In this document: piece after piece, positions 1-64,000 of the stretch
Numbering within the stretch: position 1 is the stretch's first letter
Layout: every line of letters begins with the position of its first letter
Assembly: GCA_025617745.1 (NCBI GenBank)
Contig: CM046853.1
Span: 32,939,770-33,003,769, forward strand
DNA from: Heliocidaris erythrogramma
Lineage: Eukaryota; Echinodermata; Echinoidea; Camarodonta; Echinometridae
Length of the DNA stretch: 64,000 nt
Direction of reading: 5' to 3'
Notes under the pieces: model-generated
The model's database searches: none
What the model was told of the DNA's origin: nothing
The model's input: only the letters and a program-made list of their open reading frames with translations
Translations under genes and position numbers: made by a program

Positions 1-1598
1 GTTATGGAAGGTTTTTAAATCGCTATATTGCCGATAATCAGCATATTTCAGAGAATATTACTGATGCTTCTAGTAGATACTTATATTTAATATTAAAAAA
101 TACATTATGCAGATGTAAATAAAAATCATTAAAATTACATGGAGTGGTGCAAACTTTAATGACAGTCTTCTATCATTAAAGTTTCTGACTGTCATTAAAG
201 TTTCCCCCTCTTTCTATCTTTGAATAATTCCCCCCAATTAGGAGAAGAATTAGGATCCTTTCCACCCCCCTTCCATAATCACCATTAGTCAGCTTGTAAT
301 GGATCTAACTCATAGTTGAATGGAAGAATGCTTTTTGGCCTAATGGAAATCATATGACCTGTTCCTGAACTCTGAAAACTAAAAAGCATGAATAATAAAT
401 GAGCTTCAAATTAAGAACAAAACAGCGAAGATCTTGAAAGGGAGAACAGCAACATATACAGTATTTCAGAGCAATTACTTAATTGCTCAGGGGGCACATT
501 TTAACTTATTTTGGACTATGATGCAAATTGAAAATGAACTGATATAAATGTCAAGATACATGTAACCCAGAAAAATAAGATGTAATATTTTTTTTTTTTT
601 AATTGAATTTGCAAATAATAATGGCAATTTTTTTATTCTTCATGTGTTTATTAATGCATTTAGAAAACAGAAAACATTGAAAGTATTAAGTAACAACTTT
701 TTGCTTGAAACTTCATATCAAAACAGATTTGTATACGTGCACCCTTCCCTGTGTGCCACTCATGATGCTATTGTAAATGTATTATGACTTTATCCAGAAA
801 GTGAATCTTGCCTGAAAGAAAATGAATTAATGAACTATAAAGTTATTTACAAAATTATTTTAAATGAAAAAAAGGTGATGCTTTTATAATAACAAAGCCA
901 GAGAATAGGGCACCGAAGCAGAGTTCCATCTTTCACAACAAAAAAAAATCAACTGTCTCAAACATGAAAACAAACCATGAAATATACAGCTCAATACCAT
1001 TTCTACATCTATAACTCCATCCATTGCTGTAGAATTCTCAGTAACAGCATACATGTAAGTGCATTTGACATCCAACATCCATCAATTGGACAAAATTGAA
1101 ATATGGAAGGGAGAACGAGCACCATCACTAAAAAGCTTTATTTTCATTAGCGTGAAGGAGCATTGTGATTGGAACCAACTGGCTTGAGTATCCAACATTG
1201 ATGTGGAATTTCATTACCATCTTATCCACGCTAACTTCTTCTTCTGAGATCGCTGGTTTACTCAAAATGGCAACTTTAATGAGAGTCAATTTCATGGATG
1301 GGGTTTACTCTACAAACTGAGACGTTGTGTATTACTGTCTCAATCTGTGCATCCACATATTTCAAATTTACAGGCATTTGGTCTGATGCTTTCAGCTTAG
1401 GCATTAAAAGAGATTTATGTTGTATCCCATGCATATGTCCATGATATACATGTAAATGTACATTATATCCAGTCACAATACAGGCCTATTCCTATAATAA
1501 AAGATATAACTTCAAACTATGATATCACATGTTGAATGTAACATTTCTATGACTACATGTAATAAGATATTCTTTAAACCAGAAACTTTCGGAAATTG

Positions 1599-1800
1599 TT
1601 AAAAGGGAAATCCAACCTTACATGTAATAGCAGGTTGTTCTGACGGAAAAGAGCTAAATATCAAGGAAGCAGATTGGTGAAAGTTTGAAGCAGATTGGTG
1701 AAAGTTTGAACAAAATCAGACCAGCAAGAAGAAAATTATGAATTTCTGAAAGTTGTGATCACTACACATATGGGAATTTCAAATTGGCCGAAGCAGTAAT
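1599..1800. mobile_element. family B MITE, left part only
   Basis: Starts TTAAAAGGGAAATCCAACCTT and contains GAAAGTTTGAACAAAATCAG like the family B copies, plus a local 19-bp tandem duplication (AAGCAGATTGGTGAAAGTTTG, at about 1668-1708). No matching right end was found. Confidence 0.45.
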
Positions 1801-2236
1801 GTCACTGTCATGTAGTGGCGGACAACCTTTGACTGACAGCCATTTACATGGAAAGAAACTTTCTTTCACTGCAAAAAATTCATTTTAAAAAATTTGGATG
1901 GGAACGAGGAATCAATTGTACTTGGCCTTATCAGCCATATCATGTGACTTTTTTTTACATGAATGAAATGACTCGTAACAATTGACGAGTAGCATGGAGC
2001 ATGAATAGACAAGGAAGCAGAGAATAATATCAAGCTAAAATCAAACACCATGTAACAAAATTAAAATGCTTGAATAGGTGAAGTTCAGGGGGAGAAGACA
2101 GGGTGTGTTGAGACCGTCCCTGACAGTGACAGAAGAGGCAGCAAACAGAGCAAGTCCAAATGTAGTCTTTATTAGCAGACCCTAACAGTGCGAATCTCAT
2201 TTTATGGATGTATACAGTATTAAGGCCAAGTAAAAT

Positions 2237-2676
2237 TTAAAGGGAAAGTCCACCCTGATTACAAGTCGGTTTTCAAATAGGTAGACAAATGAGAGGAACA
2301 TTTTGGTAAAATTTTGAGCAAAATCTGATAATCAAACCCCAATTGGCAACTCTATAACGTATCTTGCGAACTTCTCTCCCATTTGCTCAGTTCAGCAAAT
2401 TTCATAAATTTTTAGTTTCTTAGTTTTTGATGAAGGAATGGATTTGTTTCATACAGGTTTTGTGTAAAAATAATTAAGCTATGATTATATCTATGATGCA
2501 TGTTTGTTTTAATATTTTCCTTAGAGAAAATGGAAATTAATGACTTTTTTGGGACAGGGCAAAATTCATAACTTTCTGATTTCTTATTGTATTTTGCTCA
2601 AACGTTCACTGATCTGTTTCTTTAAATTGTCTGCTTCTTTTAAAACCAAACTTGTAATCAGGGTGGACTTTCTCTT
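2237..2676. mobile_element. family B MITE (TTAAAGGGAAAGTCCACCC termini)
   Basis: Begins TTAAAGGGAAAGTCCACCCT and ends with the reverse complement (CAGGGTGGACTTTC); the inverted match extends for about 25 bp including GATTACAAGT. Internal words CCCATTTGCTC and TTTCATAAATTTTTAGTTTCTTAG recur in the copies at 8.0 and 15.8 kb. The right-hand TTAA is not evident in this copy. Confidence 0.7.
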
Positions 2677-3328
2677 GTCTGGATTTTTCAAAAAGGAAGA
2701 GGGGTTCCATGTTATTCAATATTTTGATATTGTCCCTGCATAAAAAAATGCTATTGGGTAAATTTCAACAAATTTTTTTAAAGTGCAATTAACAGAAAAT
2801 GATGCATTCATTGTACTTAGTAGATGTCTTAAAATGTAATGCATTGAGTAGAAGTGTAGTTGGCCAACGTGGATCCATTTCTAACTCTTGTAAATGCAGA
2901 AGAATAATTGTCCGATATTCATCTGAAATTTAACAAATAACATTTAGTATCGCACAAAGAGATATAATGTGCCTGCAATCTCTTGCAGACACATGGTACA
3001 GGTAGCCTGGTAATGACATGTAAGTGGCTGGATATATATGTAATGTACATAAATATTCGTAATTGTAAATCATATAATTTTTCCCACTGCAAATGCAAAT
3101 TTCTATCAGCGTGCTGGGTCAAAGCAGGTGACAACTCCATCTCTCCAACATGACTCATTGATATTATGGTGTATCCATACAAAAATGAACTACTGGAACA
3201 TTGCTTTTGTCCGAGTATTGAGACTACTCCCTTGGCAGCTGTTTACCATCAGCTCCCATACAACCAATTTAACCTCAGGCATGTGGAAGTTTTCCATTAT
3301 CATGGCTTGAACTCTCATGTAAAAAGAA

Positions 3329-3433
3329 CCCACACACACACACACAAACACACACACATGACCTCATATGAATACACACGACCTCATATGAATACATTCA
3401 AAACTTTACTGCTCCCTCCCCCCCCCCCCCCCC
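3329..3433. repeat. CA microsatellite, 20-bp duplication, C-run
   Basis: (CA)n at 3329-3358, then ACCTCATATGAATACACACG followed by a second partial unit (3361-3395), then 16 C at 3418-3433. Confidence 0.9.
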
Positions 3434-4224
3434 TCTCGAAAGGTGAAAGCATCCCTTTTCACATGTTTCTTTCGAATTACACAGTTTCTATCACATTCTA
3501 TCACTTCAACCTTTTTTTTAATACAATATAGTATGTGATGAATGGAATCAATAAAGAAATTAGCACAAATAAAGATTATCACTGATGCTGTTTATGTTTG
3601 TAAAGTGTCAAACTTTTGAAAGTAAGCCTGCATACATGTGTATTAATAAACATGTTTGGCCTATTCAACACTTCCAATAAATTGTCATGGGATATTTTCA
3701 AATCAAGAAACACTCTATAGAAATCCACCATTTGGAGATGGATACTTTATCCTTTGGGGAGATGAATGGTTTCCTATTGCACAATCAGGCCAGCATTTTA
3801 TGATGGAATAAAAGTTCTTAATGATGATCCTATAACATTAATTGTGCTTGGCATATTTAATTATGTTTAAAAACAAATCTTGGTGTTGAATTTAGCCACT
3901 AATAATCAAAGCAAACCATTTTCTCATTGTACAATTAGGGCTTGTGTAACTAAATAGCCTTGTTTGTCAAAAATCTTATCAGGGTTGCTTGCTCCTGGCT
4001 GTCAGGTAAGTAAGTGCTTATACTGCTCTGAGAGATTACAAAAATAGCCATCACAAACAGTATCCTTCTACACAAAATAAATCTATTCTGTAAACAAATT
4101 TAAGAGATGTTGTATCAATGGGTTTACTTTGTGCATTACTTTTTCTAGTGTGGACCTGTAATGTGGATTATCATTGATCACCTGGGTCTATAAAGTTAGA
4201 CTTGATTTGAAGATTATGATCAAG

Positions 4225-4440
4225 TTCTAAAGTTCTGGTCAAGCAATTACAATGTGAAAGAAACTGTCAAACAGCAACAGGGAAAAGTTCATTTTGTAGT
4301 ACATAAGAATGGGTGTAGGCCATTACTGTGAATGATAAAAAACAATATTTTAATGATTCAATCTTGCTGAAGATCACATGCACTGCACACAGAAATGGGT
4401 AATTAGGAATACACACACATGTGGAAAGAAAGTTTCATAC
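4225..4440. mobile_element. family A repeat, diverged left portion
   Basis: Shares AGTTCTGGTCAAGCAATTACA, GTGAAAGAAACTGTC and CACACAGAAATGGGTA with the complete copy at 55.8 kb. The right end is not seen. Confidence 0.5.
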
Positions 4441-5774
4441 AAATTTTTCATTTGTCATATTTTGAATATGAAGAAATACATAATCTACCTTTCTAAGTTG
4501 TTTCTTTTACATTCCAATTGCCTGAAGTAAACTTTATCTCTGACGACTGCCCTATTAATTATCGAGATCTGCAATTAATGGAGGCCATAAATAGGAGAAG
4601 TCTGGCAACAGCAATTGACCTTTGACCAAAGCACATGTCTTAGACTCAACATGTGAATTGTGCAATACGGGGGGAAAAAATCTGCATTTGAGCACAACTT
4701 GGCTTTAGACCCTATACAGACTGAAGGTTGTCACTGCAAAGATACATCTCACTTTATCAAAAATTGTGAACTTTGGATTCCAGAAAGCAGAAATAATGGT
4801 AAAAGTTGCATCATCGTTTCATTACATGGGCTCTACGTGTTTGTGTAATGTACCAAAACTAGGACCAATAAAATTCAAAACTACTGTAGATGTGTACTGA
4901 CTAATTACAGACACTAGATAGATCAATACTACATGTAGTAGGGGGAGCACTGGCAATATAAAGCAAAATTCTTTGTCAGATTCAAGCATTATCTATCTTT
5001 TTATGATTGAACCACCAAACATAAATGAAATATACTCTTTGATGATTTATTTTGGCTCATGTTCAAATAGCTGGTTTATTGACTTAGTCACAGTTTACCA
5101 CCGGTATCTCAGGATGCAATCAAGAGAGGAAAACGGATATCCACTTTTGATCAGGAAGCTCGGGTGAAGAGAACAGGTTCAAAAGAACAACTTTCTTTTT
5201 AACTAAAAATTACGGTAAAATATGCCACAAAGACAGAGACAATGGGTACAGAATTGCAACAGCTTCCTCTTTGGAATTGGAGCGCCTGTTGGGTCACGTG
5301 ACACAATGATTTCATTCTTGCTTCATGACTCGGCTGCAATTTTCAAGTCCTTGTCATATGCCCAAACAACTCAATTAGCGCAAATTTTGTTTCATTTAGA
5401 CCTACTTCTCCTATTCTCTGATATGTAATTTATATTGTGTAAGCATCATTGTTCATTTGCAAGAGCGCTACGCATCGGGAAGGTTGCTAAGCAGTTTGGT
5501 ATACTGGTAGCAGGTACGATGAAACACAACTTATTTTTTCTGCTCTCACATTATAATCTCTCATCATTGATCGAGTGGGCTGAATAAAGAGAGAGACTGT
5601 ATACTGGTACCAGGTCAATATATAATTGGAGAATGTGGCTTACCTCATAGGTCTATTACAAAGCCCAAATCTATTCAATCAGGACCCAGTCAGATCCAAT
5701 TCAACCATGCCAAATAAATTGTTTCCTCTTTGCACTCCTTATTCACCATGAAAGAAGAAAAGAAGCCACGGTAA

Positions 5775-5798
5775 CCCCCCCCCCCCCCCCCCCCCCCC
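5775..5798. repeat. run of 24 C
   Basis: Homopolymer C tract. Confidence 0.95.
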
Positions 5799-6598
5799 TC
5801 GGTATCACAAAAACATCCGATTTCTAAATGGTACTGGGTAAACACATTCAGGTCTGGAGGTCAATTCTTGATAGTCGCTCCATACAGACCCTGAAGTACC
5901 GAGAGCGTGACTAACGATCATAAGAACAATTTTTTAAAATAACTTTTCAGAGTTATTGTACAGGGCCTACATATATACATGTACCATCAAAATGCAAGAT
6001 TGGGCATCTTGACTTCAGTGCTCTATATGGTAAATACTTAACTCATTTCTTGTGCATCTTTCCTTGAAACTATACTAGCTAAAATAAGGGTATACTTCTC
6101 ATCATGGGAAAGACAAAAACACTAATTTTTTTTGAAAGGACAAAATTTTCATCTTCTGATTACCTTGCTTTGATATGTCACTCATTTACAAACTGTACAG
6201 AAATAAATTATTCATCAAAATGTAGAAATAATCGATGCATACAGTTTCTCTGAATTGAATACAAATATCTAAATGCAAATCATTTTTTTTTCCCTCTGAG
6301 ATTAGGCCCCAATGAGTTTGCACAGACACAAGATAAAATAGGCAATAATTGATAAATTATCTCAAAAGTCAAATAGGCCTACATACTTCACATGAACAAA
6401 TTCAACAATAGTGGTTGATGTAGTATCATCATGTGTTAAATCTTAAATGCATCTCAAAATAGAACAACTTCTATGGGGAATACCATACCACTGGGGTGCT
6501 TTTTCATGAGCCTGAGCAAGTTCAAGTGCTCGAGACATTTGACTGATCTGCGCTCTATCTAGCCCAAGAAGAGAGATGCTCACATGAAATTATTTATT

Positions 6599-6836
6599 TA
6601 AACCCAAGATTGGAGCATGCGAGGTTCTGGTCTGGAGACACGGTTTTCAAAAGTAACGTGTATTTTATAAATTTCACAAAGTAAACAAAAATGATTTTGG
6701 GATTATGGCTCCCAAGTGCAGTGGTGAAACAGTCAACCAACTTCACCTTCACTACAGCAGGCTAATCCTATTCAGCGATCAGGCTAACTTTCCCTGAATC
6801 AGAATCTTAGTAGGCTACTTTGAAATCTTGGGTTTA
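6599..6836. mobile_element. inverted-repeat element TAAACCCAAGATT
   Basis: Perfect 13-bp inverted termini, TAAACCCAAGATT at 6599-6611 and AATCTTGGGTTTA at 6824-6836, bracket 238 bp of non-coding DNA. No second copy was recognised in the window. Confidence 0.45.
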
Positions 6837-7515
6837 TGAAAACTGACCTATAGCCTACTGTAAAACCACAAAATGTTGTGCTTATTTATTTATTGTTCAC
6901 AAATTTCAAGTTCGGATTTGGCAAAAGTGTCATGCTGCAAAATTAATAAACTACAACTGACTGTGAAGTGTGAAAATGGCCGTCATGTACAATTCGCGAA
7001 AGTTTGCGTTGCACATTTCTGGTTTGACAGTATGCAGACATGTTTGTTCCAATAATGTGAAGGCACCCACTTATCTTAGTTGAACTATTGTTTATGGCAC
7101 TTTCATGTCAATGAAATTGCATCACATGGGAGGTCAACTCATAAACTAGTGCAGGTAGCAGCTGGCTTGGATATATCACTGATTCAGTCTGAAGTACACC
7201 ACCCCTCCTTTCAAACAAATAGGCAAGTTATAAATATCTTTGAAATGCACAAGAGGCTAACTAAGGGTCAAGAAATTTTTTTCAGATATGTAGGCTACAT
7301 AACTTGAAAATGACACATGTGTCTAGTTGATTAATTCATGGTCCCTATTAAAAAGAAACATTTATTTTAGTGAGATCCTAAATCATGTTGTGAACTTATA
7401 ATCTCCAGATGAATTAATGATGAAGTTCAGCTACATGAGGGAAAATACATTGTCTACCCTATATCATCAGACTTATTTTAATTTTATGAAACAAATCATT
7501 ATAATCAAGACTTAC

Positions 7516-7578
7516 GATTCTCGGACTGGAAATCAGGCACATACTGTTCTGGTTCTGACTCTGGACCATAGCCGAAAT
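7516..7578 (-). CDS. ETV1/4/5-like: ETV1/4/5-like, coding exon 4 (residues 75-94, VPDF motif)
   Basis: 63 nt between a CTTTCATGCAG acceptor and a GTAAGTC donor, phase 1 on both sides. It encodes FGYGPESEPEQYVPDFQSEN; the last base C begins a codon that would be Leu (CTN) if the next exon follows the family pattern QSDNL/QAESL. Human ETV5 has DDEQFVPDFQSDNL here. In human ETV1 the QFVPD segment is a binding site for the ubiquitin-ligase adaptor COP1, and EQYVPD keeps its VPD core and acidic lead-in. The next exon (KIKKEP-like region in vertebrates) is not found between here and position 1. Confidence 0.92.
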
Positions 7579-8000
7579 CTGCATGAAAGAGAATAAAACA
7601 TGAGAAATGTATGGTAAAAATAGACCATGAAATTAAAAACAACAGGAATACATTTTATTTGCTCTAAAACTTTTTTGTCTCTTTTATTATTCCTTCAGTT
7701 CAAAGTTACGAACTTCCTGAGCACGGGGGCAAAGATAAAAGACAAAGATAAACAATACATACTGAAATGAAAAGTAATAACCAATTACAAATTTAGAATG
7801 CATAAGATCAAATAGAACACCAATTTTGATACATTAAGATTTTTTATAAGTCGTGCATACATATATGTTACACAAATAAATTCATAGGTGGAATCATATA
7901 TATACATGTTGTAGGCCTAAATGTACAATTCCACGACACATACTCGGGCGACAATTCCTCTAGGGTCCATTCATAACACATAAATTCCTCATCTTATAAT

Positions 8001-8532
8001 TTAAAGGGGAACTCCACCCTTGTATTTAGGCTATGTGAATAAAAGCAGAAAAATTAGAGAAACGGATTAATGAAAATTTGACCAAATCCGATAAGAAATG
8101 AGAAATTTAAGAATTTTTGAAAAGTTATTTAAAATCAAACAAACACAAATTGGTAACTCTGTGAGGTATCTTGCTAGGTCCTCTCCCATTTGCTCTGTAC
8201 AGAAAATTTCATAAATTTTCATTTTCTTAGTTGTTTATGAAGGAATACATTTGTTTCATATAGGTTTTGTGTAAAAACATGTGTGCAATGAATATCTAGG
8301 TTACATGTATGATTAAATATTTTCTTTAGAGAAAATGGAAATTTATGATTTTTCCTTAGTGCAGGGCAAATGGGAGAAGACCTTTGGCACTTTGTGTTTG
8401 ATTGCTTACAACTTCAAAAATTCATAACTTTCTTATTTATCGGATTTTATTAAAACTTTCATTGATCTGTTTCTTTAATTTTTCTACTTCTTTTAGAAAC
8501 CAACTTGATATCAGGGTAGATTTCCCCTTTAA
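8001..8532. mobile_element. family B MITE, complete with TTAA at both ends
   Basis: 532 bp bounded by TTAAAGGGGAACTCCACCCT on the left and AGGGTAGATTTCCCCTTTAA on the right. TTAA at both edges is the target-site duplication of piggyBac- and Kolobok-type transposons, so the family is probably a non-autonomous derivative of one of them. There is no transposase frame. Confidence 0.75.
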
Positions 8533-9056
8533 CCTACAAGCCGATCATAACCCTAACCTTACACAATTTACACATAAAGCCCGGAGCAATCATCACAGAG
8601 GCATTTGTTGCATCACCATGACACTGCCATGATTGAGAATTCCTTTCAAGTTCCTCTAAAATAAGTATGTTTGTCTGACCCTGGCCTGTCTTCTCTTAAC
8701 ATTTTATGATACAAAGGAAAACTTCCACATAGGTCAGACAAAGTTAAAAACCTGAATGTACATGTGTATTACCCCCTTGGTTGGATGGCCTAAGAAAACT
8801 TTCTCATACAAATCATGAGCGATGATTATTTATGGGGTTGTTTGTCAAATATTCTTGATATGCACTGATAGGCAATGCCTCCTGTCAGGGATTGGCAAAT
8901 AAAATGTGCAACAAAAAAAGAAAAATCTGCCATAAATCATGCCTCATGACAGCGATCAATTCATCAGTGAGGTGATTAACAGTACAATCCAACCAAGAGA
9001 TGCAGGGAAATAAAAAAAGAAGGAATAATTTATAATGAAAAAAAAAGGCCAATGAA

Positions 9057-9302
9057 GAGAGAGAGAGAGAGATACTGACAGCAGCTGTGTTTGGGGAAGG
9101 TATTGGGGAAATATCAGGGACAATAAAAGAGGGTGAGAGAAAGATCCAGAAAGAGAACGGGAAGGAGAAAAATAGGGATAGAATGAGAGAGGAAGAGAAA
9201 GGGAGAGGGAAAGAGAGAAAGAGAGAGAGATGGGGGAGAGAGAGAGATGGGAGAGAGAGAGAGAGAGATGGGAGAGAGAGAGAGAGAGAGAGAAAAGAGT
9301 GA
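9057..9302. repeat. GA-rich microsatellite block
   Basis: (GA)n tracts with interruptions such as GATGGGAGAGAGA repeated three times; it produces long spurious Arg/Glu and Ser/Leu frames. Confidence 0.9.
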
Positions 9303-10596
9303 GGGCATGCCAACCAGACAGAGGGACATGAAAACGGCTACATGTATGGAAAATGACAGAGTTCAAGCTAGTTTTCAGTTCATTTAAAACGAAAGAAAAA
9401 GGAGGGAATCGATAGATTTATCCATGTTGATCCACAATTTATATATACTTTTTTCAAATTTTCAACTTTAACTCACATTGTATATTACCATGAAAGTCCA
9501 AGACAAATTGTAACTATCTAATTTAACCTTTCAATGTCACTGTAACCACAACAACCAAACTGACCACACTAACCTCCAGTCTCAACTAACCACAGCATTA
9601 CTCTTTTTAGACTAAACTAACTCTGTATTCAGGACATTTTTTTTTTTACTTGAGAAATGTTCTGATTGTATCATGATTTCTCAGTCATTTGGTAAAGCCA
9701 GATTTTTCTTCAAGTTCAAAACATTACTGTAAGACTGGGGTTCTCTGTTTTCTTCTAAGGTGACAGCGAATTGATTTCATACTTGATTTTATCCATTTTG
9801 TAGTTAATACAACTCTTATTCTTGTTTCTCATTTCTCTCTTTTCCCTTTAATTTTTTCAATATCATGTTTATAAGGCATGTACAAAGCATATCTTATCTT
9901 ATTTTAATTACACTGTTTGCTAATTCTTAGAGAAGTAAATCTATTTGTGCCAAAATCAATGTGTTGAAAGCATTAATAGTACACCGTACTTGGATAAAGC
10001 ATCAGATAAATAAGCACATATCTTTTACTTCTGATTAATAACTTCCTTACTACAAGACAAAATTCTGTTTACTCAAAACAAAATTTGATCAACACCACAA
10101 ATTTTATTAAAATCAACAGAACGATTTTTAAAAAACAAAACTTATACTGAATTATTTTGTAATAATCTTTGATTCTATCACAAAGTTTTCCACCGACCTG
10201 GGATTCAATAAATAGAAAGGATAACATTCCCCGAAAGTATGGCTTAGATGAGCACAGTATACTTCTGTTTATTATTTCCCTTTTTATCTAATAATTGTTC
10301 ACACTTTATCCAATAATCCAGACATTCAATATACACCGTATGTATATTACATTACAGAATTATAGCCATGGCATCTCTTAAAACATTTCTGGTTGTGTGC
10401 ACCTTTGTGAAGCTTCTACATTTCTTTCTTTCTTTCTTTTTCCCCTTTTTTCTTTTGCAGGTGCCCACTTATCTCTTGATTTTTTAAAATAAGCTAAAGC
10501 ACCTGCTGAGTGCAAATAATTATGGGCAAGTAACACCTCAACAATAAATTGGGTTGCAAAAGAGATTAACCATAATATTGTTATTATGCAAAAGAT

Positions 10597-10915
10597 TTAA
10601 AGATAAAGTTGAGTTCTGGTCATGCGATTGCATTGTGAAAACTGTCTCAAAGCGATTGGGAAAGGTTGATCATATCTACATATGAATTGGTGTTGAGGTT
10701 TTGGAATCATCAAAAATGATAAGAAATTGACCCAATCCGCTAAAAAGCACATGGACGTACTGTACACAAAAAATGGGGATATGGAATTGCAACACACGTG
10801 TGGCATGCATGCTCGGCCCGAACATTTCTGCTGTTTCTCGTCATATTTCGAAATTGAGGGCATTTGAAGAGCATTCCTTTTCAGGGGACAGCCAATCCGC
10901 AGGTCCCCTAAAAGC
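10597..10915. mobile_element. family A element, most of a copy
   Basis: Begins TTAAAGATAAAGTTGAGTTC and follows the 55.8-kb copy through GAAACTGTCTCAAAGC-like, AAGAAATTGACCCAATC and CCCGAACATTTC words up to about 10915. The right terminal repeat is missing or decayed. Confidence 0.6.
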
Positions 10916-11272
10916 GCGCTATTTTATTTCCAATTCTGCGTGACTATGAATACATAATGAGCAAGAACAGCCAGGAACATCTCATTTGCAAACTATTGAA
11001 TAGACTACTTATCATTCACCAATTGTCATGAGTTATACATCAAATAAAAGAAGATGGATCAGAGATTTGTGACATGCTTTTATTGTGTTCAAAATAAGAG
11101 ACGAAATTGGTATAAAATGGTGTTCCTTTTATGACAAAAAATGGAAATTAAATGAAATATAAATCTGGCCAAATCTACCATAGTTTTATTGTGAGCCAGG
11201 GCAAATTTGACATGAGCGTAAAGGGCATTTTCTGTACTTTCCAAAGATTGAAATAACATTAATGTGCACTTC

Positions 11273-11568
11273 ATGACAGGGTCAGGATCCAGCAATATGT
11301 AACCAATGTACACACTTTGTCTTTAAAAAAGTCAATTCCAGCATTCTGATTGGTTACCACCACGCAAGATGTTTACTCACAGCCAGGCAACAGCTATGCG
11401 CATGTTTGCGCAAGGATGAAGCAACAGGTTGCGCAATGTTTCATTCAACGCGCACTTGGTTACGGATGGCTCGCTTGCCAATCACAGGGCTAAGATTCTA
11501 TTGTCTTGACCATGGTCTTGACAACGGATGATCTGCGGCTGAATATTGCTGGATCCTGACTCTGTCAT
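11273..11568. mobile_element. 296-bp MITE with 26-bp termini
   Basis: Left end ATGACAGGGTCAGGATCCAG and right end CTGGATCCTGACTCTGTCAT are inverted repeats over 26 bp with one mismatch. The interior has CpG-containing, higher-GC sequence than the flanks. Confidence 0.65.
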
Positions 11569-11847
11569 AAATTTATGGATGATTTGAATATAACGATGAA
11601 AAAGATGAGATTCCAGCGCTTCCATAGATATGTGTCTTGATGGCGGCTCATATACTTTTTATATGTCTTTTAACAACTTGAAATCTTGTGAAAAAAAGGC
11701 TTTTGTATGACTATTTCATCAGTTATTTTAAACATTTTATTTTTAAAATTCTGACTAAAACAAAATATCCCTGTGTTGGTAAACTATTCATTTATTTTTG
11801 CAGAAAGTCTAATGAGCACAGCATTAATATTTATTAAAGAGCATAAC

Positions 11848-12062
11848 TTTAAGGATGACCATGCGATACAGCCGGCTGGGTGCAGGGAGAAAGTCCATTT
11901 CGGGCACTGGAAATAAAATGCGCGATTTTTGCTCATTTGCATACGACCTGCGGTCTGTCAGGGGACATTTCCACTATGTTGTTGTTCCAAACTGACATAA
12001 AAGGAATGAGAAAGCTCACAATTTATCTTTCACCTTTCCCAGAACTCAACCTTCTCTTTTCA
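11848..12062. mobile_element. family A derivative with internal deletion
   Basis: Left edge TTTAAGGATGACCATGCGAT resembles the family A start; the right half (CCAAACTGACATAAAAGGAA to CCCAGAACTCAACC) is nearly identical to the 55.8-kb copy. The middle is replaced or lost. Confidence 0.5.
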
Positions 12063-12932
12063 TATATTTCACTCATTTTGCTTCTTTCTTTCTGAAAAAC
12101 ATGGGTGTGATGCACCGGTAAGACATAATTTACCATGTGCTATGTGTGAGGGTAAAACTGGAAACTTTTACAAATTTCACAAGTGGTCATCAAGTCACAA
12201 AAGTTTAATGACACAAAATAATTGAATCATAACATTTAATTTTTGTAATTGATAAAAAGTTTCATGCCATGACAGTCCCTGATTTTGTAATAGTTTGCTT
12301 AAATATTTCAGCCAGCTCAGATAGTAAAAAGCAAACTCTTTATTATATACACTCTTTTAGATAGATTTACTGGTAATGTCTTAATGGCATCACAGTATTA
12401 GTATATGGATCATACATTACAGAATTTGTACAAACTAATTATTTTAGCTTGCTTAGCAATCTTACTACCTGCTCCATTTAAAAATTTGATCATTTGAAAT
12501 CTTTCACTCTCCCACAGTCCCACAACAATGACAATAAGATATTTAATTTTAGCAAAGCATCACAATACATACATTTTTTTTTTTAGCGTGAAGCTGAAAA
12601 AAAAAGGAAATATACATGTACATATAATATACAAAAATTTTGTATGTTCAATGAAAAACAGATTTCTCAGTTATATTTTCGAGTGAATGAACAAGTGAAC
12701 GACATTCCCATGGTGCCATTGCGTAAGTTTGCAGACATGTGTGCAATACATGGTCTGCCTAGCCTTGCACTGTCGAGACGGTCCCTAAGCTGAAACTTCC
12801 TCCTGTCATTCATATGCAAAGCAGCTCCAGTGGGTTTGGGGTAAACAAGTTTTTCAATGGGTATGAAAATAGGAGATGCTGTCATAGTGCGCGCCCATTG
12901 ATTTGGAGCTGAAAAGAGTTACTGGGTCTCGA

Positions 12933-13010
12933 TTCTCTCTTCTTCTCTCTTCTTCTCTCTTCAGCTCTCTCTCTCTCTCTCTCCCTCTCTCTCTTTCTCT
13001 CTTTCTCCCT
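12933..13010. repeat. TC-rich microsatellite block
   Basis: TCTCTCTTCT units leading into (CT)n. Confidence 0.9.
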
Positions 13011-13661
13011 GTCCTTTTCATCACTTCATTGCAATAATTTCTAAGTCTTATTCCTTTCAAATGGTGCATGTTTTTTTAAGGTTCCAATTTAAAGATGTGT
13101 ACCCCGCCCTTATCTCATTAGTGATATATGAGGTCTTGTCAAGAGATACATGTACATGTAAATCTTGAACTGTGTTATGTTTGGAAGAACTGAACACAAT
13201 ATTACATGTATATGCAAATTCATATTATGCAAAGTACTGTAGTCTTGTCAAGACTGACATTTATACAATACAGATATGGTACACCATGTAGGCTTTTTTA
13301 TTTTTGAAAATTCACACATATAGGCCTACATTTGGATGTGAAAGGAAAAAATATTTTTAAGGTGTACAAGTATGTACATGTATTGTAGTTTGTACATAAC
13401 ATCTAGAAATCCAGAGAAGATTATGTTATCAATGACGTAGCCATATTGAATCAAGACACAAATAGTCCCAATACATTTGCATTGTTTAAAAAATACTTTG
13501 AAAGGTTTACTCATGGAAATGAACATTAAGGTGCACACCCTAACCAGGCAAATGTTACAGGAATTTCCCTTCCCTAACATATTCAAGTACGCTAGTTTGG
13601 AAAAAATATGGTGTATTCAAATCTTAATAGATTTCAAGAGTAGTATGGAAAAAGAACTTAC

Positions 13662-13709
13662 CATCAGCTAGCCATTCCTCCTGAAGTTGATCCAGATCAT
13701 GGAATAATT
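13662..13709 (-). CDS. ETV1/4/5-like: ETV1/4/5-like, coding exon 3 (activation helix, residues 58-74)
   Basis: A 48-nt exon between a TTTTTTCTGCAG acceptor and a GTAAGTTC donor. It encodes LFHDLDQLQEEWLAD, with E58 and D74 completed across the flanking introns. This is the core of the N-terminal acidic activation domain of the PEA3 subfamily: human ETV1 has ELFQDLSQLQETWLAEA at this place, so F60, L63, L66 and W70, L71 are kept. In vertebrates this amphipathic helix contacts the Mediator subunit MED25. Such a short exon can be identified because it matches the family and fits the frame on both sides. Confidence 0.92.
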
Positions 13710-15054
13710 CTGCAGAAAAAACAAAAACAAAGTGAGAGAAAAAGGCACATTCTGATGTAAAAACGAGTCAAATACGTAACACATGTAAACGTTTATGATA
13801 TACAATGTATCTCCATAAATATTAGGGTTGAATTAAGGACATATTAATGTTCAAGCTCTAAGACAAGCTCAGCCACTTTAATAGCATTTTTATTCCTTTT
13901 TAATAGACACATGATGTCACTGTTAACCATAAATCATCATTTATTCATTAGAAATACAATGTTGTCTATGTATAAAAGAGTTATTATCATTTATCAAGTG
14001 TAGTGGCACAATCTACCTTTTTTGTATACATGTATTTCAAGTTTTATGAATTTGGCCTTTACACCCTTTTAAGAAAAATATGTTTTTAGACTTTCGAAAT
14101 AATTGATTACTTCCTCAGAATTTTTCCCCATATAGAAAGTCTATTTTCTACAAACATACATGTATTCAGACTTTGCACTTGATGTATCTTTCACAACATG
14201 CCATTTTATACTGTTGTAACATTGCCTTTGCCCCTTTGTACAATCAAATAAGCAAATATCTTGTGCTTTCCTACATGTAGACAAAAGCCAGGAAAATGAA
14301 TTCAGGATAAAACCTGTCACCAAATCTCTCAAATTAATCTTGCTATTTCAAACTGAAACACGACAGATTGCTCATATCTAATCATATCCCATGCTAAATC
14401 CCATGGAAGGCCTTAAGTTTCAATACATAAATTTTCTTCTTTATGGGGGATAAAATAACATGACAAAATAATCAGTAAATCCAGCATTTCATGTTTCTAT
14501 TACTCTTTTTCAAAAGCATAGAAGCCACACATGTAAATGCTGGCTTACATCAACACAGAAGTCTTAGTTGATAACTTGATATATTATTAAATTCTCAGGT
14601 ATCTTTTGGTGTTTTTAAAGAAAGCACCTCTACGGATGCACCTTATTTATACCCACATTAGTGTCCATTACATGTGTGAAGCCAAGAGACCAGTTGACTG
14701 ATATGTGTTTCAAGCTACATTTACCATTTACTAATGTGTAAATGCTACATGTACATGTAAATGTGGGCTATCTGTTTACATTTCCTAAATTATATATATA
14801 AATGCATATTTTGTAAAGCAACAAAACTTTTAAGACAGCAGTCACAGCACCATTTTGAATACTTCATTTCTAGCAAATTCATATAGCCAAATCTTTGAAA
14901 TTAGTGAAAAAATGGATAAGGGATGGGATGATACATGTATATTTTCTATCAGTCATTATAACATAAAATGTACTTTGTTTAACTAAACTCAAAACAAGTA
15001 AATTTTGAAGTAAAAGCCGGTACCATAATGCTAAAACCAGATACGTTTACAAAA

Positions 15055-15216
15055 TGACACTTTCACGCATTGTAAACGACAGCCATTTTCACAGCAAGCA
15101 TCTTTCGCGATTTGCAAAAATTGAGTGTAATTTTAATTATGATTAACTGATTTCGCGGCATGAAACTTTTGCGAATTTGAACCACTAGAGCAATTCGCAA
15201 ACATTAAATACTTATG
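15055..15216. repeat. interspersed repeat, copy at 15 kb
   Basis: Shares TTTCACAGCAA, TTTCGCGGCATGAAACTTTTGCGAAT, GAACCACT and ACAAACATTAAATA, in order, with 63385-63540. Family not known to me. Confidence 0.5.
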
Positions 15217-15798
15217 AAAGTTCTGGTGTTACATTACATAGAGCTACAAACAAACATACAGTATCCTAATACACATTAGAAAATGGAGTACATAATTCAG
15301 AGTATGACTATATTCTGGTCTGTGTCTGTGTAATAGAATCTAATACCCCTAGGGGGCTTTCAAAGAGTCCGTCCATCTGCATATTTCACTGTCATGATCA
15401 TGTCCAGCATTCGGGCAATACGAGGGGGCCTCCCATAACGATATGGAATAATTCAGGGTAGCAATGTGCAAAAGCAATGTCTCTAAAATACAAAATGAGG
15501 ACAGGCCATGTTTGTACATGACAGGCACACCAATTATTAGATATTTAGGAATACAAAAAAATGGCAAAAACAATCCAAGGCAAGCAAAGAGATGTATGTA
15601 CATGTATTGAATTTTGATACCCTGTACCATCCAAAACCTTGTTTTGTTTTTTCTTATGATGTTAACTTCATCATGATTTCAGAACTTGAATTTTAATGAC
15701 TCAGAAATTGATGCACATAATGGTTCATAATATCTCTTGTTTTAATTACTTTTAGAAGATTTACAGAGTTGCAAACATCATATTTGCAGTCTTGACTC

Positions 15799-16346
15799 TT
15801 AAAAGGCAATCCAACCTTTGTAAAAAAATCTGATTTGTGTAAAAGGAGAAAATTAAGAGAAATAGTGAGGGTTTGAAAGAAATTGGACAAAGAATAAAAC
15901 AGTTATAAATGAGATCACTACATCACTAAATCTCAAATTGGCAATTTGGTGAATCGATTGTAACGTATTCACAGTCTACACTCCCATTTGTCTGTATACC
16001 AAAATATCCCTCGGGGCAGTAACTCAAAATCTATTGTAGATAGCATATTGTTATAGCTCCTCCAAAAAGAAAAAGATCCTACTGAGTACTATAATACATT
16101 TTGAAAAACTGACATTCTGGTCATTTTGCATACAGGAGCAAATGGGAAAGTTGACTGCTGCTATATCTCAGTGACCTACCGATACGGGCAAATTTGAAAT
16201 TCCAATATTCATAGTGATTACAACTTTTAAAAAATCATAACTTTCTTATTGCTTGTCCAATATCATTCTAACTTTCACAAATCTGCTTCTCTGATTTTCT
16301 GCTTTCACACAAATCAAGTTATTACAAAGGTTGGATTGCAGTTTAA
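15799..16346. mobile_element. family B MITE, diverged copy
   Basis: 548 bp from TTAAAAGGCAATCCAACCTT to AAGGTTGGATTGCAGTTTAA, with the same overall plan and internal words (CTCCCATTTG, TTCTCTGATTTTCTGCTTT) as the other copies. Both ends carry TTAA. The termini have diverged together from the GGGGAACTCCACCC form, so it is a subfamily. Confidence 0.7.
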
Positions 16347-16390
16347 AACATTCTATGCCAGGTTTTCATGACATTCTGTGAGAATTTAAT

Positions 16391-18141
16391 TACCCACGCC
16401 GATGAAGGGTTATGTAAAGGGCTCCGTATGTTTGTTTTTTTTTGTTTTTTTTTGTTTCTTTGTTTGTTTGTTGTTTGTTTGTTTGTGTACAAGATAACAA
16501 GAGAACGGGTGAACGGATTTGCACCAAATTTTCAGGGAATGTTCAGAAAGTGACAGGAAAGAATCGATTAGATTTTGGTGATGATTGGTTGACCCCTGCA
16601 CATTCTGTGTGACCTTGAAGTTTTGACCCTGTAGTAAAGTATAGGAACTTCAGTTCAGATAGTGACAGGAAAGAAACTAGAAAGATTGATGACCCCAAAC
16701 TTTGCCTGCAGATGCAGAAATATTTTGGCCAATCAAAACACTCATTACTTCGTCTCACCAAAAGTCTATTTCAGGTTTATGAATTTTAGAAGACTTTTAG
16801 ACCCATTATTTGCCATTTCACTTCAAATCCGTACGAGCCTGCAATGAATATTCAAAGCCAACGTATCCCAGCAACAAGGGATTTTTCGCGCGCTTGAACT
16901 ACTACTGCGAAAAAGCGGCTATGTACGGTATACTAGTAATAGGCGGCTCTATAGCTTTAGCTAGCTAGCTATCGCGCGCGATACTTTTTTTTATCTACAA
17001 ATTCATTTAGATTCAGGCTACCCTAGCCCTACGGCTTCTCCTCTATTTCTTATCTTCTGTGCATTTCTGTTTATTTTCCCCGGTTCTTTCCACTTTGTTG
17101 TGGAAGTTTTTGTGATTTATTTTATCCTGGTGGACGTGTAGTACGTGATTTTAATTGTTTTCGGTGAAAATCTGGTGAGTTTGTTCGACGTGAGTGAGTT
17201 TATCGCACTCGCGAGCGTTCGCGTGTGTTGATCTGAGTGAGTGGGCTGTGTAGCTAGCTGTACGTACATAACTATACACAGCGCTGTCGCGAAGTGACGG
17301 CGATCTGGTCGGGCTAGGGAGTACATAACCCCAGGGAGTACAGTGCCTGTGCCTGGCTGACTGTAGTAGGATTGAACTTTTTTCTTTGGGTTATAACGGT
17401 CCTGTCATTTGAGATTTGAGTTAGTTTATAACTCATTTATGTCTGTTTGAGTGGATTTCGTAGTTGTAAAATATATACAAAAACTGTATTTTTTTTTAAT
17501 TTGTGTGGATTTGCAAAATTTGGTGGCTGATCGAGGTTCGCCGAATACATGCACGCCAGTATCCACTTTGAGTTTGTTGATGGGTGGTGACTGAGCTGAT
17601 CTGAGTGAGTAAGCTCTGTGCCTCGCATGCATGTCATTTTGAAGTCGAGATCCAACTTATTTTGTCGTCATATTTATTTTATCCAAGCCCGATGAAAAAA
17701 AACAACAACCCCAATTGCAATGTAATTTAAAGATAGAACATGAATACATTTACTAACACTTACATGACTGAACACTGAATACAAATTGCTAACATTTTTT
17801 TCCTCACCACGCCACGCTCTCTGACATGTCTAATCAATTACTTTTAGGGGAGAGATGTTTCAATAATAAAATATCTTTTTCAGAAGAATTTTTTCAAGGG
17901 TGGGGACACACTAAGCTATGACCTGGATGTGGCAAAATTTATTGGGGGGGGGGGGGTAGATGTGCCTCTTGTTATCCCCTTTGAATGGCTACTGCTTACA
18001 AAAATAATCGCAACAAAACAAAACCTATATTGGGTTTACTTTATACACGACAGGGGAACCAACCAGTAAAAATATATCTGCAGTTTCAAGAATAATAGCT
18101 CCGCTAAGGCGTGGGTCTGCCGCCTTTGACGGCCTTTCTAG
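16391..18141 (+). mobile_element. Helentron-like element, family 1, long copy
   Basis: Starts TACCCACGCC (ACCCACGCC at 16392-16400). Near the other end the inverted word GGCGTGGGT (18108-18116) is followed by a small hairpin GCCG-CCTTTGA-CGGC (18119-18133) and then CTTTCTAG, with TT next. An inverted repeat that is terminal on the left but subterminal on the right, then a hairpin and CTAG, is the layout described for Helentrons and their short derivatives. It shares about 300 bp at the left and 45 bp at the right with the second copy; the middle (about 16.7-18.07 kb) is different DNA. No Rep/helicase frame. Confidence 0.55.
16857..17660. other. CpG-rich patch inside intron 2
   Basis: Differs sharply from its surroundings: many CpGs (TTCGCGCGCTTGAAC, TATCGCGCGCGATAC, CACTCGCGAGCGTTCGCG) and a G/T-rich plus strand. 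The word GATCTGAGTGAGT occurs near 17229 and again near 17598. It sits in the middle of the long Helentron-like copy. It could be an alternative promoter of the host gene or DNA carried by the transposon. No exon with family similarity was recognised. Confidence 0.4.
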
Positions 18142-18259
18142 TTTTCATTATTACCAAGACCCTAGTCTAGATTACCTTCAAATATATCTTTCTTCTTTTT
18201 TTTTTCTTTCATTTTTTTAGCAGAGGTGGAATCATAGAGATCCCTTTTTGTTCTATTAT

Positions 18260-18913
18260 TACCCACGCCGATAAAATCGGCAGGGTTATGTAAAGGGCTC
18301 CGTATGTTTGTTTGTTTTTTTGTTGTTTGTTTGTTTGTTTGTTTGTGTACAAGATAACTAGAGAACGGGTGAACGGATTTGCACCAAATTTTCAGGGAAT
18401 GTTCGGATAGTGACAGGAAAAAATCGATTAGATTTTGGTGATGATCGGTTGACCCCTGCAAATTCTGTGTGACCTTGAAGTTTTGACCCAAACTTTCGGA
18501 TAGTGACAGGAAAGAATCGATTAGGAAAAGAATCGATTAGATTTTTGGTGATGATCGGTTATAGGAACTTCATTTCGGATAGTTTTTTTTGTTTTTAAGA
18601 ATATTTTATTACTTCCTTTTTAAAAATAACATTTTTCACAATAATCAAGGTAAAATACACAAACAAATATATTCACATGCAGTATCATTGTGCCAAATTA
18701 CATAATAATAACAATAAGTAACCATAATATTTTACATGCATGTATTAAATAGTAGATTATGCCAAATCTGGAAGTCTTTATTGCGATAAAAAAAGAGAAA
18801 AATATAAAATATAAAATATAGTGACAGGAAAAAATCGATTAGGGAAAGAATGCAACTACTCGATCTGTAGCGCCGCTAAGGCGTGGGTCTGCCGCCTTTG
18901 ATGGCCTTTCTAG
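18260..18913 (+). mobile_element. Helentron-like element, family 1, short copy
   Basis: Starts TACCCACGCC with a 6-bp hairpin GCCGAT-AAA-ATCGGC (18267-18281), carries the shared block GAGAACGGGTGAACGGATTT, and ends with GGCGTGGGT (18880-18888), GCCGCCTTTGATGGC (18891-18905) and CTAG (18910-18913). The C-to-T change in the end hairpin, relative to the long copy, turns a G-C pair into a G-T pair, so the hairpin stays foldable. Contains a (TTTG)n tract. Confidence 0.55.
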
Positions 18914-21900
18914 TTACAACTACCCTCATCTCTTGTTTATTATATCCTTGCACACATCCTCTTATCATTCCAGAATTATAAAAATAATCCAAAAAAGCTG
19001 GTATCATCAGTTACTAATACACCCTACTAGACACAGTTTCTCTTGCATATAATTTACTACTGCTTTATAAGGACGGCGCAGGCATTCCAAACATGCTCTA
19101 CTAAACAATAATATTCAATCCCAAGATACATTAATGAACAGTTTCACCGTGCAAGATGGAAAACAGTACCATATTTTTCAATCATTGAGACCTTAAACAT
19201 GTTGTACATGTATAGTCTATCAGAGAACAAGATATGTGGACTACCGGTAGGCTCATTTCTTGACTCTAAATGTAGGTCCAACAAGTACACAGTCACCTAC
19301 AATCAAGTTATACATTCTCCATAGATTATATCAAAAACCTAAAACGGATATGTGTGGGCTTGCAGCCTATTGTATATGTGCATGTTTTGTTTTGCTCAAG
19401 GGTCTATGGTGTATTCAATTCCTCTCCCATGCGAAAAAACACTACACAGAGCCCAACTCTCTGCAATTAATTTGACGCATACACAGTACCACACATCTTG
19501 TCACAAACTCGTGCACTACACAAACCCTCCAGTACTGGTGTGCCTGTCATCTAAATTAAATTAGGCCTCCCATGCGTAGTCTTCAAAACTCATTTACCCG
19601 AAAATGAAGTTTATCTAATTATTGCTTCTCTGCCGAGTATTGATTACATTGTTGTCCGAGTGCACTGGACGATAATTTTGGCTTTACTTTTGTAGATTTT
19701 GACCCATATGTCTCACATAATGTCGGGGGAAATGAATTATGATTTGTACATGTATATGTACATGTAGTAGGACTGTGTAATACTGTACTTCAAAAAGTAC
19801 TTGATGTACCTGTACCTGTAATTAATTACACTGTCCTTAACAGTGGTTAACAAATGTAAACAGCCTGTACATGTCATGCTTGTTATGAAAGTGTTATCCA
19901 CTTCTGTGCTACAAGTACTGTCTAGTAACACTTATCTATAATGAGCATTCAAGGGTCACAATTTGAGTTTCAATTCATATGCTATTGTTAAATTAGAATG
20001 TTGAGGTCAAATAAATTCTCAGATGGATGTTTGTGCAGTGTTTCAGGAAGAAGAAGAAATAAGAATAAGGGGCTACACTGTACTTCAAAACATGTAAAAC
20101 ACTACGTTTTTTGTTTGTTTGGGTTGTTTTGGTTTTGTTTTGTTTTGTGTTTTTTTGGTGGGGGGGGGGGGGGTTACATGTATCTTTGAAAAAACTTGCT
20201 GCTCCTTACACACAAAAGCATCCTTTTGTTTCAAGAAAAAAATTAAAGCTTTCCTTATCCCAAGCATCACATAGCCCACCATTTAACCTTTAATCGAAAT
20301 TTCCAGCTGTAATCACATAAACAGTAAAGTAGTGAAACCATAACAAAGGAATGTGACAATTGCACAAGAATCTGCTACAAGCGAAGCCTACATAATCAAT
20401 AAAGTGAACAATAATGCCTGCCATTGTGAGGAGGAACATAGGCGTTTGGTTGACATTTCGTACACATATGACTCACTGTTATTGCACTTTATAGTTGCAA
20501 GAAAAAATCAATGATTTATGCTTTCAAATTTTTTTTGATAGATTTGAAATACAGGTACTGCTTTATGGAGCAAAAAGTTTGGAAGATTGTCATCCAATCG
20601 GACATTGTATTCCCATGATTTATTTCTGTAATACCGGTAAATGTAGACCTGTTTATGCACATACAGATTGATTACCTTGTTTATATTAAAAAAAAACTGT
20701 GCTCACTAGAAGAAAAAAATGATATATTTCCCTGTCTAGTGTCCAGCACAATACAACTCAGCAATGGACAAAGGATTATTTTTTTTTGCCAATGAATATG
20801 TATGGTATTCACTTGAAAATACATATTCATGTGTACAATAGCCTAAATTTAATGAGAGGACCTTGTGAAAATGCTTGTAAAGGTGACATACATGTATGTT
20901 CCTGATAGTGATTTTTATGTATATTCTATATTTTACTACAGTTTTTTTTTCAGTTTTCAGAGCTCTTTTGGAGCTTTTTCAGAGCTAAATAGCTCTTTAC
21001 TCCAGCATTGTTTTCTTTTTACTGCCCAAGGCATTATGGACATCTTCATGTATGTCAAAAAAATAAGCCTAGGTAGTCTAAATCATAAAATATAATTCAT
21101 CTCCACGGCAACATTAGAATTTATCATATAATATAGTTTTATCCTCTTAAAGAAAAAACCCTGAATAATCAATATGCATTTTGAATACTTCTTGCACTGC
21201 TGTTTACTTCAATAATCCAACAAGCAGCCTGAAATATATAACCTATTGATTGTACAGTCAATTTATTTCACTATGGACTCTTGATGTACAGCACAGGTGT
21301 AGCGTCACTGTGTACTGATACAGGCAAAACATGCACTGTCAATCTGTGTGTTGATCTGTTAGTGTTATGATGAAATGATGGATTGGAATGTAGTCAATGT
21401 CAGGATAACTTTACCAGATGTGCAGTTTTAACTGAATCTTGGTTTGGGTTGTGTTGATTAGTACCGAGCTTTAAAATGCGGAAACTTGACCATACAACTA
21501 CATTTGTGTGTTAGCAGGGGCTACGTCATAACTTCTGAAAATTATGTACTTCATTTACGTGTAGATTAGTTTGTCAGTGACGAGTAATGCACTGAAGGTA
21601 CTTTCTAGAAAAGCAGCTTTGCAAGAATAATGAAGGATGGGTGAATTAAACAGAACTGTATTGTTGATTTGGTTCAGAATTCATAAATAATATAAGCTTT
21701 TCTGCCTTCTACATGTAAACCTAGGGAGTATTAGACTAACCCAATCAAGAATCTACGAACAACATGTACATGTACATGTAGAATACAACAATAATAGCAA
21801 GAGTACTTTTCTGTTACCGGTAATTAAATTCTGGATCTGGATGTGTATGAAGAATAAACAGAATGAACTTTACATGAGTAAAAGTTCAACAAATGAAAAT

Positions 21901-22684
21901 AATCTTTTGTTTTGGGGAAGACCTAGAATTGTTAGAGTTCACACATTACACCAAACCCATAACTGAAAAAAATATAAATGTGCGGGCAATTGTCAGGCAC
22001 TTGCATCTTTCACAAGATAATGAATGAGTCATAATTCACATTCCATCCAAGCCCAGTAGATTGTGCCCCCCAAAAATCTTCAGAATCCTCTAATCAATTC
22101 ACTGGTACACCGGGCCAAAATTAACTTAACATATCTGGCATCCGTCTAAATTTTATCTCTGCAATGGGCAATTGCAGAGTCGAGTCAATTGGATTTGACT
22201 TATTGCTTGAATGCTTGGTGGTGATTACGGGGCATAAATACAAATTTGGTTTCTGCTTAATGACATTTATTACATGTACAGTACATCATCAATGTAATGC
22301 TAAAATAAAATGTATACATGTACATGTGATACTTCGCTTGTTTTTTTTTGTACAAGTAGCATATACAAATGCATACATGTGCACATTACACTATTTTAGT
22401 TATTTTACAGATTGCATGATAGACTCTAATAATGAAAACAAATTAAGTAACAAAACACGAGAGAGGGGGCATCAAATGAGGTACATTCCGTTTCCAGATC
22501 ATGCATACGTACACCTACATACATGTACATGTACCACTCTAAGAACAATTCCTTTACAAATATTAATTTCCTTCCAGCAAAGGTTCAAAAACTACTGCAG
22601 ATGCAGTCTAGTATGCTACTTATCATTCTTCAGAGAGAAGATTGAGATCTGGGAAAGGTAAAAAAATGATTTGAGAGCTTTCTC

Positions 22685-24548
22685 ATTAGGTGGTCTGTCG
22701 TAGTCGACAGACCACCTCTTAATTTCGTCAGAATTTTCTTTATTATTTATTTATTATTTATTTTTATTTTTCCACCACTTTCTTGTTACCATGAGTCCTC
22801 AATATCGGCCGAGTCAATTTTTATCAAAATCTCTACAGTCATGAGGACATATCAGATCAAGGTCGGGTATCTATTTCAAGGTCATCAGGTCATCGTGACG
22901 TCATCCAGGCGCCATTTTGTGAAATCACATTATCAATCATATCTTCATAACGAGTCATCAAAAATGAACCATATTTGACATACATTAAATTCAGGTCAAG
23001 GGTCGACATAAAATGTCATCAAAATCCGCGCGCACATCATGACGCGCACGTACGCGCGCGTCAAAATTTTTAAATGGTCAAAATCACTTTTTAATCAAAT
23101 TAGAGTATTGTTCAGGACATTTTAAGCATTTTAAAATTTTCCGTCCGTGCGCGTCCGTGCGCGCGTTATGCGCGCACGCAGCGCGTAGAGAACGTAAAAA
23201 CGCTGTTTTTTCGCATGTTACGTCTTCCTGACACTATTCTTGACAATTTCCAACTATTTACAGTCAATATCGACCTTCCATAATGCCACACGCGCGCGTC
23301 AAATTTCAAAATCCGTGCGCGCGTCTATGGCAAAAATAACGTAAAAACGTGAAAAAACATGCCTCTACAAAATTAACTCTAGCTCTTTAAATAGTCCAGA
23401 AACCTCCCAATTTTTTTTCATCATCAGGTAGGGTATAAATCTTAGATTTCATTTCATGTATCATTTGACCCTTATATACATTATGACGTCATCAAAATGG
23501 CGCCAGAATTCAAAATTTCCATTTTTCATGTTTTGACGTCATCACATTCATGCAAATTTGGCTCTACATTCTTAATTATTGGTAGTTTTTCGCCCAGATT
23601 TCGATATGTTATAGCTGAGACAATTCTCTACAACATGAGTGCTCATTATTATTCATTTGGATGACGTCATCACACTGAAATTTTCAATTAAAGACGACAT
23701 GTCAGAATTGTCCCTATTTGCGTGTTATGTCTATGGAAGATGATTTTTTTTCGAATCATGAATCTACATGACATCGTTCTCTGAGCTGTATCTCAGTTAT
23801 TTTTGGTCTATTTCCTTCCAGATTTTAATATGTTGTAGCTGAGACTATAAGCTTTCATAAAGGTGGTCTCCAAATTTTGATCAGATGTCGGGATCATGCT
23901 CTATTTTGAACTACCAAATGGGATTCGAGAATCCCGTTTTTCGTTTACGTGTTATCTCTATGGGAAATATTTTAGTCTATCGGTAAAGCACATGACTACC
24001 ATGGTCAAGGTACCTGGTTCGATCCCCGGGGCCGATTTTTTTTTTTTTTTTTTTTTTGCTTCTTTTTGCCTGTCATTTTACCATCCTCCTCGACTATTGT
24101 AACATAAAAAATCACATATCATGTAATAAACTGCCTTATTTTCCGTATTATGTCGATTAGAAAGTAGTGTGCAGTAGTTTGTGTACAACCCTATGGAAAT
24201 TATGATTTCCTGTCCTGTATTAGAGCTATGGGGTTAATCTCCCAAGTATCCTGTATCATCATCACCGTCATGATCATCATCGCTATTATTATATCCATCG
24301 CCATCATCATTATATCATTATAATCATCATAATCACCATTATCATCTTCACCATAATCGTTTTACAATGACCGTTACACATTTTGCTACATTCCTGTCCT
24401 CAAGAAGCATCTCCATTCATGGCATTTCTTGACATCCTATCTTCAGTGTAGCATTTCCCCATTATTATGATCATCCTGATTACAATCATGATCGTACAAA
24501 TTGAAAGACAGACCACCTAATTCGTCCTCATGACGAATTAAAATCTAG
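22685..24548 (+). mobile_element. Helentron-like element, family 2 (GGTGGTCTGTCG hairpin)
   Basis: The left end ATTAGGTGGTCTGTC (22685-22699) recurs inverted as GACAGACCACCTAAT at 24507-24521. The left end also forms a perfect hairpin with 12-bp arms (22689-22716, loop TAGT). The right end has the hairpin AATTCGTC-CTCAT-GACGAATT (24519-24539), then AAAAT and CTAG (24545-24548), next to TT. The interior is unusually rich in GACGTCATC, GCGCGCGTC and ACGTAAAAACG words, unlike the flanks. No coding frame was found; a tRNA-like segment lies near the right end. Confidence 0.55.
23973..24034 (+). repeat. tRNA-like segment with A and B box (degenerate)
   Basis: An A-box-like TAGTCTATCGG (23973-23983) is followed after 32 bases by a B-box GGTTCGATCCC (24016-24026) inside a T-arm-like CCTGG-TTCGATC-CCCGG with one mismatch, and then a T-run at 24036-24057. 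The anticodon arm pairs poorly (TGAC-TACCATG-GTCA) and there is no convincing acceptor stem, so this is a tRNA-derived SINE-like module and not a tRNA gene. Confidence 0.5.
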
Positions 24549-24559
24549 TTATTTTTATG

Positions 24560-24866
24560 TTAGTTGGCTTTTGGAAGATTATCATAGCAGAAATGACCCC
24601 TGAAAAGGATTACTCTTCAAATGCATACACCAATTCTTATGTGCTATATGATCAACATTTCCCAACCACTTTGAGACAGTTTCTTTCACAATTCAATCTT
24701 ATGACCTGGGAAGCATTTCATCAAGTGTCTTGTCGGTGATTTTTACCGACAAATTTACTCTCAGCCAATCAGATGCAAGGATTTCAGTAACTTATAACAG
24801 TTATTGCAACTTGTCATTGATGACAAGTTTCATGAAACAGGGCCCAGAACTCAACACTATCTTTAA
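24560..24866 (-). mobile_element. family A element in reverse, interrupted by a nested MITE
   Basis: Read on the minus strand it starts TTAAAGATAGTGTTGAGTTCT at 24866, is interrupted at 24845-24707, then resumes with GGTCATAAGATTGAATTGTG and GAAAGAAACTGTCTCAAAG. The break falls inside the conserved word GTTCTGGTCAT, so it is an insertion into an existing copy. It lies beside the end of the Helentron-like element at 24548. Confidence 0.65.
24707..24845. mobile_element. GGGAGCGTTTCATC-type palindromic MITE, nested in family A
   Basis: Begins TGGGAAGCATTTCATCAAGT, holds the core CAGCCAATCAGATGCAAGG, and ends TTTCATGAAACAGGGCCC. The outer ends pair as inverted repeats and the core is the same as in the copies at 56.7 and 57.0 kb. 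Confidence 0.65.
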
Positions 24867-26150
24867 GCTCTCATGATCAATCTGCAAGTTGATAACAGTA
24901 AAATACAGTTGACACAGAATATGCGAGAACTGAAGCACGCTACATATAATTGCTCGAAGCGCGTATTAGTGCATGATGTAACTGCAACATGCATGAAAGC
25001 ATGACAAACAATAAATAAGCCAGTTCGTAAATTACAATTTGCACATACATCTGCAGATAGAGGTTCTTAGTAATGACTACAAATGACCTCTATACGCTTT
25101 CATAGTGTGTGCACCATGATGTGTGTGCGCAAGTACGATTTCAGTTGTTAAACAAGTAGCGCGTCTACAGTGTACAGATTGGGGTCATTTCAGGCTCATT
25201 TGTAACATGTATATGTACTAATCAGAACTGGCTTATTCTTTAGCATGACTGTGCACAGATCTATGTCCATAGACCCTTCTGATTCACATTTATACATGAC
25301 AACAACATGAGACCTATATTTCGTCCCTCAAGGATTCATAACTACATGTACATGGGGCAGTATCAATTTCGGCCATGTTAGATCTCTAAATTATTAGAAA
25401 TGACTTTGGCACAACAATCAAAGAATTTAGCTTAATTTAAATTGCTTTTTAAAATGGGGGTTGTTTGTCTGGACAGACACTTAACCCGTCAATTTTGCTG
25501 TCGGATTTATGAAAAGTATGCATCAAGTAACACAAAGATAAATCATACTTTTGTCAATATACCATGTAAGAAAATTATGGCAATCATTGTTATGCCTCAC
25601 TGTGTAACATAACTCTATGACCAAATAATATGACACAGTTGTGCTCCAAGATTTTTCATAAGGATGACAGTGACAATTTATATTTTTTTTAAATAAATTT
25701 CTTCAAAATCTAAGTTACAGGATAAATTATTTGGCCTTCTCATCCAGTGTGCACGGAATAAACTGCATGTACATGTACAAAGTGAATGCGGGGTGGCTTA
25801 TTTCACGAGAATGCCAATTATTCAACAAAACAAGAATGATCTTTGTGACCTTTAGCACAATCATTACAATGGAAGAATATCTTGAGAGACCACTTGAGAA
25901 ACAACTTTACCTTCTAAATGCTAACTTGGGCCATTTTGGTCAATTATATGAACAACATTCTTATTTAGTATTACAATTTCTTACTGCTCATATATCTTGG
26001 TTTATATTGTCATTTAGATTGATCTACAACTGAATTTATCAAAATCTACCCCAAAAATTCTTTTTCAATTAAGGCCTGTTTAAGAAAATACATTTATACT
26101 GCATTTTCTGTCTACTGGGAACATCTTGTTGCTAGGTTACATCTTCATAC

Positions 26151-26247
26151 CTTTGGAATCCTTATCCAAATCTCCCTTGGATTTCCCACATGATGCTCCT
26201 TCAGGACATGTTTCACAATTTGGGACTTCATCAACATCAGGAACAGT
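26151..26247 (-). CDS. ETV1/4/5-like: ETV1/4/5-like, coding exon 2 (residues 26-57)
   Basis: 97 nt between a TTTGCCTCAG acceptor and a GTATGAAG donor; phase 0 in, phase 1 out. It encodes TVPDVDEVPN, then a small cysteine cluster (C36, C39, C45 in CETCPEGASC), then GKSKGDLDKDSK, which leads into the activation helix of exon 3. In vertebrate ETV1/ETV5 the matching interval carries a basic stretch (RKRKF) and then DLAHDSEELF; here DLDKDSKELF is clearly equivalent but the basic cluster is replaced by the cysteine segment. Two VP dipeptides (TVPD, EVPN) resemble the COP1-type degron core known in ETV proteins; that function is inferred. Confidence 0.85.
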
Positions 26248-26396
26248 CTGAGGCAAAGACAGAATAGAAAAGAAAAAAAGAGGAATTTAAAAAATACTGT
26301 AAATAATGTCAAAATTATATTTCACATTCATTGTCACTTTGGGCCATAGGCTGGTAGACTAGACCCGACGCGACCCATACCCACACCGTCCCAAAT

Positions 26397-26424
26397 CGGA
26401 AACGAATGTTTCCGGTATGCAAAT
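26397..26424. promoter_or_regulatory. inverted ETS-core pair next to an octamer, in intron 1
   Basis: CGGAAAC (26397-26403) and GTTTCCG (26408-26414) form a perfect 7-bp inverted repeat around GAAT, placing a GGAA ETS core on each strand. It is followed directly by an exact ATGCAAAT octamer (26417-26424). The position, inside the 296-bp first intron of an ETS-factor gene, suggests an autoregulatory or POU-factor site; this is inference from motif shape only. Confidence 0.3.
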
Positions 26425-26543
26425 TAGGTCATTCATAAAGTTTATGTAGAAGCCAGTGTGCAATATGGCTGCCTACGAAACCTCCATTTCAATGTCATGA
26501 ATACGAAGTGGTAATGGTATAGAAAAATGACAATTTTACTCAC

Positions 26544-26618
26544 CTGAGGGTCTAGAAAGGGTACCTGCTGGTCATAAAATCCATCTGATTGGTCGTCAAA
26601 ACTAGATGGCCTGTACAT
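26544..26618 (-). CDS. ETV1/4/5-like: ETV1/4/5-like, coding exon 1 (residues 1-25)
   Basis: Reads from ATG (26618-26616) to a GTGAGT donor that begins at 26543, 25 codons, phase 0. The peptide begins MYRPSSFDDQ and contains SDGFYDQQVPFLDPQ; human ETV1 and ETV5 begin MDGFYDQQVP, so the family start aligns at residue 12 and this protein has an extra eleven residues. The ATG has A at -3 (CCAAAATGT), a good context, and an in-frame TAG lies 12 codons upstream in the genomic sequence. That TAG coincides with a possible acceptor (TTTGTTCCTTTAG then AATCTGG, exon edge 26648), so a non-coding exon may lie further upstream. The VP in QQVPF is part of the conserved block. Start choice is likely but not certain. 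Confidence 0.88.
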
Positions 26619-26648
26619 TTTGGACGGATTCTGACGTAATTCCAGATT

Positions 26649-27100
26649 CTAAAGGAACAAATATCAAACTTTGCGTAGGATATCGCACCAAGATCGCGTC
26701 GGAGATCCGAGCTGCCAAACGTCGCATGCGCTGTACGTTTGCATGTGTGGTTTACCCCCTGAACAGCTGACCAAGAGCTGACCGACGATGCTGACAGCCC
26801 ACGTAAATATACCAAAATGTCCTTCTTCCCTTCCAAAGCAGTTATCCACACTTTTAGTCCATGTCCAGCATGAGAAGGTTAAACACGTGAATAACTCTCC
26901 AATACAAGATGGAAATCTTCCAACAATGTCACTCAAAAATCATGACATAAATCGGACATCTCCATGCACCACAGAAGAGCTTTTCACCTGTCGCCAGCTT
27001 TTTGCTGTTTAAAAATTTTCGTGCACGGATCGATCGCACAAATTCTGCGATCGCGCGACAGAGGTGCGCAGACAACTATACAGGTGCAGAATAATAGAGA
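26649..27100 (-). promoter_or_regulatory. candidate ETV1/4/5-like promoter / 5' leader region
   Basis: The sequence immediately upstream of the start-codon exon is clearly richer in CpG than the surrounding DNA (for example GATCGCGTCGGAG near 26692, GATCGCGCGACAG near 27049), and repeats of the window begin only beyond about 27.2 kb. No convincing TATA box was seen in the expected orientation. A first non-coding exon could lie here, spliced to the acceptor at 26649/26648, or transcription could begin just upstream of the ATG. The assignment is by position and composition only. Confidence 0.4.
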
Positions 27101-27244
27101 ACGAAAGGCTTATAGTTATAATCTTCTCAGCCTTTTAAAGAAGCCTTCCAAATCTAGTAAATGAGAATATCACGCTTCAACAACGTGAGAAAAAATATAA
27201 AGATTAGATATTGCACTCTTGGCTTAATATTCTGAACTTAAATC

Positions 27245-29140
27245 GAAATAGGCACAGGCGTAGCCAGGATTTTTCAATAGAGGGGGCCAGACGTGAAGGA
27301 TCCAACCGCATAGCCAGGATTTCAATTTAGGGTAATTGGTGATGAGCACGCAAAGGGTTTCCCCCTTGGGGGTGGGTGCAGGGAGGGGGGGTTCCCCCCC
27401 ACCCCCTCCCGCGCAAATCTGAAAGAAATATAACGGCTTGTAGCACTGTTTTTTTTTCAGGCAGAAAGTTAGTTCGACGCCCTGGCTGCTTTTCAGTTAT
27501 TTGGACGCAATACTGCACTGTATGTAACAGGGGTGGGTGCAGGGAGGGGGAGTTTCCCCCTTCCCGCGCGAAGCGCGAAAGCTCTGACGGTTTAGCACAT
27601 TTGAGAGAAAAATAACGGATTGTAGAAACAATTTTTGTAGGCGGAAAGTTATATTTCGACGCCCGGACCGCTTTTCAATTATTTGGACGCAACATTTCAC
27701 ATGCGAAGGAGCGAAGCCATGCGTATCTAGGGATTATGGCACCCGGGGCAAACAATGAAGTTCGGCGCCCCCCCCCCCCCCCCCGAGTGCCCAAACTAAT
27801 ATCTACGTTATTGTACGAGCGAGGGAGCAAAGCGACCGAGCGGAAAATTGTTCAGTTTTTAACACTAAACAACGCATTTTCTTGTGCATTTTACCCGGGA
27901 AATTTTGCATTTGACCACCGCAGTTGAGCGGTAGAGAAGCTCGAATTTTATACATTGATAAACGGTTTTCTATTCACTCACTTCTACAATCGGGAGCAGA
28001 ACTAACAAAAACCCTATATAGGCTTGAGAAAGAGTCGAGAAATTCAGCAAGGCGACCTGTAGTTGAGTTTTCTTTCAGAAGTTGAACCTTTGCAAATGCT
28101 GTTTTATGCACTTTATCCTATATTGGGAGCGCAATATTTAGCAGGAGTCGTATGAAACTTACATAATAATAGCGAGCAAAGCAATTACATCTTTATTTTT
28201 TCAAACTTGTTTAACCCTTTAAGCTATTTAAGAACTATATACTGGGGGAGCGAAATTGCGAGATCCTGAAAGAAAATAATTATGCGAGGGAGCAAAGCGA
28301 CCGAGCTTTGGAAAATTTTCGCATTTCAAACCTTGAAAAACTAGATTTCTAGTGCATTTAACCTGCGGATTTGGGGCGGTGATCCGTAAAGATTATGATT
28401 TTTATTCATTTCCCCCTATTTTTCTTTCTCTCCTTTGCGTTTTTTTTTTGCGCCCCCTCCAAGTGCTGCACGAGGCAGGTGCCCCCCGTCCCCTAGAGGG
28501 GGTATCCCCTCCTACATCAGTGATTTTTCAAAAATCTGTCGATAAATCTTGCATTTTAGAGCATCCCAAAGTGGTTTTTAATGAAAAGAAGAAATGCACG
28601 GACTACGCCAATGGACGGAACCCCTTAACCCTTAATTGAGGATAACAATGCGAGCGAAGGACTTTTTTTCGATATTTTCGCATTGAAATTATGGCATTTT
28701 TTATTTCCTTATATACTTCTAATCACTAAAGAATGTGATGGTATTTCAAGATCAAACATCATGAGTTTGGATAATTGTTAGTTTTAAGTTAATGTATCAT
28801 AATCCAAAAATATTGGAGGGGGCGGGGTAATAATACAGGCCATCCCCCACCTCAATTCTTTTTTTTAATATATACCCCAACCCCCCCCCCCCCCCCCCCG
28901 GGATCGACACCCATGGTAACAGGGGTGGGTGCAGGGAAAGGAGAGTTATTTCCCCTCTTCCGCGCGAAGCGCGAAAACTTTGACGTTTTAGCAAATTTTG
29001 AGGGCCAGAACGGCTTCTCTCACTTCCCCTCTTTTTCGCTTTCGCTCTCGCTTTTTTTTTTTTTTTTTTTTTTTTTGGTGGCTGAATAGGGGGAGGGGCC
29101 ATGGCCCCCGGTGCCCCCCACTGTCTACGCCAGTGAAAAT
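27245..29140. repeat. cluster of CGTAGCCAGG-type repeats
   Basis: Left border GGCGTAGCCAGGATTTTTC (27250) and right border CACTGTCTACGCCAGTG (29118) are inverted versions of the same word. Between them the unit GGGTGGGTGCAGGGA ... CGCGCGAAGCGCGAAA occurs at 27370, 27531 and 28924, and GAGGGAGCAAAGCGACCGAGC occurs at 27821 and 28285. C-runs occur at 27769-27784 and 28879-28898. Such ends resemble those of non-autonomous hAT-type elements; the class is inferred. Confidence 0.5.
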
Positions 29141-29447
29141 AGGAACTATACAGGGACCTCCCCGATTATACCAAACAAAATGTTTCACACCCCTTAAGAT
29201 TCTAAACCATTCCAATAAAATCTAACTCTGAATTTCCGATTACTATAGTATTCGGCTCCTTCACAACTTTTGTTTTATAGAAGATTTAATACTTAAAAGA
29301 TTTACGATATGAGGATTGCCGAAAGTCAATATGACTATTTTTGCCATTGCCCTATACATGCATGGATGTGAACGGTGCAAAACTGTAGGAATGCTCCCTA
29401 AGGGGTGGAGATGGTGCACACTTGTGTGCGGGCTTGAAATCCAATGC

Positions 29448-29540
29448 CCAGAGATAATAATAAAGTACATTGTAAAGCGCATTAAGGTATTCACATAATA
29501 CGCTATATGAATGTTATAATTATTATTATTATTATTAACA
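29448..29540 (+). repeat. LINE/SINE-type 3' tail with ATT repeat
   Basis: AAAGCGCATTAAGGTATTC and ACGCTATATGAATG followed by (ATT)n resembles the 3' tail of CR1/L2-group retroelements, as at 37.9 kb. No coding sequence precedes it. Confidence 0.45.
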
Positions 29541-29954
29541 TAATTATTACAAATCATGTCAATGATGCAACGTTTTTTCTCAAATTCCCTTGAGTTCCAG
29601 TCTGATGCAATTATTTATTCTAAATAATGCGGTTCACTCCCATTATACAAGAAATGCTGATAAGTTTCATCATGGGAAAGATTCATCTCATATGCATGTT
29701 AAACCACTTCCCTGGTTAAACACTTCTCTTCGTTATGTATTCTTTACCTTCTTCTTTACAGTCTGTTCGATTTAATTATTCATTTAAATTTTAAAAGACT
29801 TTTTTAGAAACATCTTCTCTCTCGATCTCTTTATAATGCATAATTTTATTTCATATCTCATCTACCGCACTGAACTGCAATTCATTAAAATTTACTTTGT
29901 AACCGATACATTTATTTTTATTATTAGTGCTCCTGGTGCAACCCTTTTTCATTT

Positions 29955-30002
29955 TCGAAATTATGAACCTTCGGAATTATGAACCTTCAGAAAAATGACA
30001 TG
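29955..30002. repeat. GAACCTTCGGAATTAT words
   Basis: TTATGAACCTTCGGAATTAT is repeated almost exactly side by side. The same word is amplified at 43.43-43.66 kb and present singly at 46.70 and 47.13 kb. Confidence 0.5.
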
Positions 30003-30496
30003 ACCCGTGGTACGGTATTAGTAGTAGGCCTATAGAAGTATATAGCAGAAGCGGGTAGTAAGGTAATGCCACGAATAAAGGGATTATGTAATTATACCAG
30101 ACATAAAAAAATCATGTAATGCAGACCTAAATATGCACTTTAAAAAACGTCTAGTCATTTTTTTTTTACCAGATCGCCTGGTCACATTTTCCTAATCAGA
30201 TTCTAGTCATTCTGACTGGGATTCTGTTCATTCTTACTAGGATTCTGTTCACTTCAAACCCGAAACTGGTAGTTTCGGCTAGAATAGTACAGGTGCTCGT
30301 GGAAATAGTAATATTCTTGTCAAATTTGAATAGATTGGTTTGAGAGTGTGCAATTAGGTATACATTATATTGTTTCATAACTTCCTGGTATAAAAACGTT
30401 TACATTTTTTTTCTTCAGATGTCATCATATTATAGTTATGCGTTAAAAAGGAGTATAACACCATTTAGAATCAGGTTCATCTATCACCATCACCAG

Positions 30497-30560
30497 CAGT
30501 GGCGTAGCTACAGGTGCACGTCTGTCCCCCCCCCCCCCCCCCCATCACATGGCGAAACAA
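30497..30560. repeat. CAGTGGCGTAGC terminus plus C-run
   Basis: CAGTGGCGTAGCTACAGG followed within 20 bases by a run of about 20 C. This is the form of a hAT-like non-autonomous element end; the partner end was not located. Confidence 0.4.
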
Positions 30561-31100
30561 GGGGGAAAAGGAGGGGGAGGAAAAAAGGAGAGCAAGAAAA
30601 GGACAAAAAGGAACTTGAAACGTGACATTTGTAGATACCAATGTTGGAACATATAACTGGTTGAAATACATTTTTTGAAAGTTACTTTTAAAAAGATGCG
30701 TAATGGAGAAGGAGCGAATCACACTGACAGAAAAGAGCTTGCTTATTGAAAAAGAAATTACTTGATAATACTGGCATATTGTATTTCACGCGGGTGCCTG
30801 ACTCCCTGACTAATAGGGTGTGGTATCAAGACATCTTCATGTTTGTTGCTGGTATTTTTCGAACTCTACTTAATTCTATCGAACGTATTTGCGTTTATAG
30901 TACCTGTATAAATTTATTATTTCAGTCATGACTATATTTATACTTTAGAGGAAAGTACTTTACACTACGGAAGAGGGTTTTTTTTTCTTTCGGTGGGGTT
31001 GGGGGTTGGGAGGAGGCGTGCAATTTTTCATCATTATATACTCATGGTATCTTGCCGACATGTTTAAAGGCGTTCGAATAGACCAGTTCACATATATACA

Positions 31101-31292
31101 GTGAAACCTGTCTATAAAGACCGCTCAAGGGAGACAAGAAAAGGAGTCTTTATGAGCAGGTGGTCTTTATACGTACAGGTTCCTTTAATACAATGTTTCA
31201 ATGAGAAACAGTTTTCAAGGGAAACAAAAATTGTGTTTTTATATACAGGTGGTCTTTCTATACAGGTGTTCGCTATAGCAAGTTGGACTGTA
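31101..31292. repeat. CAGTGAAACCTGTCTATAAAGACC repeat, copy 1
   Basis: GTGAAACCTGTCTATAAAGA opens the repeat, with GTGGTCTTTATA and GTGGTCTTTCTATACAGGTG later in inverted sense. Further copies are at 56.56-56.64 and 63.92-64.0 kb. Confidence 0.55.
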
Positions 31293-32142
31293 TCTTTCTT
31301 GAATAATCGATAATATAAAGAGTGTCATGCATGATTAAATTCTTTTTATATTTCTATCTCGTATTGTTTTATTCCAGTAGGGTTTGGTGGCATGTTTCAA
31401 TTCTTACTAGAGACTGTGGAGGGATTTATCACCATCAGGATGACCAAGTATCTGATGTTTTCACGTATTTTTAACTTTTGTGAAATATACCTTTAAAATT
31501 CCTTGAATCATTCCATTTTAATAAAGTGATATTTATGGTTTTGGGGTAATTCGTATACCGCGTTTATTATTATCGAAACTCAGCATTATAATTTCATCTT
31601 ACGAAACCTTGGACCAGCCATTTTATCTTTAAAATTGCAGGGACTTTTTTTTCTGACATTTGTTAACTTCCTTCACGATCAAGTCAAAATGTTGATTAAT
31701 GTTTTCAAAAGTCCACGGCACTGTTCATCTGAAGTTTTAATCAAATTAAATTCTGATTTTAGCGGTATTATTTCATAAATTTACAACTGGGAATGAAAGG
31801 TATAATGAATTTCCATTCTCCAACAGAGTATTTCTTACGTTGAAGAACAGAACAACAACAACACCAACAACAGGACATCGCGCCCTCCGCGGCAAAGTAC
31901 AGAGATTCGATGCGTGATCACTCTTTTCTTCGCGATATCCACTAATCCTTTCAGCTGAAAGTATCTTATTAAAGATTCACATATTCTTTTCAAATGTCGT
32001 ATCCAGATTTCCTTCTTCTTATATTCATTTTCTCCTTTCCTTTTCTTGTTGTTGTCCTTCTAATTCCTTCCTTCCTTTTCTTCTTTGACTCTAAGCGTGG
32101 ACCTACAAACGAAGGTCCATGCTCTATAAGCAAGACATTATG

Positions 32143-32393
32143 GCCCGTATTCTGAACTCCGGTTTGACTTAAACTCCAGTTAAACCAGACTAAAGCTACC
32201 CCTAGCTGCAGTCTACATTCTCTACAAAAGCAAACCACACTTAGAGTATATACTGCACTGGAGTTTAAGTTTTACCGGAGTTGTGAATGTGAACACCTGA
32301 AACTCCGGTTTAAAGGGCAGATTTAGACTGGATTTTAAACCGCACTTATATAGACCGCGGTTTAAGTTAAACCAGAGCTCAGATCATACGGGG
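32143..32393. mobile_element. long imperfect palindrome (GCCCGTATTCTGAACTCCGG)
   Basis: Left arm GCCCGTATTCTGAACTCCGG, TTTGACTTAAACTCCAGTT; right arm AAGTTAAACCAGAGCTCAG, ATCATACGGGG. Inner words GGAGTTTAAG and AACTCCGGTTTAAA pair again, so most of the 250 bp can fold. MITE-like. Confidence 0.55.
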
Positions 32394-32442
32394 TTATAAC
32401 TCTCGTATACCTTTGCTTGTGTTCCTTTCATAACATCTCCCC

Positions 32443-32445
<3 letters not shown>

Positions 32446-32481
<36 letters not shown>
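32446..32481. repeat. CT microsatellite
   Basis: (CT)n of about 36 bases. Confidence 0.9.
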
Positions 32482-32483
<2 letters not shown>

Positions 32484-32689
32484 CTTAATCCCTTAAAGAT
32501 TTCTAATGCAGATAAAAAAATAGCTGATTCTTTTTTTTTTAAATATTCTCCTCTTGTTACATTAACGGAAACCGATAAGCAAGGCTCCTTTCACGTAATA
32601 ATGTACAAATGACGCAAAACAAATTCGTCTCTACAAGATATTTAATAACCAAATAAAACTTGGCCGTTTCCATGATAAAAACAATTGGG

Positions 32690-33066
32690 AGGATACCCCC
32701 TGGAAAACTATCCCCCGGACAACTACCCCTCGGACAACTACCCCTGGACAACTGCCCCCAAGGACAATTACCCCCAGGACAACTACCCCCTGGACAACTA
32801 TCCCCTAGGACATCCCCCAGGACAACTACCCCCAGGACAATTACCACCCAGGACAATTACCCTCCGGGACAATTACCCCCAAGAAAAATTACCCCCATTA
32901 AATGATGATTAACCCCCCCCCCCCCCACCCGAAAACAAACTTTAGACCCCCCCCCCCCCGGACAACTACCTCCTGGACAATTACCCCCCTCCGGACAACG
33001 ACCCCAGGGGGTAGTTGGCGGGGGGGGGGGGGTAGTTGTCCAGGGGTAATTGTCCAGGGGGTAGTT
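32690..33066. repeat. GGACAACTACCCC minisatellite with inverted second arm
   Basis: From about 32690 to 32895 a unit close to CCCCCAGGACAACTA (15 bp, variable) is repeated more than ten times. After C-runs at about 32909 and 32947, the unit resumes, then appears in reverse complement (GGGGGTAGTTGTCC, GGGGTAATTGTCC) from 33004 to 33066. The two arms can pair over long stretches. The frames it opens (PPGQLPPGQL-type) are by-products. Confidence 0.8.
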
Positions 33067-33653
33067 ACCCGGATACGATCGATTATCAAAACTTCCATCA
33101 AAGAAGAAAAATATCTTTAAATTCTTATTGCGTGATATCTGCAAACTTTGCATAAGCTGACATAACCTACCAATTGAAAAAGGAAGATATCATCACCCTC
33201 ACAAAATACCAGCGAATATAAGTTTTTGTGAAGAATGTAGTATGCAGACGGTAGGAGACGAATTATGTCATGTAATGTGAGAAGTTTAGAATAAGGAGAT
33301 ATCTGTTTTTGATAATCTCATTCAATGACACTCAATGATAACTTTGAAATCATAAACGGTTTGGAGAGATTCATGTTTATAATGTTACTCAAAGAAGTCG
33401 CTCTCATAAAAGAACTGGCCAACTTTTTGTGATATACTGTCGATCGACGTGGTAACCTTTAAAGTGTTTATTATTAGGCATATTTATCATAATGTATAAA
33501 TATAATTATGTATATAATTCTTTTAATGGTCTTTTTCTCATCACCTTACACTACTTATACATAATCTGATCATTTTTTTTAATTGGTTTTTGTTTATGTT
33601 TTGATTGCTATATACTCGCGATATATTGTTATGTTTTGTCATGTGTTACTCTT

Positions 33654-33766
33654 ATCATTATTATTATTATCTTTATTATTATTTTTATTATTATTATTAG
33701 TAGTAGTACTAGTAGTATTATTATTATTAGTAGTAGTAGTAGTAGTAGTAGTAGTATTGTTATTGT
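33654..33766. repeat. ATT / AGT trinucleotide block
   Basis: (ATT)n shifting into (AGT)n and back; compound microsatellite. Confidence 0.9.
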
Positions 33767-34329
33767 TCTGATTATTGATGTTATGTTAGAACAAAATATT
33801 GATGGATATGTCAGTGAAGTTCAATGAATGAATACATAAACATGCGACAGTATATATACGGGATTATAATGATAAATATATATCAAACTTTTGCATTTGT
33901 TTCAGTGCTTTTTTTCCTCCGTTCTGGTATGAAAATTATTTAATCATTTATCTGATTATTAATCCAATAAGTTATTGCTTTGACAACTTAAGGAACTTTG
34001 ATACCATGGATTCGAGCATAGATCAGTAATCAAGTATATGATTTATACAAAATACATCGTAATTATGTATAATAATTTGATTTTATTTGTGAGACATAAA
34101 ATTCCCAGTATATAGGGCAAACATAGAATGATAATGATGACACTCCCTGAATCATAGGAATTATAACTGTTACTTGTAGACTAATTCATATTCAAAATAC
34201 GTTAGACAGTCAGATCCAACCAACATACAAAACCCTTTTGCTAAATACACAATTTAATGTCAACACGGATATTACCATTTCTGTTTAATCAATATATAAG
34301 CGTAGAGCGCAGAGTAAAGCAGGCAAAGT

Positions 34330-34432
34330 CCCCCGCCCAGAAACATTGCGCCCCTTCCGCCCCTCCCGCCACCCTTCATTCTGTGGAGGATTCCGCCTCC
34401 AATAGCAGTTTCTTGATCCGCCACTACAAGCT
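34330..34432 (-). repeat. GTAGTGGCGGATCAAG terminus, GC-rich
   Basis: On the minus strand GTAGTGGCGGATCAAGAAAC opens a GC-rich stretch (GGAGGCGGAATCC, GGGCGGGGGA). This is the start typical of hAT-like non-autonomous elements. No partner end was seen. Confidence 0.35.
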
Positions 34433-35537
34433 TAGTCAATTTGTTTCCATCAAACAACAAAATTTTAGTTATGTTGAATTGGTTTATGTCCACAACAAAT
34501 TTAATTATTAAATTAAGTTTATATCCACAAAATCCCATATGGAATTCTTTAAATTCTCTGTCGTTATCATAATTATGAATAGCCTATCTGCTGTTTCCCT
34601 CTCCTCTCTACTTCTTCATTTCACCCTAAGATATTTTGATACGCATCCAATTTTTTCGCAACGTAAAGGCAATTTTTATAATTACTTCAACAAGATTAAA
34701 TTATGAAAGCATCTAAATGTCGATCAAACGGGCTTTAAAGGAACACATATACCACTTCAATAAATAGGTTTAACAACGCAGTGACTCAGAATGTAGGGCA
34801 CAGGCAATATGTGGCGTATTAACACCAAACAACAAATTGACGATTCAATAAAAGACGAGAAGAAGAATAAGAAAGGGGGAAAAAAGAAGATCTTCATCTC
34901 CGTTAACAACCCGCGGACGCAGATACGGAGGGAGAAAAGGCGTTGCCATGGGAACCATGACGTAGGTGAGGGCACATGTTGCATGCCCAAGACGTCTTGG
35001 TGAATTTTAAACGAACGGTTGGGAGCTTCTTCTCCGACTGTCTGTAAGGATTGATATGCTGAATAAACTCGACGTTATGAAATATTTTGAAAGCCACACA
35101 TGTCGCTGAAAGTAAAGCCGTTTTTGCCACTTGATTATTTTTTTACTGTCAATATACTTTGTGCATTATGTCACCAAAACTCGTCATATCATTAAAAAAA
35201 AGAGCTTATCAACGTCACCAACATTACTATCAGGAACATTAAGTCCCTAATGATCATTCTCAGTCATTAGCATTCTTACCAACATTTACAGTCTAATTCC
35301 CAGGGGCTGGGAAGTGGGGAAGGGGGGGGGCGATAAGTTTAGGAAGCTTAGCAACTGAGCTGGAAAAGATTCTGTGAGGATATATCCCGCTGAATAAGAA
35401 GATTTTTTTTACATTCTGCAGTATGAAAATTGTGCATATGAATGACGCCCTTGTTAAATTACATTTATAAAATTTTGCAATTTGTAATTTGGAACTTCAG
35501 ACTTAAATATTACTTCTGATCACACAGGCAAATAAAA

Positions 35538-36065
35538 AATCTGATCTTAATATCCGTACATTTCCTCTTTTCTCTCAGTGAGGTTAGGAAGCGTTAAACA
35601 ATACAATTTTGTGGCGATTTTAGAAATGCCGGGGAAGACGCCCCCCCTTTTTTTTTTTACTTTTCCGTGGAGAGGCGTTCCTCTCCTCCTGCAGGACTCA
35701 TCCACCTTGCATTTCGTAGTATAGGCTCTACATGTATTTGGGAATTTCCACCCCAAGTTTAAAGATTATACTTGTGGTGATTTCCTGAATTCTGGGGAAA
35801 AATCTGATCTTAATATCCGTACATTTCCTCTTTTCTCTCAGTGAGGTTAGGAAGCGTTAAACAATACAATTTTGTGGCGATTTTAGAAATGCCGGGGAAG
35901 ACGCCCCCCCCCCTTTTTTTTTTACTTTTCCGTGGAGAGGCGTTCCTCTCCTCCTGCAGGACTCATCCACCCTGTATTTCGTAGTATAGGCTCTACATGT
36001 ATTTGGGAATTTCCACCCCAAGTTTGAAGTTTATACTTGTGGTGATTTCCTGAATTCCGGGGAAA
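35538..36065. repeat. 263-bp tandem duplication
   Basis: The block starting AATCTGATCTTAATATCCGT at 35538 starts again at 35801 with very few changes (longer C-run, CCTTGCATTT against CCCTGTATTT). The second copy ends near 36065 at TTCCGGGGAAA. High identity suggests a recent event. Confidence 0.85.
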
Positions 36066-36469
36066 TGGGTTGATTTCCCTTGAATATTTTCCTGAGAAAG
36101 GTGCCCCCCCCCCATCACAGACCCCGTAGTTTGTAACTGGCTCTATAAACTTCATTCTCTAGTAGTTGTAAGTACACAGTGAAATACCAGGCTCTGAGTA
36201 AAGTTTTACCCAATCACAATCATCTTTTAGTTAGGAATTGAGCAAAATATCACCCGCATGGGACATAATTGCCTCAAATTTGATCAGACACAAATTATAT
36301 TTACCCTCAGTATATTTGTTTACCTTATATTTTTTTTGTAAGTATAAGTTATGGATGGTAAAATATCCATATCTGCATCCCTTGAGAACTAATGCTGGTT
36401 GAGAGTTCAATAGTCGGCTTGTTATGGGTATAATTGAGATAGAGTTCTGTTCTTGAGGTAAAAAAAAAA

Positions 36470-36640
36470 TGGGGCCTGTCTCATATAAAAGTTGCGATTG
36501 ATCCGCATTGATGGAGCTTAACTTGTGTTTGATATCAATCACAAATCTGTACTTAAGAAATAGACGATTGTGACTTTGGGATTGATTGGTGGACTTACGG
36601 TCGATTTGGTTCAATCGCAAATCTCTATAAGAATGCAGGG
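36470..36640. mobile_element. GGGGCCTGTCTCATATAAAAG MITE
   Basis: Left end GGGCCTGTCTCATATAAAAG then TTGCGATTGATC; right end TCAATCGCAAATCTCTATAA then GAATGCAGGG. The arms are imperfect inverted repeats, the plan of the GGGCCCTGTTTCATAAA group. Confidence 0.5.
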
Positions 36641-36839
36641 CGCTGGCTGACACTTTTATCCAGAGCCATCCATAAACTGAGTTGGCAAACTCAGTTACAG
36701 TTGGTCGTTACGAACTAAATAGATCAATAGAGATCTAGATCATCTCCTTATAATTATTCACTATAGCGAAAACATCATTAACTCTGAAGGATGACGGAGC
36801 TAGTGGTTGATAAGATCATAAGACTTCTGACTGGCAATT

Positions 36840-37085
36840 TTATCCTACAGTTGCCTAGCTGTTTGCATATCATATCCTGTATATATTTTGTAACATTAAC
36901 GAAGAATGAACAACAAATTTATTTTACATATCGTCTTACAGACAGATGTTTGCTATTTCAATTAACCACGCTTTTGCATTGTCTATGATATGGAAACTAC
37001 ATCGTGAAAAAAAAATTGTCTTAGATTCATTCCTTCATCATGTGTGCACTTGCAGTTTCCTCTCCATCCGTCGTCATGGCAACAC
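36840..37085. repeat. interspersed repeat shared with 40.5 kb
   Basis: CTACAGTTGCCTAGCTGTTT (also at 38570), TCAATTAACC, ATGGAAACTACATC and CTCCATCCGTCGTCATGGCA are matched in order at 40494-40670. Confidence 0.5.
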
Positions 37086-37521
37086 TCTTTCCCTTTTTTA
37101 CCTCGTACGAGGCACTTTATTCAAAAATCAGTAACAAATATTTACAGAATGTACATTGCCATTGATGACATTAAAAATCAAAGATACTGAAGTACTCGAT
37201 CAATTGCCTTTGAATCATGGTGTTAACGAATAAATCTACATCTTAAATATTGACGTAATTCCAAATTTGTCCACAATACTTTAGCCGTAGCATTAGCTCT
37301 TGTTTTTTCTCTATGAATTCTTAACATAATCTTTATAGATAACATATTGTACAAAATTTATAATGATATTAATCATGAAATTATTGTCGTCTGTAACATT
37401 AAATCCAATTACCATAACATCGCTATCAACTTTTCCTCGTGTCTGATATTGATAAAAAAAATAATTCATTCATTATCTTTTCACAAAATCTTTACTCCCT
37501 TGCAATCAAATAACATGTGCA

Positions 37522-37878
37522 TTGTCGTCCAAATATAACCATATTACTCCAATTTTGGAACAACTTCACTGGCTTCCTGTAAAACAACAAATTCACTATA
37601 AAATAATCTTAATGACATGGAAAATTGTACATAACCTGTCTCCTGTCTATCTGAAAGAGTTATTGAATGCGTATACCCCTCAGCGATCTTTGAGATCATC
37701 TGGTCAAAATTTATTGGACGTTCCAAGAACCGGGGTTCAATATGGGGATAGATCTTTTTCAGTTGCAGCACCAGTTCTGTGGAATGATTTGCCTCTTAAA
37801 CTAAAATCTATTGATTCATTGGAGTCTTTTAAAAAGCAACTTAAAACAAACTTATTTTCTCAAGCTTTTGGCAATTAA
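37522..37878 (+). pseudogene. LINE reverse transcriptase, C-terminal fragment
   Basis: A 118-residue frame to a TAA at 37876-37878 contains HITPILEQLHWLPVKQQIHY, LRSSGQNLLDVPRT, YGDRSFSVAAPVLWNDLP and LESFKKQLKTNLF. This is the familiar tail following the reverse transcriptase domain in non-LTR retrotransposons of the CR1/L2/Jockey-like group. The polymerase core (YADD box) and endonuclease are absent, so it is a 5'-truncated insertion. Similarity begins at about residue 6, and the ATG shown is not a real start. Confidence 0.85.
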
Positions 37879-38003
37879 TGATTATTTTGACTTTCTTTTG
37901 TTGCCTTTTTCTCTTTTTTCTCGTATCTCACAGCGCCTCGGAATAGTTTACTAGATTGATGGCGCTTTACAAATGCTTGTTTATTATTATTATTATTATA
38001 TAT
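37879..38003 (+). repeat. 3' tail of the LINE fragment
   Basis: After the stop come CAGCGCCTCGGAATAGTTTA, GATGGCGCTTTACAAATGCT and (ATT)n, the usual 3' end of the element. The insertion therefore spans about 37.53-38.0 kb. Confidence 0.7.
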
Positions 38004-39239
38004 TGCATTGATTATCACTTAGAATCTTTCATTTGAATAAATTGTAATTTGATAGTAATATTCTATGAAGAAGCTTGAAATTAAACTGCTTTTATTATCT
38101 TCTATATTTTTAAATTTAATGAACATACCTTTATCCCATAAAAAAGTCACCCTTTTCTTTTGAAATAATCTATCCCAAATTAAAATAATATGGTTCTGTC
38201 TGTTTCATCTCAGCGAATATATTATTATAATGTTTGGCTTTCACAGAATATATCAGTCAAATCGCCTGTAGAAATTTAACCAAATTACCGGGAACGATTT
38301 CTTTTTAAAATTGTTATCATGTAATTATATTACTATTATTTCAAATAATTTGATTTCCAATGTCCGTTACCTTTTATAAAATAAAGGAATCTAATGTTTA
38401 CCCAAACACTTAATAGATCCAAATAAAATTGTGATAATTTGTGTTTTTTTAAAAACCAAAACAGAGAAAATGTTTGCCTTGACAGTTGTCTCTAAATAAA
38501 GGGACTCCACCTATATCTTACTTGTCCAGTAAGGAAACAATGGCGGATAAGAATTCGTGCAGTTTTAACTCTACAGTTGCCTAGCTGTTTGCCTTTTATA
38601 TCGTTTACTAGCTGAAGCAGCCCGTGGACATCCATGGGCGCTAGCTGTGTTTATGATTAATCACAGTACCGTATATTTGTCACAATAATCAAGTGAATTA
38701 AAAAAAAAAAGTCGGGTAAAGTGCTAGTTTCTTACCAAGAAGTATTTACAACATGTGAGTATGTGTTGTCTATCAAAATCTAGCATGAGTTCTGAAGAAA
38801 ATACATTTTCATCTTAATGAAGACTAAATGACGATTGTTTTACTTTATGAATTAATTAATAATGATATTTATTAATGTTACGTCGGCCCTGTGGCCTGTG
38901 GATGACACACCATCTCAATTACACCCGGGCGGGATTCTCGCACTTAGAGCATGGATATAATTATGTTCGAATAGTATATCCAATGCATAGAGCTAGAGGG
39001 AGAGATTTGATCTTGCCATGTTTCTGTGGTTGAATACTTGAAGACTGTTGAGAAATTAAGGCCATAAAAACATAACATGCATAATTAGCGGTACGTTCCT
39101 TGTAAAGGATGCAAAAATGAGAGACTCCCCGTACCGTACCTCCCCCCACCCCATCAGCCTCCCGTCACCCCCACGCGAGGGGAGACGGGATTAATATCTT
39201 ATCCGTATTTATATCATAGTGGAAACATTTTCGAAGGAA

Positions 39240-39925
39240 ATTTTGGTGGGGGGGGGGGGGGGGGGCTCCTTCTTTACACCGTGGCAACCGATATTCCCAA
39301 GTGACATGATCTCCTACACCTCCCCTCTCCCGAATGATGTCTACAGATCGGTTTAGTCTGTCAAAAGGGAATAAATAATATAATTTATTTGTGCCGAATT
39401 TTCACAAATAAAAGGCAGAAAAGTTTACGGGCACCTGAATCGATCCGAATCGATCGCGACGACCGCCCCCCCCCCCACCCCCTGATGTCTCATCATCATC
39501 CGCGTAAATCACTTGCTGAATTAAAAAGCAGATTGCAGTAGGAGCAGATTTTGATACCCTAAACAGGGAAACCCGTCTATCTCTAATTTTTGTACCATTA
39601 ACGGCGATTTATATCTTGCTTGGTATTTAACATCCTATTTGAGGATTACATCATCAGCATAGACCTCTTTTTAGCCAAGAAGGACCGTAAAAGAAATTTA
39701 ACCTAATTTGGAACACATAACCGAACTGTATCTCCCTCCCCCTTCCGCGGATCTATATCATCTCTGAATTTGATATACCCTTTTTCTTGATTTTTGCTTT
39801 TTTGATAAGCGTGTAACCCGGGTTATGCGCTTATTGCTGAAAAGGTACCCCTTTTATCCGTTTTCGTGTACGTGGATGATGTACCGGCCTCAATGAGACA
39901 TGCCCCCCCCCCCCCCCCCCCCGCG
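39240..39925. repeat. G-run and C-runs
   Basis: 19 G at 39248-39266, interrupted C-run near 39466-39482 and about 19 C at 39904-39922. The rest of 38.0-42.3 kb is non-coding with no gene seen. Confidence 0.85.
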
Positions 39926-40493
39926 GCAACCGCCGTGAAAACCATAGAATTACACACGCACTTGTACGTAACCAAGGAGTTACGAGGCAAGCTACAAATA
40001 GTACATGCAGTATACAAATAGTACATGCATGTGCACGTGCGCTGTGCGAACGAATAACGCGTGTGTTGTTGCGCCGTACATGGAAGCCATACATGCAGAT
40101 ATGGCCTTGGGGTATACACGTCACGTTGTTCTTTGGCAATACACCAATGAAGTTTCTCCCCTTCACAGGTAATCGTTATGGGTTGGGGGCATTAACAGAA
40201 GATACTTGTTCGCGCGTACGTACGGCAGTGATCTGTTCCATCGGCAGAATTATTACTCCCTCCGGAAATTCAATGTTTAGAAATTAATTTATGAAATATG
40301 GACGGCACTTCAGCACTTTAAAAAATGCCCCCAACCATCTGGGGACCATTCCCCGCCCGTGGGTACCAATAGGTGGAGACCTAAAGAGCCAGGGGAGGCG
40401 CCTATTCAAACCAAAGAAAAGACCCCAAATCCTTAGCGTAATATAATACGGATATGTCTTGTAACAATAACAGCGAATAATCACAAATTTAGC

Positions 40494-40670
40494 TTGCCTA
40501 TCGCCTTACAAACAAAATGTTGACTGTTTCAATTAACAGTGTGTCTTTGCCGTGTCTATGAGATGGAAACTGCATCCTCCAAAAAAAAAAACCCGCTTCA
40601 GCATCCTTCCTCTCCATGACTTTGTATGCATTTCCAGTTTCCGCTCCATCCGTTGACATGGCAACATATT
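40494..40670. repeat. interspersed repeat shared with 36.9 kb
   Basis: TTTCAATTAACAGTG, GAGATGGAAACTGCATCC, CAGTTTCCGCTCCATCCGTT and GACATGGCAACA follow the same order as the 36.9-kb copy. Confidence 0.5.
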
Positions 40671-42348
40671 ACAAAGCTGTTTCATTTTCATACGTGACGG
40701 AAGCTTACAGTGTCTCCTTCTGAATAAGTGATATCGAGCTGAATAAATGATACCATGTTGTTTTTTCCAATGGCAGTTAACGAAAGGGGAAGGATTCTAT
40801 AAAAAATTCTATAAAGTTAGCCTCAACAATAAAACGAAAGACAACTACATTTTGCCAAAGAGTGAAAAAATACGGAATCCATGCCAAAAATAAAGAGTTG
40901 ATTGGAGAAGTTTGTAAAGGAAGCCATAAAGTCATTAAATCGTTCTAGGAATATTGCCAGATCCTGTAGTTTTATATTCAGTTTATTATCACTGTACTGC
41001 CTTTTTTTCCTCTGATATTTGTCAGTCATTGTCACACCCATTAAAAGGAAATGAAGAAGGGAACTTACAAGTCATGATAATCTTCAGATTATTAAAACTT
41101 TTTAAAGTGCTAATCGCGTCTTTTTATGACGGCGGTGGTTTCAGTGGAAATTAAAATCCCACACATAGATACCATACGAAACAAATTTAATTGTGATGAT
41201 TGACTCCAAAAGTAAGCTATAAAAGTCTGATGGAAATGACGAAATATTTATTTCTACTTAGATATCGTGATCGTTATTTTCAATCCCATTGATGATGGGT
41301 GATAGGTATTTAAATCAGTGGTGAACGTGATCAGTGGCTTAGCCACGGAGGCACCGGAGGAGGGCCACGTGCTCCCTAAGATCAAAACGTGTGATAAGAA
41401 GATCGACCCCCCCCCCCCTCTAACACCCTTCAAATCGGTTGCCTTGTTCATTCGCATTTCATCCACCCTTTACATGCTGTAAGAACAATGGTGCCCCCGG
41501 ATGCCTATGCCCCCTCGGTGACTGGACCCATGAATGGGATGCACCGGAAAGAGAGTCTTCGATGTTTCACTTTTTAGTAAAAACTTGCCTTTGTTAGAAG
41601 CAGAAAAATGAGACAAACGGACGGGGGAGAGGGGGGGGGGGGATGGTTGTAAAGAAAATCAGAAATTTATGTCATAATTTATGTAATGATATCAAAGTCA
41701 TAGAGACAAAGTGGGAACCCGTTCATGAATGAGTATGTGTGTGGGTGTGCGTGTGTGTGTAATTGGGTTTTTACAGACGTGTATAAATCAAAATAATATG
41801 ATTATTTACGTGTGTTTAGTGTGATATCATTCCCTCATTATCTACCAATTGTCTTCCTCTGTACCCCAATTGCATTGATCGTACCGTTTCACACCCAACA
41901 CTACACTATATAGAATAAATCTTTTTCTTCAGAAATATGAAAAAGACAATTGTTCGATAGGTTTAAATGAAAATGATATTCATGATTAGTATACAAATTT
42001 ATCAAAATATATCGAATGTTTCCTTGTGTAAAAAACTAGAACATTTATTTCCTGAAGTCACTTACATTGTATCCCGTTATTGAACACAGAAATTTCTTTT
42101 GGGATAAGACGGGAAAATTTATGTTGTAAAAATACACGAAACAAAAATTGATGAACATTAAGGGAATGACATTACTGACAAATAACCGATTGATTTGTTA
42201 AAATTAGATATGCATAACTAATTATCTTTTTTAAAGTGACCTTCTTCTTGAGTTGTCTGATTTTCTTAAGACCTGCCTTGATCTGTTTTAGTGATTTTCT
42301 GCTTTTATAATTGAAATAACTTTTTGGGCCGCAGTTCTAACAGGATCG

Positions 42349-42353
<5 letters not shown>

Positions 42354-42382
<29 letters not shown>

Positions 42383-42392
42383 GGGGGGGGGG
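42354..42392. repeat. T-run joined to G-run
   Basis: About 29 T directly followed by 10 G. Confidence 0.9.
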
Positions 42393-42517
42393 AGAGCAAA
42401 ACGTTTAAAGATCGTTGGTCAATGTTCATTCAATATGGCTAAAGCGCAGTTGTGAAAGAGATATGTAATTTAAAAAAAACAGGCATGGATATGGAATTAT
42501 AAGTAGGATTGAGAGAT

Positions 42518-42549
<32 letters not shown>

Positions 42550-42777
42550 GATGAAAATTTGAGTCATCCGTTAAAAAAATGAAGGTCAACTCTGTGAGGC
42601 GAATGACGTCGATCACAAAAAATATATTCCAGTATTAATTTCCTTGCGGTCTTAACGCATATCCTATATCTCTTTTTTACTTTTTCCTCCCACCATAGAC
42701 CATGAAATGAGTCTTTGACCGGAAGAAGAAAAAAAAATGTGATTGAGGGATGTGACAGTTTTAACTCGCTAGTCATA

Positions 42778-42985
42778 AGGACCGATATTCATAAGAACCG
42801 CTATCCATAATGCGTGACTAAATGTAAAGTTTTGTATGAATAGTGGTCCTAAATAGCGAGAAAACCATAGACAATTTACCTCGCTATTCATAAGGACCTC
42901 CATTCATAAGGACCACTATTCATAACTATTCATAAGGACCGCTATTCATAACGCGTATTAAATGAATAGCGGTTTTCTATGAATG
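42778..42985. repeat. ATTCATAAGGACC word array
   Basis: ATTCATAAGGACC or one-base variants occur repeatedly (for example 42788, 42889, 42903, 42927), with inverted forms GAATAGTGGTCC and GAATAGCGGTTTT, giving a mixed-orientation array. Confidence 0.6.
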
Positions 42986-43429
42986 GCGAGCGGACCCCGC
43001 TAAAACCATTTTTCCGAAGGTTCAAAATATGCGATTTCCTAATTGGCCCATGAGCAACTTTTCGCAAATGACCTTTCTCTTGTTTCATTAGGATAGGCAT
43101 CTTTTCAAAGAAAGATAATACGTAAGCTTGCCCGACATAGCAACCTACAGAATTCAAACTCTATGAAAGAAAGACATCGTAGACCAGGTGACTAGAATAG
43201 CACGTCAAGTAACACTTGGGAAAGCGCATTGTTTGCAAGTTGGCTATCATTTGGCAGACTGTCAAATACCAACCATCAATGAACACTTTGTTGCTTTTCA
43301 ATGGATTTAATGAAAAGTATAATTAAATGAATATATGAATAATCATTACATCACAGTCGACGCTTATCTCAGTTCAACGAACATGCCAGTTTATGTCAAA
43401 TGACCTTTCTGCTCATGCGCAAATCCTAA

Positions 43430-43665
43430 TTACGAACCCGCTTATTCTGAAAATTAGATGGGGTTCGTATTTCCGATTACGCAAAATGACGTAAGAGTTC
43501 TATCACATTTTCGAAATGTGAACCCTTTTCATTTTTCGGAAATACGAACCTTTGGAATTAGTGAACTTTCGGAGTAACGAACCTTCGAAGTAAACGAACT
43601 TTCGTAAACACGAACCTTCGAAGTAACGAACCTTCGGAATTATGAAACTTCGGAAAAAGGACATG
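43430..43665. repeat. GAACCTTCGGAATTA array with a 15-bp inverted repeat
   Basis: Seven or more variants of ACGAACCTTCGGAGTA follow each other from 43543. GGTTCGTATTTCCGA (43462-43476) is repeated inverted and exact as TCGGAAATACGAACC (43536-43550). Confidence 0.65.
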
Positions 43666-44254
43666 TAACTGCCAAACATACGCCTATATATACTTCTACT
43701 GTCGATGCATGTTACGGCCATAGAAAATGACACTGCTACTTCTGCTTCTACTAATTCTACTACTCCTGATAACATACTATTACGATTACTTTACTACTCT
43801 GCCGCTTCATTTATCCAACCAAATTTTGGAATGAATTCCTGTTATACATTTCAGGTGCTAATTTACGTCATCATCAACAAAAACAACAACTACCACTATT
43901 ACAAAAAAGGTACACTCTAAAAATGAAAGTGTTAAATCACCATTTATAAGGGCCGAGGAGTGACCACTTTTCAAATTTCAATTTTTTTTCGATTGCCTTA
44001 TTTGGGCCTAGTATATTTTGAAAGGGGCACGAGAACAGAATCAAGGGGCACAGTTTGTGCATAGTTTAAGTAGGTCTATGCCAGATTTGGCTGTTTAAGG
44101 GGGTGGGTACGTGCCCCTTATGTCCCCTAATTATGATACCCCTTCTTATCTATTCCTTGTACAGGCACTGGGATCAAATCAATTTGATCCTAGCACAATC
44201 TTTCCTTGGAAGAAATCATGATGTTACCAGTTTGTGTAAGTCATCTTTCTCCCA

Positions 44255-44336
44255 TTTACACTGACCTGTTTCATTATATTTTCTTCTCCTATTGAAAATG
44301 TTTTTAATGATCAGGGTGGAGTTTCCCTTAAACATA
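44255..44336. mobile_element. family B MITE, right end fragment
   Basis: Contains CCCATTTACACTGACCTGTTT and ends CAGGGTGGAGTTTCCCTTAA, the right terminus of family B with its TTAA. The left part is not recognisable. Confidence 0.45.
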
Positions 44337-45180
44337 TCTAATGTTATAGGTATTGTGTGGAAAATAATGCAAAACGGTCGACACTATGACATTCCAAGGT
44401 AAATGTGAAAGTAACGAGTGCATAAACACAACACGAGGGGAAAGACAACCACGTAATAAGAATTCATGCAGTCCCCATGGATAGCATTACGTCATCATCA
44501 TATCCATAATGCAATTTATGAATTTCAGAGCTTTGGAGATGAATTAATGAATAAAAATTAGGAAGATCCCGCCATATAAACAGTTCGTGCTGTGGGAGAC
44601 GGTTGGTGTGCCAGGATATATTGATTTGGTATATAGACCTCGGATACGGAATCATCAACACGCCGCCCGAGGATGTAAAATGTAGAAGAAAAGAAAAGCC
44701 TGCAATTTTGAAATCGACCCATGTTTACGTTCTCACTCTCGCGCAATTATAATTTCTAGAATTTAGTAAAAGAAATTGACGGCATAACAAAGGATAGGGG
44801 AAGGACGTGCTCTCTGAGTCTCTGTGGACTTGTTAGTATGAAAGACATGAATACGTTGCTAAAACAATCATTTCGATCTGTCTGTTCTTTCACATTCAAT
44901 GTGATTGTCAACAATACTGATAAGTGATGAATCAATGCTCAGAATTTTTGCGGTATATCAATATTGAACATTACATTAACGGATAAAGCCCCCCCCCCCC
45001 AAAAAAAAAAAAGGAGTAAAAAGATGATATAAAAAATAAAGACAAAGACACAGAACTGGTGCAAAGTATAACATTTCGAACAGATAAACAAGAGGAAATA
45101 TATGTAAATTGCACTCTGAAAGAAAACTTATAAGTTCAGGATCCGTTTATTATTAATAGTGGTCGTCGCTATATGACTAT

Positions 45181-45476
45181 TTTTTATTTATTTATTTATT
45201 TATTTATTTTTATTTTTTTTTAAATTTTGTTTTGGAGGGTGGGTCATTATAAAGGTGTTCTTGCAATATGCAGGGCACCAAACATCCTGCAGTGACGGTC
45301 CCGTTTTGTAAGGTAGAAGTTACGCATTCGTATTCGTCATTACTAAAAAAAAATCTGTATTACTTTGTGCTCGGTAGCAAAAATGGAAACAGAAAGAAAG
45401 TAAGTAAGCAAGCAAGAAAGAAAGAAAGATAGAAAGAAAGAAAGAAAGAAAGATAGAAAGAAAGAAAGAAAGAAAA
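45181..45476. repeat. TTTA block and AAGA block
   Basis: (TTTA)n at about 45185-45210 and (AAAG)n with GTAA/GATA variants at about 45396-45476. Confidence 0.85.
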
Positions 45477-46454
45477 AAAAACACGATGAAATGAAAGAAA
45501 AAACAAAATACTGTTAAAGAAAAAACATCTTTAAATTCCTAATTATTCTGCAACTTTTCAACTCTTGGGGAAAAAAAGATTTGCATATTGATTTTTTGTA
45601 TGGGCGTGAAAATAATCAAACACCCTATGGAATTACAGTCAGTAAAACCTGCACTGTATGAAAAAAAATAATTCTGCGGCTCTTCTTAATCTGACAGATG
45701 TAAAGTTACCAAGCATGCTAATGCGATCTTTCAAAATCGATTCAACTCCTAACATGATACTTTCCCATCGATATTTAATCGAAAATTTGAGCAGTGACAG
45801 TCATTACAATGCAGACTTTTCAAATCGGCTATTTTCTCTTTAACGTAATAATGTACATAATATTTTCCGGTGAAAAAGTCCATGAAAAATATGATATATT
45901 TATGAATAATTCTCTCACTTATATTCTTTTTAATCACAAGATGCCAATGACTGGAACTCATCAAAAAGACTCTCAAAGCAATTTCCATCTCAACCGCAGA
46001 CTGTCTCGAGAATCATCTGCGGAGCAAAGTCACGTTTTTATCAAAGTATAATTCAAAGCAGTACAGTATATGAAAGTGCTGCTTCAATGATTCCACTGCG
46101 CAAAAATATCAATAAAAACTGAGGGGTAAATCCCTATGATCTGCATTCATAATCTTAAAGGAGGACTCGCTACAGTTTGCCGATAGTTGAGAATACTGCA
46201 TGTAGTATCATTACAGGAAGAGAGATCATTTTCATTATATTTTTTAAAATTAATAATGCTTTACTCTCAAGCCGGTGTTATTTTTATTGATGCGTTGTTT
46301 GAAATTTCTTTTGGTAGAAGCAAAACAAACAAATAAACAAAACAAAAAAGGAAACCAGCTTAAATATCAATTTTGCTACGGCAGCATTGATAAGTTTTCA
46401 TTTGGTAGTATAAATCATTACTACCCCAGCTACCTTTGATTTCCTTTATAAGTT

Positions 46455-46526
46455 TCATCATCATCATCATCATCGTCATCATCATCATCATCACCATCAC
46501 CATCATCATTATCATCACCACCATCG
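46455..46526. repeat. ATC microsatellite
   Basis: (ATC)n with ACC interruptions. Spurious Asp or Ile/Thr frames. Confidence 0.9.
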
Positions 46527-47172
46527 TCACTATAATCGGTACTCCGAATGTTCGTGAAATAGGGTTCTACGTCATTTTCGAAATTATGAGCTCTGAAATA
46601 TTTCATTTCCAAAAGAACGACACGAGTCATGCTCCTAAAAATGTACCATTCCTTAAAATGCTGTTTTCTTTGTGGTTTTTAATTTGAAATGATTTCATTT
46701 GAATTACGAACCTTCGGAGTATTATCTAAGGTACTTCATCCATTTTGCAGATTTACACAACATTCCACAAAATTTTGTACAGGTTTAGTAGACTTCCTGT
46801 AGATACTGCCTCTGCAATTTCAAGGTCACAAGTTCTCGAACTCATTTGTCAGAAATGAAAATTTTTGCTTTTGTCGCAGAGGGAGCTATTCAGAAATCAA
46901 CGCACGTACATGTACTAGTCATAATAAAATAAAATAATTTTAAAAATTACACGATTTTTTTTCGAGTTGAAAAAAAATAAAGTGTTACCAAATTGTTGTT
47001 ATTACTTACTCAAAAGCAAATTATAATCCTTTTCACATCAGCACAAGTTTTCCAAGTATAATTCTTTTGTAATTTATCGCATACTCACACAACTTCAAAA
47101 GGGATGAAGTACCTTCAAACGAGCCTTCTGAATAACGAACCTTTCGGATAAATGAACCTTCAACACGATAAG

Positions 47173-47338
47173 AACTACTTTCGAAAAATAAACTCAAGGG
47201 CAATTTCAAAGACCTATTGTACTGCCCATAGAAATCAGGTTCGGATTATGTAATACACCATTGTAATGTTCGCACATTTCTAAAGGTGATAGACAGGGCT
47301 ATTGAAATTGTCTTCGAATTTATTTTTCGAAAGTAGTT
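47173..47338. mobile_element. 166-bp element with perfect 20-bp inverted ends
   Basis: AACTACTTTCGAAAAATAAA at 47173-47192 is matched by its exact reverse complement at 47319-47338. The inner sequence continues to pair imperfectly (GCAATTTCAA / TTGAAATTGT). Confidence 0.6.
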
Positions 47339-47499
47339 TTTATGTGTTCTTCTGATCAATGCACACTTGGAATTATGATATGTAACCTTGTACTCCATAG
47401 CCACACATTTCAGGTCAACAGTACAAAAAACAAAAAACAAAGTGAAAATACAAAAGTCTATATCCCTCCCACCAAGGTGTATATATTTCTATTTCTCAT

Positions 47500-50400
47500 T
47501 CCATATCATCATAATCTGTGTATGCATTGCATGTTTTCTTAAAACACACGAGATAAAGCTCAATATCATGATATGTCAATCTCGTCAGTCTCAAATAATG
47601 TAAAGATAAAACACTAGAGAGAAGAATCACACATTCAATCAACAATATATTCCCGCATTTTATCTTCATCCATCGACTCAGAAGCTACTTGCTCCTTTTA
47701 AACATAGAAAATAAAACCATATAAAACATATTCATGAATTAAAAACACTAATGACCATACTTGAGATGATAAAAACCAAGCTGTTTTGGTTGTAAATATC
47801 TGCTCTCTCTCTCTCTCTCTCCCTTTCTCTCTAAAAAACACCAATATGTAAAATGACATGGAGAAAAATAATTACACCAATGAATCAAGTTTCAGAAAAA
47901 AGGGAAAGAAAACTAAAAGAAGAATTGACACTAAATGCTTGATAATTATATAAAAAATGATGGCTATTCATAGATAATATACCCATTCATATAAAACAAT
48001 ATCTACACACATCATCATCATCATCATGAATAACAAGAATAATATCGTAATTTTATAATGAACTATCTATGGAAGATTTGTGATCTTTAACAGTATTTTG
48101 TTTTTTCTTTCATTTCATCCTCTCATCTCTCCTTTTCTGGTTAAACTTCAGCAAGAAATTAATATTCAGCAAATGCAAAACAGACAAAGGACACTTTTAA
48201 AAGAAAAAGAAAACCATAAACAATCTTATGTACATGATATATCTATACTTTTACAATATATGTATATATCTATATTCCTATGGTGACACATCTTAAAAAT
48301 ACTGCGTTTTAAGACCCGATATGCAGTGACAAAGCTGATCCTATTCTCTAAACTATACCTAAAAGCTTAATCAAACTTAAAAATATACTCTAAAAATAAT
48401 TTTTAACTACTAATTAAAGGACAATTGTTATCACAAGCATCCACAAATCTACAAGCATTGACCAAGATCCATATCATATTAAATCAGAAATTAACATATT
48501 TTTTTTACATTGCACAATTAATGACTGATGCAATTTTACCAAAAATGTACAATATTTGAAATACAGTATGGAATATGGAAATTAATTGTAAATATGTAAG
48601 AAATTGTTATATTTTGCAAGGCTTAAAAAGTTCCCTTATTTTGAAAGATGACTAATATTCCCTTAAATACATTTCCATTCAGTAAGTTCAAAATTGTACA
48701 AATTACCTTACCTCATTATTATTGAATGATACTTGAATTAAAGGATCTCAAATCAGATGAGATTAAAAAAGAAAAAAAGAAATAGGATTGAAAAACTGAG
48801 CAGAATTAGGAAGAAGAAGACTAGAAAGGTCAAGTTACATCAACACAAAATATGAGTAATTATGTTTGAGAAAAAAATATACAAATTTAAAAGAATGAAA
48901 ATGAAAAAAAAAAAAAAAATCATTTTTTTTTGTGTATTTAAAAAACAACCTCTTAATTCATTAATGGTGACAGCATTTGCAACTATGTTGTGCATTTCCC
49001 TTTATAACAATGGATCCCGCACTTTAAAGTTTACACAGAGAAGTGAAATGAGTTAAAGGTACCATTTTGAGAACGTTTCACTCCTGGGTCCTATTAAATG
49101 TTGATTTAACACTAAAGTTTTTAGTGTGTAAGGTTTACATTTTGATTACAAGAAAACAGGTCGACTGTCAGATTCCAGGAAACATTACTATGGAAGCCAC
49201 TGAAAGTAACTCCGAATGTTAAAGCTGATGTTCATTTCCTTATTATGAAATCCAACTTCAACAACACCCACTAATGATCTAAGGTTGACCATAACAACTT
49301 TGAAAGGAATAAAACTACAAAGAAGAAAGGGAACCATATGTTTAAAATAATGATGATTATACCATTTTTTTTCTCTATGAAATAATTATTCAAAGCTTGG
49401 TCAAAAACAATATTTTTTGTCAGCTCAACTAGACCAGGTAATGAAGAAGCTGATTGTCATCTGCTTTTTACAGAAAGGGCAGTAAGCATATCAAAACTAG
49501 AATACTTGAAATTGCTTTCAGTTCATTCATTTAAAGGTGGTATTCTTTAGTTTCATATTAATTTTCTTGGTGAGAATAAAATTAATGCTTTATTTTTAAA
49601 ATAAGAGGTAAATTTTGGTAGCATAAAGCCTTGTTAATATGTCACAGTGAAAACCACCTCAAAACCACCCAACCCCCCCCCCCCCAACAAAAGAAAACTA
49701 TGCCCCTAAGCATAATGATGTATTGATGAGTGATGAAATACAGAAGTGTGAAGCGTGTTATGCTTATGTAATTTCATTCATTCATTTTTTTGAGGTGTGT
49801 TTACCATGCCAAGACTTTAAAAGGCTCTGGATATTGATATGTTATTGCTATATGACCTGATAGGTAGGTATATGCCATGTTTGAATAATCGCTTCTGAAT
49901 TGTTGACACAAATAAATTATTAGGAAAGAAATGATTTGCTTCACACTGTTAGCTTTAAATGATCAATATTTCTTTGCAAAATATAAATTGACCTTTACCC
50001 CCCAAAATGAAACATCGAACTCACATGAATAAAATATCACCACATTCTACTCTCATATATAATATAATATAATATATCAGTTCATACTTTAATGAGCTAT
50101 TTCTTTTTACTGTAAAAATATGTGCAAGGTTTGCATGGTATAAATCATTTTACTGTATCTTGCCCCATTCAGATTTTCCAATCTAGATATAGTGTAAAGT
50201 CGACATAAAATTACGTATAAATACAATATACAAATTTTGACTCCAATATCCCTAATTCACCAACATTATTCTGCAATATGAACGAACAAACAACAAAGAG
50301 CTCTTCATGTTGATAATTCTACATTTTCAATCAACAAAAAATAAAATTCACTGAATATCCATCACAATGACATTTCGTTACTGTACTAGATAAGGTGGTG

Positions 50401-51250
50401 GAGCTCAAGCCATTTCATAATGCTATACATTGCAACACAACAAGACTTAAACTAAATACGTGAACAAAGAAACGATTCCTGAATAGTGACCATTTACACC
50501 ATTCCGCATGTAACTGCTGAATTTCCAAAAAGAGAAATGCTATAGGTGAAGCATAAATCTGGCAGATGACATCTTCACAAACATACACCAAGGCTTAGTT
50601 GCTCATTTTTAAAAATTATTAAAAAGTTTGAAAAAGGAAACAAGAAAACATGTTTCCTACTGAAGCCAGCCAGCCAGCCAATATATTTGTAATTCAGTTC
50701 ATTAATGGTAATCCAGTACCATTCCTCTATTTAATAGTAAATTTAACATAGGGCATTTTGCATCACTATTTTGACCAATACCAAAGCTCAAAATGGAAAA
50801 CACAATGGCTTTAACAAAATTGTCCATATACAGCTGAGCCTACTGGCTAGTAACCCAGAATGACCATTATTAACCAGGTAAAAAAAATATAATGTAAAAA
50901 AAATATGTCCCAAGATATTCATTCCCATGAGAGAGAAATCATAACAACTGAGTGTAGAACAATTAATTCTAGTTTATTTGATATTGATTCAATAGGGTTG
51001 TTATATCATAAATATCCTGCCTTTTTAAATTTCACAAGTTTTCAAGAAACTTGGTACTAAGGGGTGGGGGATAATGATGATTATTTTTTTGACTTTCTTA
51101 ACTTTCACATAAAAGAAAAAACATGAACTAAACCATGCGCATATATCAAAGCTAATTGGACGCTGGTCCGAAATCTACTGCCTCATGTTAAGAATTATTG
51201 TGACCTGGAAAATAAACGAACCCAACTAAACCTGGGCAACTGACGAAACC
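47500..51250. other. AT-rich, repeat-poor intergenic stretch
   Basis: Apart from a CT microsatellite (47801-47833), a CAT tract near 48010 and a C-run near 49673, I see no repeats or coding sequence in this 3.7 kb. It contrasts with the repeat-crowded 27-47 kb interval. Confidence 0.5.
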
Positions 51251-51268
51251 TGGACAATTTCATAAATT

Positions 51269-52275
51269 GTCACGGAGAAAGAGAAAGACAGAGAAGACTG
51301 ACAACAAGAAAATGAGGAAAAGAGAGAGAAAGAGAGAGAGAGAGAAAGAGGGGATATTACTTTTAGGACATGTTGGCTATATTTATCCTTAACTCTATTG
51401 AGGCTGTCCTTATTGCAAAAGCTGTCCATTCATCGCTCCCTCTTAAATGTCATGGGGATTTGAAAAAGATACAGAGAGGAATATATTGAATAGAGCAGTC
51501 GGGATTGAAAGCAATTGACTGATAGCTATTAAAAAAAAAAAAGAAGAGGGGAGATAGACAGGGATGTTTGAGCTGTGAGAAATGGGGTGGAGGATAGGTG
51601 GAAACAGCCTTGGAAGAAGGTGGGTTTGAAAGTATGATGAAAGATTGGAGGAAAGAGTGAGTGAGAGAGATGGAAAGATGGACAGATAGATAGATATAGG
51701 GAGAGATTTTTCAGAAATAAAAAATATATTAAGAGAGAGAGGCAAAGTCAGAGAGATACAGAGAGAGAGAATCAGGGCAATACAGCGAATTAGAGAAATA
51801 TGATAGAGAGAGAGAGAGAGATACAGGGAAGAGACAGGGAAGAGACAGAAACATAAGAGGTTTGAGGAATAGAAAAACTATACAGTGATGAGAGGACAAT
51901 TACACAAATTAAAAAGTGCAACTTGTAATTCAATGTATACATGTAGAATGTAAAATATGAAAATACAAAAACCATGCATGAAGAAACAAGGATTGAGAGG
52001 AATTACATGGTGAAAACAGGGGAATGACAGGACGGATGGTACAAGATGAAAAAAAAATGAGAGGAAACCAGAAAGTAAGAAAAAGGGAAAGAATGAAAAA
52101 TGAAATTAAAGTAAAAGATGATGCAAGTGAAAACAGAAAAGAAAAAAGGTGAGAGAGAGTGAGTGACAGAGAGAGAGAGAGAGAGAGAGAGAGAAGGGGA
52201 GGAGAGAGAGAAGAGAAGGGGAGGAGAGAGAGAGAGAAGGGGGAGGAGAGAGAGAGAGAGAGAGAGAGAGGATTG
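51269..52275. repeat. 1-kb purine-rich (GA) domain
   Basis: Strong A/G bias on the plus strand for about 1 kb, with clear (GA)n at 51318-51345, 51802-51822, 52149-52200 and 52222-52270. It generates several long Ser/Leu frames on the minus strand that are not genes. Confidence 0.85.
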
Positions 52276-53219
52276 GAAAAGTGAAGGAAGCCATGAAGTT
52301 GAAGGTTTAATATCTCCTTCTTTTTTTCTGTTAAGAAAGCAAAAGGGGAAAATCCCAAGTTAAAAAAGACACCCTTCATCCGAGAGGACATCCCCGAAGC
52401 TTTAAGACTTAAGTGACAGCCATGCAAGATATGACCTAAAATAACTTTTTAACTTCTCCTTAATTCTCTCAATGTTTGGCAATAAACATCGCCTAAACAC
52501 CATGACCTTTTAAGAACCAAAGCATGGTATAGGTAAAGAGCATTCGGAGATGCAACTCCGTCCCAGATAGGCACGGCCGAACAATGCCCCGCTCCCTCGA
52601 GTAGAAATGTCACTAGAACACACTCAATAGCTTCAAATGTCATTCATTGTGCCACCAATGCCCTTTCATCTCTAAACCAAACGTCAAGTTTCTATATATT
52701 TCAAGAAGAAGAAAGCATCACGTGTCTCTCGCCAGCGAGAACGATATCCCCTTCCCTCAATCTTTGAAAAGGTGAGATGATATAATTTGGAGCAAGAATT
52801 TATCCTCTTTTCTTTCTCTTTTTCGTTGGTCACGAGGGTAATATTCAAATGACATTAACTAAACTGCCCTTTTAATCTTCCGGTTACTGAAGCGAAAGGG
52901 ATGGATCATAACGGCGACAGAATCAACCGCTTTAACCATGAATTATTTAAGGAACTCCTTGTTCACGAGCTTTGGAAACAACTGATGAAATTAGAATATT
53001 CTCACTTATCACTCTGACATCATTTTCTTCTGAAGAATGATAAATCTCAACAGAGAATTGTAATGTCTTGAAATTGAACAAGGTAGGAAACAGCGAGAAA
53101 AGAAAGAACTCAAAGAGAACACATACAAACATAATGCTTTCAAAAAATTGGAATGATTATGCTGGTCAATTTATCCCTATGAGTATGAATACCATATTAC
53201 CTGTTGAGTGCTAGAAAGG

Positions 53220-53670
53220 CATTACACTCATATATTTAAAAATGAGTTTATTTTATGCCCTTCTGACTCTCAATCAGACGATATTGATTTGGTCCTTCTT
53301 TAATCCATCAGACAAACTCTTGACCAAACTTAACCCCTTCCATGCCACCAGACTTTTGAGAAAATGTAAAAAATGAATTTTCAATTGTTAAATATTACCT
53401 TTCAAAGAGTATTTCAAAGAGCAAACTGGGCAAAGTTAATATTGCATAAGAATAAACATTATACTGATGGCACAGGTTTCTGTATGAGGAAGAAATTTCA
53501 AGCCATTCAGAGGCTAAACAAAATGTTCAACACTCAAAATTTTGGGCGGGATTTGCCACCCACGGCATGCTAGGGGTTAAGGAGGAAAGGGATTAATCAT
53601 CTGCTGAGACCCCAAGGGGTGTTAACTCACATTTTTACACCTCGTTAATACCCTTCTGGCTCTCAATAGG
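53220..53670. repeat. CCCTTCTGGCTCTCAAT words
   Basis: GCCCTTCTGACTCTCAATCAGACGATATTG (split here as a motif at 53259-53288) recurs at about 53650 as CCCTTCTGGCTCTCAATAGG and at 62555 as CCCTTCTGGTTCCAAACAGAC. Boundaries are unclear. Confidence 0.35.
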
Positions 53671-54907
53671 CAACATGCATTTCAAAATTGTGATTTCTGA
53701 AAAAAAATCTAACTGTAGATATATATGAACACCTTCTCCATTTCCACCAGTCATGTTTTGGACATGCCTGAACTGAGGTCCTCATTTGGCAAAGTCCTTT
53801 ATGTTTTTAAAATTGAACACCCCACATCTCATCAGATTTTTTAATCATCGCCCTCCCTTGCATATTTCAAAGAATGATATGGCAGTGTAAAAATCTCTTG
53901 GTGACATCAAAATCATTTTATAAATTGCTCAGTACTTAGCATCAGAGGAGAACTTCAAAACAAACAGAATTATTCAGGTAGTATAATGGAAGATCGAATC
54001 TGATGACAGGAGAAATTAGAGAATACCACATCGCTACAACGTTTACCATATTCTTGCTAACTCTGGAAGTTGGAACACTAACATATCTGTACAAAACATC
54101 TAGAAAAATATACACTCTATACACAAAATATTTCTACTTTTATATATAGAGAAAATCCTGGAATAAAAGTATATTTATCAAGGAATAGAATATCTAGAGA
54201 TCCCTTTTTTTCTTGAGGAGTTTGCTTACCAATGCAGTGGTCCCCTATACCTTGATAGAAAATGGAAATTTCTTATTATGTTTAATCAAATTCATCAAAA
54301 TCTACTAATCATTGAAACAAAGTATAAGAGGTAGTAGCAGCAATGCATGTATCATACTTGAATGATCAGATGACTTAAATCCCAAAATGATGAAGATAGG
54401 TAAAACAATCTTTTCTGATTTTTTTTGTGTGAAATATAACAAAGAGTTAAAAAAGTAATTGGATAGAGTGTCACGGTATCTATCTTTTTTTGCCTTCTTG
54501 AACAGCACAAGTTCATTCATGCGATGCATTGGGACTTATTGAATCTCAGCATCTGAATGGTACAAACCGGAAATGTGAGTACACTCATATTGTGAGGAAT
54601 GAATGAGAGAAATAAATCAATATTTGAGTGTTAACAGCAGTCCATTCATGGGGGACATTATACCTTTGGAATGAAAAGAGGGCTCAAATATTCAGCTCAC
54701 ATGAAACATAGCAGGGAATCAGAAATGATACAGGAACAATAAGTCTGATGACTGACTTGCAAACTTTTTTTTTTGTGCACACAAAATGTGCATCCCCGGT
54801 GTTTAGATCACTACCTAACTTAACTATAAAATAACATGTAGAGCAGTGGGAAACATAAAAATAATTATCCACTCATTGATTGCCTACTGAATGCTGCTTA
54901 ATGATGC

Positions 54908-54945
54908 TACTGAAATTATAGTCATGCGTGACTATAATTTCAGTA
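54908..54945. repeat. perfect 17-bp palindrome with 4-base spacer
   Basis: TACTGAAATTATAGTCA, spacer TGCG, then TGACTATAATTTCAGTA. Partial repeats (TAATTATAGTCACGCATG) follow at about 54983-55000. Confidence 0.75.
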
Positions 54946-55809
54946 ACATCATGCTACTGAATGGTGCTTATGAGACACCCCTGTAATTATAGTCACGCAT
55001 GTATTTCAGACGACTAACATTCAACCTACATGCTTAACACATGATTGCAAAGACCTCGAGAAATTAACCAAAGTCGATTTCAAAATCCTTGTCCACCACC
55101 TTTGGAAATGTGCAAACGTCACAATGGCATTATTACAAAATGCCAACATGATTTCTTGAAGACAAAAATGTAGGGGAATCAAATGGCCCTTGAGCTGGTT
55201 TTATTTTCAAAGTCTTAGCAGTTGTGTTCACGGTGCATTGCACTGATGAAGGAATTACAGTAATGACTATTCAACTCTAGAAGAATTTCGAATTACACTA
55301 TCATGTGTAGAAAGGATAGCCAAAGTCACTACTAGATAGAGCTCGACTTTCTCTATAACTTCAGATAGATTTCGTTGAAAATTCACTTCTGATTTTCAGG
55401 AAAAATCCATTATTACAAACCTTTCTCGTGGCAGCCAATTAATAAATGAAAATTGTGACTGAGAATTACTATTCGATCTGCTGAAAATAGCATTTATAAT
55501 ATAGTCAAAAAGAAAAAAGAAAAAAAGTGGATTCATTTATCTGAAGTAATCCTTAATAGAAAGAGCCAGCTTTCCTCAATGGAATAAATATGGACAATTG
55601 ATATTTTTATTTTCTTGTCATTATTTGCTGATGAAGTTGTTATTGACCTAATTCTAAGAGAAAAATCAGTATATGGATATCAGGAAGTTAGTTCGGAAAG
55701 GATTTGTTTTCTACAAATTTTTAATGAAAATTGATATAACGTAGATTTCATTGATGCAGCTGGATAATTTGCATAATATTAAAGTCACCCAATTAAAATA
55801 TTTTGAATA

Positions 55810-56199
55810 TTAAAGATATAGAGTTCTGGTCATGCAATAACATTGTGAAAGAAACTGTCTCAAAGCATTGGGAAAGGTTGACCATGTTTACATAAGAAGT
55901 GTTTTATACTGTGTTGTTTTGGATTCATCTAAATAGATAAGAAATTGACCCAATCTCACTGAAGAGCATGTGTATACTGCACACAGAAATGGGTATATGG
56001 GACTACACACACAAGTGGCATGAATGTTCTGCCCGAACATTTCAGCTACTTCTAGTCGTATTTCGAATGTAAGAGCATTTGAAGAGCAATCATTTTCAGG
56101 GGAGGTTTCTAATATGATGTTCTTCCAAACTGACACAAAAGGAATGAGAAAGCTCACAAATTATTTTTCACCTTTCCCAGAACTCAAGATTCCCTTTAA
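55810..56199. mobile_element. family A MITE, complete with TTAA at both ends
   Basis: 390 bp starting TTAAAGATATAGAGTTCTGG and ending CCAGAACTCAAGATTCCCTT plus TAA. The inverted ends and TTAA borders make this the reference copy for the family found at 4.2, 10.6, 11.8 and 24.6 kb. Confidence 0.75.
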
Positions 56200-56555
56200 A
56201 TCCCAGTGCAGTCTTAACCCATTGACTATGAGAAGTGGGTGGTCCCTGTATTAAGCCAATGGCAATAAGATAATTCAGTATTCAACAGGTTAAGCTTTCT
56301 CAGACTACCTTCTTTCCTACATGCATGAAGTATATGGAGTATCAAATGGAGAACTCCTTCACAACAAAGAAATTCCAAACAAATATCACTTGATATACTG
56401 CTAAGACCCTAGTAACACCTTAAAACCAACCCCCCAAAACAGATCGACTCGAAGCCATTTGTCAAACCTGCTTTAGGATTAACCATCTGTAAAGAAAAAC
56501 CACAATTTTTTTTTGTATCCCATAAACGGAACTTTCCACTGATCAGCATAAATAA

Positions 56556-56640
56556 AGGAACCTGTACATAAAGACCGCCTGCCAGTACAGACCGCTTTTT
56601 CCGTTTCCCTTGAGTGGTCTATATAGACAGGTTTCACAAT
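56556..56640. repeat. CCTGTCTATAAAGACC repeat, copy 2
   Basis: GGAACCTGTACATAAAGACC, then GTGGTCTATATAGACAGGTT, the inverted form. Related to 31.1 kb. Confidence 0.5.
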
Positions 56641-56695
56641 ATTTTATATGGTCTGTTTCCGGTCTTGTTGGTGTGACTCAGGTATGGAGAAACTA

Positions 56696-56832
56696 GGGGA
56701 GTGTTTCATCAAGTGTTTTGTCAGTGATTTTTACCGACAAATTTGCTCTCAGCCAATCAGATGCAAGGATTTCAGTAGCTTATAACAGTTGTCGGTAAAA
56801 CTCACTGACAAAACACTGGATGAAATGCTCCC
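56696..56832. mobile_element. GGGAGCGTTTCATC-type palindromic MITE, copy 2
   Basis: 137 bp, left end GGGGAGTGTTTCATCAAGTG, right end ACTGGATGAAATGCTCCC, with inverted arms of roughly 45 bp and the core CTCTCAGCCAATCAGATGCA. Very similar in the core to copy 3 only 160 bp away. Confidence 0.75.
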
Positions 56833-56989
56833 TAGGTATTCAATTCCTTGCAGGTAATAGATCCAAGAAACGGGGTATTCCATTATGTACCTATCATTTT
56901 TGTTGTTGATGGTGTCATCTTACATACTGCATTTCATTGCCCCAATGTTAGAGCAAATATTTTAAATCTATCAGTTTCATGGCAATTCT

Positions 56990-57127
56990 GGGGAGCGTTT
57001 CATCAAGTGTTTTGTCAGTGATTTTTACCGACAAATTTGCTCTCAGCCAATCAGATGCAAGGATTTCAGTAGCTTATAACAGTTGTCGGTAAAACTCACT
57101 GACAAAACGCTTGATGAAACGCTCCCC
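56990..57127. mobile_element. GGGAGCGTTTCATC-type palindromic MITE, copy 3
   Basis: 138 bp. Left end GGGGAGCGTTTCATCAAGTG and right end CGCTTGATGAAACGCTCCCC are perfect inverted repeats for this stretch; the arms continue into GTGATTTTTACCGACAA / TTGTCGGTAAAACTCAC. Confidence 0.8.
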
Positions 57128-58141
57128 TGTTCTCAGTGAACTTGCTGTAAAGGGAGGAGTAAATGCTTTTGAAAGTGAGTGATTTGGAAAGAAGATACCT
57201 GCACACAAACATTTGTCGGATGGAAACCACCCGTTAAATCTAAAGAAGAGAGTCCACGTAACATATGCGCAATACAGATACACTCATGTCCACACTCATC
57301 TAAAAACGCTCAAATCATAACAAGAAAAAAATAGATTCTTAAAATCATGACACTGTCAATGAGAAGGTTCTTTCAATAATCAGTTCCACATTCAAAATGA
57401 ATGAACTTCTAGGAGAAAACTGCTGCAGTTTGCAAATATTGTTGCTTTGTCATGCTACAAGATCTTTCTAAACATGCTGCTGTGTGCCTTTTAATACAGA
57501 TTTTTGCCAACCCAGCAACAGGGGTTCCGGTGTTTAAAATATGAACTTGTCAAATCACAATTATTCTTTGCGGATGAAAATACGGTTTAAGAACTTCTCT
57601 CAGAATAAAGTGTCTGGCAACAACTTTTTGTGAAATTTTATCAGCTGCGTGATTTCAACCTGAAGCTGATGCAGGTTTAATCTTGTAGGTGTACATATGC
57701 ACAGACCCGCTTCCACATGTCACCTATGGTTAATGAGTTTGTTAGCATTCTAAAAGGTTAGTCCCAAACATTGAGCATGAGGATACCTGCATAAACTTGC
57801 AACACCAGATTAATATCCCATACCAACAAGTTCTTAGGCTTTATAACGTTTTGAATAATAAATACTAAAATAATAATAAATGAAACTCAATGTTTAAAAC
57901 AGATGGGAGGTACCCTTCAAAAATATTCCAATATTTTTTATTCTAGTCAAGATTTTGCTGTACATGATTATCAATAAGACTCATGAAGAAAATAGGTGAT
58001 ATAAGATACCCAAACTAAAAAAAAACAACCAGTTGTCGAAAAGTCACAATGAATTCAAAAGATCAAGGTTTCTGAGAGAATCATTACCACATCAGTTGGA
58101 AACAGTGTAAAATAAAGCAAAAGTTCTTAGTATTACCATCA

Positions 58142-58285
58142 GGGCCCTGTTTCATAAAACTTGATATCTATGACAAATTACAATAACAGTATAAGCTACT
58201 GAAATAGTTGCATCTGATTGGCTGAGAGCAAATCTGTCATAGTTATGTGTCAGTTGTTATTGATAAGTTTTATGAAACTGGGCCC
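58142..58285. mobile_element. GGGCCCTGTTTCATAAAAC palindromic MITE, related family in reverse
   Basis: 144 bp, from GGGCCCTGTTTCATAAAACT to AGTTTTATGAAACTGGGCCC. Its core CATCTGATTGGCTGAGAGCAA is the reverse complement of the core in the GGGAGCG-type copies, so the families share an origin while the ends differ. Confidence 0.7.
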
Positions 58286-58649
58286 TGGTGCCTTGTTTTT
58301 TCTGCACACACAATTTTTTTTTTCTCTCTAAAGCTTTTCTCAGAAGAGGAAGACTACAGATAAAATACAAGATTCTTTTGAACTTTAACCCCTACAGTTT
58401 TTCTCATCACCAGCATAAAATTCATGGGCAGTGATTTGAAGAACAAAAAAAAGTATCCAAGGAATCCTGACTCTGAGATGAAAAGGATGAATTTTTAACA
58501 AGTCATTTTGAAAAACAAATCCCAAGTACAATCATTGGCGTTCACGTATTCACAAGATAACATTCTGTTATCAACACTTTTTTTGCTTGGAGAAATAATG
58601 TGAGGTATACACCTTGTTCCTTTCATTTGTCACCTTAATATCACTGAAT

Positions 58650-58728
58650 GAGACACAGAGAGAGAGAGAGAGAGAGGGTAGCGAGAGTGGAGGGGAGAGA
58701 GATAGATAGATGGAGAGAGAGAGAGAGA
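58650..58728. repeat. GA microsatellite
   Basis: (GA)n twice, separated by GGTAGCGAGAGTGGAGG. Confidence 0.9.
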
Positions 58729-60779
58729 CTAATTGTGCCTAAACATTTCATAATAAAATGGCAGCAACCCACTAACTCCAGATAAAGATATTGTTGTCTT
58801 GGAACGTGGAGGGTAAATGCAATGTATATTCATGCCTAACTTGAAATTATTTCAGTTTCCCTTAATATAGCCCAACACCAATGATACATATCATACAGTA
58901 TTAAAACAACAAATTATGGTACAATTAATTGCAGATGTTTAAAAATAGTTTTCATTAAAAACTTGTGGAAATATTTTATACCTGTTATAAAGAAAAACCA
59001 AAGTCGTACAAGGTGTTTTGAATTCCACTATATTAAAATTTACCTGCAAATTGTTACATAATCTCAAACTCTTCAATGTTTCTTAACCTAAAGATATACA
59101 AATAAAACTTAAAACGTTCTTGTAAAGGCCATATATTTATATCTGAGTTTCTGAAATATTTTCTGAATAATACAAAATGTTACTTAATAAAGGACAGTGA
59201 TCTATACACAGATGTTTCTTACTTTTATATTTATATATTTATACACTACTACTACAGCTGCCAATATAATGGTATATAATTGCTTGCTGAAACCAGCTCA
59301 GACAAATGCTTAAATAATCCAAATAACGCTTTGAATTCGACAAAGCGAATAACTGATATCAGTTAAATAAAAATGGATATCATACAGAAAGCTCATAGTA
59401 ACCAGTTATAATATAGCTAAATCAAAATACAACAATCATTACTCATTATTACTTTTTTTTTCCCCTTTCATCATTAATGTTCCTTGTCGGCTTTGATTGC
59501 AAAAGAACTAGTCAATTCTGATAAAAAAATGCAGAACCTGGTGATGGAGATGTAATGAAAAGTTTTCCTAGATAAAATTTAAGAAATTGATTCATCAAAA
59601 TAAAAAAACTTTTCATGTAAACAAGGATTGTAATGGTTAGATAATTACAAAGGCCATTCATTAAAATCGAACTCATGATCATTGTTTCTTTATATTGACA
59701 AAAATAAACAATAGATGGAAACACGAGAACGTTGAGACCTGATCGTTCTACAGAACTGTCAACAGAAAGTGGCACCGAGAATCAAAAGGTGCATGTTTGT
59801 TTATCATGAATAAAACCACTCATACTTCAAAAAGTATCCAAGGTATTGTAAATCCTAATATTCAGTTTTATAAAATCTTATGAAATAATAAAAAAAGAAA
59901 TATACATTTAATAATCATGGTATCAATGTGGATAAATATAAGTATAAAAAACCCCACTAACATAATTTCAAAAGGAAAATAAAGTACAAACTGTACAACA
60001 GGGAACTTGTCAAATGTAATTGTGAATAGTATAAATGAGACTATATAAATATGGCTAACTTACCTCCACCTATGACCATATAGAAAATAATATTTTCCTT
60101 CTTGATCAGCGATATCACAGCGCATTATTACTTCAAAATCATCACATGGCTTGTATTAGCAACAGGTAACAGGTAAAAGTAAGGAAACATACTGCACATA
60201 TATATATAGTTCGAGCATAAAATATCATTGTTAAAATTAAAACACATTTACACCCCTTTTACCTATGGAAAGACAAGTGATACAGACATATCTTACATAA
60301 CTTCAAACTGCAATTACCTCCACCACCATAGTATATTCATACACAGAGATTAAATAAACATCTATCGTAATACAATTTACCATGATAAAATCTTCTTATG
60401 TTATAATAGATATTGAAACAAAATAGAAAAGGCTGCAAAATTAGCATTGGAACTTGTGCACAGATGAATAAGAATTAAAAATCATAAAAACTGGAATAGG
60501 AAAAACTTGTGGTCATCTTTGTCTTCATACATGTATTCTAACAAGCAGGGGGAAAAAAATGTTACAATTCCAATATCACTATATTTGTTGAATGCCGGAT
60601 ATGAGTTTATGTTGTTTTCTTCGCTCGTCTATATACCTGAAAATGCAATCTTCTATATGAAGTAAGTAAACGTAAACTTTTCCCAAATTCCACTTTCTTG
60701 AATGTTAATTCTACACTCATCCTTAGAGTAGTTTAAAAGGGTGGAATAAATCTTTGTTTTCCCCATTCATGGTGGTCAA

Positions 60780-60785
60780 TTTATT
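60780..60785 (-). terminator. candidate polyadenylation signal for the kinase gene
   Basis: TTTATT on the plus strand gives AATAAA on the minus strand, about 1.39 kb after the stop codon, and is the first canonical hexamer met reading downstream. Other AATAAA hexamers exist further on, so use of this one is unproven. Confidence 0.3.
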
Positions 60786-61878
60786 GTTTGACATGGAGTA
60801 TTGAATTCTCTTTACGATGAAATGGTCTGTTCACAAATTCATTTGAATATTATACTAAAGGATATATTCTGCGCAGTAATTTATGTCCCGTCTGCATCAT
60901 TTAGTTTGGAATCCATTGAAAAATGCTTCATATTATGGAACAAAATTTGGTATAATTAATACTAATTCAACCAAGATTTGGAACTAAATCTTGCAAAATA
61001 ATTGACCACTGCTTTAGTACATGAAGTGATTCAAATCAAACTGATAATCCATATCATTTCTTTTCTTTACACATAGCAAGCACATTGTATACAAAATATT
61101 CAACAAAAGAAAAATAAAAACTTACTCGACAAAAATAAAAATAAAAAGTAACATGCATGATCATATAAACGCACGTAGGTCCTTTCACACCCTAAAAAGT
61201 CTGTTGCAGAAGACTAGTTCAGATTATTATTTAATAACATATCATGCATGGAATGAACTCTCTTGACACTTTTAAAACCATCTGCGTTCATCGTTTGCAT
61301 TGCACCTTATATAAGATAAAATATCTGTACCCCTTATTCCAAACCTAATATCGTATCCTAGTGGAATTCCGAATAACTAATATGTTCTACTTGCATCCAT
61401 TTCTGGTGAGATTCTTTGATTTCTCGTTTTTTCCACCCATACCATATAATTATACCAACTATATGTACTGCCATATATTCTATCCTTGAAAATACCTATA
61501 GATGGTATAAAATTCATAAATCTGTGGCGCTCATCAGTATCTTATTCCAGGCTCTAATACAAATTCATCACATAGGAACAATCTCTTCTTTTTGACGAAT
61601 AAGATTCCTCTTTCTCAGTATCATTCAAATTGACATCTCGAATGCAAAATTTTCATGAGTTCCATTGCATGCCTGATAGCACTATTAGACTCCATCACCC
61701 AGACTCCACATCCTAAATGCTCCATGCTCTGGAATACTTCTCCTCCTGAATCATCGGCTGGAATGCAGATAGTCTCTCTTCCCCAGTCGTTTTGCTTAAG
61801 TATCTATAAACATAATTCTGCATATCTATACCTGTGTTGGCTCCACCACAAACTCTTGGTTTACTTTTATACAACTCT

Positions 61879-61880
61879 AC

Positions 61881-61915
<35 letters not shown>

Positions 61916-61965
61916 ACAGCATCATAATCATCATCATCTTCATCATCATTAATAGCATCAGCATC
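61879..61965. repeat. ATC microsatellite in the kinase 3' UTR
   Basis: (ATC)n with AAC/AGC interruptions; would appear as (GAT)n in the transcript. Confidence 0.9.
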
Positions 61966-62174
61966 AGCCATGAAGGTGCAGCCCCTTGCTCTGTGACTCT
62001 CCATCTCGGCCGGACCGCATCCCTTTTTATCTTGTGGTATCCTTGAACACACTCTCGCTCTCTCTCACACTCAGGAATGGAAGGCAATAATTGAAAAGAG
62101 ATCGGAGGAGGAAAACGTTGGGGAGGTTTCCCTCCAGAATCCAATCTTAAGTTTCTGCATCTCTGCGGCGGGTC

Positions 62175-62306
62175 TCATAGATGCACATCGCTACTCTCGT
62201 CCGCATCAATGCTCCCCTTGCCAAACAGTTTTCTGATGCCAGAGAAGCTTTTCTTAGGTGGAGGTCCCTTCTGCATAGGTGTGCTGTTCTTGTGTGTTAT
62301 TGATAT
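62175..62306 (-). CDS. DGKA/B/G-like: diacylglycerol kinase, last coding exon and stop
   Basis: 132 nt from a CCCTGCAG acceptor to the TGA at 62177-62175. It encodes 43 residues: ISITHKNSTPMQKGPPPK, a basic stretch (KKSFSGIRKLFGKG) and an acidic end (SIDADESSDVHL). Human DGKA/B/G continue after DGEPW with PCTIKITHKNQ and a GPPP motif, so the alignment is unambiguous up to GPPPK; the last 25 residues are lineage-specific. The end -VHL has the hydrophobic-x-hydrophobic form of a class II PDZ ligand, a suggestion only. Confidence 0.95.
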   Translation of the reverse strand: MSITHKNSTPMQKGPPPKKSFSGIRKLFGKGSIDADESSDVHL

Positions 62307-62599
62307 CTGCAGGGAAAATCAAAGAGATAAATGTTTGTAATCCTCACCATCTCGAAATGATTTCTAATACTAGGAAAAAAGATGATTCTCAATTGCTCAA
62401 AGAATCTGTATAATCCACTCCTTATCAAGGGTGATATTCTAAAAAAAATGACTAACACATTTACTCATTAAATAGAGTGTTGATTTTCATATTGTCTTTT
62501 TGGAGCCAGAAGGGCATTAACTATGTGTTAAATATGTGTTAAAGTACCTGCCTAAAACCCTTCTGGTTCCAAACAGACAATATGTCTTGATTGGTTAAT

Positions 62600-62934
62600 T
62601 TAAAGGGAGTGGCAAGTCGTAATCCATGGGCCTGACCAGTTGGCCTGACTCGGGGAAATTTGGATACAATCAGGTCCAATCGTGCGCTACCGAAGGAATG
62701 TTATTGCCGAATTCCTCGCGTGATCGTTAACTCGAATCCCTACATACGTAACCGACCAATGAGATTCAAATACTGGAATAAAGAACGCGCGATCTTGTTT
62801 ACTCGAATTTGGGTCAATGTGCGAACTTTTATTAGCTGTGCACGATAAATTGAAGTCGCTTTGAACTTTGATCCAGAGAAAGGAGCAGCCAACTGTAAAA
62901 CCGCCCATAGATTGCGACTTGTCGCTCCCTTTAA
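62600..62934. mobile_element. TTAA-flanked MITE in the kinase intron
   Basis: 335 bp including TTAA at both ends. Left TTAAAGGGAGTGGCAAGTCG, right CGACTTGTCGCTCCCTTTAA, an inverted match of about 24 bp with one substitution and a two-base difference. The interior has several CpGs (TTCCTCGCGTGATCG), suggesting a fairly recent arrival. Probably a piggyBac/Kolobok-type non-autonomous element. Confidence 0.75.
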
Positions 62935-63384
62935 TAAAGGCATATCCGGTTTTGATTATATTAATGATCTCAACCTGTATGCAATGGAGACCTGAAGTTG
63001 TTATCAACCAAAGATTTCTTTTTCTTCTGAATCCAAATGAAGATTCTGGATTCATATGACACTCAAGACTATATTCACTTTGCCTATCTCCCACCAAAAT
63101 CTAAATGAGTTTGAATTCATGACAGGCTGTCTGGAGAAAACGTCATATTCTTTGGGGTATTCTACACAGATCATCAGAGCAGCAGGTACAGACACTTTTC
63201 TGTCTCTCTGGATGGTCTTCATCAACGCCCTCATAACATATATTTACCTTACCTGAAAAAGTTCTAGAACATTGTTATGATCATAACTAGGTTCCCTGAA
63301 TTCCCAACTTAACCTAAAATCCAACTGCATTCCTAACCCTGACCTGATATCTTTGACAAAAAACCAGAAACATTCATGACATGA

Positions 63385-63540
63385 AACTTCTGCGCATTAC
63401 AAACGAAAGCCTTTTTCACAGCAAAACACCTCTGTGACTTGTAAAAATTTAGTGTTATGTCCGTTACGATTTCATGATTTCACGGCATTAAACTTTGGCG
63501 AATATGAACCACTCACAAAATTCACAAACATTAAATAGGC
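63385..63540. repeat. interspersed repeat, copy at 63 kb
   Basis: Same series of words as the 15-kb copy (TTTTTCACAGCAAAACACC, TTTCACGGCATTAAACTTT, ACAAACATTAAATA) with substitutions typical of CpG decay. It lies in the kinase intron. Confidence 0.5.
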
Positions 63541-63664
63541 GCGACAGTTTCTGGTTCCATAGTAAAGCCCGGAGCAGTTGTCGCCAGGCCAAATGCCGGG
63601 TCACCTTATTATGATCATTATCATTCATCATTATCATTACTATTATACATTGTGTGCTACTAAC

Positions 63665-63846
63665 CGTGCATGGAGGTTGAAGCCAAGGCTCTCCATCAAT
63701 CTGCATGGGCACTCGTTTCCTGGTCCTGATGGTTACTGTCTGACACTGGGCTAACCTTCGACCCGACGACCTGATACCAGCCTTGACCTGACCTACATGG
63801 AGTGAGCCTTCTAGGCCCACCACCTCCAACAGCTTGTCTCCTATTG
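63665..63846 (-). CDS. DGKA/B/G-like: diacylglycerol kinase, penultimate coding exon
   Basis: 182 nt between a TTATCTTTTTGTAG acceptor and a GTTAGT donor. After two bases of a split codon it encodes 60 residues beginning [18 protein letters not shown] and ending [11 protein letters not shown]. Human type I kinases read [17 protein letters not shown], then GRRLAQC, then PMQxDGEPWMQPPCT in the same order. The DGEPW block is the most conserved signature at the end of the DAGK accessory domain. Leaves the frame at a codon boundary (phase 0), which fits the next exon exactly. Confidence 0.95.
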
Positions 63847-63923
63847 CTACAAAAAGATAAAAACAAAGCAGTGAAATAAACGGTACATCTTTATCAGATT
63901 AAACTCTATACACGATGTGTGAT

Positions 63924-64000
63924 ACAGTGAAGACCGCCTTAGCGACCACCTGTATAGAAAAGACCACCTCTCTATAAACATCTCATTTTTTCTTTCCCTA
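63924..64000. repeat. CCTGTCTATAAAGACC repeat, copy 3, cut by the window end
   Basis: ACAGTGAAGACCGCCTTAGC, GACCACCTGTATAGAAAAGACC and CTCTATAAACA belong to the 31.1-kb family. Confidence 0.45.

Follow-up and report, generated by a model that had tools for sequence, protein, structure and literature searches.

In Heliocidaris erythrogramma, a type I diacylglycerol kinase gene lies upstream of a PEA3-family ETS gene on the same strand. This linkage is confirmed to be real and, with a probability of roughly 0.8 in a comparison of one invertebrate with vertebrates, it represents the unduplicated state ancestral to the human DGKB-ETV1 and DGKG-ETV5 pairs. The minus strand of the window (the whole stretch of 64,000 nucleotides analysed) carries the last two coding exons of the kinase and coding exons 1-4 of the ETS gene, with 35,556 bp between the kinase stop codon (TGA, 62177-62175) and the ETS start codon (ATG, 26618-26616). 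A preliminary description of this DNA had placed both genes on the minus strand about 35.6 kb apart, which the measurement bears out; the limits that it gave, 26544 and 63846, both coincide with exact exon edges, being respectively the last base of ETS coding exon 1 and the first base of the second-last kinase coding exon, and its gene identities, a type I kinase and a member of the PEA3 subfamily, are upheld by the Pfam matches given below. Motif searches and tblastn detected neither the ETS DNA-binding domain nor the catalytic domain of the kinase within the window; both are present in its flanks, where the same contig and strand complete both genes in order (genome of 1.06 Gb). On the minus strand of the contig (C1), the exons found follow the order of the encoded protein in each gene, from position 33069329 to 33001944 for the kinase and from 32966387 to 32916234 for the ETS gene.

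The second-last coding exon of the kinase (63665..63846, minus strand), which encodes the end of the accessory domain, was delimited by AG/GT splice sites and translation, with phase 1 in and 0 out, whereas the last one (62175..62306, minus strand), whose translation reads ISITHKNSTPMQKGPPPKK..., was placed by its splice acceptor and translation up to the stop codon. The last exon was recovered by tblastn with a DGKA C terminus as query (E 7.5e-4), and the DAGK_acc matches of the kinase reached 63.6 and 55 bits against a cut-off of 27, the latter (E 1.6e-14) being obtained with the last two exons joined. Upstream, the N-terminal recoverin-homology domain (DAG_kinase_N, PF14513) was recognised in two exons (61.3 and 34.1 bits, cut-off 23), and two C1 domains were found in separate exons, which scored 31.9 and 32.3 bits with a cut-off of 26.5; another exon, holding the end of the second C1 domain, stayed under this cut-off at 13.8 bits. 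The first catalytic exon matched DAGK_cat at 28.4 bits (cut-off 23.6) and more catalytic exons were found, while EF-hand_1 was matched in one exon with E 4.4e-5 and 23.2 bits, under the curated cut-off of 25.4, one EF hand having been scanned. A sequence search of the PDB with the kinase fragment gave no match. In the whole genome, the DAGK_cat profile matched 18 times at E 1, spread over 7 contigs, and further type I kinase genes are therefore possible. A second copy of part of the block, mostly 97-99% identical where read, lies on the same contig at a distance of 372 kb and is probably a haplotig; the kinase is thereby present twice on this contig.

The four coding exons of the PEA3 gene in the window, all on the minus strand, comprise exon 1 (26544..26618), which reads MYRPSSFDDQSDGFYDQQVPFLDPQ from the ATG to a GT donor; exon 2 (26151..26247), supported by AG/GT sites and phase; exon 3 (13662..13709; 48 nt, phase 1-1), which encodes the acidic helix ELFHDLDQLQEEWLAD; and exon 4 (7516..7578; 63 nt, phase 1-1), which encodes DFGYGPESEPEQYVPDFQSEN, the last two being likewise supported by AG/GT sites and phase. 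When joined, exons 1-4 matched ETS_PEA3_N (PF04621) at 76.4 bits (E 4.8e-21, cut-off 30), the addition of exon 4 lifting the score from 57.3 to 76.4 bits. Single exons remained under the Pfam cut-off because each is too short, exon 1 alone scoring 15 bits and exon 4 alone giving no match; exon 3 was found by tblastn with a PEA3 N terminus as query (E 1e-4) and exon 4 with E 0.008. The ETS DNA-binding domain lies 21.6 kb below the window, where two exons sharing the contig and strand of the other ETS exons matched it at 39 and 76.7 bits (cut-off 26.9). In the whole genome, PF04621 gave one match at E 0.001, which corresponds to this gene. Against PDB sequences, the PEA3 fragment retrieved a single designed protein at E 9.9, which was regarded as meaningless. 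Exon 3 resembles exon 4 of human ETV4 as described in passages of PMC10066307, where skipping of that exon leaves a protein of 468 instead of 484 aa, since both are in-frame activation-domain exons of 16 aa.

The adjacency of the two genes holds in that no recognised gene was found between them among the 54 interval ORFs scanned. None of these 54, which represent 54 of the 61 ORFs of at least 76 aa and 54 of the 145 of at least 60 aa, exceeded a Pfam cut-off, in a type of scan that small-exon genes and RNA genes outside Rfam could escape. Weak matches below cut-offs, in the interval to DIL, Avian_gp85, GFA, NDUF_B6, Fun_ATP-synt_8 and Extensin_1, and in ORFs elsewhere in the window to DUF1420, Ldi, SVM_signal and NPR1_interact, were taken as chance. 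The interval is divided by a sharp shift in CpG depletion, with a change point at 47370 (delta lnL 41.5) that was matched in none of 1000 permutations of 250-bp bins, the highest of which reached 11.7. The part next to the kinase (47370..62174) is CpG-poor, with a CpG o/e of 0.38-0.39, and resembles the kinase gene body, whereas the part next to the ETS gene (26620..47370) is CpG-rich (CpG o/e 0.84-0.85, TpG+CpA o/e 1.04). Because CpG depletion shifts near 47.4 kb, it is suggested that the kinase transcription unit extends about 15 kb past the stop codon, and 26620..47370 would represent germline-unmethylated intergenic DNA, a candidate cis-regulatory space. An AATAAA at 47324, near the change point, was not used as evidence because 7 such signals occur in the two stretches inspected.

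The human genome has three PEA3 genes and three type I kinase genes. In the DGKB-ETV1 (7p21) and DGKG-ETV5 (3q27) pairs the same two gene families adjoin as in H. erythrogramma, in an order and orientation that we take to be the same as here, the difference being that in H. erythrogramma one PEA3 gene was found and that the interval is 35.6 kb. The linkage is considered older than the vertebrate duplications because it matches these two human pairs; accordingly, of the earlier proposal that it predates them, the adjacency stands, whereas the vertebrate orientation is presumed and the invertebrate side is one genome. IGF2BP and TRA2 genes presumably lie near ETV5 in human, and probes for both gave no match in 264 kb, of which 26 kb lie beyond the ETS exons. 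Ancient conserved microsyntenic pairs of metazoans have reportedly been described by Irimia et al. in Genome Res. in 2012, and such pairs likewise combine a developmental regulator with a neighbour unrelated to it, in an order kept across distant animals. That human ETV1 and DGKB are neighbours is stated in passages of PMC3027657, PMC7466756 and PMC10105686, and an available passage of PMC7699364 places DGKG within 200 kb of a SNP in an ETV5 intron in the cat. In the literature reached, whose scope leaves out most subscription papers, the linkage of DGK and ETV genes is nowhere called ancient: the terms dgk, etv and diacylglycerol are absent from the main texts of PMC8851819, PMC6292497 and PMC9023564, and the DGKB passages available in PMC11155191 are unrelated to the DGKB-ETV1 linkage.

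As to why the pair stayed together, a type I kinase of the DGKA/B/G type and a PEA3 ETS gene of the ETV1/4/5 type would have been kept head to tail for long because control sequences of the ETS gene lie in the interval or within the introns of the kinase, the latter being retained as a bystander. We put retention through such regulatory DNA at about even odds. A more specific version, which seems rather unlikely, would be an ancient bilaterian regulatory block in which PEA3 enhancers occupy the 21-kb CpG-rich interval and the kinase introns, and in which kinase transcription continues for about 15 kb after the stop codon to end near 47.4 kb, at a sharp boundary marking the edge of the ETS regulatory domain. 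The pair resembles the genomic regulatory blocks formed by target and bystander genes, in which a transcription-factor gene likewise has an unrelated, large neighbour whose introns are long; however, such blocks are defined by conserved noncoding elements, chromatin contacts and enhancer activity, whereas the present pair is known from its sequence. Alternatively, the linkage may be ancient but neutral, the genes sharing no regulation and simply having stayed unseparated, a plausible reading that falls somewhat short of an even chance: it is favoured by the lack of any sign of shared control in the present analysis, the window holding neither an Rfam family over its gathering score nor a tRNA, but the close, same-order adjacency of two human pairs (orientation presumed) and of the pair described here exceeds the usual chromosome-level linkage.

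Whichever way the pair was retained, a false join between the kinase and the PEA3 gene during assembly is very unlikely. The contig has two copies of the kinase side of the block, separated by 372 kb, and therefore the region is either hard to assemble or duplicated; in addition, PEA3 exons 1-2 are absent from the second copy at the place where they were expected. However, no N was counted across C1:32889770-33153769, which includes the stretch joining the two genes and counts against the assembly join that the preliminary description had named as a refutation; next to its kinase, the second copy has the segment corresponding to window 44.5-49.9 kb with its order unchanged, and the human arrangement would not arise from a random misjoin. 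Likewise very unlikely is that the pair formed independently in the present lineage and among vertebrates. Although a single invertebrate genome lies behind the comparison, two human pairs are arranged alike (orientation presumed), and the probability that a given gene lies on the same strand as the single PEA3 gene in 1.06 Gb and at so short a distance upstream of it is about 1.7e-5, as computed from genome length alone.

Should the pair be ancestral, a single old arrangement would account for ETV1 and ETV5 each adjoining a diacylglycerol kinase in human. Human ETV4 and DGKA, which from their locations we take to be singletons, would then be predicted remnants of pairs that lost one partner each. 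An ancestral pair would also point to where old enhancers of ETV1 and ETV5 may be sought, the former gene being rearranged in prostate cancer according to passages of PMC3027657 and the latter being reported at diabetes and obesity loci in an available part of PMC7699364. Finally, a compact block with one PEA3 gene makes H. erythrogramma a handy place for testing if the linkage of the two genes serves a function.

A kinase of the DGKA/B/G type and a PEA3-family ETS gene (ETV1/4/5 type) were found with their exons on the minus strand of the window, the kinase stop codon lying 35,556 bp from the ETS start codon, which confirms the neighbour relationship proposed in the preliminary description; the coordinates it offered, 63846 for the kinase and 26544 for the ETS gene, are both true exon edges. 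The second-last coding exon of the kinase (63846-63665, minus strand, 60 aa on translation) and the last one (62306-62175, minus strand), which encodes ISITHKNSTPMQKGPPPKKSFSGIRKLFGKGSIDADESSDVHL followed by TGA, gave a joined peptide that matched the Pfam family DAGK_acc (E 1.6e-14, 55 bits, cut-off 27). The window (contig C1, positions 32939770-33003769) was extended by 50 kb at its lower end and 150 kb at its upper end, giving a joined stretch of 264 kb (C1:32889770-33153769). With a DGKA protein as probe, the kinase was seen to continue upward of the window on the minus strand as 14 pieces in protein order. Ten flank stretches, eight from the kinase and two from the ETS gene, were submitted to Pfam, and eight scored over the cut-off. 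In the kinase, these comprised a further accessory domain stretch upward of the window (63.6 bits), the first catalytic exon (28.4 bits), two C1 domain exons (31.9 and 32.3 bits) and two DAG_kinase_N exons (61.3 and 34.1 bits) reaching C1:33069329, whereas the EF-hand exon (23.2 bits, cut-off 25.4) and the exon with the end of the second C1 domain (13.8 bits, cut-off 26.5) fell below. The predicted domain set is a type I architecture; the exons traced up to this point do not include a recognised first exon. Upstream of them, long ORFs (including 963, 401, 974, 676 and 616 aa; C1:33084405-33087293 and about C1:33099208-33126640) resemble, by eye, retrotransposon proteins.

The first four coding exons of the ETS gene lie at 26618-26544, 26247-26151, 13709-13662 and 7578-7516, all on the minus strand, with splice sites and phases that are mutually consistent. 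Their joined peptide matched ETS_PEA3_N (E 4.8e-21, 76.4 bits, cut-off 30), although exon 1 alone scored 15 bits and exon 4 alone had no match. Further along the gene, an exon at about C1:32925155-32924928 reads FQRQTSEPCF...KQEPVDYGYEA and was the sole match to the PEA3 N-terminal family at E 0.001 (three candidates scored) in the genome searched (1,064,227,859 bases, 26 contigs), and two minus-strand exons (C1:32918167-32918018 and 32916461-32916234) encode the Ets domain (39 and 76.7 bits, cut-off 26.9). Additionally, exon 3 has 48 nt, is in phase 1-1 and codes for ELFHDLDQLQEEWLAD, an acidic helix. Human ETV4 is described as falling from 484 to 468 residues when its exon 4 is skipped, a loss of 16 residues or 48 nt, the same size as exon 3 here; that human exon is said to code for much of the activation domain contacting MED25 (PMC10066307). 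The shared layout is therefore an argument for PEA3 membership that does not depend on the Pfam score.

Between the two genes, none of the 54 interval ORFs scanned exceeded a Pfam cut-off; these were drawn from 61 overlapping stop-to-stop ORFs of at least 76 aa, the seven left out including two that overlap or adjoin PEA3 exon 1, and 84 ORFs of 60-75 aa were set aside. Across all 64 kb of the window, every Rfam family stayed below its gathering score, and the search for tRNA genes was negative. The interval contains simple repeats. It also holds a tandem duplication at 35535-36065 (265-bp unit, 97% matching) and a C-rich minisatellite at 32694-32897 (TACCCCCAGGACAAC, 15-nt unit, about 13 copies); inverted relatives lie at about 33007-33072.

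The joined stretch contains 0 N, which argues against the neighbourhood being an assembly join. However, a genome search for DAGK_cat at E 1 gave 18 matches on seven contigs, six of them in the kinase gene and a second set of kinase exons (copy 2), whose catalytic exons lie at C1:33381875-33383206. Copy 2 comprises the 3' half of the kinase together with part of the interval (C1:33356770-33393769, same strand, 372 kb away), corresponds to window 44524-64000 and beyond, and is mostly 97-99% identical where read; its protein, in eight pieces, is the same as that of the first copy wherever both aligned. From 52,257 upward, nine collinear matches over 300 bp show 91-99% identity (the four longest, 98.3-99.1%), one off-diagonal match of 365 bp at 84% being set aside, and beyond a 2,500-base N run in copy 2 the alignment resumes at window 44,524-49,881 (97.1%). 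Since PEA3 exons 1-2 are absent at the expected place, and four of four stretches sampled from C1:33298770-33339769 (5 kb in all) failed to match the joined region at E 1e-10, the start of copy 2 falls within the interval, somewhere corresponding to window 27.5-44.5 kb. The N run and a divergence that is mostly 1-3% but reaches 9% locally would both fit an unpurged haplotig (an alternative haplotype that remained in the assembly), although the N run could have another origin; copy 2 may instead stem from a recent tandem duplication. On contig 4, diacylglycerol kinase catalytic exons occur three times, in closely similar form, within about 615 kb (C4:30585856-31200763); two of the three matches have internal stop codons, and the group may be a tandem expansion or further haplotigs.

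The interval is also divided by its CpG content. The observed/expected ratio is about 0.84-0.85 at 26.6-47.5 kb and about 0.38-0.39 at 47.5-62.2 kb, with a change point at 47,370 within 26620-62174 (delta lnL 41.5); none of 1000 permutations of 250-bp bins, which ignore correlation between neighbouring bins, reached this value (highest 11.7). The low-CpG side runs on into the kinase gene (0.49 in its body, 0.56 above it), and the PEA3 gene has 0.41 between its ETS exons and exon 3, 0.63 from exon 3 to exon 2, and 0.84 below it; TpG+CpA is elevated both at 47.5-62.2 kb and within the gene bodies. In invertebrates, methylation is typical of gene bodies and depletes them of CpG over time. On the simplest reading of this composition, the transcription unit of the kinase, or else some unrecognised transcript, would reach about 14.8 kb beyond the stop codon, and about 21 kb of DNA that looks unmethylated would remain beside the ETS promoter. 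However, 3-kb bins at 16.0 and 22.0 kb in a PEA3 intron are also CpG-rich (0.81 and 0.96), and the ratio could also be shifted by repeats that differ in age.

In the human DGKB-ETV1 and DGKG-ETV5 pairs, the kinase presumably precedes the ETS gene, both being on one strand. Given the single PEA3 gene of the genome searched here, a given gene would fall this close upstream of it, on its strand, by chance with a probability of about 1.7e-5, by arithmetic on genome length only; together with the match to the human pairs, this low figure points to common descent from a single pair. DGKB is termed the flanking gene of human ETV1 (PMC3027657), the SNP chr7:14084440 is placed in the intergenic space between ETV1 and DGKB (PMC7466756), and ETV1-DGKB is given as one copy-number locus (PMC10105686); in the cat, DGKG and TRA2B lie within 200 kb and 150 kb, respectively, of an intronic ETV5 SNP (PMC7699364). 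Probes for IGF2BP and TRA2 found nothing in the joined 264 kb, of which only 26 kb lies beyond the ETS exons, so no further human 3q27 neighbourhood gene was seen there. The literature searched, which left out the main catalogue of such pairs, gave no description of this one as ancient. A single ancestral pair, as the preliminary description had proposed, is the best explanation in this comparison of one invertebrate with vertebrates; the two genes may, as it also suggested, share enhancers. If the pair is ancestral, human ETV4 (17q21) and DGKA (12q13) would each be what is left of a pair whose other member disappeared. Ancient neighbouring genes are themselves a known phenomenon, of which the kinase-ETS pair would be a fresh example, with a testable boundary inside its interval.
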